The notes below the pieces were generated by a model. It did not search any database, was not told the DNA's origin, and saw only the letters and a program-made list of their open reading frames with translations. The translations under genes and the position numbers were made by a program. A DNA stretch of 46,600 nt from a virus, in IMG/VR virus record IMGVR_UViG_3300010885_039998, positions 1-46,600 of that record, one strand, 5' to 3'. Shown piece by piece: positions 1 to 46,600 of the stretch; position 1 is the first letter of the stretch, and every line of letters begins with the position of its first letter.

Positions 1-420
1 ATCATCCTTGTTAGGATTCTGCGTGACAAAACCCTGGAACACATAGCTCTTCTTCCGCCAGTACTTGCGAGCCATATCTTCCAAAGTAGGATCCTTCCAC
101 CATGGACGTGTTTCGGCTGCGATGGGGCAGCTGCCCGGCTTCCACATGTCCATGCAAGGAACCTGCACTTCAACTGGACGAGCATCATTTTGCCCCTTGA
201 CTCCAGGGAATGGAATCTTGATGATGAGCCGTTCCACCCAGAAGAAGTCGTTGGTGTCGTCGCCGTCCGGGAGAAACCTCAGAGTGGCAGTGGAGCCCTC
301 TGGGTTGTTCCAGAATGGATAGATTGAATTGTCTCCGGTAAATGTGCCGCCCTTGGAGCGGTCTTTGCGAGCCTGTTGCTCGAGTAGTTTAGCTTGTATA
401 GCTTTAAGGTCTAATCCCAT
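1..420 (-). CDS. 32: gp32-like single-stranded DNA-binding protein (C-terminus cut by window)
   Basis: Reading the minus strand from the ATG at 418-420 gives 140 residues with no stop before the window edge. The phage T4 gp32 family binds ssDNA in replication, recombination and repair. Recognisable family pieces are RFLPDGD near residue 48, FFWVERLIIKIPFPG near 59, Cys89 and Cys98 (where the T4 protein has its zinc ligands) and RPWWKD...YWRKKSYVFQGFV at 105-131. The acidic C-terminal tail lies outside the window. An AGGAGG ribosome site sits about 10 bases before the ATG. The gene has its own promoter region (503-533) and follows a conserved unknown gene and gp17 on the same strand. Identity is from motif memory, not a search. 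Confidence 0.85.
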   Translation of the reverse strand, partial: MGLDLKAIQAKLLEQQARKDRSKGGTFTGDNSIYPFWNNPEGSTATLRFLPDGDDTNDFFWVERLIIKIPFPGVKGQNDARPVEVQVPCMDMWKPGSCPIAAETRPWWKDPTLEDMARKYWRKKSYVFQGFVTQNPNKDD

Positions 421-502
421 GATAATGTGCCTCCTATGTGTGCTTTCATGTGCCTAATTGAGTTATAGACAGTCAGCAACGTGATATTGCTAACTGACAG
501 TG

Positions 503-510
503 TATTTATA
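503..510 (-). promoter_or_regulatory. T4-type late promoter upstream of gene 32
   Basis: The minus strand reads exactly TATAAATA, the T4 late promoter element recognised by the sigma-like gp55. It lies about 85 bases before the gp32 ATG. The same bases form the -10 of a sigma-70-type promoter (next entry). Confidence 0.7.
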
Positions 511-533
511 CCGCAGACTTTGTCAAGTGTCAA
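505..533 (-). promoter_or_regulatory. Sigma-70-type promoter overlapping the late promoter of gene 32
   Basis: On the minus strand TTGACA (528-533) is followed after exactly 17 bases by TATAAA (505-510). This is a near-consensus host-type promoter. Gene 32 in T4 is transcribed at several stages of infection, so a composite early/late promoter would fit. A second TTGACA overlaps the spacer but is too close to the -10. Confidence 0.65.
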
Positions 534-545
534 TATGTGGCGAAT

Positions 546-1571
546 TTAGATGATGCCAGCCAGCTCTTCTAAGCGGAGGATTTCTATATCAACAGGATCA
601 GATTCAGGTTTTGATATCTCATATCCGTTAGCTATGAGATACCTTGCTGCAGCTTCAAGCGAGCTTATAGCACCGTCATCGTCTTGCTGGCAGCCGCAGG
701 TCTCAGCGAGACTGTTGCGCAAATTAATCACTTTTTCAGCCGGAGCCGACATGGTCTTGTTGGCTAGATTAGCTATACCAGTAGCGTAGCCTTTGCTGCC
801 GCTCAGTCGCTTGCTTTCCTTGGCCAGCTGCTCTAACGCACCTTTAACCTTCAAACTGAGATCGTCATCCTTGCCGCGCATCAGCTTGTTGGCTTTCTTG
901 AGCTTGATGTAATCCTCGCTCATCTTAAGGATGGCTTTGCTGACCTGATCATTGTAGCGGCCTTCATTGGCAAGATGGCGAGCCATGGCACGTGCACCTG
1001 CTATATGAGAGTGCGGGTAATTAAAGCGTTCACCCAATTTGGTCTCTATGAATATGTTCTTTATGTGGCGCCAACGGCTGCCCTTCTTTTCTTCATTAAC
1101 CGGATCAGTATGTCGTATTACCAGCTTGCTGTTACCGATCTTTTGATAGCTGCTCTTGGTGCTGCCATATGGCTTGCTGATGTCACGGCTTTCTTTGATG
1201 TTGTTCACAGCATCATCCCTTATATCTATGTCATGGTCAAACTTATACCAATTGATGCTTAAACCTTCTTTATCACCGATGTTGGTTTGCATGCTGTCTT
1301 TTAGTGTTATAACGGTATTGAAATCGCGATCATCGGAGAGGTCGGGGGTTTTGATATCCATGTGGCTGTTTGCATCTTCGTCGTGTAAGCTGACCAAGAT
1401 GCTAAAGTTTTTCAACGCAGGATCGTTGCTAGGGATCGTGCAAAAAAACCTAGTAGCTTCGTGCGGATCCATGGTCTTGGCCCCGCCCTTGTCAAACATC
1501 TGGAGGCTGTATCCTCTGCCTCTGAGTATGCCAAATATCTTATCGCCGATGATGGGCCAGTTGTGATTCAT
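546..1571 (-). CDS. Conserved T4-like phage protein of unknown function
   Basis: The 341-residue protein sits between gp17 and gp32 on the same strand. The central part (about residues 130-200) carries KPYGSTKSSYQKIG, a TDPVNEEKKGSRWRHIK stretch and GERFNYPHSHIAGARAMARH. I recall closely similar strings in hypothetical proteins of marine T4-like phages, but I know no function for them. The second half is helical and charged; the C-terminal end is acidic. No signal peptide or membrane segment is visible. A weak GATAAATA lies only 8 bases before the ATG, with no clear ribosome site, so either the start or the promoter call is uncertain. Translation may depend on coupling to gp17, whose stop is 16 bases upstream. 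Confidence 0.75.
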   Translation of the reverse strand: MNHNWPIIGDKIFGILRGRGYSLQMFDKGGAKTMDPHEATRFFCTIPSNDPALKNFSILVSLHDEDANSHMDIKTPDLSDDRDFNTVITLKDSMQTNIGDKEGLSINWYKFDHDIDIRDDAVNNIKESRDISKPYGSTKSSYQKIGNSKLVIRHTDPVNEEKKGSRWRHIKNIFIETKLGERFNYPHSHIAGARAMARHLANEGRYNDQVSKAILKMSEDYIKLKKANKLMRGKDDDLSLKVKGALEQLAKESKRLSGSKGYATGIANLANKTMSAPAEKVINLRNSLAETCGCQQDDDGAISSLEAAARYLIANGYEISKPESDPVDIEILRLEELAGII

Positions 1572-1587
1572 GATGCAATATTTATCA

Positions 1588-3177
1588 TTAATATCCGAAG
1601 CTGACGGGCAGCGGTTCTACCATGCTGTCGTCTAAGAACTCGTCCTTCATGAGATTGCCGATGTCTTCGTCCCAGCGAGTGACCATCTGCATCATGCGCA
1701 CACACAATAATGCTGCCATTACAGCATCGTCGTGTTCACCAACCTTGCCAGCAAATCCGTTACCTTTGGCCACGAAAAACTTGAGCTGCCTTACTAATTG
1801 CTTGCTTAACAGTGTGAGCTTACCGCTTTCAACTAGGCTTTTCATCTTCATGCATGCCAATGCTTTGCTACGCACATTGGTATTCAATCCGCGCCTTAAT
1901 CTACTAATTCCTTTGACTTTTGGTTCATGCAACCATATACCGTTAAAGGTATCTTCTCCCATCTCATCAATGCTGACCACTGCAGCTTCACCCCAGCTGT
2001 TGTTTTCTAGAGTGAAATATATCTCAGGATCACCCTTCTGGTCATGCAGCTTTTTCATTTCGTTCCAAATGTGATTGATGATACCCTGCATGGTCTTTAC
2101 CTGCTGAGGTATGCTGGTCCTGTTATGGCTCCATTCTGCTACTTGTCGCATGTCTGGCAAGCTAAAGACCTGTATGCAACTGTAATCCTGCCCAACACCG
2201 GCACTGGGATCCAGGGCTACTAGATAGGTCTTGTTAGCCTGTATCATGTCATACCATCTGGTCTGTCCTAGCTTGAACAGAGGTTCCACGCCTTGCAGAT
2301 TTAATAAGGTTACAGCATTGATCAAAGTCTCGTCTGCTGTTATGAATTCACATCCATATTCTCTGCGGAATCTATCTGCACCAATCTTGGCTGATTCTTT
2401 GACAGCCCACGCCTCGTCCCTGCCAGGCACTTCGGAATAATGCGCTGTGAAAGCATGGAATCCATTGATACCAAGACCATCTGCTGTGTCATTGCCATAT
2501 TCGTCTATGGTCTTGCTGGCCCCTGTCCATATCTCTGCAAACTTGTCTTCGTCACTGTTTGGCGTAGATGTTATTATGCACTTACCGCCAGTAGCTAGGG
2601 TTGGTGCCATTGCTGTCCAAAATTCCTCAGCTATCCTAGGCTTAACGAATGCAAACTCGTCTAGATACAGCAGTGAGATACTCATACCGCGTCCGCTGTC
2701 CGGTGTAGTTGTGGTGGCTTTAATGCGAGAACCATTATCAAACTTTATGTCTTGGACATTATATGTAGCTACTCCAGCTCGCAGCCAATCTGGCAGTTCT
2801 TCATAGGCAAACTTAACGCGATCCATGATTTCGTTAGCAGCACGGAACTTGTTAGCTGCGATTAGGACCGTTACATCGTTGTTAAACATAGCATACCAAA
2901 GCAGGTATCCTGCTGCAGTCGTGGTCTTGCCGCTCTGTCGAGGCAGCAGTGCTATGACTGAATTATTCTTATCGTAGGCATCGACCAGTCTCTTCTGATA
3001 CTCATATGCTTCAAATGGTATGCGTCCTTTGACCGGATGCTGTATCTTCATGTATCGCTCCATGAAATACAACGGGTCTCTGGCGCAGCGTGCTATCTCA
3101 CGCACCTGTGCTGGTGTATAAGCAGTCTTCTTGTGAGCCTGCTTTACCAGCTGGAAGTCTATATCATTCTTGGCCAT
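1588..3177 (-). CDS. 17: gp17 terminase large subunit (packaging ATPase and nuclease)
   Basis: The 529-residue protein matches the T4 gp17 family (T4: 610 aa), the motor that cuts concatemeric DNA and pumps it into the prohead. The N-terminal ATPase shows YQKRLVDAY, then Walker A-type LLPRQSGKTT at about residues 78-87, Walker B LLYLDEFAF near 170-178 and coupling motif TSTPN near 203. The C-terminal RNase H-like nuclease shows the acidic patch ALDPSAG near 322, a Glu in FTLENNSWGE near 390 and the distal GEHDDAVMA near 485. It is preceded by the 531-aa Cys/His-repeat gene and a 9-bp hairpin. In T4 gp16 lies directly upstream; here two extra genes separate gp16 and gp17. Confidence 0.95.
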   Translation of the reverse strand: MAKNDIDFQLVKQAHKKTAYTPAQVREIARCARDPLYFMERYMKIQHPVKGRIPFEAYEYQKRLVDAYDKNNSVIALLPRQSGKTTTAAGYLLWYAMFNNDVTVLIAANKFRAANEIMDRVKFAYEELPDWLRAGVATYNVQDIKFDNGSRIKATTTTPDSGRGMSISLLYLDEFAFVKPRIAEEFWTAMAPTLATGGKCIITSTPNSDEDKFAEIWTGASKTIDEYGNDTADGLGINGFHAFTAHYSEVPGRDEAWAVKESAKIGADRFRREYGCEFITADETLINAVTLLNLQGVEPLFKLGQTRWYDMIQANKTYLVALDPSAGVGQDYSCIQVFSLPDMRQVAEWSHNRTSIPQQVKTMQGIINHIWNEMKKLHDQKGDPEIYFTLENNSWGEAAVVSIDEMGEDTFNGIWLHEPKVKGISRLRRGLNTNVRSKALACMKMKSLVESGKLTLLSKQLVRQLKFFVAKGNGFAGKVGEHDDAVMAALLCVRMMQMVTRWDEDIGNLMKDEFLDDSMVEPLPVSFGY

Positions 3178-3191
3178 GTGTTACTCAAACG

Positions 3192-3214
3192 AACAGCGGC
3201 AATATGCCGCTGTT
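3192..3214 (-). terminator. Hairpin between the 531-aa gene and gene 17
   Basis: AACAGCGGC at 3192-3200 pairs with GCCGCTGTT at 3206-3214 around a 5-base loop. On the minus strand it is followed by CGTTTGAG, which lacks a good T run, so it is a weak terminator at best. It could instead stabilise or process the mRNA upstream of gp17. Confidence 0.35.
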
Positions 3215-3240
3215 ACTTATGGTTATATTCACTAAATCTA

Positions 3241-4836
3241 TCAATTCATAACGTCTTGGCGCCCTATATGGCTCAGAGGACTGCGACTACCACCGGTAAC
3301 CGGCTCTTCATCTGCGAACGGATCCTTGTCAAAAGCATCGCGTGCGTTTGCAGTCAGAGGACTTTCTGCTCCAGATGCATTGCTAGGTGCTAGCTCTGCT
3401 TCTGCGAGGAAACTGGTATATTCCTCATTTAGAGCAGCAAATAGGCTGTCAGCACGCTCTGCCATCAGCGTGTTGTCGCCGATCTTGCCAAAACGTTGAT
3501 TGATGTGAGGACCATCCCATTCATAATCCTTGACTTCAAGTGGCTCGCCTGCTTCTGGATGTTCATCGTGCCCATGATCGTAATCAGCGTTTTCCATGGC
3601 AGCAACTGCAACAGGGACTGCATGTGCTACACCATATGGCATGCCAGGTGTTGGAGCTTCTGCATCTTGATGTGCATCATTGCCGCCTGCTAGACCTGCC
3701 TTGACCAGCAATCTAACCAGATCATTTGCGTCGTTGTCGGTAGCGGTTACAGTAACACTGCGTGTAGACTGTCCATCACCTATGGTTTGATTCATCACGA
3801 TGTTCATGCTTTCGCGCAGCTGTTTCTGGCTCTCATTGTATGCATAAACAAAGCCCTGTGTGTCAGGACCATTGTTGGTAGCACCAATTGGAGTGAACGG
3901 GAACCCGCCAAGTGCAGCATCTTCTTCCATGCTAGCCAACTGGGGATCAACATTCTTTAATTGTGGACTGTTGGAAGGCAATGGATTCTCGCCCTTGACT
4001 GTTGTTTGCCATTTCTTGCTGTGCCACGTAAACACGCCGCCATTGCCACCAGCTGCCTTGCGAGCAGCAGCGAACGCCTGTGCAAAGCTCATTTTGTCAA
4101 CCGCGTTGCCAGCTGCGGGGGCAGTGTTAGTAGGTTGTGTATTTGGTCCTTCACCTGTACCTGCATGATAGCCTTGAGCCTGCGGAGGTGCTTCCTTAGC
4201 TTGAGCTGAGCCTATGACAGACATATCATATGGAGTTTTTGCTGCAGCAGTTGGTTGGGTGTCATCGTCATCTGCACCTGTTACACTGCCCATGGCATCA
4301 ACCTGCGGAGCTTCATCCATCATCTCACCGCGTGTTTCGCGATAAGATGCTTCAAGCATATCAATCATCCGGCGAATTGCATTTTCGCTGCCTTCGCTCA
4401 TCTCATCATATTCAATGTCCTTGGTAACACGACGACCTGCACGTTCTGCCTTGTCGTCCTCGCTACCACGCTTGTGACCATGTATATGATCCTTGTGGCG
4501 TTCGTCATATTCAATATCGTGCGCCACTTTGCGGCCTGCTTTCTCTGCATGGTCGTCGCGCTCGGTTGCACTTTCTTCCATTGGACCTTGCGCCCAGCAT
4601 TCTTCTACGCCATGCACAGGGCACATTTCGCCCTCAGCTGTCATATTGCAAGCAGATTCATCCATATCAGTTTCCATTTGAATGGAACCTTGATAACCGC
4701 TGCATTCCTCCATACCGTGCACCGGACACATCTCGCCCTCGGCAGTCATGTTGCATTCTTCTGCTTCAAAAACACTGTTTCTGCGTCCCAAGGACTCTAT
4801 AGCCCTAAGCTTGCCTATCATGCTATGGAAATCCAT
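3241..4836 (-). CDS. Phage protein with tandem Cys/His metal-binding-like repeats, unknown function
   Basis: The 531-residue acidic protein begins with two copies of a CNMTAEGEMCPVHG-[M/V]-EEC unit (about residues 28-45 and 63-80), spacing C-x7-C-x2-H-x4-C. This looks like a small zinc or iron-sulfur binding knuckle. Two copies of a second repeat follow, D-x-AE-x-AGR-[KR]-V-x2-DIEYDE (about 95-112 and 128-144). The rest is low-complexity, rich in Ala, Gly, Pro, Asp and Glu, without membrane segments. It lies between a probable head-targeted protein and gp17, so a head or packaging role is possible but inferred. The long plus-strand ORFs here are shadows of this biased coding sequence. Confidence 0.7.
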   Translation of the reverse strand: MDFHSMIGKLRAIESLGRRNSVFEAEECNMTAEGEMCPVHGMEECSGYQGSIQMETDMDESACNMTAEGEMCPVHGVEECWAQGPMEESATERDDHAEKAGRKVAHDIEYDERHKDHIHGHKRGSEDDKAERAGRRVTKDIEYDEMSEGSENAIRRMIDMLEASYRETRGEMMDEAPQVDAMGSVTGADDDDTQPTAAAKTPYDMSVIGSAQAKEAPPQAQGYHAGTGEGPNTQPTNTAPAAGNAVDKMSFAQAFAAARKAAGGNGGVFTWHSKKWQTTVKGENPLPSNSPQLKNVDPQLASMEEDAALGGFPFTPIGATNNGPDTQGFVYAYNESQKQLRESMNIVMNQTIGDGQSTRSVTVTATDNDANDLVRLLVKAGLAGGNDAHQDAEAPTPGMPYGVAHAVPVAVAAMENADYDHGHDEHPEAGEPLEVKDYEWDGPHINQRFGKIGDNTLMAERADSLFAALNEEYTSFLAEAELAPSNASGAESPLTANARDAFDKDPFADEEPVTGGSRSPLSHIGRQDVMN

Positions 4837-4840
4837 GGTG

Positions 4841-5665
4841 TTAACCCTTCCTTACGAATTCTGGTTTATTGGGAACCTTTGGTGCTCCCATGTTCGTTCT
4901 CTTACCGTCGCGGTCTTTGTAGAACCTATAAATTATCTGCGCACCGTCGTCAAAGTTTCCGTCTGCACCTAGTCCACTGCGCGGCGTTGGATCTGCTACA
5001 TCTTTTGATGATGGCTTGTAAACTGGTTTTGGTGCATCAAATCTAGCATTGAAATCAGCCATGTCTTGCACTGGCTCATGAGGAGCAACCTTGCTCATCT
5101 CTAACCAGCTGAACAGCGGCATGGGAGCATCGTATTCGTCGCTGTGTCTAGTAGATTTCACACCCGCTAGATAATCCAAGAAACGCTTGTTATAAGCATC
5201 TCCATAGATATCAGTGACTATCGGTTGTTCAATGTCTTGATACAATCTATCAGTGCTGAGACGTGCTGCAGATTTCAATCCTTTATCTCTGGCTATCTGG
5301 CTAAATCCAAGATCGGTCATGTAATCGTCTGCATATTCTTCAACTGGCTCAGTTGCGCTGCGCACCACAATGTTCTTCTCAGGAACGTTAAGGACTTCTC
5401 GCAAACCTTCCATGGTGATATAGCTGCTTAGTGGCATGGTGGTCACGAAATTGACCTGCCAAACCGTCTGGTTCGGTTGGTCAGAGAAATCTAACTTGTC
5501 GCCCTTGAGCAACACAGGATGTGTCATCTCTACCAATCCAAACTGGGTAAGATATCGTTCAACTGCATCCAGCTGCTCATCGCTGGGTTCGGTTGCAAGC
5601 TTGATAACATACCCATATTCTCGGGTGCTTTCAGCGAGATATTGACTGAACGACTTCATAACCAT
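4841..5665 (-). CDS. Probable capsid-targeted internal protein, unknown function
   Basis: The 274-residue product starts MVMKSFSQYLAES. This resembles the capsid-targeting sequences of T4 internal proteins (MKTYQEFIAE, cut by the gp21 protease after a Leu/Ile-x-Glu motif). Here LAE followed by Ser would be the cut site, 12 residues in (10 if Met3 is the start). The remaining sequence is soluble, with an alpha/beta N-terminal part and a Pro/Asp-rich C-terminal part, and I recognise no domain. It lies in the gp4-gp16-gp17 operon, 18 bases after gp16 and 4 bases before the Cys/His-repeat gene. Met3 could also be the start. The targeting role is inferred from the N-terminus only. Confidence 0.65.
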   Translation of the reverse strand: MVMKSFSQYLAESTREYGYVIKLATEPSDEQLDAVERYLTQFGLVEMTHPVLLKGDKLDFSDQPNQTVWQVNFVTTMPLSSYITMEGLREVLNVPEKNIVVRSATEPVEEYADDYMTDLGFSQIARDKGLKSAARLSTDRLYQDIEQPIVTDIYGDAYNKRFLDYLAGVKSTRHSDEYDAPMPLFSWLEMSKVAPHEPVQDMADFNARFDAPKPVYKPSSKDVADPTPRSGLGADGNFDDGAQIIYRFYKDRDGKRTNMGAPKVPNKPEFVRKG

Positions 5666-5683
5666 AGATGCTCCAATGTGATG

Positions 5684-6160
5684 TTATTTAGCGTCACTTT
5701 CGATTTCACTAAGCTGTTTCAATAGGTCGTTACGGTCCATGAGAGTAGCTTTCACATCCAATGGTGTGTTTTCATCCTTTTTTGTAACCCTATCCAGCTT
5801 CAGCTTATCTAATTGCAACCGTAGCATCTTAATTTTCTTATCAACTTTGGCGTTTTTGGCATCAACTGCTATCTTCAGCATCTGGCTGCTGCTGCTGAAT
5901 ATCTCTCCAGCATGGCGTATCTCTACGTTCATGCCTAGATCCTGTAGGTCCATGTGCGCCTTGATTGCAAGGTCGGCTAACTCATCCATTTCCTTATCAT
6001 GGAGATCCTTGCCTCTAGTCTGAGATAGCTGCCAGTCGATGTCTTCCGCTAGCGCTAAAGCTGCATGGATATCGTCATCAGACGGTCCTGTGGTCTCAGT
6101 TTCTTCTTCAACTGATTCTATTTCAAACGTGTCTTCTAGGGTCTTGAATCTGTTGGCCAT
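5684..6160 (-). CDS. 16: gp16-like terminase small subunit
   Basis: The 158-residue protein is nearly the size of T4 gp16 (164 aa), which recognises DNA and stimulates gp17. It has an acidic N-terminal segment, then a long helical, coiled-coil-prone centre containing a LQDLGMNVEIRHAGEIF segment and SQMLKIAVDAKNAKVDKK. This matches the layout of the gp16 oligomerisation core (LMDAAKIFLETAKNAD in T4). A variable C-terminal tail follows. The gene starts directly at the gp4 stop codon, so translation is probably coupled. Direct sequence similarity is low, so the call rests on length, helical pattern and position in the terminase/head completion operon. Confidence 0.7.
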   Translation of the reverse strand: MANRFKTLEDTFEIESVEEETETTGPSDDDIHAALALAEDIDWQLSQTRGKDLHDKEMDELADLAIKAHMDLQDLGMNVEIRHAGEIFSSSSQMLKIAVDAKNAKVDKKIKMLRLQLDKLKLDRVTKKDENTPLDVKATLMDRNDLLKQLSEIESDAK

Positions 6161-6600
6161 CAGCGTTTCCTCTTAGACTTTGTGATATATATGTCGCTTT
6201 CAGTAAGGATACGGAAGGTCATGCCATTCTTCTTGCAGAATGCCATAGCAGCTGCCCATTTAGCTGTGTTTAATATCAGAGATGCTTTATCGCGCTTGCT
6301 ACGTGCATTCTCTGCAATAGCTTCCTTGCTAGGTTTAACTTCTACCACTTCTGCACGACGCTTGCCATTCTTGTCCTGGTATAGCACCATGAAATCTGGC
6401 ACGTATTGGCTGGGTTTGCCAGTAAGAGGATTTGTATACGGTATACGTATGCTCTCACTGGCCCACTGTATCACGCTGGGATGGCTGTCAAGGAAGTTCA
6501 TTACCGTAAGCTCCCAGCTGCTACGGAAAACCACGTCTTGTTTTCCTAGGAGCTTGGCTGGGTTCTTTGGAACAAATCTACCTTGACTGTATTTGCTCAC
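6160..6600 (-). CDS. 4: gp4-like head completion protein
   Basis: The 146-residue protein (T4 gp4 is about 150 aa) belongs to the head completion family with a TnsA/restriction-endonuclease-like fold. Visible features are GRFVPKNPAKLLGK at the start, VVFRSSWELTVMNFLD near residues 24-39 with the conserved Glu, then YVPDFMV near 66 (acidic residue) and VEVKPSKEA near 85 (E-x-K). Together these form the nuclease-like E...D...ExK signature. The ATG overlaps the stop of the upstream radical SAM gene (ATGA), and gp16 follows directly. In T4 the protein is needed to finish filled heads before tails join. Confidence 0.88.
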   Translation of the reverse strand: MSKYSQGRFVPKNPAKLLGKQDVVFRSSWELTVMNFLDSHPSVIQWASESIRIPYTNPLTGKPSQYVPDFMVLYQDKNGKRRAEVVEVKPSKEAIAENARSKRDKASLILNTAKWAAAMAFCKKNGMTFRILTESDIYITKSKRKR

Positions 6601-7742
6601 GGTTCAATTCCCAATAATTCCTGCATCTCTGCATTTACTTCTGCGAATGAGGTACCTCGCCTATCATCAAGGAACCCGTTATGCCTCTTGAATTGATCAA
6701 ACCATTCTGCGGGCGATATCTGATAAGTCTGCTTTAGATGATTTATCACACCCACAAATTCTTTGGTGTAGTTTCTATGATTATCTATAGAGTTTTGGTA
6801 ATGCACTAGCAAACGAGATTTTGCTGTCTCAGGAAGGTTCCTGGCATCTAACCACGATGGTCCAGAGAGAAATATGATACCAATATCTGTACCGGGAAAT
6901 TCAGCTTCTACCCAGCTTGTAAATTCATCTAGCCTGTTAGCATTCAAAACGCTATATACTGATCCAATGTTCCATGAAAAATTATCATGCGTTGATTTAA
7001 GTTGCGATAATTGCTGTAGATTTCTTACTGTATCTGACCAGATGCTATCCGACCTTATATACTCGTTCAGTGTTCCAACTGCATCAATGCTAGCAGTTAC
7101 ATGCGTGTGAGAACAACGCTCTATCAATTCCAACAGTTCCGCCGTAAACGCAACAGAAAGATTGGTATTGAATATGACACTGAGCCCGGATATGTTTCCG
7201 TACTGTTCAATCATGCGTATTGCCTCTGCGATTTCCGATTGATGTAACATAGGTTCGCCACCAAGAAATACCAGATGTTGCATGTTCGCAGCGGCCTCGA
7301 TATCTAGTCTCCAACCGCTGTGTAGCAGTCCTATAGGGTTTTCACCAAATGCTTCTGCGTCGGCAATCCACTTTGTGCTCCGGTCCTGGCCACATGATCT
7401 GCAGCGTTGATTGCAGAGATTGCTGAAATGTACCTCTTGGCTGCGCAGCAATGGTCCTTGCTGCCAATCTATGCGTTTAGAATCTGCTATCTTCCACGCT
7501 GCTGTGCGCAGGCTAGTGCCATCTATCTTTTCCTGATAGAGACAATTTTGGCAACCTTCATGGGGCTTTCCGTTGGCAAATGATGCACGTAGTTCATCCA
7601 TGAACTGCCCGTGAAAAAATTCATTATCGGGCGATGTACGCTGACCTTGCCAACCGCAGCAGGGCATCTTACTACCATCAGTGTTTACCAATTGGTGATA
7701 CCACGGTAAGATGCAAAACGGTTTTGCTGCTTCAATGATCAC
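6597..7742 (-). CDS. Radical SAM enzyme with N-terminal twitch-type auxiliary cluster domain
   Basis: I place the start at the GTG at 7742, which overlaps the upstream TGA (GTGA) and gives 381 residues beginning MIIEAAKPFCILPW. An ATG at 7790 would add 16 residues inside the previous gene. Cys10, Cys28, Cys64 and Cys67 match the four Cys of the island paralogues at 22955-24265 and 25161-26528 and probably hold an auxiliary Fe-S cluster. The radical SAM triad is Cys110, Cys114, Cys117 (CNQRCRSC), followed by FLGGEP. The layout fits the N-terminal-twitch radical SAM family. It is inserted in a morphogenesis operon between a tail gene and gp4, not in the island. Substrate unknown. Confidence 0.85.
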   Translation of the reverse strand: MIIEAAKPFCILPWYHQLVNTDGSKMPCCGWQGQRTSPDNEFFHGQFMDELRASFANGKPHEGCQNCLYQEKIDGTSLRTAAWKIADSKRIDWQQGPLLRSQEVHFSNLCNQRCRSCGQDRSTKWIADAEAFGENPIGLLHSGWRLDIEAAANMQHLVFLGGEPMLHQSEIAEAIRMIEQYGNISGLSVIFNTNLSVAFTAELLELIERCSHTHVTASIDAVGTLNEYIRSDSIWSDTVRNLQQLSQLKSTHDNFSWNIGSVYSVLNANRLDEFTSWVEAEFPGTDIGIIFLSGPSWLDARNLPETAKSRLLVHYQNSIDNHRNYTKEFVGVINHLKQTYQISPAEWFDQFKRHNGFLDDRRGTSFAEVNAEMQELLGIEP

Positions 7743-8212
7743 GACAATACCGCTGCTATCGTTGGTCCAAGAGTTGGGTTCTTGACCCATGCTGGTTCCG
7801 GATTGATACCGACATAACCCAACTGGCTAGTTGGATTACGTATCTTATTGATACTGGCTAGAAAATCATTCATTAAGACACCTTCTTTGAACAGACTGGT
7901 GACAGGCAGTCCTGTCTGATTAGCATAATATGTAGCCAAATTTGCTAGCACTTCTATCAATTCATTTGGTACATCTGGACCACCAAACATGCCTTTTGCA
8001 AGGTCATAGGTTTGTGCCGAAAGTCCAGTTACATACCTAGCAGGAGACCTAGATAATGCATAGTTTCCGTAGTCATTGGTGCCAGAGATTGGTGCTCCAG
8101 ATGAATTAGCCCATTGCCACGCACCACCTGCATTGGTGCCTTGCAGCTGACCGCTCTGCAGTGCAAGCTGCTTGCGAATGTTAGATTGTATGATATCTCT
8201 GTTACCGCTCAT
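7739..8212 (-). CDS. Phage protein of unknown function in the tail gene cluster
   Basis: The 157-residue product is soluble and has no recognisable catalytic motif. The N-terminal third is Gly/Ser/Asn-rich (GTNAGGAWQWANSSGAPISG), the centre is helical (ELIEVLANLATYYANQTG) and the end is Pro-rich. Its ATG shares a base with the stop of the 539-residue tube-like gene upstream, and its own stop overlaps the GTG of the radical SAM gene, so the three are probably co-translated. The position suggests a small tail or baseplate component. I do not recognise it as any named T4 gene. Confidence 0.65.
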   Translation of the reverse strand: MSGNRDIIQSNIRKQLALQSGQLQGTNAGGAWQWANSSGAPISGTNDYGNYALSRSPARYVTGLSAQTYDLAKGMFGGPDVPNELIEVLANLATYYANQTGLPVTSLFKEGVLMNDFLASINKIRNPTSQLGYVGINPEPAWVKNPTLGPTIAAVLS

Positions 8213-9831
8213 TAATACACCCTTATTGGTAACACAACCTGAGGTGGGAAGTTATCGCTTGTATCACCGCCAAACACAGTTGGATCATCTAGATAACCAA
8301 ACGAACCTGTAGTAGATGTTGCTTCTCCAGCCAAACTATCTAAGCTTGGTCCAAAATTTGACACAGGATATGGTTGATAAGGAGCTTCAGTGAAACCGTC
8401 ATATATACCATCATTTGTATAGCGTTGGTCACTGACACCTATGCTAACAAATATACCAGTCTCACCTTGTTGCACTCGTCGTCTAGCCGCTTGTATCTGA
8501 TCATATTGGCTAAGTCCGTAGCTGCGGTTAATTCCCGGAACATACACGGGTCCATATTCGCCAGGATATCTAGCAGGGAATGCATTGTAATATGCAGGAT
8601 CTCTAGAGCCATTGGGTCTATAAGAAGTCTCTCCTGTAAATGCATCTTGCGCAATATATTGATCGGAGTTGATCGGACTTCTTACTTGACCAGTGCCAAA
8701 GTTAAAGCTTCCGTATGAACCAAGGCTATTGAATGTACCATAACCAGTCAATGGTTCAAATTGGTTGATATCAGTGTATGGTATGTAGGTATTGTAATTT
8801 GGTAATTGCCCATAAGGCAAGCCAGTGATACCAGAATTTACACCAAGTGTAACATAGCTGAGATCGGTTCCTATACCCGTGCTAGAATATACGAGATCCA
8901 CTGCGCCTAGGCTGTTTGCATATCTGCGTTGACCACCATACAATCCTCCGCCTCCGGTTCCCACCAGCGCATTGTAACTGGCATATGCCAATGAGAAATT
9001 TTGTATGGCGCTAAGAGATATGTTGATTATAGATTCTGCTAAACTAGTAGAACCGTAATACTGCGATGTTAACGGATCATAATATCCAAATTCTCTTGGA
9101 TCGATACCACCTACCGCACCGGTATCTGGTTCTACCGCAGGAGGCCCAATATCAAATCCAAACTGAGCCGCAAGAGCAGGAGTGATGTCACCTAATTCGT
9201 ATTGCAGGGTTTCGTAACTAACCGTGAATTTAACATCTAACAGATCCGAGCTTGCTGTGTCATGGCTGCTCCAATCTGCATTACTAAACTTGGGATTGAG
9301 ATAAGTCACTTTGGAATATTGCTTACCAAACAGTGCATACACTTCTAGGCTGGTGAAAAAGTTTACCTGTTCACCAAGTGGACGCAGGCCCCATCCGGTG
9401 CTATCGTCAAATTCTGGACCAACTGGACTTGAATCCATGGTCAGCGAGGATTTATTGCGAGAATCTCCGAAATAATACTGGAAATACTGTTTCCACAGGT
9501 CAAATGTATTGTTGTCAACAGTGTCATAGATGCTGATGTTTATGGGTCGATACTCAGTCTTGGTATAAACAAATCGTTTCCGGTTATATTGGTTAAGCTC
9601 TTTCTGAGACAGCTCTACGTTTGGCTTGTCTACGCTCTTGATCCTATAACTTATACCGTCTATGCCACCTATCTGTTGCAGCCAAGGATATAAGCTCAGT
9701 GCTTGGCTGTTAACATTAAACACAGCATAGAACATATACTTGTAACGCGGAATCGCGTACATGTATTGCCCGGGACTCTGTGCCCCAAAGAACCAAGATG
9801 CATAAGGTTTATTGCGTAGTATGGTTGCCAT
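8212..9831 (-). CDS. Tail-tube-like structural protein, possibly gp54-type baseplate-tube protein
   Basis: The 539-residue protein contains IPRYKYMFYAVFNV near residue 28, echoing MPKLKYRFRV in the gp19 tube protein upstream. About 200 N-terminal residues could form a tube fold (SYRIKSVDKPNVEL, PINISIYDTVDN). In T4, gp19-like folds recur in gp48 and gp54, which start the tube on the baseplate; gp54 is 320 aa. The second half is Tyr/Gly/Ser/Thr/Pro-rich low complexity (SLGSYGSFNFGTGQ) with no known domain. It lies downstream of gp19 after a terminator hairpin. GCTAAATA just before the ATG is too close to be a convincing late promoter. Exact T4 equivalent uncertain. Confidence 0.65.
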   Translation of the reverse strand: MATILRNKPYASWFFGAQSPGQYMYAIPRYKYMFYAVFNVNSQALSLYPWLQQIGGIDGISYRIKSVDKPNVELSQKELNQYNRKRFVYTKTEYRPINISIYDTVDNNTFDLWKQYFQYYFGDSRNKSSLTMDSSPVGPEFDDSTGWGLRPLGEQVNFFTSLEVYALFGKQYSKVTYLNPKFSNADWSSHDTASSDLLDVKFTVSYETLQYELGDITPALAAQFGFDIGPPAVEPDTGAVGGIDPREFGYYDPLTSQYYGSTSLAESIINISLSAIQNFSLAYASYNALVGTGGGGLYGGQRRYANSLGAVDLVYSSTGIGTDLSYVTLGVNSGITGLPYGQLPNYNTYIPYTDINQFEPLTGYGTFNSLGSYGSFNFGTGQVRSPINSDQYIAQDAFTGETSYRPNGSRDPAYYNAFPARYPGEYGPVYVPGINRSYGLSQYDQIQAARRRVQQGETGIFVSIGVSDQRYTNDGIYDGFTEAPYQPYPVSNFGPSLDSLAGEATSTTGSFGYLDDPTVFGGDTSDNFPPQVVLPIRVY

Positions 9832-9853
9832 GCGAATATTTAGCCAAAGAAAA

Positions 9854-9872
9854 AGCCGCCAATTTGGCGGCT
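9854..9872 (-). terminator. Rho-independent terminator after gene 19
   Basis: A near-perfect inverted repeat AGCCGCCAA-A-TTGGCGGCT on the minus strand is followed by TTTTTC. It lies about 25 bases after the gp19 stop and ends the gp19 transcript before the 539-aa gene. Confidence 0.8.
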
Positions 9873-9895
9873 CTTCATGTATATGCTGCTTGTTA

Positions 9896-10492
9896 TTAGC
9901 CGATCATCGTGCCATAACCAGTTGGTTCTGCAAACTGCGGCATTATGTCATTGTCCTGTGTGGCGTTATCATAGCGAATCGTGAGCGTTATCATCATGCT
10001 CTCGCTTTCACTGTAGTTAAACGTATCATAGGCAACGGTCTCAAGGTAGCAGCCTTCGAGATACCAATTTTCCAATACGCCGCTGTTTGATCCATCTAGC
10101 GTTTCAATCTGCGTGGTAAACTTGTAATTGATACCAGAAAGATAAGAAGTTTGATTGAAATGGTTCATCTGCTTCTGCAGCTGTGTGGCTACCAGAGTGC
10201 TCACGCTGCTGTTAACGTCATCGCGCACCACAATTTCTATGGTTTGCCATTCTGGTTTCTGCGGCAGATACATCACGTTGTTGTAGCTATGAATGGACGT
10301 GCTTTGGTGCTGAATGGTTGGGCGAGCTGCTTGCGACACCTGCCTAGTAAGTTCAATCGCAGCTCCAGTTGGTCCAAAGCTTTGCATGCTCACCCTGAAA
10401 CGATATTTCAGCTTCGGCATCAATATGCCCTGGCCGCTGATGCCAGGTACTATCGGTACCCCGAACTTGCTGAGTGTTGGTTGGAAAGCCAT
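9896..10492 (-). CDS. 19: gp19 tail tube protein
   Basis: The 198-residue protein (T4 gp19: 163 aa) is the repeating subunit of the inner tail tube. Family traits are the LMPKLKYRFRVSMQSFG strand near residue 25, the TRQVSQAARPTI segment near 48, PEWQTIEIVVRDD near 80 and a Gly-rich end. The start has an excellent ribosome site (AGGAG) 7 bases upstream and a CATAAATA late-promoter variant about 25 bases upstream. A terminator lies just downstream, as expected for a highly expressed monocistronic gene. In T4 the neighbour is the sheath gene 18; here the 16-kb accessory island separates the two. Confidence 0.9.
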   Translation of the reverse strand: MAFQPTLSKFGVPIVPGISGQGILMPKLKYRFRVSMQSFGPTGAAIELTRQVSQAARPTIQHQSTSIHSYNNVMYLPQKPEWQTIEIVVRDDVNSSVSTLVATQLQKQMNHFNQTSYLSGINYKFTTQIETLDGSNSGVLENWYLEGCYLETVAYDTFNYSESESMMITLTIRYDNATQDNDIMPQFAEPTGYGTMIG

Positions 10493-10515
10493 GTTAGTCT
10501 CCTATGTTGCAAACA

Positions 10516-10523
10516 TATTTATG
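10516..10523 (-). promoter_or_regulatory. Late promoter variant upstream of gene 19
   Basis: The minus strand reads CATAAATA, one base from TATAAATA, 23 bases before the gp19 ATG and upstream of its ribosome site. Confidence 0.55.
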
Positions 10524-10553
10524 CCGTGCCGTCCTCGCTAAATCATGGATAGA

Positions 10554-10582
10554 TTGCACACGCAAGTAGCATAAGTTAAATT
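10554..10582 (+). promoter_or_regulatory. Possible sigma-70-type promoter of the rightward island operon
   Basis: TTGCAC (10554-10559) is followed after 17 bases by TAAATT (10577-10582), 20 bases before the desaturase ATG. The -10 is poor, so this is only a candidate. No late promoter element is seen here on the plus strand. Confidence 0.3.
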
Positions 10583-10601
10583 GTTAGGATCGGAAAGCTC
10601 C

Positions 10602-11363
10602 ATGGTATCCAAAACAGTAATAGACAAATATGCATTATTCGTGTTACAGATCACAGCGCATGCTGGACTAGTAGCGCAGATAATCTATGGCACGTGGTAC
10701 CACTGGCTTATCACGGCTTTCATCTATTTACTTACTGGCTGCTTTGGTATGACCATGACCTATCACAGGCTACTCAGCCATAGAAGCTGGAAAGCACCCA
10801 GATGGTTCGAAATTTTTGGTACAATTTGCGGAACCTACGGACTCACGGGCAGTAGCATAGCCTGGGTGGCTATTCACCGAGAACACCATCATCATACTGA
10901 TGATGAGCAAGACCCACACAGTCCAATACACAAGGGATTTGCTCGAGTGCAATGGTTCAGCATGTTTGAAAAACCAAATCCGAGATATGCTCTGCATCTC
11001 ATACGAGACCCGCTGCATGCGCAGCTTCATCAGCACTATGTTATCATACACCTTGCGATCCTAACCATATTATTCTATATAGATCCCATGCTTTGCCTAT
11101 GTTTATATTTGGCCCCAGCTGCTGTGCTTTGGAATGCAGGTTCATTTATCAACACTATCACTCACATGACAGGATACAGGAATCATCAAAATGCAGATCA
11201 CAGCACCAACGTGTGGTGGTTAGGTTATCTGATGTGGGGAGAAGGATGGCACAACAATCATCACCACTCGCCAAATAACGCAAGATTTGGAGAAAAGTGG
11301 TGGGAAGTTGATCTAGGACATGCATTCATTAGAATGCTGGATAGAAACACATCCAATGACTAA
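10602..11363 (+). CDS. Membrane fatty acid desaturase (acyl-CoA desaturase type)
   Basis: From the ATG at 10602 (a TTG at 10581 would add seven residues) the protein is 253 residues. It belongs to the diiron membrane desaturases that put a cis double bond into an acyl chain. All three His boxes are present: HRLLSH near residue 54, HREHHHH near 92 and HNNHHH near 225. Four hydrophobic segments (about 10-45, 65-85, 145-165, 168-190) match the fold. It is shorter than typical bacterial members (about 300 aa) but lacks no catalytic part. First gene of the rightward operon; overlaps the next gene by 8 bases. It could alter host membrane lipids or an acyl part of the island product. Confidence 0.92.
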   Translation: MVSKTVIDKYALFVLQITAHAGLVAQIIYGTWYHWLITAFIYLLTGCFGMTMTYHRLLSHRSWKAPRWFEIFGTICGTYGLTGSSIAWVAIHREHHHHTDDEQDPHSPIHKGFARVQWFSMFEKPNPRYALHLIRDPLHAQLHQHYVIIHLAILTILFYIDPMLCLCLYLAPAAVLWNAGSFINTITHMTGYRNHQNADHSTNVWWLGYLMWGEGWHNNHHHSPNNARFGEKWWEVDLGHAFIRMLDRNTSND

Positions 11364-11925
11364 GATAACAGCCTATAGATCCTTGTTCAGCAGAGATTTT
11401 GAAACCTTCAGATTTGGTACCATGACCGACGGCAATGACAGCCTTGCGCTTAGAAAGATTGATCCAGACAATTTCAAAGGTAAGATATGGTGCAGCTGGG
11501 AACAGGGCAAGATTGTAAGCATCCTAGCCTTGGAAGATGATAGATATACCAAGACACCAAGATGCGGCAGGATATGCAGATACCATATCTTGAAAGAATA
11601 TCGGCATGGTAGATACGGTTTTAAGATGCTGGATTACCTATTCGAATATGCCAAAGATGTCTATGACATGATCTATTGGACGCACGATATAAACAATAAA
11701 CCTCTGAATGCGCTGTACCAACACAAGAAACGGTTCTACGACGGCGGAGATAACAGTTACTATGATCGAGAACCTTTCTCGCTGCTGCAATTAGACACTA
11801 GGTTGCTGTTCAAGGATAGTCCTAGTAGCAAGATGCTACAATACGTGTATACTATTAAGTTCAAGGATTTTGATTGGCAGCCTAGCAGCGGAGTCATATG
11901 GCAGGAACACGACGGCGTCCTATGA
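11356..11925 (+). CDS. GNAT-like acyltransferase
   Basis: With the start at 11356 (inside the desaturase stop region) the protein is 189 residues; an in-frame ATG at 11320 seems too deep in the desaturase. The middle resembles a GNAT acetyl-CoA fold: beta strands around GKIWCSWEQGKIVSILALED, then CRICRYHILKEYRHGRYGFKMLDYLFEYAK, where the basic turn and following helix take the place of the acyl-CoA pyrophosphate loop, then DMIYWTHDINNKPLNALYQHKKRFYDGG. Similarity is weak and no acceptor can be assigned. The stop overlaps the next ATG (ATGA), so it is translated together with the radical SAM gene. Confidence 0.55.
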   Translation: MTKITAYRSLFSRDFETFRFGTMTDGNDSLALRKIDPDNFKGKIWCSWEQGKIVSILALEDDRYTKTPRCGRICRYHILKEYRHGRYGFKMLDYLFEYAKDVYDMIYWTHDINNKPLNALYQHKKRFYDGGDNSYYDREPFSLLQLDTRLLFKDSPSSKMLQYVYTIKFKDFDWQPSSGVIWQEHDGVL

Positions 11926-13622
11926 AGCGTGTACAACTAGGCTCATTTAGCGTGATGCACAGCGATTGGTTGCCTTATGCAACAGGCTGTCTGATCAGCT
12001 ATTGCAATCAACACGAATTAATTCAAACCAAATATGAATTTTTAAGCCCCTGGTACAGATACCAACCAATCAACGAATATCAAAAATCGTTTGATAGCAT
12101 AGATATCCTAGGACTAACCTGCTATGTATGGAATCAAACATATAACGATAAACTTAGCAAGGTATACAAATCGCATAATCCACATGGCACTGTGATATAC
12201 GGCGGTCCTAATGTGCCCGCAGATCAGAAAATGGCCAAGAATTTTGCAGATAAACGCCCATGGGTAGATCTGCATTTTGTCGGCCCAGGAGAAAAGAACT
12301 TTGCCAATTGGCTCATGTCAGGAGAATTACAAGGCACGTTCGCTGTAGATCATTTTGCTGTGGGCGACGTGCGAACATATCAGATCGAGACGATGCCAAC
12401 GCCTTACACAGATGGTGTTTTTGATCAAATCTTAGATTCAACAGACAAGATCAAGGCCAGCTTTGAGACCAACCGAGGATGCCCATATGCCTGTGCATTC
12501 TGTGATTGGGGCGGCCAAGCACAGAGCAAGCTCACTAGATTTGAATGTACTGCCGTACAGGCGCAGATAGATCGCATCTATCAACACAAAAACATAAATG
12601 AAGTAGAGATACTGGATGCGAACTTTGGGATTGTCAAGGAAGATGTTGAAACCATAAGATACATGATTGATGCGCAGGTCAAACATCATCATCAACCATT
12701 TGTCAGCTACAGCGGGTTGGCCAAGAATGGCAGCAAATGGTTGCCGGATATTCTGGATCTAATATTCAATAATCTCCCAATAAGACAGCGTAATCTCAAG
12801 ATCAGCTTTCAAACGCACGACCTGAACACGTTAGATATCATACAGCGACACAACATTGACAACACCAAATTGTATCCATTGATTGAAACTTATAAAGCCA
12901 AGAAGATACCCACTACCAGCGAATTGATAATTGGTTTGCCAGGAGAGACTGCAGAGAGCTGGCTGAAAACTTTGGATCATAACTTTCAGTTAGGCATAGA
13001 TTATATACGCACCTATTTCTTGAATGTGGTACCCAACACCCAGATGCATGATGCAGCATATCAAGCAAAGCATGGCATCAGAACCAAACTATTGCGTTTT
13101 CCATATGAATTCAGCAGCCTTGGATATGACGCTCTGCATCTGGATATCAATAGAAGGTGTAATAGTGCCGATGACCAAGAAGAAATAGAAATCATTTATC
13201 AGAACCACAGTTACGACCTAGACGAACTGTTGTTGATGTTTGATTATCATTGGTTCTATCACAATCTGATCAACAGCAACGGCATACGACCGTTGGTCAA
13301 AGATCTGTATCACGAAACCAAAGCTTTCCATGCAGCCTTACCAAACATGCCTACAATATCGTCTATTGTTGACAAAAATCGTAACATTATCAAACAGATA
13401 TTCAAACCAGAATCAGTAACTCACATCAATGACCTAGGTAGCTACTTCTATTTCAGCCGATGCTTGCGCACTGACGATGTATATCAGCTGTGGGCTAGGA
13501 GAGACAGCATAATAGCTGAGCTATCCTTGATTTATGACGCTGCTGAAGTGTCTAACACCATTGGTGCATGGCGCAGAGATTTTGACTATAACCTCTATGG
13601 AACAGATGCTAACCTCAGATGA
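11922..13622 (+). CDS. Radical SAM protein with B12-binding-like N-terminal domain
   Basis: Starting at the ATG in the ATGA overlap gives 566 residues. The N-terminal 150 look like a Rossmann cobalamin-binding domain (IDILGLTCYVWN, GTVIYGGPNVP, DLHFVGPGE), though I cannot find the DxHxxG cobalt-ligand motif, so it may bind B12 base-off without His or not at all. The radical SAM core carries Cys187, Cys191, Cys194 (CPYACAFC) followed by DWGG, then EILDANFGI and a TSELIIGLPGET motif typical of B12-radical SAM proteins. About 170 C-terminal residues are unassigned. Members of this class methylate or rearrange inert carbons. It overlaps the PLP gene by 26 bases. Confidence 0.85.
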   Translation: MKRVQLGSFSVMHSDWLPYATGCLISYCNQHELIQTKYEFLSPWYRYQPINEYQKSFDSIDILGLTCYVWNQTYNDKLSKVYKSHNPHGTVIYGGPNVPADQKMAKNFADKRPWVDLHFVGPGEKNFANWLMSGELQGTFAVDHFAVGDVRTYQIETMPTPYTDGVFDQILDSTDKIKASFETNRGCPYACAFCDWGGQAQSKLTRFECTAVQAQIDRIYQHKNINEVEILDANFGIVKEDVETIRYMIDAQVKHHHQPFVSYSGLAKNGSKWLPDILDLIFNNLPIRQRNLKISFQTHDLNTLDIIQRHNIDNTKLYPLIETYKAKKIPTTSELIIGLPGETAESWLKTLDHNFQLGIDYIRTYFLNVVPNTQMHDAAYQAKHGIRTKLLRFPYEFSSLGYDALHLDINRRCNSADDQEEIEIIYQNHSYDLDELLLMFDYHWFYHNLINSNGIRPLVKDLYHETKAFHAALPNMPTISSIVDKNRNIIKQIFKPESVTHINDLGSYFYFSRCLRTDDVYQLWARRDSIIAELSLIYDAAEVSNTIGAWRRDFDYNLYGTDANLR

Positions 13623-14391
13623 ATTTGCAGTTCAAGCTCGCCAAAAGCTAGTGAGCCAATCCATAGCTATTCGCACAGGCATGCTAGCGGAAGTTAGGAA
13701 GGTATGTCATAGCATACGACCAGATTATAACAGTGTGAGAAAGTATACCACCAATATCAAAGATTGGCTACTACCGGTCATTGACCTTAGAGACTATCAT
13801 GTTTATCCAACATGCGGCATCACCGAAGGTCTCAATTGGTGGTATGATAAAGAACGCCGCACGGTAGATATGGCACAAGGAGATTACCAATGGATAACCA
13901 AGACTGGCAACGATGTACTCTATGTAAGCATGCCATCTGCTATAGATGGCAACTTACGTGCAATAGATGATCAGCGCCCAGTCGTGTTAGATCTGGCATA
14001 TGTGGGGTCTAATCTTCCAATGCCTATCAGCAATCGGAATGTTGAAAAAGCATTCTTCAGCCTCAGCAAATCGTTTGGTTTACGCAATATTCGCACAGGA
14101 TGGTATTTCAGCCGAACCGAGGACCAAAGGTTAGATGGGTTGATACATAGTGCTAAATATTTCAATTACTACGCATGCGACCTAGCCGAGGCAATCATTG
14201 ACCGATTTCACATTGGTTATGTCTATGACAAACTGCACGACCAGCAATTGAATGTATGTAAACTGCTCGGACTCACAGCCTCAGACAGCGTTTGGTTGGC
14301 AACCAGCACAGACGACGAATATACTAAATTTAGAAGGCACAGTAATATAGCTCGTATATGCCTAGCAGGATTGTATGATTATGCAGCTTAG
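13597..14391 (+). CDS. Small PLP-dependent fold-type I (aminotransferase-like) protein
   Basis: The 264-residue product (ATG 13597; ATG 13606 also possible) carries the core of a class I/II aminotransferase: GITEGLNWW near 74, VVLDLAYVG near 129-137 with Asp132 for the pyridine nitrogen and Tyr135, then FFSLSKSFGLRNIRTGW with Lys158 for the PLP Schiff base and Arg166 for phosphate. Aminotransferases are usually about 400 aa, so much of the small domain is missing. It is a distant paralogue of the leftward-arm protein at 24262-25164, which keeps the same order of residues. Both lie next to radical SAM genes. Reaction unknown; transamination, decarboxylation or a carrier-bound variant are possible. 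Confidence 0.75.
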   Translation: MEQMLTSDEFAVQARQKLVSQSIAIRTGMLAEVRKVCHSIRPDYNSVRKYTTNIKDWLLPVIDLRDYHVYPTCGITEGLNWWYDKERRTVDMAQGDYQWITKTGNDVLYVSMPSAIDGNLRAIDDQRPVVLDLAYVGSNLPMPISNRNVEKAFFSLSKSFGLRNIRTGWYFSRTEDQRLDGLIHSAKYFNYYACDLAEAIIDRFHIGYVYDKLHDQQLNVCKLLGLTASDSVWLATSTDDEYTKFRRHSNIARICLAGLYDYAA

Positions 14392-15112
14392 AAAATTCCA
14401 TTATCCAGCGTGTGCTATGCTTCCTCACATAAAGTTTAACCTCGATCTTTTGAGAGCAGAAGTAGCATCCTTAAACGAGCAATGGGTAAATGTGTTCCAA
14501 GCTAACCGAGGATTGTGTGCTACTCATGAAGAGCTAGCACAGGATAATCATGCTCATTTTGATCAGATCAACCTAACCTATTTTGAACCCTCGTTGAACG
14601 ATTTCTTAGATCTCTCCGAACTCAAGGCAGAATGCAAGCTGATAGCAAACAGCGATTCTATTGGCACTACCAAGACGCAGCGCCATCGCACCAAGATCAA
14701 TAGATTAGACACGTTACCTCCTGCGATGAACGAACACAATTGGTTTCATCCTTTGCCAATTTATGAAAATTCTTATATCAAACAAGCAATCGAAAGCCAG
14801 TTCCAAGCCAAGCCAATCAGAGTGAGATTGACCAGGCTCAAGGCTGGCAAATATCTTACACCGCACATAGACTATGACACTACCTATGCAGTGCGCATCA
14901 TCGTGCCAATCAGTGGTACAGATGGCGTGACCAACGTGTTTTGGCCTAGAAACACGCGCCAAGAAGTAAACATGTCAGCTGACGGCAGTGCATACTTCCT
15001 CAATGTTGGTTATAAACACAGCGTAGAACACAACGGCCACGAGGATCGAGTGGCGCTCATGTTCAGTCTACCTACTCAAGAAGATATTCAAGATCTGATC
15101 CTGCAGGTATAA
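14375..15112 (+). CDS. Aspartyl/asparaginyl beta-hydroxylase-like Fe(II)/2OG oxygenase
   Basis: The 245-residue protein has the AspH-type cupin core in its second half: RLTRLKAGKYLTPHIDYD with the iron pair His164 and Asp166, then GSAYFLNVGYKHSVEHNG...R with distal His215 (or His219) and Arg225 for 2-oxoglutarate. These enzymes hydroxylate amino-acid side chains or small molecules. The first 120 residues are unassigned. The start overlaps the PLP gene by 17 bases, and another oxygenase-like gene follows after 3 bases. It is one of five different proteins of this class in the operon. Confidence 0.75.
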   Translation: MIMQLRKFHYPACAMLPHIKFNLDLLRAEVASLNEQWVNVFQANRGLCATHEELAQDNHAHFDQINLTYFEPSLNDFLDLSELKAECKLIANSDSIGTTKTQRHRTKINRLDTLPPAMNEHNWFHPLPIYENSYIKQAIESQFQAKPIRVRLTRLKAGKYLTPHIDYDTTYAVRIIVPISGTDGVTNVFWPRNTRQEVNMSADGSAYFLNVGYKHSVEHNGHEDRVALMFSLPTQEDIQDLILQV

Positions 15113-15115
15113 CAC

Positions 15116-15739
15116 ATGTGGAACGAGATTATCAATGATCATCTTTGGTCCTGGGACAACTTCTTGTCCGCCAGTAGCCTAGAAAGGACGCTTGATGCCA
15201 TCAATTCAAGCACAGCCGTGGAAAAAGACAGCCACGAAACCAATCATTACATTGGTGTCACTCACTACAATTACAATGTGGTTAAACACAATTTTAGAAA
15301 CGACATTGCATTGATATCAGAGGTATACAGCAAGCTAAATCTGTTATATCAACCATTGTTAGACAAACAGGTCAGTGTTGAGTCGTTGAATGGTAATGCC
15401 TTTTGGGCCAAGGTTTTCAACGCCCGCAGCAATTTCGAGATGCACGTTGAGACCAAGGACATTTTCGGAGAAGTAGTATTCTTGTTGTATCTCAGCGACG
15501 AGGTTGACGGCGCATTGATCCTACCAGATGAACACACAGCTAGGCAAAATTATTGGACTAATGGATTCCAGGATATCTATGAAAAATACCCAGTTGCGTT
15601 TGTTGGACCCTATAAATTTCTGCCAAAAAAGAATACCTGTTTGGTTATGAGAGTAGAGACTGCACATCTGGTTGAACCATGCAGCGGTCTACGTCCCACC
15701 CTTAATGGTTGGAGCTTTAATTCTGGCATCAGCTGTTAA
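15116..15739 (+). CDS. Putative Fe(II)/2OG oxygenase-like protein
   Basis: The 207-residue protein shows a plausible but atypical iron site: FNARSNFEMHVETKDIFGEVVFLLYLS with His110 and Glu112 (HxE instead of HxD), DGALILPDEHTA as the following strand, and VMRVETAHLVEPCSGLRPTLNGW with distal His184 and Arg193. The spacing resembles prolyl-4-hydroxylase-like oxygenases. The Glu for Asp change is known in some members but may also mean altered activity. Its 3' end overlaps the end of a gene on the other strand by 11 bases. Confidence 0.55.
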   Translation: MWNEIINDHLWSWDNFLSASSLERTLDAINSSTAVEKDSHETNHYIGVTHYNYNVVKHNFRNDIALISEVYSKLNLLYQPLLDKQVSVESLNGNAFWAKVFNARSNFEMHVETKDIFGEVVFLLYLSDEVDGALILPDEHTARQNYWTNGFQDIYEKYPVAFVGPYKFLPKKNTCLVMRVETAHLVEPCSGLRPTLNGWSFNSGISC

Positions 15740-16373
15740 GTAGCTGTTGTATTTCAGATATTCTTGGCCCAAGGATTCGTTTCAACAACACAATATCATG
15801 CTGCTGGAGATACAGTTCCATGAACTCTAAATTTCTATCTGTGCACTGCAGCCCTAGTTTGGCAAAAGCTGCAGCTAGCCCAGATGGCGTTATGATGTCT
15901 TGCCAGGTCACACACAGTGGCATAGCCTGTTCACAGGCAGTGTTGATATATCTTGAATAGGCGTTTGTGCGCAATGCATCCCTGGTTATGGCAAAAAATT
16001 GTTCACGAGGTTTATCCCAGTACAATGCAGCACCCTTGATTGCTGTTAATCGCAACCAACTTTTCTCATCAGTGTATAAAGCCATTTTGTGGCCGGGATA
16101 TTTTTGCCAGTTATCCCAACCCCACATATTATTAAACAGATAAACCTTGTTTTTATCTGTGTCTGCGCTGAGCGTGGCTTGGTTATCAGGCCAAATCTCA
16201 TTATCTTTCCATGACTGCCGATCAATGCTGAATGTGTGCTGCCTGACGCGATCATAGCTCCAATCTTCAAAATCATTACCAAAGCTGCAGAAATAGTCAC
16301 CCGTCAACAGTAATTGATGCAACAGGTAGAAGCCGCCAGCGCCGCCAATGTAATATAGGTTTAAGTCTGTCAT
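15729..16373 (-). CDS. Unknown protein, possibly P-loop/sulfotransferase-like, on the opposite strand
   Basis: The only leftward gene inside the rightward arm. With ATG 16373 the product is 214 residues; a TTG at 16406 would add 11. It opens with a short strand and a Gly-rich turn then helix (NLYYIGGAGGFYLLHQLLL), the layout of a nucleotide or PAPS-binding loop, and ends with SGLAAAFAKLGLQCTDRNLEFMELYLQQH, similar to the C-terminal part of small sulfotransferase-like proteins. No consensus motif is complete. It is convergent with the oxygenase before it and divergent from the next gene. Function is not assigned with confidence. Confidence 0.5.
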   Translation of the reverse strand: MTDLNLYYIGGAGGFYLLHQLLLTGDYFCSFGNDFEDWSYDRVRQHTFSIDRQSWKDNEIWPDNQATLSADTDKNKVYLFNNMWGWDNWQKYPGHKMALYTDEKSWLRLTAIKGAALYWDKPREQFFAITRDALRTNAYSRYINTACEQAMPLCVTWQDIITPSGLAAAFAKLGLQCTDRNLEFMELYLQQHDIVLLKRILGPRISEIQQLLNS

Positions 16374-16426
16374 CCTAATACTACTTAACTTGACTCTGGT
16401 AGGCAAAATGCATCATCATAGTCATC

Positions 16427-17251
16427 ATGAGATTTAATTGGGACAATCCTAGACTGATCATTGGATGCTGGCCTATGTTGGCTGGCGGCGAATTCATTAT
16501 AAGATGTTTGGGTATGAGCAAACACATGATTCCTATCGCCAATGCTGCTGACATACAAGAAATGATATCACAATCGCTGACCGAAAGCAATAGCAAAAAT
16601 ATCTATAAACGGCGCTACGATATCATCATAAGCTATGCACCAGACGGCAACGTGAAAAATGGCGGCGATTGGCATAAGAATTTTCTTAACAGTGCCAATT
16701 GGTTAGATACTGACCGTTTGTTCTTGCAAGAAACTTCTGGCAGGACGATATATGGTAGGCCTAGCTGGTTCAGCACAACGCTATGGACTGATGCCAATCT
16801 TGCATCTCGTGGATATTTCGATAGATTTTGGAGAAACCCAAGCTGCAAAGTCAGCTGTTCTGATCTGGGATTGGTGATCAAGACCCACGTGAGATCAGAA
16901 GTTGAAGGGTTGCTCTATCTCATGCCACAGGCCAAGATCTTCAGTTTGGATAATTATGACAATTGGAAAGCGTTTTGTTCCAAAAGTAAAGTCATGCCAA
17001 ACAAATTATCAGTTTGGCAGTCAGCTGAACCCTATCAAGTGATAGATAATAGTTTTGTCTTTAACATGGATGATCTCATGTGGTCAGATGACGCATTCTT
17101 GCAGCAGATGCAATCCGCCTTTGAGTATTTTGAACTTGATGATTTTGAGTCAGTCAAAGATCATTTGCCAGCACTCAAAGCAGAATACATTAGATGGAAC
17201 GAAGAGTTTGGCAGCTGTTATTACAATGGTGATAACGTGGAGAGAATATGA
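16427..17251 (+). CDS. Unknown protein upstream of sulfotransferase
   Basis: The 274-residue product begins NWDNPRLIIGCWPMLAGGEFIIRCLG. This again looks like a strand, Gly-rich turn and helix comparable with the neighbouring minus-strand gene (15729-16373), so a sulfotransferase-like P-loop fold is possible. The middle (YDIIISYAPDGNVKNGGDW, GLVIKTHVRSEVEGLLY, MPQAKIFSLDNY) has alternating beta and alpha character. The C-terminal 60 residues are helical and acidic. The stop overlaps the next ATG (ATGA), coupling it to the clear sulfotransferase. I recognise no catalytic residues. Confidence 0.55.
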   Translation: MRFNWDNPRLIIGCWPMLAGGEFIIRCLGMSKHMIPIANAADIQEMISQSLTESNSKNIYKRRYDIIISYAPDGNVKNGGDWHKNFLNSANWLDTDRLFLQETSGRTIYGRPSWFSTTLWTDANLASRGYFDRFWRNPSCKVSCSDLGLVIKTHVRSEVEGLLYLMPQAKIFSLDNYDNWKAFCSKSKVMPNKLSVWQSAEPYQVIDNSFVFNMDDLMWSDDAFLQQMQSAFEYFELDDFESVKDHLPALKAEYIRWNEEFGSCYYNGDNVERI

Positions 17252-18051
17252 TTAACGGTTTCAAAGGAGTTGTGGTTTTTTCTGCAGCAAGATCTGGTAC
17301 AACGCTGCTGATAGAGCAGCTAACCACAATACTGTCTCGCAAAAATCCAACAATAAACGTGAAAAATCTCTATGAGTTGTTTGATACCACGTTGGTATTT
17401 GATACAAGCTGGAACAAATGTTGGATAGACCACAATGAAGATATACCAAGACCAGCAACAAACGCCATGGACATTTGGCGTTTAGACAGGGTTATTTCGC
17501 AATCAAACGACGGATCATTGTTTCCAGTCTTTAAGATTTTCATGAATGATATCACTCCTCATAATTGGCCATTCATACGAGAGCTAATCAATGACGAGAA
17601 ATTTTACAAGATATCATTGCTTAGAAAAGATGTTTGCAACACAATTTATTCTGGAATACTAGGCAGAGCCTTGAATCGCTGGGAAAAACGCAACGGGGAA
17701 GTGATCGGTACACCTCGAACTGAAAAATATTTTGCTGAACCAAAACTCTATAACTTTTTAGGCACAGCAATCATGAGGAATTTTGATTGGGCCATGTTCC
17801 ATCAACGATCAATGAATGATATCATATGGTATCACCAACTAATCAATGATCAAATAGCCTTTGAAAAACTTAACATTGACATACAAGACATGGCCAATGT
17901 GCGTAATCAATCAAATAGCCTGCAGAAAATCAACACAGATCATCAAACCGATATCAGTCTAAGCTGCACTAATCACAAAGATATCATAGATTTTGCTCGC
18001 AGCATCGACAAATCTTGCCAAACTGTGATCAAAAGGATTGCCGAATCATGA
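17248..18051 (+). CDS. PAPS-dependent sulfotransferase
   Basis: The 267-residue protein has the two sulfotransferase signatures: the 5'-phosphosulfate loop VVVFSAARSGTTLLIEQL at residues 8-25, and a 3'-phosphate region ISLLRKDVCNTIYSGILGRALN at about 126-147, with Arg and Ser placed as in the family. Such enzymes move sulfate from PAPS to a hydroxyl or amine on a sugar, lipid, peptide or small molecule. The start overlaps the upstream stop, and its own stop forms ATGA with the next gene. No membrane anchor is visible, so it should be cytoplasmic. Within an operon full of oxygenases, sulfation of a newly made hydroxyl is an attractive but untested idea. Confidence 0.8.
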   Translation: MINGFKGVVVFSAARSGTTLLIEQLTTILSRKNPTINVKNLYELFDTTLVFDTSWNKCWIDHNEDIPRPATNAMDIWRLDRVISQSNDGSLFPVFKIFMNDITPHNWPFIRELINDEKFYKISLLRKDVCNTIYSGILGRALNRWEKRNGEVIGTPRTEKYFAEPKLYNFLGTAIMRNFDWAMFHQRSMNDIIWYHQLINDQIAFEKLNIDIQDMANVRNQSNSLQKINTDHQTDISLSCTNHKDIIDFARSIDKSCQTVIKRIAES

Positions 18052-18620
18052 GCACATATCTGTCAACTAAGATGTTAGACGAACTGGTTGCTAAATTCAA
18101 ACCAGCAACCATAATAGAAATAGGCACATACTATGCAGGCTGGACAGCACATCTAGAACAGATTTCTGATGCCCGCATCTGGACTTTTCAGTCACCCACA
18201 AGACTTAATCATTTAGAAGATACTGACGACGGCGAGTACAGCCAATCCGGAGAACTGTGGAAGAAAGTAGCCAGCGTTCTGCCGCTTGAATACCAAGGTC
18301 GATATGATTTCAACCTATTGGCCAGAAATGTTTCAAAACTACAAAGAACCACCTGTTTGTTGACAGATTCTCCATTAGATTATGAATGGCCATTCATTGT
18401 TGATCTAACCATAATTGACTGCACTCGTAACCCAGACGAACTCAGAAAACATTTTGATTATTGGATAAGATTCTCAAGAGTCGTAGCTCTGGGACACTAC
18501 CAAAGCGTGGCCATGCCACATGATATCAGTTCTATCACACATGCCGATCTATTCGAGCATTGTGCACAGCATGCAAACATATACCATTACAGCAAGAATT
18601 ACCTATGGGCAACACGCTAA
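18048..18620 (+). CDS. Class I SAM-dependent methyltransferase-like protein
   Basis: With ATG 18048 (overlapping the sulfotransferase stop) the product is 190 residues. ATIIEIGTYYAGWTAHLEQI at about residues 17-36 matches motif I of Rossmann methyltransferases, with the acidic residue ahead of the Gly-rich turn. RIWTFQSP would be the second strand and VDLTIIDCTRNPDELRKHFDYWI the post-motif III region seen in the Methyltransf_24/cephalosporin-hydroxylase-like group. Substrate unknown. It overlaps the following SDR-like gene by 16 bases. Confidence 0.6.
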   Translation: MSTYLSTKMLDELVAKFKPATIIEIGTYYAGWTAHLEQISDARIWTFQSPTRLNHLEDTDDGEYSQSGELWKKVASVLPLEYQGRYDFNLLARNVSKLQRTTCLLTDSPLDYEWPFIVDLTIIDCTRNPDELRKHFDYWIRFSRVVALGHYQSVAMPHDISSITHADLFEHCAQHANIYHYSKNYLWATR

Positions 18621-19099
18621 TCACTGGTCATACCAAAGGCATAGGCAAACATCTATATGAAAATTTGCCTTGTGATATTGGATTCTGTCGTGCAACAGGG
18701 CATGATATCAACGACCCCGACGTGCGCAGGTTCATAGCCAGCATGCCTGCCGATATAATCATCAACAATGCGCATGGTAGAGGTTACAGTCAAACAGAAC
18801 TGTTGAAATCATTGTTTGAAGCTCATCGAGACGATCCCAACGTTGTGATAATCAACATAGGCACAGACGTTGCATATGCCAGCAAATGGTCAGTGGTTTA
18901 TGATGATTATCCTATAGAAAAATCAGCTTTGGTAGCTGCCTGCGAGCATTATCAGAATCTAGCTCATCGCTGCCGCATAACGCTGATTGAACCAAACGAT
19001 ATTCGAGATTTTGGATATGATCCAATATTGAATGCTGTGCAATATGTGTTAAGTAACAGAGCTGTAGAGATAAAGAACGTGAGGCTACATGGTCGCTAG
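18605..19099 (+). CDS. SDR-like NAD(P)-binding protein
   Basis: From ATG 18605 the product is 164 residues, shorter than classical short-chain dehydrogenases (about 250). TLITGHTKGIGKHLYENL at 4-21 is the TGxxxGIG dinucleotide loop, ADIIINNAHGRG near 49-60 is the NNAG strand, and VVIINIGTD holds the active-site strand. The expected YxxxK is replaced by a YDDYPIEKSAL segment, which places Tyr and Lys close to the usual spacing. A second, distinct SDR-like gene lies in the leftward arm. The next gene begins inside its stop region (overlap 11 bases). Substrate unknown. Confidence 0.7.
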   Translation: MGNTLITGHTKGIGKHLYENLPCDIGFCRATGHDINDPDVRRFIASMPADIIINNAHGRGYSQTELLKSLFEAHRDDPNVVIINIGTDVAYASKWSVVYDDYPIEKSALVAACEHYQNLAHRCRITLIEPNDIRDFGYDPILNAVQYVLSNRAVEIKNVRLHGR

Positions 19100-19727
19100 G
19101 TTCCTACCACTGGATCTACCTTTGTTTGCACACAAAGACAAGGTATTAAAGACTTTTGATCTCTTTAACAAGAAACCATTCTTTTGGTGGGATGAAGTAG
19201 AATTGACCGACAGAGACTACGACACTCCATTTGAATGCGCCAATGCTTGGAATGCCGTAGCCAAGGACAATTTTGCCGATCTGCTCAATTACATCGATCA
19301 GCATTTTCCATTTGAGCATGTGGTATATGCCAAACTGATCAGGGCTAACAAAGATGTGGCGCCTCATGTCGATAACAACTATGTGGACGTTGACCAACAC
19401 AGCGGCCACAGATTCAACACCATAACCAAAGAGTATCTACAACATCAGCGCGAGACTGAACCCTGCGGTTATAGAATGCTGATACAGGGTAATCGCAACA
19501 ACCTATATCTCACAGACAGCAGCTTCAAACACAAGACCTATTGCAAAATACCAGAGTCAACTGACTGTTTCGTGCTCAAGACCAACGACAGCCCACATGG
19601 TGTTGACAAGATTTCAGATGATGATAATAGGCTATTGCTGTTTATCATAGGTAAACTAAACACGCAAGAGCATGCAAGACTTATAGAGAAAAGCTATGAA
19701 AAATATCAAACCTATTCAAGAACTTGA
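19089..19727 (+). CDS. Fe(II)/2OG oxygenase-like protein
   Basis: The 212-residue protein has VVYAKLIRANKDVAPHVDNN, giving an HxD pair at His93 and Asp95. After a variable loop comes CFVLKTNDSPHGVDKISDDDNRLLLFIIG, with distal His near 170 and a following Arg. GYRMLIQGNRNNLYL fills the strand before the distal motif. This is the AspH/prolyl-hydroxylase-like order of residues. Its neighbours on both sides of the SDR are also oxygenase-like or transfer enzymes. It overlaps the next gene by 32 bases. Substrate unknown. Confidence 0.65.
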   Translation: MVARFLPLDLPLFAHKDKVLKTFDLFNKKPFFWWDEVELTDRDYDTPFECANAWNAVAKDNFADLLNYIDQHFPFEHVVYAKLIRANKDVAPHVDNNYVDVDQHSGHRFNTITKEYLQHQRETEPCGYRMLIQGNRNNLYLTDSSFKHKTYCKIPESTDCFVLKTNDSPHGVDKISDDDNRLLLFIIGKLNTQEHARLIEKSYEKYQTYSRT

Positions 19728-20409
19728 CAGTTTATTACTTGATGAGCTCCACAGCTTAGAATCTCTTAAACCAGAATTAGATTGGGAGATAGCTAGATGG
19801 TTAAATGCCAACCCAATATTCAACGATCCGCGTATCAATGTGCCATTCTATAAAGATACACGCTATGATGTTGATGGCATCAATGAGATGTGGGATCAAT
19901 CTCCGGATCCGTCAGACATTGCCATGACCAGCACTTGGATATATGTCAAGGGCAAATATATCACTCACACATATGCATTGCCTATATTAAACGGCAAGCA
20001 TACCAAATATTATGAACAGTTCAAGAGCTTGCAGCATTGGTATAAACAGTTGCCATTCACGCAGATTGATATGGTAACATTAAACTTCTGTCATGCCGGA
20101 CAAGCATCTGTGTGTCATTGTGATTTTGCTGACCTCAAAGATTCCAATGTTGTTGATCGGTACTATGACAAGGACAACTACTTAAATCACGATTATCTGC
20201 TGTTTCACAGCGATCCAAGGCGACGATTCTATGCTGTCACCAGAGATGGTGAAAAAGTCTATAAACCACACTGCGTAGTCTGCACGTTTGATCAAACTCT
20301 CGATCACGGAGTCGATGCAGTAGATTTCTTTACATGGTCCATGAAAATAGGAGGATCGTTCACAGATGAGTTCAGAGACAGATACCAACTTTTGGTTGAT
20401 CAAGACTGA
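19696..20409 (+). CDS. Fe(II)/2OG oxygenase-like protein, divergent
   Basis: The 237-residue product has TLNFCHAGQASVCHCDFADL with His141 and Asp143 as an HxD pair, and VVCTFDQTLDHGVDAV with distal His204. The usual 2-oxoglutarate Arg is replaced by Lys in WSMKIGG near 217, so 2OG binding needs proof. The first 120 residues are helical with no known domain. A GAGAAAAG ribosome-type site precedes the ATG inside the previous gene, and the end overlaps the SET gene by 44 bases. Confidence 0.55.
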   Translation: MKNIKPIQELDSLLLDELHSLESLKPELDWEIARWLNANPIFNDPRINVPFYKDTRYDVDGINEMWDQSPDPSDIAMTSTWIYVKGKYITHTYALPILNGKHTKYYEQFKSLQHWYKQLPFTQIDMVTLNFCHAGQASVCHCDFADLKDSNVVDRYYDKDNYLNHDYLLFHSDPRRRFYAVTRDGEKVYKPHCVVCTFDQTLDHGVDAVDFFTWSMKIGGSFTDEFRDRYQLLVDQD

Positions 20410-20725
20410 ATACCGGCAGTCGCCAATACACGGTTTTGGTCGATTCACTCTCGAAGATATCAACGCGAACAAGTTAGTGCTGGTTCTGGGCGGCACCATA
20501 GGTGACAAAGGTAGCATGCCAATACGAGGCACCAAACTTTTCATAGATAATCCACAGACACATATCAACCACAGCAGCAGACCAAATCTAGAGCTAGATG
20601 GTCAGATCTTGTTTAGATCATGCAAAAACATTGCTGCTGGATCAGAGCTCACATTGGATTATACCACATTTACCAAATTGAATTTTGTGCCAGTAGAAGA
20701 AAGTGAGCAGCATGAAACACGTTGA
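20366..20725 (+). CDS. Minimal SET-domain protein lysine methyltransferase
   Basis: The 119-residue protein is a complete but minimal SET domain. It has SPIHGFGRFTLEDI at 19-32 (the G-x-G SAM loop), IRGTKLFIDN in the middle, INHSSRPN at 67-74 (the NHS pseudoknot strand) and AGSELTLDY at 91-99 with the catalytic Tyr. There is no post-SET Cys cluster. SET enzymes methylate protein lysines; the Chlorella virus vSET is equally small. An AGGAGG site lies 11 bases before the ATG inside the upstream oxygenase gene. Target (phage protein, host protein or peptide) unknown. SET domains are rare in tailed phages as far as I know. Confidence 0.85.
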   Translation: MSSETDTNFWLIKTEYRQSPIHGFGRFTLEDINANKLVLVLGGTIGDKGSMPIRGTKLFIDNPQTHINHSSRPNLELDGQILFRSCKNIAAGSELTLDYTTFTKLNFVPVEESEQHETR

Positions 20726-21278
20726 AAAACTTGACATCAGTTTTGATATCTCAGAATTATGCAATGGACTATCACAGGTTTTGGAAATTTGCGATTGGCA
20801 TCCACATCACAATCAAATTGGTCTAACACATAGTCTAGGCGATGGAGCAGTTAAAGGTTGGTACGACGCTGCAGGCAGTTTAGAATACGAGTGGGGCAAC
20901 GATGCATTTGACGAAAATGGCCAACTGAAAAAATCTACGAGAAAGAGATCTGAACAGGAATTTGTAACATTTGTTTCTGAATTTAATCATACCATATGGA
21001 AGCATGTATATGATGTTCTGTCAATCAGATACAGGTTGGGCAGGGTTCGATTGATGAGATCTAAACCAAAATCTTGCCTAAGCTGGCATAAAGATTCGGA
21101 AAAGAGATTGCATATTCCTGTCATAACCAACCTCGGTGCAAGGTTAGTAATAGAAGATGCGGCTAATCACCTTATCGCAGACGGCAGCGTATATATCGCA
21201 GATACAACCAAACCACACACAGCATTTAATGCCGGATTAGAACCACGCATACACTTTGTAGCCTGTATCTTAGATTAA
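20712..21278 (+). CDS. Aspartyl/asparaginyl beta-hydroxylase-like Fe(II)/2OG oxygenase
   Basis: From ATG 20712 the product is 188 residues (GTG 20703 would add three). The AspH pattern is the clearest of the group: KSCLSWHKDSEKRLHIPVITN with His126 and Asp128, then DGSVYIADTTKPHTAFNAGLEPRIHFV with distal His169 and Arg179 for 2-oxoglutarate. The N-terminal half is unassigned. It is the last gene of the rightward arm, overlaps the SET gene by 14 bases, and meets the leftward radical SAM gene end to end (4-base overlap of stops). A hydroxylase paired with a protein methylase suggests protein or peptide side chains as a substrate. Confidence 0.8.
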   Translation: MKHVEKLDISFDISELCNGLSQVLEICDWHPHHNQIGLTHSLGDGAVKGWYDAAGSLEYEWGNDAFDENGQLKKSTRKRSEQEFVTFVSEFNHTIWKHVYDVLSIRYRLGRVRLMRSKPKSCLSWHKDSEKRLHIPVITNLGARLVIEDAANHLIADGSVYIADTTKPHTAFNAGLEPRIHFVACILD

Positions 21279-22405
21279 GAAACTATGATTCTCTTTTTTG
21301 GTATCTTGCTGTCTGCTGAGCTAACACAAGCATCTGATATGCAGGGCATGGGTTGATCAAACAACTTAAATCCAGTTTCTATATAACCAAGAGGTTTGTC
21401 ACTGCAGCTATAACTGCGCTTGATAGCACCATCTGGTTCACGGATGATTATGCTGCGATAACCGCTCTCACAGTCCCAACCATTAAATTTATTGAAATTG
21501 AACGCATTGAATCGCTCAGCTTGGTCCATGTACCATTTCTTGCCAGTGTTATCTTCAAATTCTACCTGCATTATCTGAGGCACTGTAGCATCGTCTCCGT
21601 TGCGAATGCTCATCTTCTGCATGCTGATCTTGGGTTTTGGCCTCTCAACCTTGCTCTTTACAGCAGTGAAATCACGTTGCGGCATACCATTGTGTAGCGT
21701 AGCCAGCTGTTCTTTGGTATAACCATCAACTACTCGGCTAGCAGTAGGATCGCTCTGCGGTTTGAGCGTTACGTTAATTCCTCGGCTTAGAAAATATTCT
21801 GCTTCCTCATACAACGTATCAAACCACTCAGGTACCATAACGGTGTTAACAGTGACCTGCACATCATTTTCTTGCAAGAAGACCAGTTTATCAGCAAATT
21901 TCTCAGTGTGCGCTTTGAGATCGCCTTGCTTTATACCTTGCTCTCTATGCCAACTTGCTGTCACACTCACTCTATTGATATCTTTGGTAGCATCTACATA
22001 TTTTTCAAACCATCGCAACCCTTGCGATATGTTTGATGTCATATGTACGCTTTGATAATTGCAATTTTCTGTGTCATTGCTATAGTGTTCTAACAATCGA
22101 AGATAGTCGGGATAAACCGTTGGTTCACCGCCGCTGAAGCTGAAATGGAAACTGTTATATCCACGTTCGCGGCTCTGTCGTTTGATCTCATCCATGGTCA
22201 TAGCATTAAGTTCAAACGGACGGTAATCTTTGGTATCGCTGCGAGCATAAGGCCAGCAATAGCTGCACTTATAATTGCAATAGCGTCCTAGCAACCAACT
22301 CACAGCAAATATGTCTCGATAAAGCAGTGTACGTTGTCCGAACCTTGTGATGCGGTCAAATGGTATCTGCGTGAAATCATAGGAGCTTACTGCATCATTG
22401 GACAT
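21275..22405 (-). CDS. Radical SAM enzyme (single-cluster type)
   Basis: The 376-residue protein has the triad Cys43, Cys47, Cys50 in RYCNYKCSYCWP, then FHFSFSGGEPTVYP near 86-99 (SAM-binding GGEP), HMTSNIS near 122 and NTVMVPEW near 193, all typical of the core barrel. No N-terminal four-Cys set like that of its neighbours is present. The C-terminal part has Cys at CESGYRS, YSCSDK and MPCISDACVSS, which might bind one auxiliary cluster (SPASM/twitch-like at the C-terminus). Last gene of the leftward arm; its ATG lies inside the SDR-like gene (overlap 11 bases). Substrate unknown. Confidence 0.85.
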   Translation of the reverse strand: MSNDAVSSYDFTQIPFDRITRFGQRTLLYRDIFAVSWLLGRYCNYKCSYCWPYARSDTKDYRPFELNAMTMDEIKRQSRERGYNSFHFSFSGGEPTVYPDYLRLLEHYSNDTENCNYQSVHMTSNISQGLRWFEKYVDATKDINRVSVTASWHREQGIKQGDLKAHTEKFADKLVFLQENDVQVTVNTVMVPEWFDTLYEEAEYFLSRGINVTLKPQSDPTASRVVDGYTKEQLATLHNGMPQRDFTAVKSKVERPKPKISMQKMSIRNGDDATVPQIMQVEFEDNTGKKWYMDQAERFNAFNFNKFNGWDCESGYRSIIIREPDGAIKRSYSCSDKPLGYIETGFKLFDQPMPCISDACVSSADSKIPKKRIIVS

Positions 22406-22958
22406 TCTTATTCTCCTGCACAGGATCTATGCTTAGTTCATTTATAGAGATATCAGTTGGTTGATCCAATATCCATTTGACATAATTCGCAGCTACGTCT
22501 ATATCCATGCATGTGCGATTAGGATGTTTATGTTGATTGTTGCTTAGTGTTCCAAAGCTTAACAAAGTCACTCTAGGACCTCCGCTCCAGGTGCCTAATA
22601 AACCTAAACTATTGCAATAGCTTCGCAGTGCTTTCTTTTCCTGCTGATAAATCCAATCACTGGCTTTGGAGGTCCTATCAGTGGTGCTACCTATGCATAT
22701 GATGCGCAGGTTATGATTAGCATCCTTTGCTGCCTTGTAAACCTCTTGAAGCACCAATGTCTGCTGGAACTGCCATAATGCACTGTTGTTGATAAACACA
22801 TCATACTTCAAGGCTTCTTGTGCGAGATCTCTACGGCGTTGGTCATTTGTTAGATCCCAGCCATTTTGCCTGCTGGCAAACACAGTATTGGGCCATAATT
22901 TGAACAGAGATTGAGCCAAACCTTTATTGGGATTGCCTGTTATCAATAGCTTATTCAC
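22395..22958 (-). CDS. SDR-like NAD(P)-binding oxidoreductase
   Basis: The 187-residue product opens LLITGNPNKGLAQSLFKL, a modified TGxxxGxG loop, followed by YDVFINNSALW (NNAG strand) near 54-64 and IICIGSTTD with the active-site Ser near 88-96. YQQEKKAL near 108-115 gives the expected YxxxK. It is better preserved catalytically than the rightward-arm SDR. It is short because the substrate-binding end is trimmed. Start overlaps the upstream radical SAM stop by 4 bases, and the end overlaps the next radical SAM gene. Confidence 0.72.
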   Translation of the reverse strand: MNKLLITGNPNKGLAQSLFKLWPNTVFASRQNGWDLTNDQRRRDLAQEALKYDVFINNSALWQFQQTLVLQEVYKAAKDANHNLRIICIGSTTDRTSKASDWIYQQEKKALRSYCNSLGLLGTWSGGPRVTLLSFGTLSNNQHKHPNRTCMDIDVAANYVKWILDQPTDISINELSIDPVQENKNVQ

Positions 22959-24265
22959 AGATAAGCTCCAATCTCTGGTATTATTTCAATGACATTCTCA
23001 CCTCGGATCTTGTCCATCTTTGCTGTATATGACTTGAATTCTTCCCAGTGAGTTGGATGATAATCTGCTGACATCATGTAGTCTATTATGCTCTTGCGTA
23101 TGCTATCACTCTGTGCAATGATTTGGTCAGAGTAACCTTGAGATATCACCCAGTTGTGGAATTGGTTAAATCTCTCAACCACCAGTTCTTTGAAAGCTGC
23201 GGGCAATACTCGTATGTTAAGATAGGGAGGATTGTGCGCTACGTGGTGCGTTACGATTGGTCGCCTGTTGGTATTATTGAACTTAGTAAGACCGCTTTCA
23301 CTTAATTTCCATTTCATAAATTCTGGCATGTGTAACACATTATAAGCAGTGACCGTGTAGGCAAACCAAGCATTGATGCTGGTTACTTCTGCATCAACTT
23401 TTTGTATGTTGCGCCAGACCTTGCTCCATTCAGCCGGATATCTTTGATATTCTAATACCTTTCCATATCCGTCAATGCTAGCTCCAAGCTGTATCATCTT
23501 GAAATTCTTCCAGAGATTGATCACTCGAGATGGCATGGTAGTCATGTTCGTGTTGTATTCTATGAGCATGTTTGCAGCAGCACCATTTTCTATGCAACGT
23601 TCTAAGAATTCATAATGCCTTTCGATCAGAAGAGGTTCGCCACCAGCCATGTAAACATGTTGGACATTGCCGTCATTTGCTTCTATCTGTTTCCAAAAAC
23701 TGTCGCTATCGTGCCAACCATAGCTATTGCTAAACCATTTGCCGTTCTGTTTGAACATCTGTTCTCGACCATGGGTGTCATTAAACCAATCTACGTCATA
23801 TAACTTGTTCCAATCGTCATACCAACCGGTGCTGTCTTGTGGACCACACATGCGGCATGCTAGATTGCAGAGATTACCAAATCGCAGATCATAATAGGTA
23901 ACTGGCAGTTTATTGGTATCTATGGTACCGTCAGTGGCAGTATGTTCAATAACATCTTCCTTGCGCAAAGACCACCTGTCGTGCTCATAATTGCGCCTGC
24001 TAACCAACCCAGATTCTTCTTCTGACCTGCAGCGTCCGCATTCGTCGCTCCATACGCCGTCAAGCATGTTCTGGCGCATGATCTTCATGAGATCACTGTT
24101 GCGAGCTTCGGTTAGATCATCGGCTGCGGCATTATACGGCGTTCCGTCTGATTTACGCAGGACGCCTTTGTTCTTGGTAATGTTAGCCTGACAGCATACA
24201 CGTAGATCGCCATTGCTGCGAACTGCCTGGAAGTTCCAGGGTATGGGGCACCATGTATCGGTCAT
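22955..24265 (-). CDS. Radical SAM enzyme with N-terminal twitch-type auxiliary cluster domain
   Basis: The 436-residue protein starts MTDTWCPIPW. Cys6, Cys24, Cys76 and Cys79 (C-x17-C...C-x2-C) probably hold an auxiliary Fe-S cluster ahead of the barrel. The radical SAM triad is Cys133, Cys137, Cys140 (CNLACRMC), followed by HVYMAGGEPLL. It is a clear paralogue of 25161-26528 (same Cys spacing, same DGTxxNAAxDDxxxxRNS segment, same GGEP region) and a more distant relative of 6597-7742. Members of the N-terminal-twitch group have mostly unknown substrates. Both ends overlap neighbours by 4 bases, so it belongs to the five-gene leftward operon. Confidence 0.88.
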   Translation of the reverse strand: MTDTWCPIPWNFQAVRSNGDLRVCCQANITKNKGVLRKSDGTPYNAAADDLTEARNSDLMKIMRQNMLDGVWSDECGRCRSEEESGLVSRRNYEHDRWSLRKEDVIEHTATDGTIDTNKLPVTYYDLRFGNLCNLACRMCGPQDSTGWYDDWNKLYDVDWFNDTHGREQMFKQNGKWFSNSYGWHDSDSFWKQIEANDGNVQHVYMAGGEPLLIERHYEFLERCIENGAAANMLIEYNTNMTTMPSRVINLWKNFKMIQLGASIDGYGKVLEYQRYPAEWSKVWRNIQKVDAEVTSINAWFAYTVTAYNVLHMPEFMKWKLSESGLTKFNNTNRRPIVTHHVAHNPPYLNIRVLPAAFKELVVERFNQFHNWVISQGYSDQIIAQSDSIRKSIIDYMMSADYHPTHWEEFKSYTAKMDKIRGENVIEIIPEIGAYL

Positions 24266-25164
24266 ATCCTATCCTGCTTCCTAGCCTTTACTAGATTACG
24301 TATACCTATCCTGTTGTAACCATCGACATTGAAATCAGACCAATTGCTGTCTCCGAGCGCAATATGCATGCATTTGGTAGGCGTTAATCCTGCATCTGCG
24401 CACACGCTTAGTTGATGCTGACGATATCTATTCGGAATGAAATCAGGTGATCCCAGATAGTCAATGAAATACATTCCTATCCTAGCTGCGCCTAACACGG
24501 TGTGATCGTATCTGTTTTGTTGAGCAATAGGGAAATCGTCGTCTATGTTGCTATAGCGAACTCCGCTGCGTATGTGTCCAAGTCCAGTTCCTTTGGTCAA
24601 ACTGAAACTCACGCTTTCAATCGCAGGATGTTCTACCGAAAATTCAACATCAACAGAAGTGCCTATGTATGCACAGTCTACTATCACAGGGACCTTTAGA
24701 TCATAACAACTATCTAACATGCTATAGAAATCAGCTGGTACATCACCAGTGGTGCAATGAGGAACACTGACTATGACATAATCATTTTCAGCTATCGGCT
24801 CATCTTCTATAAATTTCCAATCCTTGACTATACGGCGATGATAGGCATATTCTCCACGGTAGAACCTCAGTCTACGATTGGCATATCTGTGATAAGATTC
24901 GTCAAAAGTCTGGGTCGTCCCATTGATCAGATGCCTATGTTGGAATCTATCTAGTCCGTCTATACGATTTAACTTCATGTTAGCTAGATAATTTTTGTAT
25001 ACCCATAGATAGTCTAGTCTACAATTCAGTGGGTCGCTGTGATCAGTAAACCATTTAGCCCATGGTATTTCCTTAAACAAGGTCACAAATTTGGCATCAT
25101 ACACTGCCTGTGTTTTCTTGCTAACCAATTCTTGTTCTATCAAAGATTTCTTATCAAACATCAC
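24262..25164 (-). CDS. PLP-dependent fold-type I (aminotransferase-like) protein
   Basis: The 300-residue protein has the aminotransferase order of residues: VIVSVPHCTTGDVP near 130, PVIVDCAYIGTS with Asp163 (pyridine nitrogen) and Tyr166, then SVSFSLTKGTGLGHIRSG with Lys191 for the Schiff base and Arg199 for phosphate. Asp-to-Lys spacing is 28, against 26 in the paralogue at 13597-14391. The C-terminal domain is short. It is coupled on both sides to N-terminal-twitch radical SAM genes by 4-base overlaps, which suggests that PLP and radical SAM steps act in sequence. The product could be an amino-sugar, amino acid or modified peptide; nothing in the sequence decides this. Confidence 0.78.
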   Translation of the reverse strand: MMFDKKSLIEQELVSKKTQAVYDAKFVTLFKEIPWAKWFTDHSDPLNCRLDYLWVYKNYLANMKLNRIDGLDRFQHRHLINGTTQTFDESYHRYANRRLRFYRGEYAYHRRIVKDWKFIEDEPIAENDYVIVSVPHCTTGDVPADFYSMLDSCYDLKVPVIVDCAYIGTSVDVEFSVEHPAIESVSFSLTKGTGLGHIRSGVRYSNIDDDFPIAQQNRYDHTVLGAARIGMYFIDYLGSPDFIPNRYRQHQLSVCADAGLTPTKCMHIALGDSNWSDFNVDGYNRIGIRNLVKARKQDRI

Positions 25165-26528
25165 AGCTCCGTGGTATCTGTCAATATCGCATGGAATTCT
25201 TTCAAACTATGTGACATTAATTCATTGCGTATCTCGTCTAATTTATTAGTATATCTCCAAAATTTTGGTAACGCGTCTGATTGATCTTCGTGCAGCATGA
25301 ATTTCTTCCATTTCAGCAGATGGTCAGCAACACCTCGGCTGATCAATTCGCGCCTTGCATCGTCATCAGGATAGAGTTCATTACTGAGGGCCTGCAGTTG
25401 TGGTAACCGTGTGTCAAAGTGCTGCGCTATAGCTAGCTTAACATTATTAGGTAACGCTCTGCAACTGAGATGTTTTGGATTGTACAATGGATGAAATAAT
25501 ATCAGCGGACTAAATTCGGTCCAACCTATACGTTGGAATTTCTTGCGCATGAACCATTCTAACATGTCTGGTATATACCATATGTTATAAATCATCACAG
25601 TGCTGGCTATCCATACGTTGAAATTTATGGTTTGATCAGAGTCTATCCTATCTAGATTTTCTTCAATCATTTGCCATTTGCTGGGATGCCGTATGTAATC
25701 ATTCACATCGCCTATGCCATCCACGCTTGCGCCAATCCTCACCTGTTTGAAATGCGGCCACAGTTCCCAGGCCCTAGGAGGTATCTTGACGATGTTGCTG
25801 TTGTATTCGATGATCATATTACGGCTAATACCTAGATCTATGCAACGCTGCAGGAAATCATACTGTTGATCTATGAGCGTTGGTTCTCCGCCAACAGTGT
25901 GCACATGTTTGATGTTAGTGGCATTCTTATCAACGTGTTCCCAGAACTTAGAGCTCTCGTACCACTCATACTGCTTGGTATTTGGCAGCAATCGACCTGT
26001 GTCATCTCGAGAAAGCGTTACTTGCCCAAAGCTCTCTTTGTACACATTTGTATTCCAGACTGCAGCATAATCTTCGTACCAAAAATTGCTCTCGGTGGGA
26101 CCGCAGCTGCGGCATTTGATATTGCACTTATTGCCAAATCTCACACCGTAATGCATGATAGGAACATCGTTGATATTGATAGATCCATCTGCTGCAGTGA
26201 TTTCGCGGGCTCGATCAATGTTGAAAACATCAGACCAGAGATTGGTCTCGTTCTGATTATGGCTTAGCATACCCGATTCTGTTTCGTGCTTACAACGAGT
26301 GCATACCGGATGCCATTCACCGGCCAACATGCTCTGTCGCATCTCACGCAGAAGCATGGAATTTCGGCTTTGATCTATGTCATCAACTGCAGCATTAAAT
26401 GCAGTACCATCGTCTTTGCGCAAGCATCCTTGATCTCTGCCCTGCTGGCTGTGATTGCATACGCGCATGTCGCCATTGTTGCGTATATCTGCACTAATCC
26501 AAGGTAAGGGGCACCATGCTTTGCTCAT
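25161..26528 (-). CDS. Radical SAM enzyme with N-terminal twitch-type auxiliary cluster domain
   Basis: The 455-residue protein begins MSKAWCPLPW and keeps the four Cys of its paralogue at 22955-24265 (Cys6, Cys24, Cys76, Cys79). Where that paralogue has CC at 24-25 this one has CN, so only the first is essential. The triad is Cys135, Cys139, Cys142 (CNIKCRSC), followed by HVHTVGGEPTLI. First gene of the leftward arm. Upstream lies a 10-base direct repeat carrying two TATAAT hexamers, but no good ribosome site precedes the ATG. Substrate unknown; the tandem paralogues could act on two positions of one molecule. Confidence 0.88.
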   Translation of the reverse strand: MSKAWCPLPWISADIRNNGDMRVCNHSQQGRDQGCLRKDDGTAFNAAVDDIDQSRNSMLLREMRQSMLAGEWHPVCTRCKHETESGMLSHNQNETNLWSDVFNIDRAREITAADGSININDVPIMHYGVRFGNKCNIKCRSCGPTESNFWYEDYAAVWNTNVYKESFGQVTLSRDDTGRLLPNTKQYEWYESSKFWEHVDKNATNIKHVHTVGGEPTLIDQQYDFLQRCIDLGISRNMIIEYNSNIVKIPPRAWELWPHFKQVRIGASVDGIGDVNDYIRHPSKWQMIEENLDRIDSDQTINFNVWIASTVMIYNIWYIPDMLEWFMRKKFQRIGWTEFSPLILFHPLYNPKHLSCRALPNNVKLAIAQHFDTRLPQLQALSNELYPDDDARRELISRGVADHLLKWKKFMLHEDQSDALPKFWRYTNKLDEIRNELMSHSLKEFHAILTDTTEL

Positions 26529-26531
26529 GTT

Positions 26532-26563
26532 CTATTATAGACTGTCCTATTATAGATAAACAA
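26532..26563 (-). promoter_or_regulatory. Candidate early promoter with duplicated -10, leftward island operon
   Basis: CTATTATAGA occurs at 26532-26541 and again at 26547-26556, giving two TATAAT hexamers on the minus strand 15 bases apart. A weak -35 (TTGTTT, 26558-26563) lies 18 bases from the gene-proximal one. The proximal -10 is only about 5 bases from the ATG, so use of it would give an almost leaderless mRNA. Confidence 0.35.
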
Positions 26564-26575
26564 TCTCAAGGAGAA

Positions 26576-26604
26576 ACAACCCCTGCTTTTGGAGCAGGGG
26601 TTGT
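26576..26604 (-). terminator. Terminator after the tail sheath gene
   Basis: A 12-bp stem (ACAACCCCTGCT with AGCAGGGGTTGT) and 5-base loop lies 6 bases past the sheath stop. On the minus strand it runs into TTTCTCCTT. It separates the sheath transcript from the island. Confidence 0.8.
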
Positions 26605-26609
26605 GTTAA

Positions 26610-29600
26610 TTATACTCCTACCACTGCCGAGTTTGGTAGTGGATCGCCTGTGTTCAGAATGCGTATCGGGATGTAGATAAACTCGATAGCTTTTTCTGGT
26701 TTGATTGCGATATCAATCCAAAGTTCGTTTGCATCAATCCTCGCAGGCGTATTATTAGAACTATCGCAGACTACTGCATAGTCATACAGCGCCCTGAGGC
26801 CGACTAGATTGCCCATGAAGCTGTTGAACGTGTTGGTAACGCTCTGGCGTGTCTGCTGATCGTTTGGTTCAAACAAGAATGGCTGAGCCAGCGTGTTCAA
26901 GTTGTAAGATAGGTAGTTGATCAAACGTGCTACGTTGATCCTATCCAATGCCGTTGCGATCGGATTCAGAGTCTTCTGTCCAAATATAACCAAACCGCGT
27001 CCTGGTATGAACGATATTGGATTAATCTTGTTGACATAGAGCACATCGCGCTGTCCTTGGTTTAGGCTGACTGGTTGATAGGTACCATCAGTCTTTAGAT
27101 AACCAACGCTTGCAACACCAGTTACCAAACCACGGTTGAAACCAGCTGGGGCAAACCAAGGATAAGCAACCTGATCGTTATAAGCTATGGTACGCAATGC
27201 CATCTCGCTAGGAGGTACAAACACTGCGCTGCCATCGAGATTGGTTGACAATGCCCAAGGATAATAAAGAGCAGCATACGGAGTTGTACTGATCAAACCA
27301 TCTGGTCCATTCTCAGCAACATTATAAGCATTGGTTGCCCAATTCTGCAGGCTGGTCGTATCTGACGGCAACGTTCCTGGAGGATCTGCGACGATAAATC
27401 CAGTGTTCTTGCGATCAGTGTTCAACGTTATCATCTCATCTAGGCATTCTATGTAACCAGGTGTAGCAATGAGATTGTAATTGATAGCATCGCCTCTGAT
27501 AGCTTGATTGCTGACCAATTGTGCCTGCAATGCTTTGACTACCATCTGTCTCTGAGCATCTGGTCCACAGTAAGGTACGCCATACGGATTGTTTCCGCTT
27601 GCAGTGACCCAAGCATTTGGATCATAGCCTTCTGATGTGTTCACGTCAGGGAAGTAATCTACCATGTATTCTTTGACATTGTAGGTGCTATAACGTGTGT
27701 TGAATAGCAGCATGCCGCTTGGATATAGCTCTGCATTGGGTGCGTCGCTGTCAACATAATTGCTGACCACCATCGCGCTTGGTGCCTGGCTACCATTGGT
27801 CTTGCCGTTGTTGTTCCATCTAGCATCTTGGAATATGATACCAGCTGGGCTGCTGTGATTGGTGTTGTCTATCAATGCAAATGTATCAGAACTAGCATCC
27901 CACCTGTACAGCTTTGGATATGGTAATGCTGAGCTATCTACCCAGATATCATTATCTGCTAGCGGTGTAACACCATCGCTTTGTGTTGTTGGCATGCTAC
28001 CATCTATGATAGGTCCATTTGGATCTGTTGCCGGATAGCGATTCTTGTAACCCTGCCATATCTGGCCATTACCAACCATTATATCAACCTGTAGGTAAGC
28101 ATTATACCACAAGGTACCATCTGTTGGATTGCCAGATGGAGCAGATGTGCTAGGTGTATAGGTTAGGTTTACCCAGGCCGAACCATCCCACTCATAGAAT
28201 ACTACGTTGGCCTCTGGAGGAGAATCTCCGCCATCATTATAGCGAGCATAGATAGTACCGATAGCTTTGTTGCCACCAAACGCACTATTTGCTACAGCAT
28301 CGCTGCTATACATAGGTATCGTGTTTGTAAATGGATAGGTGTTCTGCTGTATCCACGCCGAGCCATTGTACTTCTTGACAACCATGTTCGCACCGCGATC
28401 TTGGCTGGTGGTGTTTATCCAAACGTTGGTGCTAGCTATCTGAGCTAGAGAACTTGGAACAGTCAACGACGGATAGAAACCTTGATAAAGCAGCTGTCTA
28501 CCATACGTAAATCCGACATCTATACCAGAATCGCTTAACGGCGTACCACTGATATCAACCAAAGTGAATTGGGTACCATTGGTGTTGGTGATCTTCAAGT
28601 ATCCACCTGTTGCGATAGATGCTTGTATCACAGGATATGCTGCTGATGTGTTTATTGCGTTAACTACACCTGTTAGATCGTTGTTAGGATATACAGGTAC
28701 ATGTATCGTAACAGCCGTACCAGTACCCGGATCTATAGAGAAAGTATTGCTGGTTAGATATGACATCGTAACATTAAACGTAGCACTGGTACCACTACCA
28801 CCTGTCACTCCTACAGGGTTTGTAGGATTCTGAGTGTAATTACCGCCGTTACCGGTCGCTACAGTGACTGCACCAACGCCCCAGGCTAGCGTTACTGTGG
28901 CGTTTACTCCGCTTCCGCTAGTAGCTGACGGTGTTACTGGATTGGTCGGTAATGTAGGTGAAGTGTACTGTCCAGCTGATACTATAGCCAGAGATGTGAT
29001 TGAGCCGCTGCCACCTATGCCTGCAACTCTAAGTACCACAGGGCTTGCATAATTTACGCCGCCATCGTCAAATGTCAGTGTTTGATCTACTGCATAACCA
29101 GATCCAGCATTTGAGATGGTTGCATTTACAGTTTGCACAGTAGTAACGGTTAATACACCAACTGCAGTGTGAACACCACCAACAACGTTTAATGTGTTGC
29201 CTGGCACATATCCTGCACCAGGATTTACAGCTACAGCTGATGACACGCGAGTGGTAGCAGCTACATATGAAGGATTAGCTGTTGTGCCGGTCACAGATCC
29301 ATAATAGGTCTGATAGGTTGGAATGCCAGCTGTTTTCCATGGATGTGTTATATCTGCTTGTGTACTGATGTCATTGAATTGAGTGTCGGTTCCATCATAG
29401 TTTGTTATTACCAAATAGTTGCTGTTGCCAGAAACTCGTATGCTGGCAAACGCATTAAAGCTGTTTGCATCAAGCACACCGTTGATATCGTTAACAAAGC
29501 TGCTGAGATTGCTGCCACTGAGAGTTATTAGGCAGGGCAGGCTGTCCCCGATAGATATGGTGCATTGACTTGAAGGTGTGAAAGTCGGATTAGAAACAGT

Positions 29601-30695
29601 TCCGTCTATGTAGCGAGGTACAGCTTCTCTCCATCCCCAACCCGGATATGATGCATCAGTGCTGCCAACCAAGAACCACCAAGCGGTAGTATTGCCGTCC
29701 AGTGTGGTCTGTTCTATCTTTTGCCACATTGAATTCATGTATACCGCATTTAAATCGCTATACGTGTCAACTGCGTAATCGCCAACTGCGCCAAACGTTG
29801 CCTTTGGAGCGACTGTATTGGTTGGTTCTGTGTTTGGATTGAAAAATTGATCAACAAATCCAAGCTCAGTGAGTATTGTAGCATTTGAATAGAGCAGATC
29901 TATTTTAGTATCGATGTTGCTGTTGGTTAAACGTAGATAGTACATATCAGCTATTTCGTTGTATGTAACATCCGGCTTACCTGTTCTTGCGTAGACAACA
30001 GCTGTGATGCCGTTGCTGTGTACTGTTGAATTGTTGATCTTACCTGCTACATCAGATATGCTGTCTCCAGCTGCCAGCTGTATAGCTGTGCCATTGATAT
30101 AGAGGTTTCCTGTTATTGTTATGATGCTAGCACTGCCACTGGTACCAACGGTGTTGCCTTGAACAACTATCTCTAGATGATCACCTGTGCTCAAAACAGT
30201 AGGAGTCTTATTAGCCCATGCTAGAGCGCTGTTTACGTTACCGTTGCTTTGGAAAATACCCCAGGTTGATTTAGCAGTATCAAACCAATATTGATTAACT
30301 TGAGCAGGACCAGTTGGTTCTGTAGTCGTAGGTATCATTTGGCTTAGATCAATGTCTGCACGAAGCACATATGCCGTGTTAGCTATGCCTAGATACTGAT
30401 ACGCAGTGAACAGACCAAGCTCATTTAACTGATTACCAAATGACGGTGTACCAGCTGTGCTGTAGAAAGTAGGCGTTCCAAATGTCTGTAGAAGATCTCG
30501 TTGGCTACTGATGAGGTAAAGCTGATCAGCTTTCGCAGCTGTCGTACCCGGCGCATATGCCACTGCGCTACCTGGTTGTAATTTATTTGCTGCTGTGGCT
30601 ATCATTATTAATGGTACAGTACCTGTTCCTGCGCTTGCATATACGCTTTCATCTGATACTGTAACACTTACGCCCGGTGATACTAGGGTGGCCAT
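26610..30695 (-). CDS. 18: gp18 contractile tail sheath protein, greatly enlarged
   Basis: The 1361-residue protein is twice the length of T4 gp18 (659 aa). The ends are sheath-like: MATLVSPGVSVTVSDES at the start, LRADIDLSQ near 111, and a conserved C-terminal third with SEGYDPNAW, YVNKINPISFIPGRGLVIFGQKTL, INVARLINYLSYNLN and a final strand PEKAIEFIYIPIRIL that pairs with a neighbouring subunit. Between about 130 and 950 lie insertions: three IN-type beta repeats (about 194-283, 376-445, 650-728), four GxGY-type Gly-rich repeats (about 485-645) and several Trp motifs like DGSAWV (about 755-945). They probably decorate the outer sheath. AGAGG ribosome site, late promoter variant and terminator flank it. 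Confidence 0.9.
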   Translation of the reverse strand: MATLVSPGVSVTVSDESVYASAGTGTVPLIMIATAANKLQPGSAVAYAPGTTAAKADQLYLISSQRDLLQTFGTPTFYSTAGTPSFGNQLNELGLFTAYQYLGIANTAYVLRADIDLSQMIPTTTEPTGPAQVNQYWFDTAKSTWGIFQSNGNVNSALAWANKTPTVLSTGDHLEIVVQGNTVGTSGSASIITITGNLYINGTAIQLAAGDSISDVAGKINNSTVHSNGITAVVYARTGKPDVTYNEIADMYYLRLTNSNIDTKIDLLYSNATILTELGFVDQFFNPNTEPTNTVAPKATFGAVGDYAVDTYSDLNAVYMNSMWQKIEQTTLDGNTTAWWFLVGSTDASYPGWGWREAVPRYIDGTVSNPTFTPSSQCTISIGDSLPCLITLSGSNLSSFVNDINGVLDANSFNAFASIRVSGNSNYLVITNYDGTDTQFNDISTQADITHPWKTAGIPTYQTYYGSVTGTTANPSYVAATTRVSSAVAVNPGAGYVPGNTLNVVGGVHTAVGVLTVTTVQTVNATISNAGSGYAVDQTLTFDDGGVNYASPVVLRVAGIGGSGSITSLAIVSAGQYTSPTLPTNPVTPSATSGSGVNATVTLAWGVGAVTVATGNGGNYTQNPTNPVGVTGGSGTSATFNVTMSYLTSNTFSIDPGTGTAVTIHVPVYPNNDLTGVVNAINTSAAYPVIQASIATGGYLKITNTNGTQFTLVDISGTPLSDSGIDVGFTYGRQLLYQGFYPSLTVPSSLAQIASTNVWINTTSQDRGANMVVKKYNGSAWIQQNTYPFTNTIPMYSSDAVANSAFGGNKAIGTIYARYNDGGDSPPEANVVFYEWDGSAWVNLTYTPSTSAPSGNPTDGTLWYNAYLQVDIMVGNGQIWQGYKNRYPATDPNGPIIDGSMPTTQSDGVTPLADNDIWVDSSALPYPKLYRWDASSDTFALIDNTNHSSPAGIIFQDARWNNNGKTNGSQAPSAMVVSNYVDSDAPNAELYPSGMLLFNTRYSTYNVKEYMVDYFPDVNTSEGYDPNAWVTASGNNPYGVPYCGPDAQRQMVVKALQAQLVSNQAIRGDAINYNLIATPGYIECLDEMITLNTDRKNTGFIVADPPGTLPSDTTSLQNWATNAYNVAENGPDGLISTTPYAALYYPWALSTNLDGSAVFVPPSEMALRTIAYNDQVAYPWFAPAGFNRGLVTGVASVGYLKTDGTYQPVSLNQGQRDVLYVNKINPISFIPGRGLVIFGQKTLNPIATALDRINVARLINYLSYNLNTLAQPFLFEPNDQQTRQSVTNTFNSFMGNLVGLRALYDYAVVCDSSNNTPARIDANELWIDIAIKPEKAIEFIYIPIRILNTGDPLPNSAVVGV

Positions 30696-30729
30696 GTTTT
30701 AAACCTCTCCATGTGGATATGTGCGAATC

Positions 30730-30737
30730 TATTTATC
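30730..30737 (-). promoter_or_regulatory. Late promoter variant upstream of gene 18
   Basis: The minus strand reads GATAAATA 34 bases before the sheath ATG, which has a GGAGAGG ribosome site in between. Confidence 0.5.
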
Positions 30738-30789
30738 AGCAGCCTGCTCAAAAACCACTGTTTAAACAACAGGCATCCTGATATACCAG

Positions 30790-30818
30790 TTGATATATGC
30801 GTCAGAGCGTGTTATCAT
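30790..30818 (+). promoter_or_regulatory. Sigma-70-type early promoter of gene 1
   Basis: TTGATA (30790-30795), 17-base spacer, TATCAT (30813-30818): each hexamer differs from consensus by one base. It is followed by a GAGGAG ribosome site and the ATG of the kinase at 30839. Confidence 0.6.
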
Positions 30819-30838
30819 CGTATATCGAGGAGACATTC

Positions 30839-31444
30839 ATGATAATTGGTATCTGCGGACTGATTGGTAGCGGCAAAGGTACAGCAGCTGACCTGCTTGC
30901 TGGCTCGCACGGATTTGAAAAAGTGAGCTTTGCAGATAGCCTCAAGGACGCGGTCGCAGCAGTGTTTGGTTGGCCTAGGCATCTCCTAGAAGGAGACACT
31001 GCTGAGAGCAGGGCATGGCGAGAAGAAGTGGATATATGGTGGGCCAAGCGTTTAAGCATGCCAAACCTAACTCCGCGATGGGTGCTACAATATTGGGGAA
31101 CAGAGGTATTGCGTCGCGGCTTCCATGACGATATCTGGGTAGCTAGCATAGAAAGCAAGCTCAGAGACACATCTCGAAATTACGTGATACCAGACACTAG
31201 ATTTCCCAATGAGATTGATATGATAAAGCGAAATGGAGGCAGCGTTTGGTTAGTGAAGCGCGGCGAAGATCCAGAATGGTTCACAAAATATCAGAGCCAT
31301 CATATCATACCAGAAGACATACATGCCAGCGAATGGGCTTGGGCACTGAGTGACTTTGACTCTATAATTGATAACGCAGGTACTATACTAGAGCTCGAAC
31401 AGTCGATCATATCTGCAATAGATGCCGGTAAATATCACAAATGA
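30839..31444 (+). CDS. 1: gp1-like deoxynucleoside monophosphate kinase
   Basis: From ATG 30839, which has a GAGGAG site 7 bases upstream, the protein is 201 residues (T4 gp1: 241). The P-loop GLIGSGKGTAADLL at residues 6-19, FADSLKDAV near 35, WVLQYWGTEVLRRGFHDDIWV near 78-98 and VIPDTRFPNEID near 116 match the T4 dNMP kinase family, which phosphorylates dNMPs, including modified dCMP in T4, for phage DNA synthesis. It is divergent from the sheath gene and coupled by an ATGA overlap to an unknown gene. An early sigma-70-type promoter lies upstream, as expected for nucleotide metabolism. Confidence 0.88.
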   Translation: MIIGICGLIGSGKGTAADLLAGSHGFEKVSFADSLKDAVAAVFGWPRHLLEGDTAESRAWREEVDIWWAKRLSMPNLTPRWVLQYWGTEVLRRGFHDDIWVASIESKLRDTSRNYVIPDTRFPNEIDMIKRNGGSVWLVKRGEDPEWFTKYQSHHIIPEDIHASEWAWALSDFDSIIDNAGTILELEQSIISAIDAGKYHK

Positions 31445-32040
31445 CAAATGAATCCAATCAAGATATCCATATTATGGTCTGTGACGGTTCTCAGGGAACC
31501 ATCAGCGAAACAGCTAGCGAATACGCTAGAAGTGCAGGTCATACCGTGAACATCCTAACGTTTCCAGGAAACCCGTCGTCTCATCACCAAGGCGATTTGT
31601 ATGAACTGGATTTGGATCATCTCAAAGAAGCTAATCGTTACATCCTGCGTGCTAACAAGAACATGCACCGCAGTTGGCCTAAGCAGCAGCTGTCACAAGA
31701 CAACGCTTTGCGCAGAGACATGTGGTTGACTCGATGGACGCACAACGTCTATGTCTTTGGGCTATTCACACAAGATGCTAGTCTGCTTAAGATAAATTCT
31801 GACGCCTGTTGGATAGCACAGATGTATGTAGACAGGTTTTTGTTTGACAAGGAACCAATGGATCTCTGTCATCTGTACATGTTTGATATGAAAAGCGAAA
31901 GCTGGTGGCAATGGCGCCAGCAATGGAACATGATCAGCCAACCGACGCCACCAGATGGTGTCTATACAATCGTTGCACAAGAAAAACTGACAAATGCTGC
32001 CAAGGTTGCTCTCAAGGAACTATGGCCTGTTAGCCAATGA
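31441..32040 (+). CDS. Unknown protein downstream of gene 1
   Basis: The 199-residue product is coupled to gp1 by ATGA. The first 60 residues alternate strand and helix (IHIMVCDGSQGTISETASEYARSAGHTVNILTFPG), giving a Rossmann-like look. The remainder is helical and Trp-rich (WPKQQ, WLTRWTHNVYVFG, WWQWRQQW). In T4 small unknown genes (57B, 57A) sit beside gene 1, but I cannot show that this is their equivalent. Its end overlaps the convergent gp13 gene by 11 bases. No function assigned. Confidence 0.65.
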   Translation: MTNESNQDIHIMVCDGSQGTISETASEYARSAGHTVNILTFPGNPSSHHQGDLYELDLDHLKEANRYILRANKNMHRSWPKQQLSQDNALRRDMWLTRWTHNVYVFGLFTQDASLLKINSDACWIAQMYVDRFLFDKEPMDLCHLYMFDMKSESWWQWRQQWNMISQPTPPDGVYTIVAQEKLTNAAKVALKELWPVSQ

Positions 32041-32782
32041 TTATTCCTAGAGGCATCGCATTGTCTATGTAGAGATTGATGTCTTTCTCTAGCTTTTCCA
32101 TGGTAGCAGCAGCTTCTGTTTTCAATGCTTCGCCTTTGAGAGTGGTACCGCCCTGTGGGCCCATTATGCTATTATACTTGCTGTAAGCTTCGCCTAGCAT
32201 GCGCTGGCACCACGCCAAGGTGTAATCCCTGATCCACGGCCGCGCAAATGGATCACGCAGTATGACATCATTTGGCCGATACATGTAACACCATATCAGT
32301 ATCTGTTCGTTTCCACTCGGACGTCGCACTATGCTCAATCTTTTAGTGACAGTGTCAAAAGTGAAATTGATATCACGGCCAAACATGCGTCCAGCTTGAT
32401 CAAGATACTCATAGAACAATTCAAAGGTCAATAGTCCTGCAGTATATCCTCCGCCTGCCCCTGCCTGAAGTAGGTATAGGTTAGTGTAAGCCAAACTGAA
32501 TGGATCTATCTGAGTTCCTCCGGTGATACCACCAAGTCCTCGGCGAAACAATTGACGAACCGATACAACATTGTCAGGAAGATAATAATCAGTGATATTA
32601 TTTTCTAAACGAAGAAACAGATAGCTTTCTTCGTCAGCATTACCGCTTCTCTGCCTATAACGATCAAAGCTCAGCTTCAACGCAGTGGTATAATGATCGG
32701 GATCTAGTTCTATATCCACCATGCCGCCGCCCAACATCAGCTGGACTTCGTCGATGATCTGCTGTTCTAATGGTGTTGCCAT
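32030..32782 (-). CDS. 13: gp13-like neck protein
   Basis: The 250-residue protein (T4 gp13: 309) fits the head-tail connector completion family. It has MLGGGMVDIELDPDHYTTALKLSFDRYRQRSGNADEESYLFL at 16-57, the typical helix that joins the portal, then DYYLPDNVVSVRQLFRRG, and a C-terminal helix bundle with RPWIRDYTLAWCQRMLGEAYSKY. An AGGAGG ribosome site and an exact TATAAATA late promoter precede it. gp14 is encoded about 1.7 kb away on the other strand, whereas the two are adjacent in T4. Confidence 0.85.
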   Translation of the reverse strand: MATPLEQQIIDEVQLMLGGGMVDIELDPDHYTTALKLSFDRYRQRSGNADEESYLFLRLENNITDYYLPDNVVSVRQLFRRGLGGITGGTQIDPFSLAYTNLYLLQAGAGGGYTAGLLTFELFYEYLDQAGRMFGRDINFTFDTVTKRLSIVRRPSGNEQILIWCYMYRPNDVILRDPFARPWIRDYTLAWCQRMLGEAYSKYNSIMGPQGGTTLKGEALKTEAAATMEKLEKDINLYIDNAMPLGIIIG

Positions 32783-32797
32783 GTAGGTACCTCCTGA

Positions 32798-32805
32798 TAT
32801 TTATA
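32798..32805 (-). promoter_or_regulatory. Late promoter of gene 13
   Basis: Exact TATAAATA on the minus strand, 16 bases before the ATG and directly upstream of an AGGAGG ribosome site. Confidence 0.75.
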
Positions 32806-32814
32806 GCAAGAGGT

Positions 32815-33273
32815 CTACTGTTCCTTTATGATCTTCATGATCTTGCGGCAGTATCTGCTAGGGTTTTTTCGAACTGCCTTGCCCAAACCTTCATTGTACC
32901 AGGTTAATGCTTGGCATTCATCGCCCTGTGCTTGATCTAAAGCCATGCGAAGATATGTCATGCTGTATTCAAGATTCACTTCTGGCTGCAGCAGTGCGTC
33001 GCACTTGCCGTTAAATCCAATGCCTCGCGCCGTGCCACACTTGATCTGACCCAGACCATAGTTGCCTTGACTCAAAGCTTTCGCATCCCAGTTACTCTCT
33101 AACGTCACAACAGCGATTGCCAGGGTGCTTGGCACGTTATGTTCATGGGCCTTGTCAGCTGTAAGCTGAACCAGTGGTGCGTTGCTGTAATTCGCACTCC
33201 CGGCACTCACTGTCTCGCAGCCTGCGCATGCTAAACAGAGAGCTACGACCGTAGCCATCTTTATCATTGGCAT
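32815..33273 (-). CDS. Lytic transglycosylase-like protein with signal peptide
   Basis: The 152-residue protein has a hydrophobic N-terminus ending in LACAGC, an imperfect lipobox, so it is probably exported and perhaps lipid-anchored. The catalytic domain follows the soluble lytic transglycosylase pattern: AIAVVTLESNWDAKALSQGNYGLGQIK at about 52-78 with catalytic Glu, and ALTWYNEGLGKAV near 128-140. Such enzymes cleave the glycan strands of peptidoglycan, here for lysis or DNA entry. Start is uncertain: Met1, Met3 and Met6 are all possible, and GCTAAATA lies only 4 bases before Met1. A second muralytic gene (GH19) lies at 35657. Confidence 0.82.
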   Translation of the reverse strand: MPMIKMATVVALCLACAGCETVSAGSANYSNAPLVQLTADKAHEHNVPSTLAIAVVTLESNWDAKALSQGNYGLGQIKCGTARGIGFNGKCDALLQPEVNLEYSMTYLRMALDQAQGDECQALTWYNEGLGKAVRKNPSRYCRKIMKIIKEQ

Positions 33274-33307
33274 CTATATTTAGCTTCCCAGCAACGCTGT
33301 TGTCAAC

Positions 33308-34354
33308 TTACTTGAACACCTTGATCACCAGTGTGTCCTTGTTGAGCCGGCCGTTGACCGGATGCTTCTTGCCCTTGATGTAGTCTCCCATGACCACATC
33401 CACTCGCTTGCTGGTGGCTGCATCACGCAGAGTTCCCAGGGTTTGCTTAGGATTGCGCAGTGTCTTGGCAAAGCTCTTGGCTTCGTCATAGCCTGTAACC
33501 TTGGTGCCTTTGATGCTCAATCCACCGTCGCCTGCAACGTAAAGATACACCTTGCGGCTCTTGCTGTTATACACCAATGCCTTGCTGCTGCCTGGTATCA
33601 TAGCAGGGTTGATGCTGGCCATGTCAGTGTTGAGATCCACTGTCTTGAACTTGGCCTTGCTGGCCTGCTTCACGCTCTTGCGGCTAGCTCCGCGGCTGTC
33701 CGCCACTGCCTTGGCATTACCAGTGCTGGTTGCTAGCACGTTGACGACGGTTACGATTGGTTCGATGGTCTCGGCAACAAGTTCGTTATCCTTGTCACGT
33801 AGAGCGTCAGCAAAGCTCTCTTTGAAGTGATCATAGAGGCGTTTGAGCATCTGTTGGTTAGGTTGTGAGCGATCTAGCAGTTTCTTGACTGCTTCTTCAA
33901 TTTCAGCAGGGTTAGACAAGTGCTTACGCCAAATAGCCTCCATCTTGCTATAAAGCATGACATAGTCCAAATTGCGTTTTTGTACAGTGCTCAGCTTACG
34001 CTCGGGTTCTTCGTCTGCTGTGACAACTTTGATCTGCAGCAGCTCTTCAACTTTAGCGTTAAACCACACTTGAATGTCTTCTGGCATCACAGCGCCATGC
34101 TGCACCACAAACGCGATACGCCCAACAGTGGCATAATGATGCGTAGGCAGCGCAGCCCAATGATCCTGCTCATCAATATCGCGGTTTAGCTTAGCCCACG
34201 ATTGGAAGTATTGCTTGAATGTAGCATAATCCATTTCTACGCGAGCCCAGTCCATAGCTTCGCGCCATGCTTTGGCATGGTTGTCATTTTCTGGACCTGC
34301 AGCAGAGAAATCCACCCCTTTGATCTTACGGGGAATAGCAGTGATCTGTTCCAT
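33308..34354 (-). CDS. Unknown early-expressed phage protein
   Basis: The ATG at 34354, with a GGAGGG site 5 bases upstream, gives 348 residues; the TTG at 34369 is less likely. The N-terminal 190 residues are helical and rich in Trp and charged residues (AKAWREAMDWARVEMDYATFKQYFQSW, SKMEAIWRKHL). A basic linker (SRGASRKSVKQASKAKFK) near 225-245 precedes a beta-rich C-terminal domain (KALVYNSKSRKVYLYVAG, DVVMGDYIKGKKHP). No catalytic motif recognised. A strong sigma-70-type promoter marks it as early, unlike its structural neighbours, so a role in takeover, DNA binding or regulation is conceivable but not shown. Confidence 0.75.
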   Translation of the reverse strand: MEQITAIPRKIKGVDFSAAGPENDNHAKAWREAMDWARVEMDYATFKQYFQSWAKLNRDIDEQDHWAALPTHHYATVGRIAFVVQHGAVMPEDIQVWFNAKVEELLQIKVVTADEEPERKLSTVQKRNLDYVMLYSKMEAIWRKHLSNPAEIEEAVKKLLDRSQPNQQMLKRLYDHFKESFADALRDKDNELVAETIEPIVTVVNVLATSTGNAKAVADSRGASRKSVKQASKAKFKTVDLNTDMASINPAMIPGSSKALVYNSKSRKVYLYVAGDGGLSIKGTKVTGYDEAKSFAKTLRNPKQTLGTLRDAATSKRVDVVMGDYIKGKKHPVNGRLNKDTLVIKVFK

Positions 34355-34376
34355 CGTCTGTCCCTCCAATATCCTA

Positions 34377-34404
34377 ATAATAGCATGATTTTAGCGTCTG
34401 TCAA
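34377..34404 (-). promoter_or_regulatory. Strong sigma-70-type early promoter of the 348-aa gene
   Basis: On the minus strand TTGACA (34399-34404) is followed after 16 bases by TATTAT (34377-34382), 22 bases before the ATG with its GGAGGG site. Confidence 0.65.
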
Positions 34405-34471
34405 CTGGTTTTTGCCTATTTTCTCATTATTTTCTCAATGAAATCAATGATATAAACCGTAGATCTACGAG

Positions 34472-34479
34472 AATAAATA
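34472..34479 (+). promoter_or_regulatory. Late promoter variant of gene 14
   Basis: AATAAATA on the plus strand, 28 bases before the GTG start of gp14. The same variant precedes gp15. Confidence 0.5.
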
Positions 34480-34507
34480 CCAATGTGCTAGAACCAAGGA
34501 GTAGCTC

Positions 34508-35647
34508 GTGCCACCATTAACCCTGTGGAAGGGCGCAGCCGTAAGGACCAACGATTATAAGCTCTTTGATCGCTTGATCGGAGAATCATATCGAGTTGGG
34601 GGTACCGAGTTTCTAATACACAAATACCTTGGTCCAAAACCCACTGGAACCACAGGTGACTTCACTCTTCCTAACACAGGATTAGATGCAGTCAACTCAA
34701 ACACAAATAATGTGTTAGAGATACAAGATGTGCTCAACATGGAAATACGAGACCGAGCATATGACCAAGACGTGATAGCCCTCAAAGGGCACTATGCAAT
34801 CAGCGATACAGAGTTTGATCTAAGACAGTTTGGTCTGTTCCTGAGCAACGAGACAATTTTTGTGACTTTCCATCTAAACAGCATGGTTAACAGCATAGGT
34901 CGAACTTTGATGAGCGGCGACGTCATAGAGATATCGCACCGCCGCGATGATCTAGCACTGGGCGACTTTGTGTTAGCCAAATACTATGTGGTGCAGGAAG
35001 GTGCTCGACCAGCCGAAGGCTACAGCCCAACTTGGTGGCCTCATATATGGCGTGTCAAATGCGACCCAATCACTGATAGCCAAGAGTACAGAGACATACT
35101 GCAGAAACCAGCAACAGATCTCAACGGAGATCCAATACCAAATCCAAATGGCACAGGCACTCTCACGCTGGCTGATATGTTAAGCGTGTATAACAGAGAA
35201 ATAGAAATCAATGACAGGATAGTAGCACAGGCCAACATAGAAGTACCTTTTAGGAATCTACAAGGTCAGCAGTTCTATGTTCTAGAAGGTCAGCTTAATC
35301 AGCCAGTGAGCATATTAGCCATGGATGGCATACCTCCAAATCAAAGCAAGCCAGTAACAACAGCTGTGAGTTTCCCACCCGGTGCTCCGGCAGGCACTTG
35401 GGTATTAAGAGTAGATTATAGTCCACCACAGCTGTTCCAACGAGTTCAACAACCTGATAACAGCTCAGCTGTTTGGATTAGGCGCGAGATCAACTACAGA
35501 ACCAGCTGGACTCCTAGCACATCAACGCTAGCCGGGTTCATAAATAATGCGACTACCGAGACTACCTTGCAGGATGGATCTGTCGTTCCACAGAGACAAG
35601 ATCTGAGAACCGTCCTGAAAGCCAAGCTTGATCCAGACATCATATAG
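34508..35647 (+). CDS. 14: gp14-like neck protein
   Basis: The 379-residue protein starts at a GTG with AAGGAG six bases upstream. The N-terminal part, RTNDYKLFDRLIGESYRVGGTEFLIHKYLG, matches the T4 gp14 opening (RTDEYKLFDRL). The central block carries DFDLRQFGLFLSNETIFVTFH-type strands and SGDVIEISHRRDDLALGDFVLAKYYVVQE. The family completes the head and joins it to the tail with gp13. It is longer than T4 gp14 (256 aa), with extra residues in the C-terminal half containing Pro- and Gly-rich loops. The GH19 endolysin gene follows after 9 bases. Confidence 0.85.
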   Translation: MPPLTLWKGAAVRTNDYKLFDRLIGESYRVGGTEFLIHKYLGPKPTGTTGDFTLPNTGLDAVNSNTNNVLEIQDVLNMEIRDRAYDQDVIALKGHYAISDTEFDLRQFGLFLSNETIFVTFHLNSMVNSIGRTLMSGDVIEISHRRDDLALGDFVLAKYYVVQEGARPAEGYSPTWWPHIWRVKCDPITDSQEYRDILQKPATDLNGDPIPNPNGTGTLTLADMLSVYNREIEINDRIVAQANIEVPFRNLQGQQFYVLEGQLNQPVSILAMDGIPPNQSKPVTTAVSFPPGAPAGTWVLRVDYSPPQLFQRVQQPDNSSAVWIRREINYRTSWTPSTSTLAGFINNATTETTLQDGSVVPQRQDLRTVLKAKLDPDII

Positions 35648-35656
35648 GAGAAATAA

Positions 35657-36271
35657 ATGATTTCCTCTGATCAACTACAGCAGATATTCCCACAGTCTGA
35701 TGCCAGCGATCTTGATGAGATATGCGGGCCTCTCAATGCAGCAATGTTAGAATTCAACATCACCAGTCCCAGAGAGCAGGCCATGTTCCTAGCACAATGC
35801 GGACATGAAAGCGGTGGATTTTCTGTGGTACAGGAGAATCTAAACTACAAAGCAGAAACATTGGTCAAGGTTTTTCCAAAATATTTCAGAGACGTAGATC
35901 CGAATGATTATGCTAAACAACCAGAGAAGATAGCAAATCGAGTTTACAGCAGCCGCATGGGTAATGGCGACGAAGCCAGCGGCGACGGTTATCGCTATCG
36001 CGGACGAGGCCTCATACAGTTGACCGGCAAGGACAATTACAATGCCTGTGCTGCAGCTCTCAAGATAGATTTGCACGAAGATCCTGACTATCTAGAAACT
36101 GCAGAAGGTGCAGCCAGGAGCGCTGCATGGTTTTGGGCACATAACGGGCTCAACAAGTACGCAGACGCCGATGATATCGTTGGGTGCACCAAGCGTGTAA
36201 ACGGTGGTACTATTGGACTTGAAGAGAGGACGCACTACTATCGGGCAGCAAAGTCTGTGCTAATCGGCTAG
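35657..36271 (+). CDS. GH19 chitinase-like endolysin
   Basis: The 204-residue protein matches glycoside hydrolase family 19 phage endolysins, which cut peptidoglycan. It shows ITSPREQAMFLAQCGHESGGF at 34-54 with catalytic Glu51, KAETLVKVFPKYF, ANRVYSSRMGNGDEASGDGYRYRGRGLIQLTGKDNY at about 92-127 (the family signature), and VNGGTIGLEER near the end. A GGAG site precedes the ATG. No signal peptide is visible, so it would need a holin or another export route; none is recognised in the window. Its end overlaps the convergent small gene by 12 bases. Confidence 0.9.
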   Translation: MISSDQLQQIFPQSDASDLDEICGPLNAAMLEFNITSPREQAMFLAQCGHESGGFSVVQENLNYKAETLVKVFPKYFRDVDPNDYAKQPEKIANRVYSSRMGNGDEASGDGYRYRGRGLIQLTGKDNYNACAAALKIDLHEDPDYLETAEGAARSAAWFWAHNGLNKYADADDIVGCTKRVNGGTIGLEERTHYYRAAKSVLIG

Positions 36272-36475
36272 TTTTGATTGTATGCGATCTTTCATATCTA
36301 CGACTTTTTCTCGCTCTATCATATCTATAATCTGGTTCGTAAGGTCAATTTCCCTGCGAACCAGATCTAGCTTTGCGCTCAGCTTGCGCAGCTCTTCATG
36401 ATAATAACACAGTTCCTCTTCTTTGCGTTTGCGCATATCGTATATGTCGTCAAGCAAGATGAGTTTAGCTGTCAT
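36260..36475 (-). CDS. Small coiled-coil phage protein of unknown function
   Basis: The 71-residue product is almost entirely a charged helix with heptad-like hydrophobics (LRKLSAKLDLVRREIDLTNQIIDMIERE), so it should form a coiled coil. Support that it is real: an AGAGGT ribosome site at the right distance and an exact TATAAATA late promoter 18 bases before the ATG. Being late, it may be a small structural or assembly helper. No homologue is recalled. Confidence 0.7.
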   Translation of the reverse strand: MTAKLILLDDIYDMRKRKEEELCYYHEELRKLSAKLDLVRREIDLTNQIIDMIEREKVVDMKDRIQSKLAD

Positions 36476-36492
36476 GTCAGATACCTCTAAGA

Positions 36493-36500
36493 TATTTATA
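36493..36500 (-). promoter_or_regulatory. Late promoter of the small coiled-coil gene
   Basis: Exact TATAAATA on the minus strand. It lies only 7 bases from the plus-strand late promoter of gp15, so the two are divergent and back to back. Confidence 0.65.
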
Positions 36501-36507
36501 AACCACC

Positions 36508-36515
36508 AATAAATA
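36508..36515 (+). promoter_or_regulatory. Late promoter variant of gene 15
   Basis: AATAAATA on the plus strand, 19 bases before the gp15 ATG, with AAGGA in between. Confidence 0.55.
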
Positions 36516-36534
36516 TCACCAGCAAGGAAATAAC

Positions 36535-38196
36535 ATGGAATATTGGTATTCAGGACAACTGCGAAATTACCGCCTGCAGTTCATCAGAGCTTTCAGTAAC
36601 TTTTACTATAGCGTGGGAACTAATCCAGATGGCACGCCAAATCTAGTGAGATGTCCTTGCCGATATGGTGACCCAACGCGCATTGCTGCCACAGTTGTCA
36701 AAGGCAACAGTGAAAATAAATTGCTCACTACACCGTTCATCACCTGCTGGATCAGCAATCTAGCCATGGCCCCTAATCGTCGCCAGGGACCTCAGATCAT
36801 AGACACAGTGCAGGTTGACGAAAGACAATATGACAACGATACAAATTCTTATCTCAACACGCCAGGTAATCGTTATAGCATTGCACGATATATGCCAGTG
36901 CCCTATGAATTAAGCATGAGTGTTGACATATGGAGTCCTAACGAAAGCGTCAAGGAACAATTGGTTGAACAGATAATGGTATTATACAATCCTGCCATCG
37001 AGATACAGACCAGCAACAACCCGTTAGATTGGACGGTGTTGAGCTGGATCGAAATGCAGGATCAAATAACCTGGAGCAGCAGGACCATACCAATAGGCAC
37101 GGATAATCCAATTGATGTGCTGACCATGGTATTTAGGTTTCCTATCTGGATCAATCCACCAGCACAGGTCAACAGACAAAATATCATCGAAAGCATCATC
37201 ACCAGTGTGATAGAAGGCAATAAAGCCAGCAGCGAGCAAGTTGATTGGACTGAATACGAATTCCTAAGCAGGCAAGTAGTCACTCCCGGAGATTACAGCG
37301 TTACTCTGGATTGGATAGGTAACAATCAATATACTATGAGCGTGAGGAACACTGCGGGCGACCCTGTGGAGCCTAGCAACAAAGCTACAGTGACTTTTTC
37401 GCAAGAAAATCCAACCTTGACATTGGGTACCAGTTTTTCATTCAATGGTATCGTAATACCTATCACAACAACTAACATAGCTACATTCGTAGATAATGCT
37501 GCATCTTTGATGATTAATACCAGTTACAACATACAGCTGCAGAACAAGAACCAGATCATGTTCATCAATAACACTGGCGGAGATAATGTCTTTGAAAACA
37601 TCACCGGCAGTCCATTATATGCCATGGGATTACTAGCAGCAGTCTATCCGGGCGGAGACATAGCTTGGTGGAGAACTATACTAGCGTATGGAAGTCTCAA
37701 ACCATATTCTGCCTATGGATCAAATGCCAGCCAACTGTCTGTATGGACATCGATAGATCAGTTTACACCAACTACTTCATATCAAGCAACAGGCTACATT
37801 GATTTGCATCCGACTAACCAGAATCTATTGATTTGGACTGTTGAACCAGATAGCTTACCCACGGCAACACTTGAACCTATAACAGCTATTGTGAATCCAT
37901 TGGAAAAAGGTCCCAATGCAGGATTGCCACCCGCTATGTTTGGACAAAGTTATCTCTTAACAGAAAAACCTGCCATAACCAGCGAAGCATGGGGAAACAT
38001 AACTGCATCAGCCAATGATATAGTTAAATTTGATGGAAATACTTGGCAGGTTACTTTCCAAGCCAGCAATAACATAGGTAGTAAACAATACTTAAACAAT
38101 CTATTCACTGGCAAGCTCTTAGAGTGGGATGGGTCTTACTGGTCAGAATACTTGCTAGCTCGCTACTCACAAGGGTACTGGCGTCTGGCTCTATAA
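36535..38196 (+). CDS. 15: gp15-like tail sheath terminator, enlarged by a C-terminal extension
   Basis: The first 230 of 553 residues match T4 gp15 (272 aa), which caps the tube and sheath and joins tail to head. They carry YWYSGQLRNYRLQFIRAFSNFYYSVG at 3-28, VRCPCRYGDPTRIAA near 38, YMPVPYELSMSVDIWSPNESVKEQLVEQIMVLYNP near 119-153 and a closing IWINPPA segment. The C-terminal 320 residues are an added beta-rich region; residues about 294-365 resemble the IN-type repeats inserted in gp18, and DGNTWQV/WDGSYWSEY near the end recall its Trp motifs. Sheath and terminator have apparently gained related decorations. The TAA lies within a TATAAATA late promoter. Confidence 0.85.
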   Translation: MEYWYSGQLRNYRLQFIRAFSNFYYSVGTNPDGTPNLVRCPCRYGDPTRIAATVVKGNSENKLLTTPFITCWISNLAMAPNRRQGPQIIDTVQVDERQYDNDTNSYLNTPGNRYSIARYMPVPYELSMSVDIWSPNESVKEQLVEQIMVLYNPAIEIQTSNNPLDWTVLSWIEMQDQITWSSRTIPIGTDNPIDVLTMVFRFPIWINPPAQVNRQNIIESIITSVIEGNKASSEQVDWTEYEFLSRQVVTPGDYSVTLDWIGNNQYTMSVRNTAGDPVEPSNKATVTFSQENPTLTLGTSFSFNGIVIPITTTNIATFVDNAASLMINTSYNIQLQNKNQIMFINNTGGDNVFENITGSPLYAMGLLAAVYPGGDIAWWRTILAYGSLKPYSAYGSNASQLSVWTSIDQFTPTTSYQATGYIDLHPTNQNLLIWTVEPDSLPTATLEPITAIVNPLEKGPNAGLPPAMFGQSYLLTEKPAITSEAWGNITASANDIVKFDGNTWQVTFQASNNIGSKQYLNNLFTGKLLEWDGSYWSEYLLARYSQGYWRLAL

Positions 38197-38199
38197 ATA
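38192..38199 (+). promoter_or_regulatory. Possible late promoter at the gp15 stop codon
   Basis: Exact TATAAATA, but only 4 bases before the next ATG and with no ribosome site between, so it would drive a leaderless mRNA, serve later genes, or be chance. Confidence 0.4.
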
Positions 38200-38203
38200 T
38201 CAG

Positions 38204-38953
38204 ATGCTTACAGAGAAGATCGCAAACCTCAACATAGATGAAAAGAAATTTGAAGAGGTTTTCACGCCTGAGGTACACAGCGTGGCAGATGTTCTGCGCA
38301 AGTACGGATTTGATGCGCGTGTAGTTGGCGGTGCAGTACGAGACTTTGTGCGAGGACAACCTCCAAGAGATATAGATTTTGCAACTGATGCTGATCCAAG
38401 TGAGCTGATCTATATCTTTAACCTAGAAGATATCCCACACGACGACAAGGGCATAGCTCACGGAACTATCAAAGCAGTGTTTGGTAATAACAAAATTGAT
38501 GTAACCAGCATAGCCTATAAGCTAGAGCTGAAAGATGGCAAGGTAAGAGCGGTCACAGGTCAAGACTGGGAGCAGGATGCCCAAGACAGAGATCTCACTA
38601 TCAACAGCATGAGCATAGACAAAGATGGTACCCTCTATGATTATACAGGAGGTTTGGATGATCTCCGTAATCAGCGAGTAGTAATGTTACCATCTACACA
38701 CGATAAGCTTACTGATGATCCACATCTGATCATGCGATGGTTTAAAGCGCTGGGTTATTTTGATAAACCTAGATGGCCCAAGCAGGATTATGATACAATC
38801 AAACAACACATGCCGCTGCTTGCTAAGATACAAGGTGAAGAAAAGACAGATAGAGAATTAAGCAGCATAATGCGCGGCAAAAACGGTCAGAAGATAGTAC
38901 ACATGATGTGCAACATGGGTGCTGACAAGTATCTTGGAATAAATTGCGATTGA
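38204..38953 (+). CDS. CCA-adding enzyme/poly(A) polymerase-type nucleotidyltransferase
   Basis: The 249-residue protein has the class II nucleotidyltransferase head: VADVLRKYGFDARVVGGAVRDFVRGQPPRDIDFATDADPSEL at 27-68 with the catalytic DxD, then HGTIKAVFGNNKIDVTSIA near 87 (third carboxylate) and DWEQDAQDRDLTINSMSID near 118 (the conserved RRDFTIN-like motif). The neck follows (DPHLIMRWFKALGYF), but the tail domain of full enzymes (about 400 aa) is mostly missing. It may repair tRNA 3' ends, which T4-like infection damages, or add tails to RNA. It is 7 bases after gp15. Confidence 0.87.
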   Translation: MLTEKIANLNIDEKKFEEVFTPEVHSVADVLRKYGFDARVVGGAVRDFVRGQPPRDIDFATDADPSELIYIFNLEDIPHDDKGIAHGTIKAVFGNNKIDVTSIAYKLELKDGKVRAVTGQDWEQDAQDRDLTINSMSIDKDGTLYDYTGGLDDLRNQRVVMLPSTHDKLTDDPHLIMRWFKALGYFDKPRWPKQDYDTIKQHMPLLAKIQGEEKTDRELSSIMRGKNGQKIVHMMCNMGADKYLGINCD

Positions 38954-38977
38954 TGTGGTACAACCACACAATTAGGC

Positions 38978-39841
38978 ATGTCAAAAGATCTCATAATAGG
39001 TTCATTTACAGACTACAACTGGGATAAGATCCAGTACTGGGTCAACAGCATAGACGCCTGCGGGTTCAAAGGCGACAAGGCCATGCTGGTTTATAATTCG
39101 CAGCTTAGCACCGTGCAGAAACTCAATGACAAGGGTTTCAAGATCATGGGATTTAATCAAGATGCGACCACGGGTAATCTGTTCTATAACGGACAGCTGA
39201 TCATAGTAGTAGAACGCTTCCTGCATCTACACAGCTTCCTTGAAAATCTCATGAAGGCCGAAGACTATCGCTACGTGATACACACTGATGTCAAAGACGT
39301 GGTATTTCAGCGAAATCCCAGCGAATGGTTGGACGTGAACATGGGCGATGCCAAGATATTGGCCAGCTGCGAAAGCCTTCAATATCAGCACGAACCCTGG
39401 GGTAACGAGAATCTACAGAACAGCTTCCCCTGGGTCTACGAACGGATGAAGACTAACCCTATCTGGAACTGCGGTGTGCAATGTGGCGTGCCCAGTGTGA
39501 TGAAAGATCTATGGCTAAACATCTATTTGCTAAGTGTGGGTAGCCAGCATGCTACCAAAGTTCACAATCCAGATCAAGCAGCATACAACGTGCTGCTGGG
39601 TCTAGAACCATATAAGAGCATCACCAAATTTAGCATGAGCGAGGATGGTTGGGCTTGCCAAGCGGGAACGTCATACGATCCTGCTAAGATGGCTACGTTC
39701 AAAACACACTTGCTTGAACCACAACCCGCATGGGATGGTGAGAATGCTACCACCAGCAAAGGTGCACAGCATTTCATATTGCATCAATACGATCGCATTC
39801 CAGATTGGAAACCAATAGTAGAGGCACGATATGCAGGTTAA
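38978..39841 (+). CDS. Putative GT-A fold glycosyltransferase
   Basis: The 287-residue protein has the layout of a nucleotide-diphosphosugar transferase. It has IIGSFTDYNWDKIQYWVNSI at the start, a strand AMLVYNS, YVIHTDVKDVVFQRNPSEWL near 96-115 where the acidic pair takes the DxD place, GVQCGVPSVMKDLW near 164 and HFILHQYDRIP near the end with His often used as metal ligand. It opens a block of four consecutive glycosyltransferase-like genes that probably build or decorate one glycan. A TGTGG-CCACA mini-hairpin precedes the gene. Donor and acceptor unknown. Confidence 0.6.
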   Translation: MSKDLIIGSFTDYNWDKIQYWVNSIDACGFKGDKAMLVYNSQLSTVQKLNDKGFKIMGFNQDATTGNLFYNGQLIIVVERFLHLHSFLENLMKAEDYRYVIHTDVKDVVFQRNPSEWLDVNMGDAKILASCESLQYQHEPWGNENLQNSFPWVYERMKTNPIWNCGVQCGVPSVMKDLWLNIYLLSVGSQHATKVHNPDQAAYNVLLGLEPYKSITKFSMSEDGWACQAGTSYDPAKMATFKTHLLEPQPAWDGENATTSKGAQHFILHQYDRIPDWKPIVEARYAG

Positions 39842-40796
39842 TCTTCAGGAAGCTTATCAAGCCGTTGACACTGCACTTAACCGTTTGGGTGTGCCTCATT
39901 TCAATCCTGGCCGCAGCATAGTAACCAGCGTGTATGGCAAGGAGATTGCCAGCGGATATGTGTTAATGCGCGAGCTGATCTTGCAAGAAGTCGCACTGCC
40001 TATCGAGATATTTCATCGCAAGGATGAGATCACGCCAGAACAGGCTGCTATATTACGCAGTCCTGCACCTGATCAGATCACGGTGCGAGAGATACAGGGC
40101 GATGCCAAAGATTTCATAACACCATATGGCACAAAGGCAGGATGGAGCACCAAACCTTATGCTCTCTGGGAAAGCAATTTTGCTGAGAATCTATGGTTAG
40201 ATGCTGACAGCTTTCCCATACGTAATCCAGAGTTCCTGTTTGATGATCAAGAATATCAGGACAAGGGCAGCTTGTTTTGGCGCGATGTTTTCAGCACAGA
40301 TCGTGCCAATCGATATCACGATAACGCTCCTATGTGGCGCATATTCAATGTTAATCCAACTGATGCAGAGCCTTTCGAGACTGGCCAACTGTTGATCAAC
40401 AAGGCGCAGTGCTGGGCTGAGATGAATTTGGTCAAACACTATGCCGACCACTGTGAGATATACTACCACTTTGGCGGTGATGCCGAAACCTTCCGCATGG
40501 CATGGTCGCATTGGTATCTGCGCAACGGTGGTCAGCTACAGTACATCAATTTTCAAGCTGACCCCAAGGTACCCTATGGTTTCATGCCGTTTGGTCCATT
40601 CCACAAAGGCGCTGTTAACCAATACAAGAAATGGGGAGGTGGCACAGTGATGGTGCAACGTGATCGCAATGGCAATGAGTTGTTCAACCATCGTAACATG
40701 GAAAAGTTTAGTCTTGGATCAAATCCCGTGTATCACGACATAACCAATGAGCTTAGATATCACCAGCACATAGAAGATCTGAGGCGCCTAATATGA
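39831..40796 (+). CDS. MNN1-like (GT71-type) putative mannosyltransferase
   Basis: The 321-residue product contains KPYALWESNFAENLWLDADSFPIRNPEFLFDDQEYQDKGSLFWRD at about 103-147. The LDAD metal site, the following F-x-D-x2-Y and the G-x-LFWRD string are characteristic of the alpha-mannosyltransferase MNN1 family. ETGQLLINKAQCW near 183 and HFGGDAETFRMAW near 217 continue the pattern. It overlaps the gene before it by 11 bases and the next by 4. It would transfer a sugar to a phage or host glycan in the cytoplasm; no membrane segment is seen. Confidence 0.75.
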   Translation: MQVNLQEAYQAVDTALNRLGVPHFNPGRSIVTSVYGKEIASGYVLMRELILQEVALPIEIFHRKDEITPEQAAILRSPAPDQITVREIQGDAKDFITPYGTKAGWSTKPYALWESNFAENLWLDADSFPIRNPEFLFDDQEYQDKGSLFWRDVFSTDRANRYHDNAPMWRIFNVNPTDAEPFETGQLLINKAQCWAEMNLVKHYADHCEIYYHFGGDAETFRMAWSHWYLRNGGQLQYINFQADPKVPYGFMPFGPFHKGAVNQYKKWGGGTVMVQRDRNGNELFNHRNMEKFSLGSNPVYHDITNELRYHQHIEDLRRLI

Positions 40797-41935
40797 TAGA
40801 TCCTGTAACTACAGTGAAGTTTCCAACAACATGGCCTATCAAGCGCGAACCCGCGCGACCGTCAGAACTACGCATAGATTACTGCGGTGGTATGAAGTTC
40901 AATGATAACTTTGACTGGGACAATCTCTGGTATGACTGTGTGCAACTAAACGAGAACCAAACCATACTCATCGGAGCGCCTATATATGGTGCCAAAGACT
41001 GGTTCAAAGATAATGCAGGATTTGGCGATAGCGATAACAATCTGCTCAACTATCAGTTCTATGAACTGGATCGAGTTGGCTACACTGTGGTGCAAACACA
41101 CAAGCTGGATTCGCATATAGTGATGCTGAGCAAAGATACAGATCCAATAGCTATCAAGGTGAACGTAAACGATGGCTATTTCAACGGGCATAAAGTCATG
41201 GTCACTCTGCAACGAGACAATCCAATTGAATGGATTGAGCAGTGGATGGACTATCATTACCGTGTGCATGGTATAGATGGGTTCCTAATATATGACAATA
41301 GCAGCAGCAGCTACACTGTAGGCGAGCTTGACCATCGCCTCAGCAGAGATTATCTTAAACTAAAGATCGTACCTTGGCCGTATCCATATGGCCCGCAAGG
41401 TAGCGATCATGCACCCTGGGACAGCGATTATGGACAATACTGCATGCTAGAACATGCCAAGTATCGCTATCTAAGCCATGCTAGCATGGTCCTAAACAAT
41501 GACATAGATGAACTGATAGTCACCAAAGGTCCCACTCTCGAACAGATACGCGAGCAGCTGGACCAAGGTCAGCAGCATTGCCTGTATTATCTAGGCAAAT
41601 GGATTGAACCACACGATGTACCCAAAAACAAAGGTGCCTACGAAATACCATTCTCTGCACGCAGGTTCAGAGACTACTGCTGCATGGACAGCAACAACAA
41701 GCGAGGCATTGGCAATAAATGGATGTTAGTGCCTAAACATTGCATGCAATATCAATGGCGAGTGCATCAGATATCGGGACCAGCTGGACAGAGCACTGAT
41801 CTGTACTATGCACATTATCTTGCTATGAATACCAACTGGAGCTGGCCTAGAGACAAGTTCGAAGGCGACGTGATAAACCTACGACCCGAACCATGGTTAC
41901 ACACTGCGCTACAAAAGATAGAGGTATACAAATGA
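40793..41935 (+). CDS. GT92/Glyco_tranf_2_4-like glycosyltransferase
   Basis: The 380-residue protein carries VMVTLQRDNPIEWIEQWMDYHYRVHGIDGFLIYDNSS at about 133-169, the start of the family's GT-A domain, followed by QYCMLEHAKYRYLSHASMVLNNDIDELIV near 211-240 with the NDIDE metal motif. The region after it (FSARRFRDYC, KWMLVPKHC, YYAHYL) supplies later conserved pieces. The first 120 residues are an unassigned N-terminal domain. It is coupled to the genes on both sides by 4-base overlaps in the glycosyltransferase operon. Confidence 0.75.
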   Translation: MIDPVTTVKFPTTWPIKREPARPSELRIDYCGGMKFNDNFDWDNLWYDCVQLNENQTILIGAPIYGAKDWFKDNAGFGDSDNNLLNYQFYELDRVGYTVVQTHKLDSHIVMLSKDTDPIAIKVNVNDGYFNGHKVMVTLQRDNPIEWIEQWMDYHYRVHGIDGFLIYDNSSSSYTVGELDHRLSRDYLKLKIVPWPYPYGPQGSDHAPWDSDYGQYCMLEHAKYRYLSHASMVLNNDIDELIVTKGPTLEQIREQLDQGQQHCLYYLGKWIEPHDVPKNKGAYEIPFSARRFRDYCCMDSNNKRGIGNKWMLVPKHCMQYQWRVHQISGPAGQSTDLYYAHYLAMNTNWSWPRDKFEGDVINLRPEPWLHTALQKIEVYK

Positions 41936-42888
41936 GACTATTGTTTGCAGTACACAGATATGCACCGTTCCCTGGCGGTAGTGAGTATTATACACAAGCA
42001 ATGGCAGAAGAAGCACTAAGCCGCGGGCACGAAGTAACCGTATTTGCTGGCGAACATCAAGGTGATCATAATGGTGTGCATGTCACTAGTGATCCACAAA
42101 TACTTGGTTGGCCCTGGGATCTCATAGTGGTGCACGGCGGCGATGTGGGTCTACAGAACTTTGTACTGACTAATGCTAGTCGCATACCAAGTCCCATACT
42201 TTACATGCTGATATTACCCAGCAACAGCGATATCTGTGTCACTGCGCTCAAGGAATGCACATATCTGGGTTGGAGCACGCCAGACGATATTAATCACATA
42301 CGCAAGCATGGACAGAGCGACAAAGCCAAACGAGTGAGGCACGGAATCAAACTTAATGAAAGCATTGGTAAACCAGGATTTAAGGCCAAACATGGTATAA
42401 ACAAGCGCATGTTCCTCAGCTGCGGCGGGTATTGGCCTAACAAGAAGATGCGCGAACTTGCAGATGTGTTTACCAGAGCTAACTTAGAAGATGCAGTCTT
42501 GGTCACTACGGGCTACGATAACCGCATGGATCTAATGCCAGATGCCAACAACTGCGTGATGCCTCTGATGATAGATGACAAAGCAGAAGTGTTAAGCGCA
42601 ATCTCCGAAGCTGACTGCTATCTAATGCACAGCAACCAAGAAGGATTTGGATTGGTGATTCTAGAGAGCATGCTTAATGAGACGCCATGGATATCTCGAC
42701 AGATAGCCGGCGCTGCTATGTTAAACAAGTTTGGCCAGACCTATCAGACAGACGGACAGCTGATAAACTTGCTGAAAAACTTTGATCCTATACTGTATGA
42801 TCTACCAGCTGCCAAGCAGCACATATTAGATAACCATACCATACGCAGCACGGTCGACGACATTGAAGCTGTAATTATTGCTTCTTAG
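41932..42888 (+). CDS. GT4-type (GT-B fold) glycosyltransferase
   Basis: With ATG 41932 (GAGG site, ATGA overlap with the upstream gene) the product is 318 residues. LLFAVHRYAPFPGGSEYYTQAMAEEALSRGHEVTVF at the N-terminus is the usual acceptor-domain opening of GT4 enzymes. FLSCGGYWPNKKMRELADVF near 160 starts the donor domain, and YLMHSNQEGFGLVILESMLNETPWI near 238-262 holds the E-x7-E motif. It is a complete enzyme, last of four transferases. Its end overlaps the convergent gene by 14 bases. Confidence 0.88.
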   Translation: MRLLFAVHRYAPFPGGSEYYTQAMAEEALSRGHEVTVFAGEHQGDHNGVHVTSDPQILGWPWDLIVVHGGDVGLQNFVLTNASRIPSPILYMLILPSNSDICVTALKECTYLGWSTPDDINHIRKHGQSDKAKRVRHGIKLNESIGKPGFKAKHGINKRMFLSCGGYWPNKKMRELADVFTRANLEDAVLVTTGYDNRMDLMPDANNCVMPLMIDDKAEVLSAISEADCYLMHSNQEGFGLVILESMLNETPWISRQIAGAAMLNKFGQTYQTDGQLINLLKNFDPILYDLPAAKQHILDNHTIRSTVDDIEAVIIAS

Positions 42889-44473
42889 CTCGACCTAACG
42901 CTATGGTGTCAGGTACGCTAGTATCCCTAACATCTCGTTCACCAGGCGTGACTATTCGACCAACTGCTTGCTGCTGTTTCTTTTCAGCTGCTTTGCTCAC
43001 TTTACGTGCGATAGCAGGATCAACCCTGGTTGTCAAACTAGCATCTGGTTCGTCGGTCATCCTAGCACCCTGACCAATCTTGAATCCTAATCTACCTTTT
43101 ATTTCTGTAGCGCTGAAAAATTTGCCGCTGTAGAATGCTATAGTGCCTTTGAACTGCGGAGGCCAAACTAAATCATATCCTTGGCATAGGAGATCAGCAC
43201 CTCGTACTTTGGTATTGAAATACATCTGCACAACATTGGAGTGATTCAATATCTCACGTATCACGTCTGTGTAATCTTCTGCATTTAGCTTGTTAACCAC
43301 TTGTCTAGCAACAGCTGCTAATGCATGCTTAGCTGGATCATATTGCGGATGATGCGTGTTAGCAGCATATCCAGTCATGTAGTCTGATATCTTTTCATCA
43401 GGTACATAATCTCTTTTACCAGAATTAATTCCGGACTTTATGGCATTGATCTCGGCATCATCTACAATGTCTTCCATCTTAGCTACTGCTAACAATCCAT
43501 CTACCGACTTTGATCCCATGATCGTTGAGATCACATCAGTGAATTTTTTAACTTTTGGATCATTCCAAAACGCAGCAGGAAACTTGTCTCTGTTCTTGGT
43601 AATTGCATCGTATAAACCTTTTACGCTTGCAGCAGCCCCGCCTACTTTAGCCTTGGTACTGATCAGTATCTCACTTGTGCTAGTCACTACCATGCTGTCA
43701 AACAGTGTCTCGCTGGTGCTGGTATTGTATTCTATGCTGCTACCAGCAAGACTCTTACCACCATTCATGACTTCTTCAATTTCTGGTAATTGATCTGCAG
43801 GTTCAAATTGTCCTGTTATCAATGCTATGGGACTACCCCATTCGCCTAGATATTTGCTGTGCAGATTAGCATCAGCTGCACCATCCTTGATGACATAATT
43901 GGTACCATTTCCAGATGCTAGAGCCCTAAGGTACTCTTGCATCTGATCAACAGCTTGATCACCAGCGGTTGATCTAGCCACATCTAATAGTCCAGCAACC
44001 TGCGAAGGTTGCACAGCTCTAGCGCCTGTTACCACTTCTGCAGGTTTCAATCCACTGCGCTCACTAAAGCTGATCTTTCTATTCATTACATAGCCACCGT
44101 GTCCTGGTATGACTCCCGGGGGGATGTTAGTCAACTTACCTTCTAACTTGGCTAGATCTCTGGTAAACAGAACATAATGCTCCATGCCTCGAGGTGTTTC
44201 CATGTTAACAATGTAGGCTGATTTGATGCCTCGATTGACATCATTTAATTCGTAGATCTTACCACTAGCTTGTTCGTGCCAATCTTGATATGCATCAACA
44301 AATTCTTCGTGCGTGTTATATTGTTTTTCATCAGCTGGCAGTAGGGTTAGCCCTTGGAAGGTTGCTATATCATCTCTATCAGTTGGGTCAACATATTCGT
44401 CACCGAGACGCCTAGCTACGAATCCTCGGCTTTCATACAGTGCCGATGCAGGGGTTAGATGCCAAAGTCTCAT
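42875..44473 (-). CDS. Unknown phage protein near the capsid gene
   Basis: The 532-residue protein starts MRLWHLTPASALYESRGFVARRLGDEY, a short N-terminus often seen on ART- or Alt-like and other host-entry proteins, but no ADP-ribosyltransferase motif is evident. The central region (about 170-380) is helical. The C-terminal third carries beta segments (QMYFNTKVRGADLLCQG, KGTIAFYSGKFFS) and a basic tail of KKQ/RAKK. It overlaps the nucleotidyltransferase-like gene upstream by 4 bases. Position next to gp23 suggests an encapsidated protein, but this is inference. Confidence 0.65.
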   Translation of the reverse strand: MRLWHLTPASALYESRGFVARRLGDEYVDPTDRDDIATFQGLTLLPADEKQYNTHEEFVDAYQDWHEQASGKIYELNDVNRGIKSAYIVNMETPRGMEHYVLFTRDLAKLEGKLTNIPPGVIPGHGGYVMNRKISFSERSGLKPAEVVTGARAVQPSQVAGLLDVARSTAGDQAVDQMQEYLRALASGNGTNYVIKDGAADANLHSKYLGEWGSPIALITGQFEPADQLPEIEEVMNGGKSLAGSSIEYNTSTSETLFDSMVVTSTSEILISTKAKVGGAAASVKGLYDAITKNRDKFPAAFWNDPKVKKFTDVISTIMGSKSVDGLLAVAKMEDIVDDAEINAIKSGINSGKRDYVPDEKISDYMTGYAANTHHPQYDPAKHALAAVARQVVNKLNAEDYTDVIREILNHSNVVQMYFNTKVRGADLLCQGYDLVWPPQFKGTIAFYSGKFFSATEIKGRLGFKIGQGARMTDEPDASLTTRVDPAIARKVSKAAEKKQQQAVGRIVTPGERDVRDTSVPDTIALGRAKKQ

Positions 44474-45195
44474 TTGCTGGCCTCAAGGGCACTGTCTAGA
44501 TCCAAACCTCTGCTTGCAAAGTTATCTCTGGCATCTGCGATGCGTTGTTCTCTATCTGGTTGAGTTTGTAACGCTTGCATTATCTTCTCTACTGATTCTA
44601 GATCTGTCATAGTAGCAGCCGGACCAAGTAGGTAATGTGCTATCTCCTGCGGATCTTTGGTGAGAAACTTGCCACTGTCACGCACTGTCAATCCATCTTC
44701 AACTCCAAGCTTGAGTCCATGGCTCTTGGCTATGCTGTTCATCAATATTATCTTGTCAGCGTTCTTAAATTTAGTGTTAGCATCGTAATGCGCCATCCAT
44801 TTAGCAAACGGTATATCTTTGTAGAACATGAAATCTGTTTGCACATAACCGTTGCTAGGATTGCCTGCTATAGGCGTCTTTAGATGCACCGAAATGCCGC
44901 TCTTGCGTATCCAATCCTTGGGCTGTCCTTGCTGCGTGCTGACCCATTTATTGAGTCTATCTATCAATTCTTCTTTGCTGATAGATTCAGCATCAACTGC
45001 TATATCAAGATCACCGCTAGTTTCTTTCTTGCCAACGCTGCCAATTGTATTGTTACGGATCGGCAATTTTGTGATACGCTCTAACCAATTTATGGTAGGT
45101 ATCACATCGTTTCGATTGATAGCAACCGTGGTAATTTCGCCACCTGCATCCTTAAAGATATTGCCGCCTTCATTTAAGATATCACGTAATCTCAT
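44470..45195 (-). CDS. Nucleotidyltransferase-like protein, possibly encapsidated
   Basis: The 241-residue product starts MRLRDILNEGG, where LNE followed by Gly resembles a T4 gp21 cleavage site in capsid-targeting sequences. Further in, NNTIGSVGKKETSGDLDIAVD at about 48-68 has the polymerase-beta-type pattern GS-x-K-x2-SGDLD, with two Asp, and VQTDFMFY near 120 supplies the third carboxylate. So a nucleotidyl- or AMP-transferase fold is likely. The C-terminal half is helical. AGGAAA precedes the ATG. It lies between gp23 and the 532-aa gene. A minimal AMP-transferring toxin-like enzyme or an RNA-modifying enzyme are alternatives. Confidence 0.62.
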   Translation of the reverse strand: MRLRDILNEGGNIFKDAGGEITTVAINRNDVIPTINWLERITKLPIRNNTIGSVGKKETSGDLDIAVDAESISKEELIDRLNKWVSTQQGQPKDWIRKSGISVHLKTPIAGNPSNGYVQTDFMFYKDIPFAKWMAHYDANTKFKNADKIILMNSIAKSHGLKLGVEDGLTVRDSGKFLTKDPQEIAHYLLGPAATMTDLESVEKIMQALQTQPDREQRIADARDNFASRGLDLDSALEASK

Positions 45196-45203
45196 TATAT
45201 TTC

Positions 45204-45506
45204 CTAGAAATTAAACTGTTTAACAGATGGCTTGCTTGCGTTAGCATACTGAGTAGCCAACGCAGTTTCTACGTTGGTTTGATTAACTTTGGCAAAAACC
45301 CAGCTTTGTACAGTAGATTGGGTAATACCACTAAATGGTACAAATGATGACGGATTAGGCGGACCAACGTCAACTATACCGCTAGATTTGTATGTAGTCC
45401 CGTCTGGTGCATACGCGGTGCAATACCAATCAACGCTGCCTACGATATCCGTAAGACCCGATTTGCTATACACATTTGCTGGACCTAGATGCCACTCGTA
45501 TCTCAT
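45204..45506 (-). CDS. Small conserved phage protein of unknown function
   Basis: The 100-residue product is beta-rich with VDWYCTAYAPDGTTYKSSGIV in the middle and FVPFSGITQSTVQSWVFAKV near the end. This shape resembles a family of small unknown proteins common in cyanophages (a W-x-V strand, then a PF-x3-LT-x3-V-x2-W-type motif). A GGAGC site lies just before the ATG, and a CATAAATA late-promoter variant lies upstream. A terminator separates it from gp23. Function unknown. Confidence 0.65.
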   Translation of the reverse strand: MRYEWHLGPANVYSKSGLTDIVGSVDWYCTAYAPDGTTYKSSGIVDVGPPNPSSFVPFSGITQSTVQSWVFAKVNQTNVETALATQYANASKPSVKQFNF

Positions 45507-45528
45507 ACTCTTGCTCCTTGACGTGACA

Positions 45529-45536
45529 TATTTATG
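45529..45536 (-). promoter_or_regulatory. Late promoter variant of the 100-aa gene
   Basis: CATAAATA on the minus strand, 22 bases before the ATG, with AGGAGC between. Confidence 0.5.
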
Positions 45537-45575
45537 GTTATATTATAAGGTAACAGTCCGGTACCTACATAACAG

Positions 45576-45601
45576 AAAACCCGGGATTGCTCCCGGGTTT
45601 T
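45576..45601 (-). terminator. Terminator after the major capsid gene
   Basis: AAAACCCGGGA (45576-45586) pairs with TCCCGGGTTTT (45591-45601) around TTGC. T runs exist on both sides, so it can stop transcripts in either direction. It lies 25 bases past the gp23 stop. Confidence 0.85.
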
Positions 45602-45625
45602 TTGTTTCTTGTTGCTCTAAATTTA

Positions 45626-46600
45626 TTAGAGGAACTTGAGGTGTGCTGTGTTGATCGCGATACCAGCGAGGTAGTCAGCTGCGTTACCCAAGCTGCTTGC
45701 CGAATTGGTAAGCTCTAGGTAGCCATAACGTGACATGAAGCTGACAACTGGCTCGAAGGTATTCGGATCAATGATAACGCCTGAAGACGTTAGCGGAACG
45801 TATGGGCAGTAATAAGCTGCTGCATCAATTTCGCCTGGACCCTTATAGCCAACGAGAACGTTGGTGTCGTCTGCTGCATACTGGTTGACGTACACGCGCA
45901 TGCTGTTGTTGAGGGTACCAACGAACTTGGTGTTTGTTGGAGCCTCGAACGTGCCTTCGGTGGTACGTGCGAACGCAGAAGTCGTTGCAGATTGTAGGAT
46001 GGTGAGAGCGGTTGGGCTCACAACAACCCAGTTACCTGCGCCACGACGTGTGCGAGCAGCGATCAGGTTTGCACCACGGTTGATGAGGATCGCAAGTGCT
46101 GCGTGTTCATCACCAACGAATGTTGCTGTACCAGAAACTGCAGCCTGGTCATAGGTAAGCGTAGTGCCTGCCAATGCGCCAAGGCTGGTCAAGATTTCCT
46201 GATCGATTTCAGCGGTGATTTCCTGCGCAAGCGCAGCCATGATTTCCGCTTCGATGTCAATGCCCTGCTGTGCCTGTGCATCCTGTGCAGCTTCAAAGGT
46301 CCAACGAGCTGATAGCTTGCGGGTCTTTGCTTCTACGACCTCTTTCAAGATCTGGATGTTCAAGCGCTTACCAGCAACGCCTTCGAGGACGCTAACTGGT
46401 GCAGCTGCTGGAGCAGTGCTGTTGCCGTTACCAGAGTAGAAACTTGCTATCTGGAATGGGCTAAGTGCTTCTGTGTTAGCTGCTACTGGGGTTGGAGAAC
46501 CGAAAGTGTCAGCATAACGAACGCGCAGCGTGTGGATCTGACCAACTGGGCCAGTCATAGGCTGAACGCCAATGATTTCGTTCGCGATAACCGTAGGCAT
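45626..46600 (-). CDS. 23: gp23 major capsid protein (N-terminal part cut by window)
   Basis: The frame runs to the window edge with 324 codons. The apparent first Met is internal: VIANEIIGVQPMTGPVGQIHTLRVRYAD is the usual gp23 segment about 150 residues in, shared by T4-like capsids. Further pieces are RKLSARWTFEAAQDAQAQQGIDIEAEI, NRGANLIAARTRRGAGNWVVVS and SFMSRYGYLELTNSASSLGNAADYLAGI. gp23 forms the hexamers of the head after gp21 cleavage. A strong terminator follows. The missing N-terminus would carry the propeptide. Confidence 0.95.
   Translation of the reverse strand: MPTVIANEIIGVQPMTGPVGQIHTLRVRYADTFGSPTPVAANTEALSPFQIASFYSGNGNSTAPAAAPVSVLEGVAGKRLNIQILKEVVEAKTRKLSARWTFEAAQDAQAQQGIDIEAEIMAALAQEITAEIDQEILTSLGALAGTTLTYDQAAVSGTATFVGDEHAALAILINRGANLIAARTRRGAGNWVVVSPTALTILQSATTSAFARTTEGTFEAPTNTKFVGTLNNSMRVYVNQYAADDTNVLVGYKGPGEIDAAAYYCPYVPLTSSGVIIDPNTFEPVVSFMSRYGYLELTNSASSLGNAADYLAGIAINTAHLKFL

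Follow-up and report, generated by a model that had tools for sequence, protein, structure and literature searches.

Variable enzyme islands of marine T4-like phages are already known, although their contents have been regarded as auxiliary genes in loose scatter. In the pelagimyophages a hypervariable island termed the host recognition cluster (HRC) lies between VrlC and gp14, and the radical SAM cassettes of these phages are reported to differ between close genomes (PMC7029224). Likewise, a 183-kb T4-like environmental viral genome is described as carrying 12 radical SAM genes together with a gene for an A-type carrier, and IscU as occurring in genomes related to it (PMC5332604). Here we consider a contig of a jumbo T4-like phage (the window, 46,600 nucleotides of the IMG/VR record IMGVR_UViG_3300010885_039998), in which the interval between the tail sheath gene gp18 and the tail tube gene gp19 is occupied by a 16-kb block of 20 enzyme-like genes.

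Both borders of this block, predicted originally as an enzyme island between genes 19 and 18, are well defined. On the left lies gp19 (9896..10492, minus strand; phrog_4542, E 5e-49), which is 99% identical in the sister contig G001, and on the right gp18 (26610..30695, minus; phrog_10581, E 5e-243), while the 20 ORFs between them fill 99.9% of positions 10602-26528. Two independent short contigs carry the outer junctions at about 100% identity, one (L016) spanning gp19, desaturase, GNAT and B12 enzyme genes and the other (L012) spanning the sheath gene and the five genes that adjoin it, down to the radical SAM gene R21, so both junctions are real and the predicted location holds. The expected compact layout was also recovered: adjacent ORFs overlap by 4-44 bp, nearly all lie on one strand per arm (15729-16406 is a lone minus-strand gene within the plus arm), and the two arms meet tail to tail with a 4-bp overlap at 21275-21278.

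The reported lack of a late motif in the island is correct to the letter, since exact ATAAATA does not occur within 10523-30729, a late-promoter-like copy standing before gp19 (10516..10522, minus). This absence nevertheless says little, because copies elsewhere are nearly all intergenic and the island is almost devoid of intergenic DNA; moreover, ATAAATA reads the same backwards, so that there is no useful control for the count. A strong terminator-like hairpin with a stem of 12-13 pairs (26576..26604) follows the sheath gene at its boundary with the minus arm, and two TATAAT boxes stand upstream of the first ATG of that arm. Together these elements suggest that the minus arm has its own promoter, with no implication for the timing of expression.

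Comparison with sister phages divides the island in two. The blastn similarity to G001, whose terminase is 99.6% identical, breaks off by the late promoter of gp19 (10524) and is taken up again where R21 ends (21289). The exchangeable segment (module B, about 10525..21288) is absent or different in sisters, whereas the remainder (module A, 21275-26528, minus strand, in the order Twi_rSAM2-PLP2-Twi_rSAM1-SDR2-R21) is the sole occupant of the gp18-gp19 interval in sister phages of the L139-L154 type, where the end of R21 lies 60-80 bp from gp19; it is this R21-gp19 gap that module B fills here. Islands of 12.8-25.7 kb occupy the same site in five further contigs (G001, G004, G013, G014 and G032), with the same families in differing mixes, while in G003 modules A and B lie about 90 kb apart. 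The fetched region of the pelagiphage Mosig and other contigs also carry the module B core but not R21. Module B is thus exchanged as a unit between close phages and, as A and B differ in distribution, the island consists of two separable modules, which may serve separate products, and the single self-contained pathway first proposed is not sustained. Independent occurrence of the genes, named at the outset as evidence against the proposal, applies to the whole, which splits, but not to the contents of each module, which travel together; similarly, the same block does recur in related T4-like genomes at the gp18-gp19 site and elsewhere, but with its B content swapped or absent in sisters.

The hub of module A is R21 (21275..22405), a radical SAM protein with four extra invariant cysteines in its C-terminal region and a mean column identity of 73% in an alignment of 25 sequences, a conservation exceeding that of virion proteins; two Fe-S clusters are predicted for it. 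An AlphaFold model built from these 25 sequences was discarded (pLDDT 58), and the weak viperin-core matches of R21 in PADLOC were taken as superfamily similarity and not as a sign of a defence role. By coordinate, R21 is followed by SDR2 (22395..22958), a short SDR with profile matches to PDB SDRs, Twi_rSAM1 (22955..24265), PLP2 (24262..25164), a paralogue of the module B protein PLP1 sharing its Lys, Asp and Arg in alignment A1, and Twi_rSAM2 (25161..26528). The two twitch radical SAM enzymes score 385 and 321 bits against N_Twi_rSAM (NF033640, cut-off 170), and a third member of the family in the window, rSAM_0 (6597..7790, minus, 233 bits), lies outside the island in the tail operon, at a position that holds a twitch radical SAM gene in sister phages too. 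Up to 19 such enzymes occur in one phage record. Among the large R21-bearing records tested, about half encode an A-type Fe-S carrier, which would be needed for running many radical SAM enzymes; Atu_ph07 and Phosso encode none. With dN/dS of 0.02-0.09, the genes of module A are under purifying selection, and the enzyme island is real and selected.

The plus arm, module B, begins with a membrane protein that resembles fatty-acid desaturases and has three His boxes (10602..11363; PF00487, FA_desaturase, E 4e-14; DesA family E 1e-27, below cut-off) and a GNAT acetyltransferase (11320..11925; PF00583, E 2e-8; 39% identity to a Mosig protein). The B12-type radical SAM enzyme (11898..13622) is a putative TokK/CysS/KedN5-like C-methyltransferase, whose profile (A2, 23-430) aligns with PDB TokK over most of the protein (E 5e-60) and with CysS at E 5e-41; its sequence, with predicted B12-binding and radical SAM regions and a conserved CPYxCxFC (CxxxCxxC), is that expected of a TokK/CysS-like enzyme in the broad sense, but it falls short of the KedN5 family proper (NF033712, E 8e-45, 153 bits against a curated cut-off of 700). 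A PADLOC candidate-defence match of the same protein (PDC-M51A, E 2e-32) was rejected as superfamily similarity only. PLP1 (13606..14391) is a minimised enzyme of predicted fold type I, belonging with the PLP aminotransferase superfamily (AF2 pLDDT 92; PDB 3bwn, E 5e-9), in which the putative Schiff-base Lys179 and pyridine-N Asp153, in longest-ORF numbering, are invariant over 50 homologues. Downstream lie the 2OG oxygenases AspHyd1 (14375..15112; Asp_Arg_Hydrox, PF05118, E 3e-5) and prolyl-hydroxylase-like 2OG_a (15116..15739; HxE..H..R invariant in 15 homologues).

The translation of the lone minus-strand gene (15729..16406) is unclassified, with a glycine-rich P-loop-like N terminus, and that of 16427..17251 is unclassified and possibly sulfotransferase-like, both being without a family match. 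They are followed by a sulfotransferase-like P-loop protein with an ARSGTT motif (17248..18051), a methyltransferase-like member of a recurrent family (18048..18620; cluster of 35 members, motif only), the short SDR1 (18605..19099; profile A5 against PDB SDRs, E 6e-9), 2OG_b (19089..19727; HxD..H..R invariant in 16 homologues), oxygenase-like 2OG_c (19696..20409; motif only, with weak similarity to L017 12577-12867, E 8e-6), a SET-domain protein (20366..20725; PF00856, E 9e-8) and AspHyd2 (20703..21278; PF05118, E 3e-8). Of the enzyme types listed in the original prediction, Pfam thus supports the desaturase, GNAT, four Radical_SAM, two Asp_Arg_Hydrox and SET proteins, and profile, motif or structure the PLP, SDR, 2OG_a and 2OG_b proteins; 2OG_c and the sulfotransferase- and methyltransferase-like proteins are assigned less firmly, by motifs and one borderline Pfam match in another phage's counterpart (L014, Sulfotransfer_1, E 0.0014). 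For half of the gene types in module B the assignment depends on motifs. The PDB yielded no relatives by sequence to the 2OG_a and 2OG_b profiles. Ten island proteins were compared with PHROGs, with zero matches, and nine of those ten likewise had zero in NCBIfam.

The island-bearing phages are large T4-like phages from water. R21 relatives occur on 471 uncultured viral contigs, but a set of 50,697 phage records yielded no relative. Isolate phages gave no tblastn match to PLP2 or R21, and a distant R21 relative (25% identity) lies on one plasmid. A twitch radical SAM gene is present at 45 of 54 R21 loci. PLP1 is essentially absent among 84,980 cellular species of the GTDB collection, and its family is almost confined to phages. 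Within 9 kb of PLP1, at the 68 dereplicated loci of the module B core, which include cultured Mosig, AspHyd1 is found in 53, the desaturase in 45, TauD-type and 2OG_b genes in 34 each and the B12 enzyme in 27.

We consider that the locus may be an exchangeable two-module phage biosynthetic island making a small amino-acid- or acyl-derived group, either on its own or linked to a surface molecule of the host or the virion, with a probability of roughly 0.48. The data show the enzyme folds and motifs, the borders of the modules, their exchange and recurrence and the purifying selection on module A; we infer from them a single product line, its nature as a modification of small molecules or of a surface, and what it is for. 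Module A, the stable part in this lineage, would probably make or install a common core group, and module B would supply tailoring enzymes swapped en bloc through the short R21-gp19 promoter gap, such that the decoration would differ from phage to phage; chemical diversity of this kind would be expected if superinfecting phages, host defences or receptors impose the selection. In favour of biosynthesis we count the exact exchange borders, module A standing alone, the same-site islands, the recurrent neighbourhoods and the dN/dS of module A. The nearest relatives of the B12 enzyme by profile against the PDB are TokK and CysS, enzymes that methylate small-molecule natural products. For a RiPP pathway, no widely conserved small precursor ORF was found near the anchors (2.2% noncoding), and no RRE/PqqD recognition domain by Pfam among the 20 island proteins; for an NRPS/PKS pathway, carrier-protein and assembly-line domains were absent by Pfam in the same 20 proteins. 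A likeness to saxitoxin- or sphingolipid-type pathways was dropped, as the defining enzymes are missing. More tentatively, R21 as hub, the multiplied twitch radical SAM enzymes, the phage-only minimal PLP enzyme and the swapped tailoring modules could amount to a dedicated, largely phage-exclusive natural-product-like chemistry yielding a molecule class not made by cells, which we regard as possible, if rather doubtful.

The position of the island among tail genes, with rSAM_0 in the tail operon and islands of other phages often beside tail-fibre-like genes, would also suit enzymes acting on proteins, whether those of the virion tail or fibres or those of the host. Hydroxylation, lysine methylation, acetylation, sulfation or radical chemistry would then alter adsorption or allow escape from host factors. 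Asp_Arg_Hydrox, SET, GNAT and twitch/SPASM-type enzymes do have known protein substrates, but the desaturase, SDR, PLP1 and TokK-like C-methyltransferase are better suited to small molecules or lipids, many R21 modules have VWA/MoxR and thymidylate-synthase or DHFR genes, not tail genes, as their neighbours, and no conserved extra substrate ORF was found, so that we hold protein modification to be unlikely. Less probable still is a remodelling of surface lipid or LPS that blocks superinfection, with the desaturase and the LpxO-type Asp_Arg_Hydrox enzymes changing acyl chains and others adding polar groups: the commonest neighbourhood does pair acyl-desaturase with PF05118, similar pelagimyophage islands were interpreted as host-surface related (PMC7029224) and four glycosyltransferase-like genes lie at 38978-42888, yet the island itself has no glycosyltransferase or sugar-nucleotide enzyme, and no part in the alteration of LPS by phages is known for B12 or twitch radical SAM enzymes.

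Known phage thymidine hypermodification uses radical SAM, PLP and GNAT enzymes, a set present here, and the thymidylate synthase or DHFR neighbours of some R21 modules would fit a decoration of DNA or tRNA bases. This reading appears very improbable, however, given that the island holds no nucleotide-binding or base-transfer gene, and that several R21-bearing contigs, large in some cases but possibly incomplete, yielded no thymidylate synthase homologue. The count for PF18723 (5-hmdU DNA kinase), 0 in 14 records, carries little weight, as the control was without a match too. Finally, gene content differs strongly among sisters, as it would in a loose set of unrelated morons gathered in an insertion hotspot without a common product; we give this hardly any credence, as the same families recur, often in the same order, in unrelated phages at different sites, and the short overlaps and nearly uniform strand of each arm speak against it.

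Whatever its product, the biosynthetic island that we favour can be set against the systems described so far. It resembles the HRC as a variable cassette of enzymes, with families in common, inside T4-like structural genes, but differs in its site, which is gp18-gp19 of a jumbo lineage rather than VrlC-gp14. Mosig (EXVC030M, MT647606) carries AspHyd-desaturase-PLP1-...-TauD-methylase-GNAT-AspHyd1, homologous to module B, whereas its fetched region is without module A and R21, both present here. The cultured jumbo relatives Atu_ph07 and Phosso share the virion gene set and likewise have gp18 and gp19 non-adjacent, but the genes in between are few, small or RNA-binding, and form no enzyme island, and twitch radical SAM genes were not found in their whole genomes. 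Module structure, hub enzyme and exchange are not described in the available part of the report on the 183-kb genome and its relatives (PMC5332604). The B12 enzyme matches TokK, CysS and KedN5 by profile but has no carbapenem, cystobactamid or enediyne partners here. The radical SAM core of R21 resembles viperin (pVip) among others (E 4e-11), but with 41 bits against a curated cut-off of 180 and its additional cysteines R21 stands well apart. Here the island resolves into two bordered modules; its hub enzyme recurs in hundreds of uncultured viruses, and one of its PLP families is nearly confined to phages. If a new molecule is made, this would be a viral biosynthetic pathway, likely used in competition between phages or between phage and host. 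Unknown accessory genes thereby become a testable system, one module's core of which cultured Mosig already holds.

The predicted enzyme island between the tail tube gene gp19 (9896-10492) and the tail sheath gene gp18 (26610-30695) is confirmed, although its interpretation is now sharpened: what had been taken for one self-contained pathway is a constant module together with an exchangeable module of a widespread, uncharacterised phage enzyme system. The interval 10602-26528 is 99.9% covered by 20 ORFs, which overlap their neighbours by 4-44 bp, and it is not an assembly join, since its outer junctions recur at ~100% identity in L012 and L016, two short contigs of independent origin. Family, profile, motif and structure checks found the gene list essentially correct, with three genes (15729-16406, 16427-17251 and 19696-20409) only weakly typed. 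Virion genes group this 46.6-kb virus record with the jumbo T4-like phages, the nearest cultured relatives being Sinorhizobium phage Phosso (terminase 53%) and Agrobacterium phage Atu_ph07 (sheath 43%). The sheath is unusually long (1361 aa), a length class shared by Atu_ph07-like phages. A second tail-tube-like protein (8212-9831, 539 aa), possibly a modification target, has a long Gly/Tyr-rich C-terminal part missing from its shorter Atu_ph07 counterpart. Outside the island, four glycosyltransferase-like genes in a row (38978-42888) are flanked by a tRNA nucleotidyltransferase and more structural genes.

In T4, gp18 adjoins gp19. The two are also adjacent (93-147 bp between matches) in G003, G005, G009, G045 and G046, records bearing the hub radical SAM R21, the PLP enzyme PLP1 or the B12 radical SAM, whose cassettes sit elsewhere. 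Atu_ph07 and Phosso have 2.4-3.2 kb between the two genes, taken up by small or RNA-binding genes, and no enzyme island there. An enzyme island fills the gap in the window's own lineage, and a search of relatives for a block at this position found islands in the sister contig G001 (at least 12.8 kb), the 518-kb phage G004 (25.7 kb), G013 (17.3 kb), G014 (19.3 kb) and G032 (>16 kb).

The constant module (21275-26528, minus strand) comprises Twi_rSAM2, PLP2, Twi_rSAM1, SDR2 and R21, all on one strand, and in a group of sister phages it stands alone. There, in ten loci (L139-L144, L146, L147, L149 and L154), gp19 comes immediately after R21; among the six whose gap was inspected, R21 ends 60-80 bp short of gp19, a space holding both the late motif of gp19, ATAAATA, and its ribosome-binding site. 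Sister contigs of sufficient length read sheath-(k66)-TWI/PLP2-TWI-SDR2-R21-gp19, TWI being a twitch radical SAM, and PLP1 was not found anywhere in the 216-kb contig of L141, which of the two PLP genes has PLP2 alone. The conserved protein k66 (94-96 aa) follows the sheath gene in L141, L147 and L154, where it is preceded by a hairpin (CCGGGC) and a TTAAATA element, and is absent from the window. In the window a 10.8-kb plus-strand block occupies exactly the R21-gp19 gap of these sisters. G001 is almost identical to the window in gp19 (99%) and terminase (99.6%); its nucleotide similarity, 97% over 7755-10524, ends at the late motif and restarts within the final codons of R21 (21289), continuing at 87% across the constant module. 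The intervening stretch of G001 encodes different enzymes, namely another B12-type radical SAM, two 2OG-like proteins, a radical SAM, TauD, AspHyd1-like and 2OG_b-like proteins and AspHyd2, so the segment 10525-21288 is exchanged as one unit. A further twitch radical SAM within the tail/head-closure operon (6597-7790), overlapping both neighbours, seems to have been exchanged too, because the G001 gene at its place is only 38% identical as against 97-99.8% for the tail neighbours.

The constant module is under purifying selection, with a dN/dS of 0.02-0.09 against G001, and all islands at gp18-gp19 share R21 at 86-97% identity, compared with 73-83% for gp19 once G001 is set aside. A hairpin of 12-13 pairs (26576-26604) parts the module from the sheath gene, two TATAAT boxes lie beside the first ATG upstream of it, and the module plausibly has its own promoters. 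Exact ATAAATA copies outside the island lie mostly just upstream of structural genes and, as originally noted, none occurs inside, but the island is almost devoid of intergenic space, and early expression is at most a possibility. R21 has a CxxxCxxC motif and four more invariant cysteines (312, 334, 355 and 360); its identification as viperin is ruled out by the curated score. The R21 profile matches 471 viral contigs, the best 80 of them at least 63% identical, and none of 50,697 phage records; a distant relative (25% identity) lies on a Photobacterium damselae conjugative plasmid (NZ_CP150465.1, 159964-160878). A twitch radical SAM occurs within 9 kb of R21 in 45 of 54 dereplicated loci, and within 2.5 kb in 38.

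PLP1, the PLP enzyme of the exchangeable module, has relatives in 114 viral contigs, with its catalytic Lys and Asp invariant in 50 sequences. Its AlphaFold model (pLDDT 92) is a shortened fold-type I PLP enzyme, tryptophan aminotransferase and alliinase being the closest structures. A single-motif scan of 84,980 cellular species gave one clear and one weak match, the clear one being an 8.6-kb contig with the same cassette and phage genes, most likely a misbinned phage. The contig L130 (JABAAK010000084.1), filed under a Candidatus Paceibacter MAG, bears the core of the exchangeable module and most likely represents a piece of a T4-like phage. Among 68 dereplicated loci, PLP1 is accompanied by AspHyd1 in 53, the desaturase in 45, TauD-type and 2OG_b proteins in 34 each, R21 in 28 and the B12 radical SAM in 27, with desat-PLP1-AspHyd1-GNAT-B12 and PLP1-B12-2OG_b-MT as recurrent runs. 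In PADLOC, the B12 radical SAM (11898-13622) hits PDC-M51A, a model for a candidate defence system, at E 2e-32.

Given its constancy in this lineage, the R21 module would likely make or attach a common core, to which the exchangeable module would add varying tailoring chemistry: desaturation, hydroxylation, C-methylation, acetylation and possibly sulfation. The B12 enzyme is related to TokK/CysS, a small-ORF search found no precursor peptide, and Pfam detected no carrier protein among the island proteins; we therefore favour, on sequence grounds, a small molecule or an acyl/surface group rather than a RiPP or assembly-line product. The main rival is protein modification, for which it speaks that several island families have protein substrates and that the island is sited among tail genes.

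Twitch radical SAM genes (NF033640) reach 14-19 copies per record in G003, G004, G009, G035, G045, G046 and G068, with 16-19 per phage genome or contig in the first six; there are none in Atu_ph07 or Phosso, and 14 control genomes yielded no match above the cut-off. An A-type Fe-S carrier occurs in 11 of 25 records and was not found in Atu_ph07 or Phosso. This multiplicity and the carrier agree with a published T4-like environmental genome in which 12 radical SAM genes accompany genes for Fe-S assembly (PMC5332604), and with the radical SAM cassettes of pelagimyophage islands (PMC7029224). The cultured pelagiphage Mosig has genes homologous to the exchangeable module, arranged AspHyd-desaturase-PLP1-...-TauD-methylase-GNAT-AspHyd1, with identities to the window of 44% for PLP1, 39% for GNAT, 37% for AspHyd1 and 31% for the desaturase.
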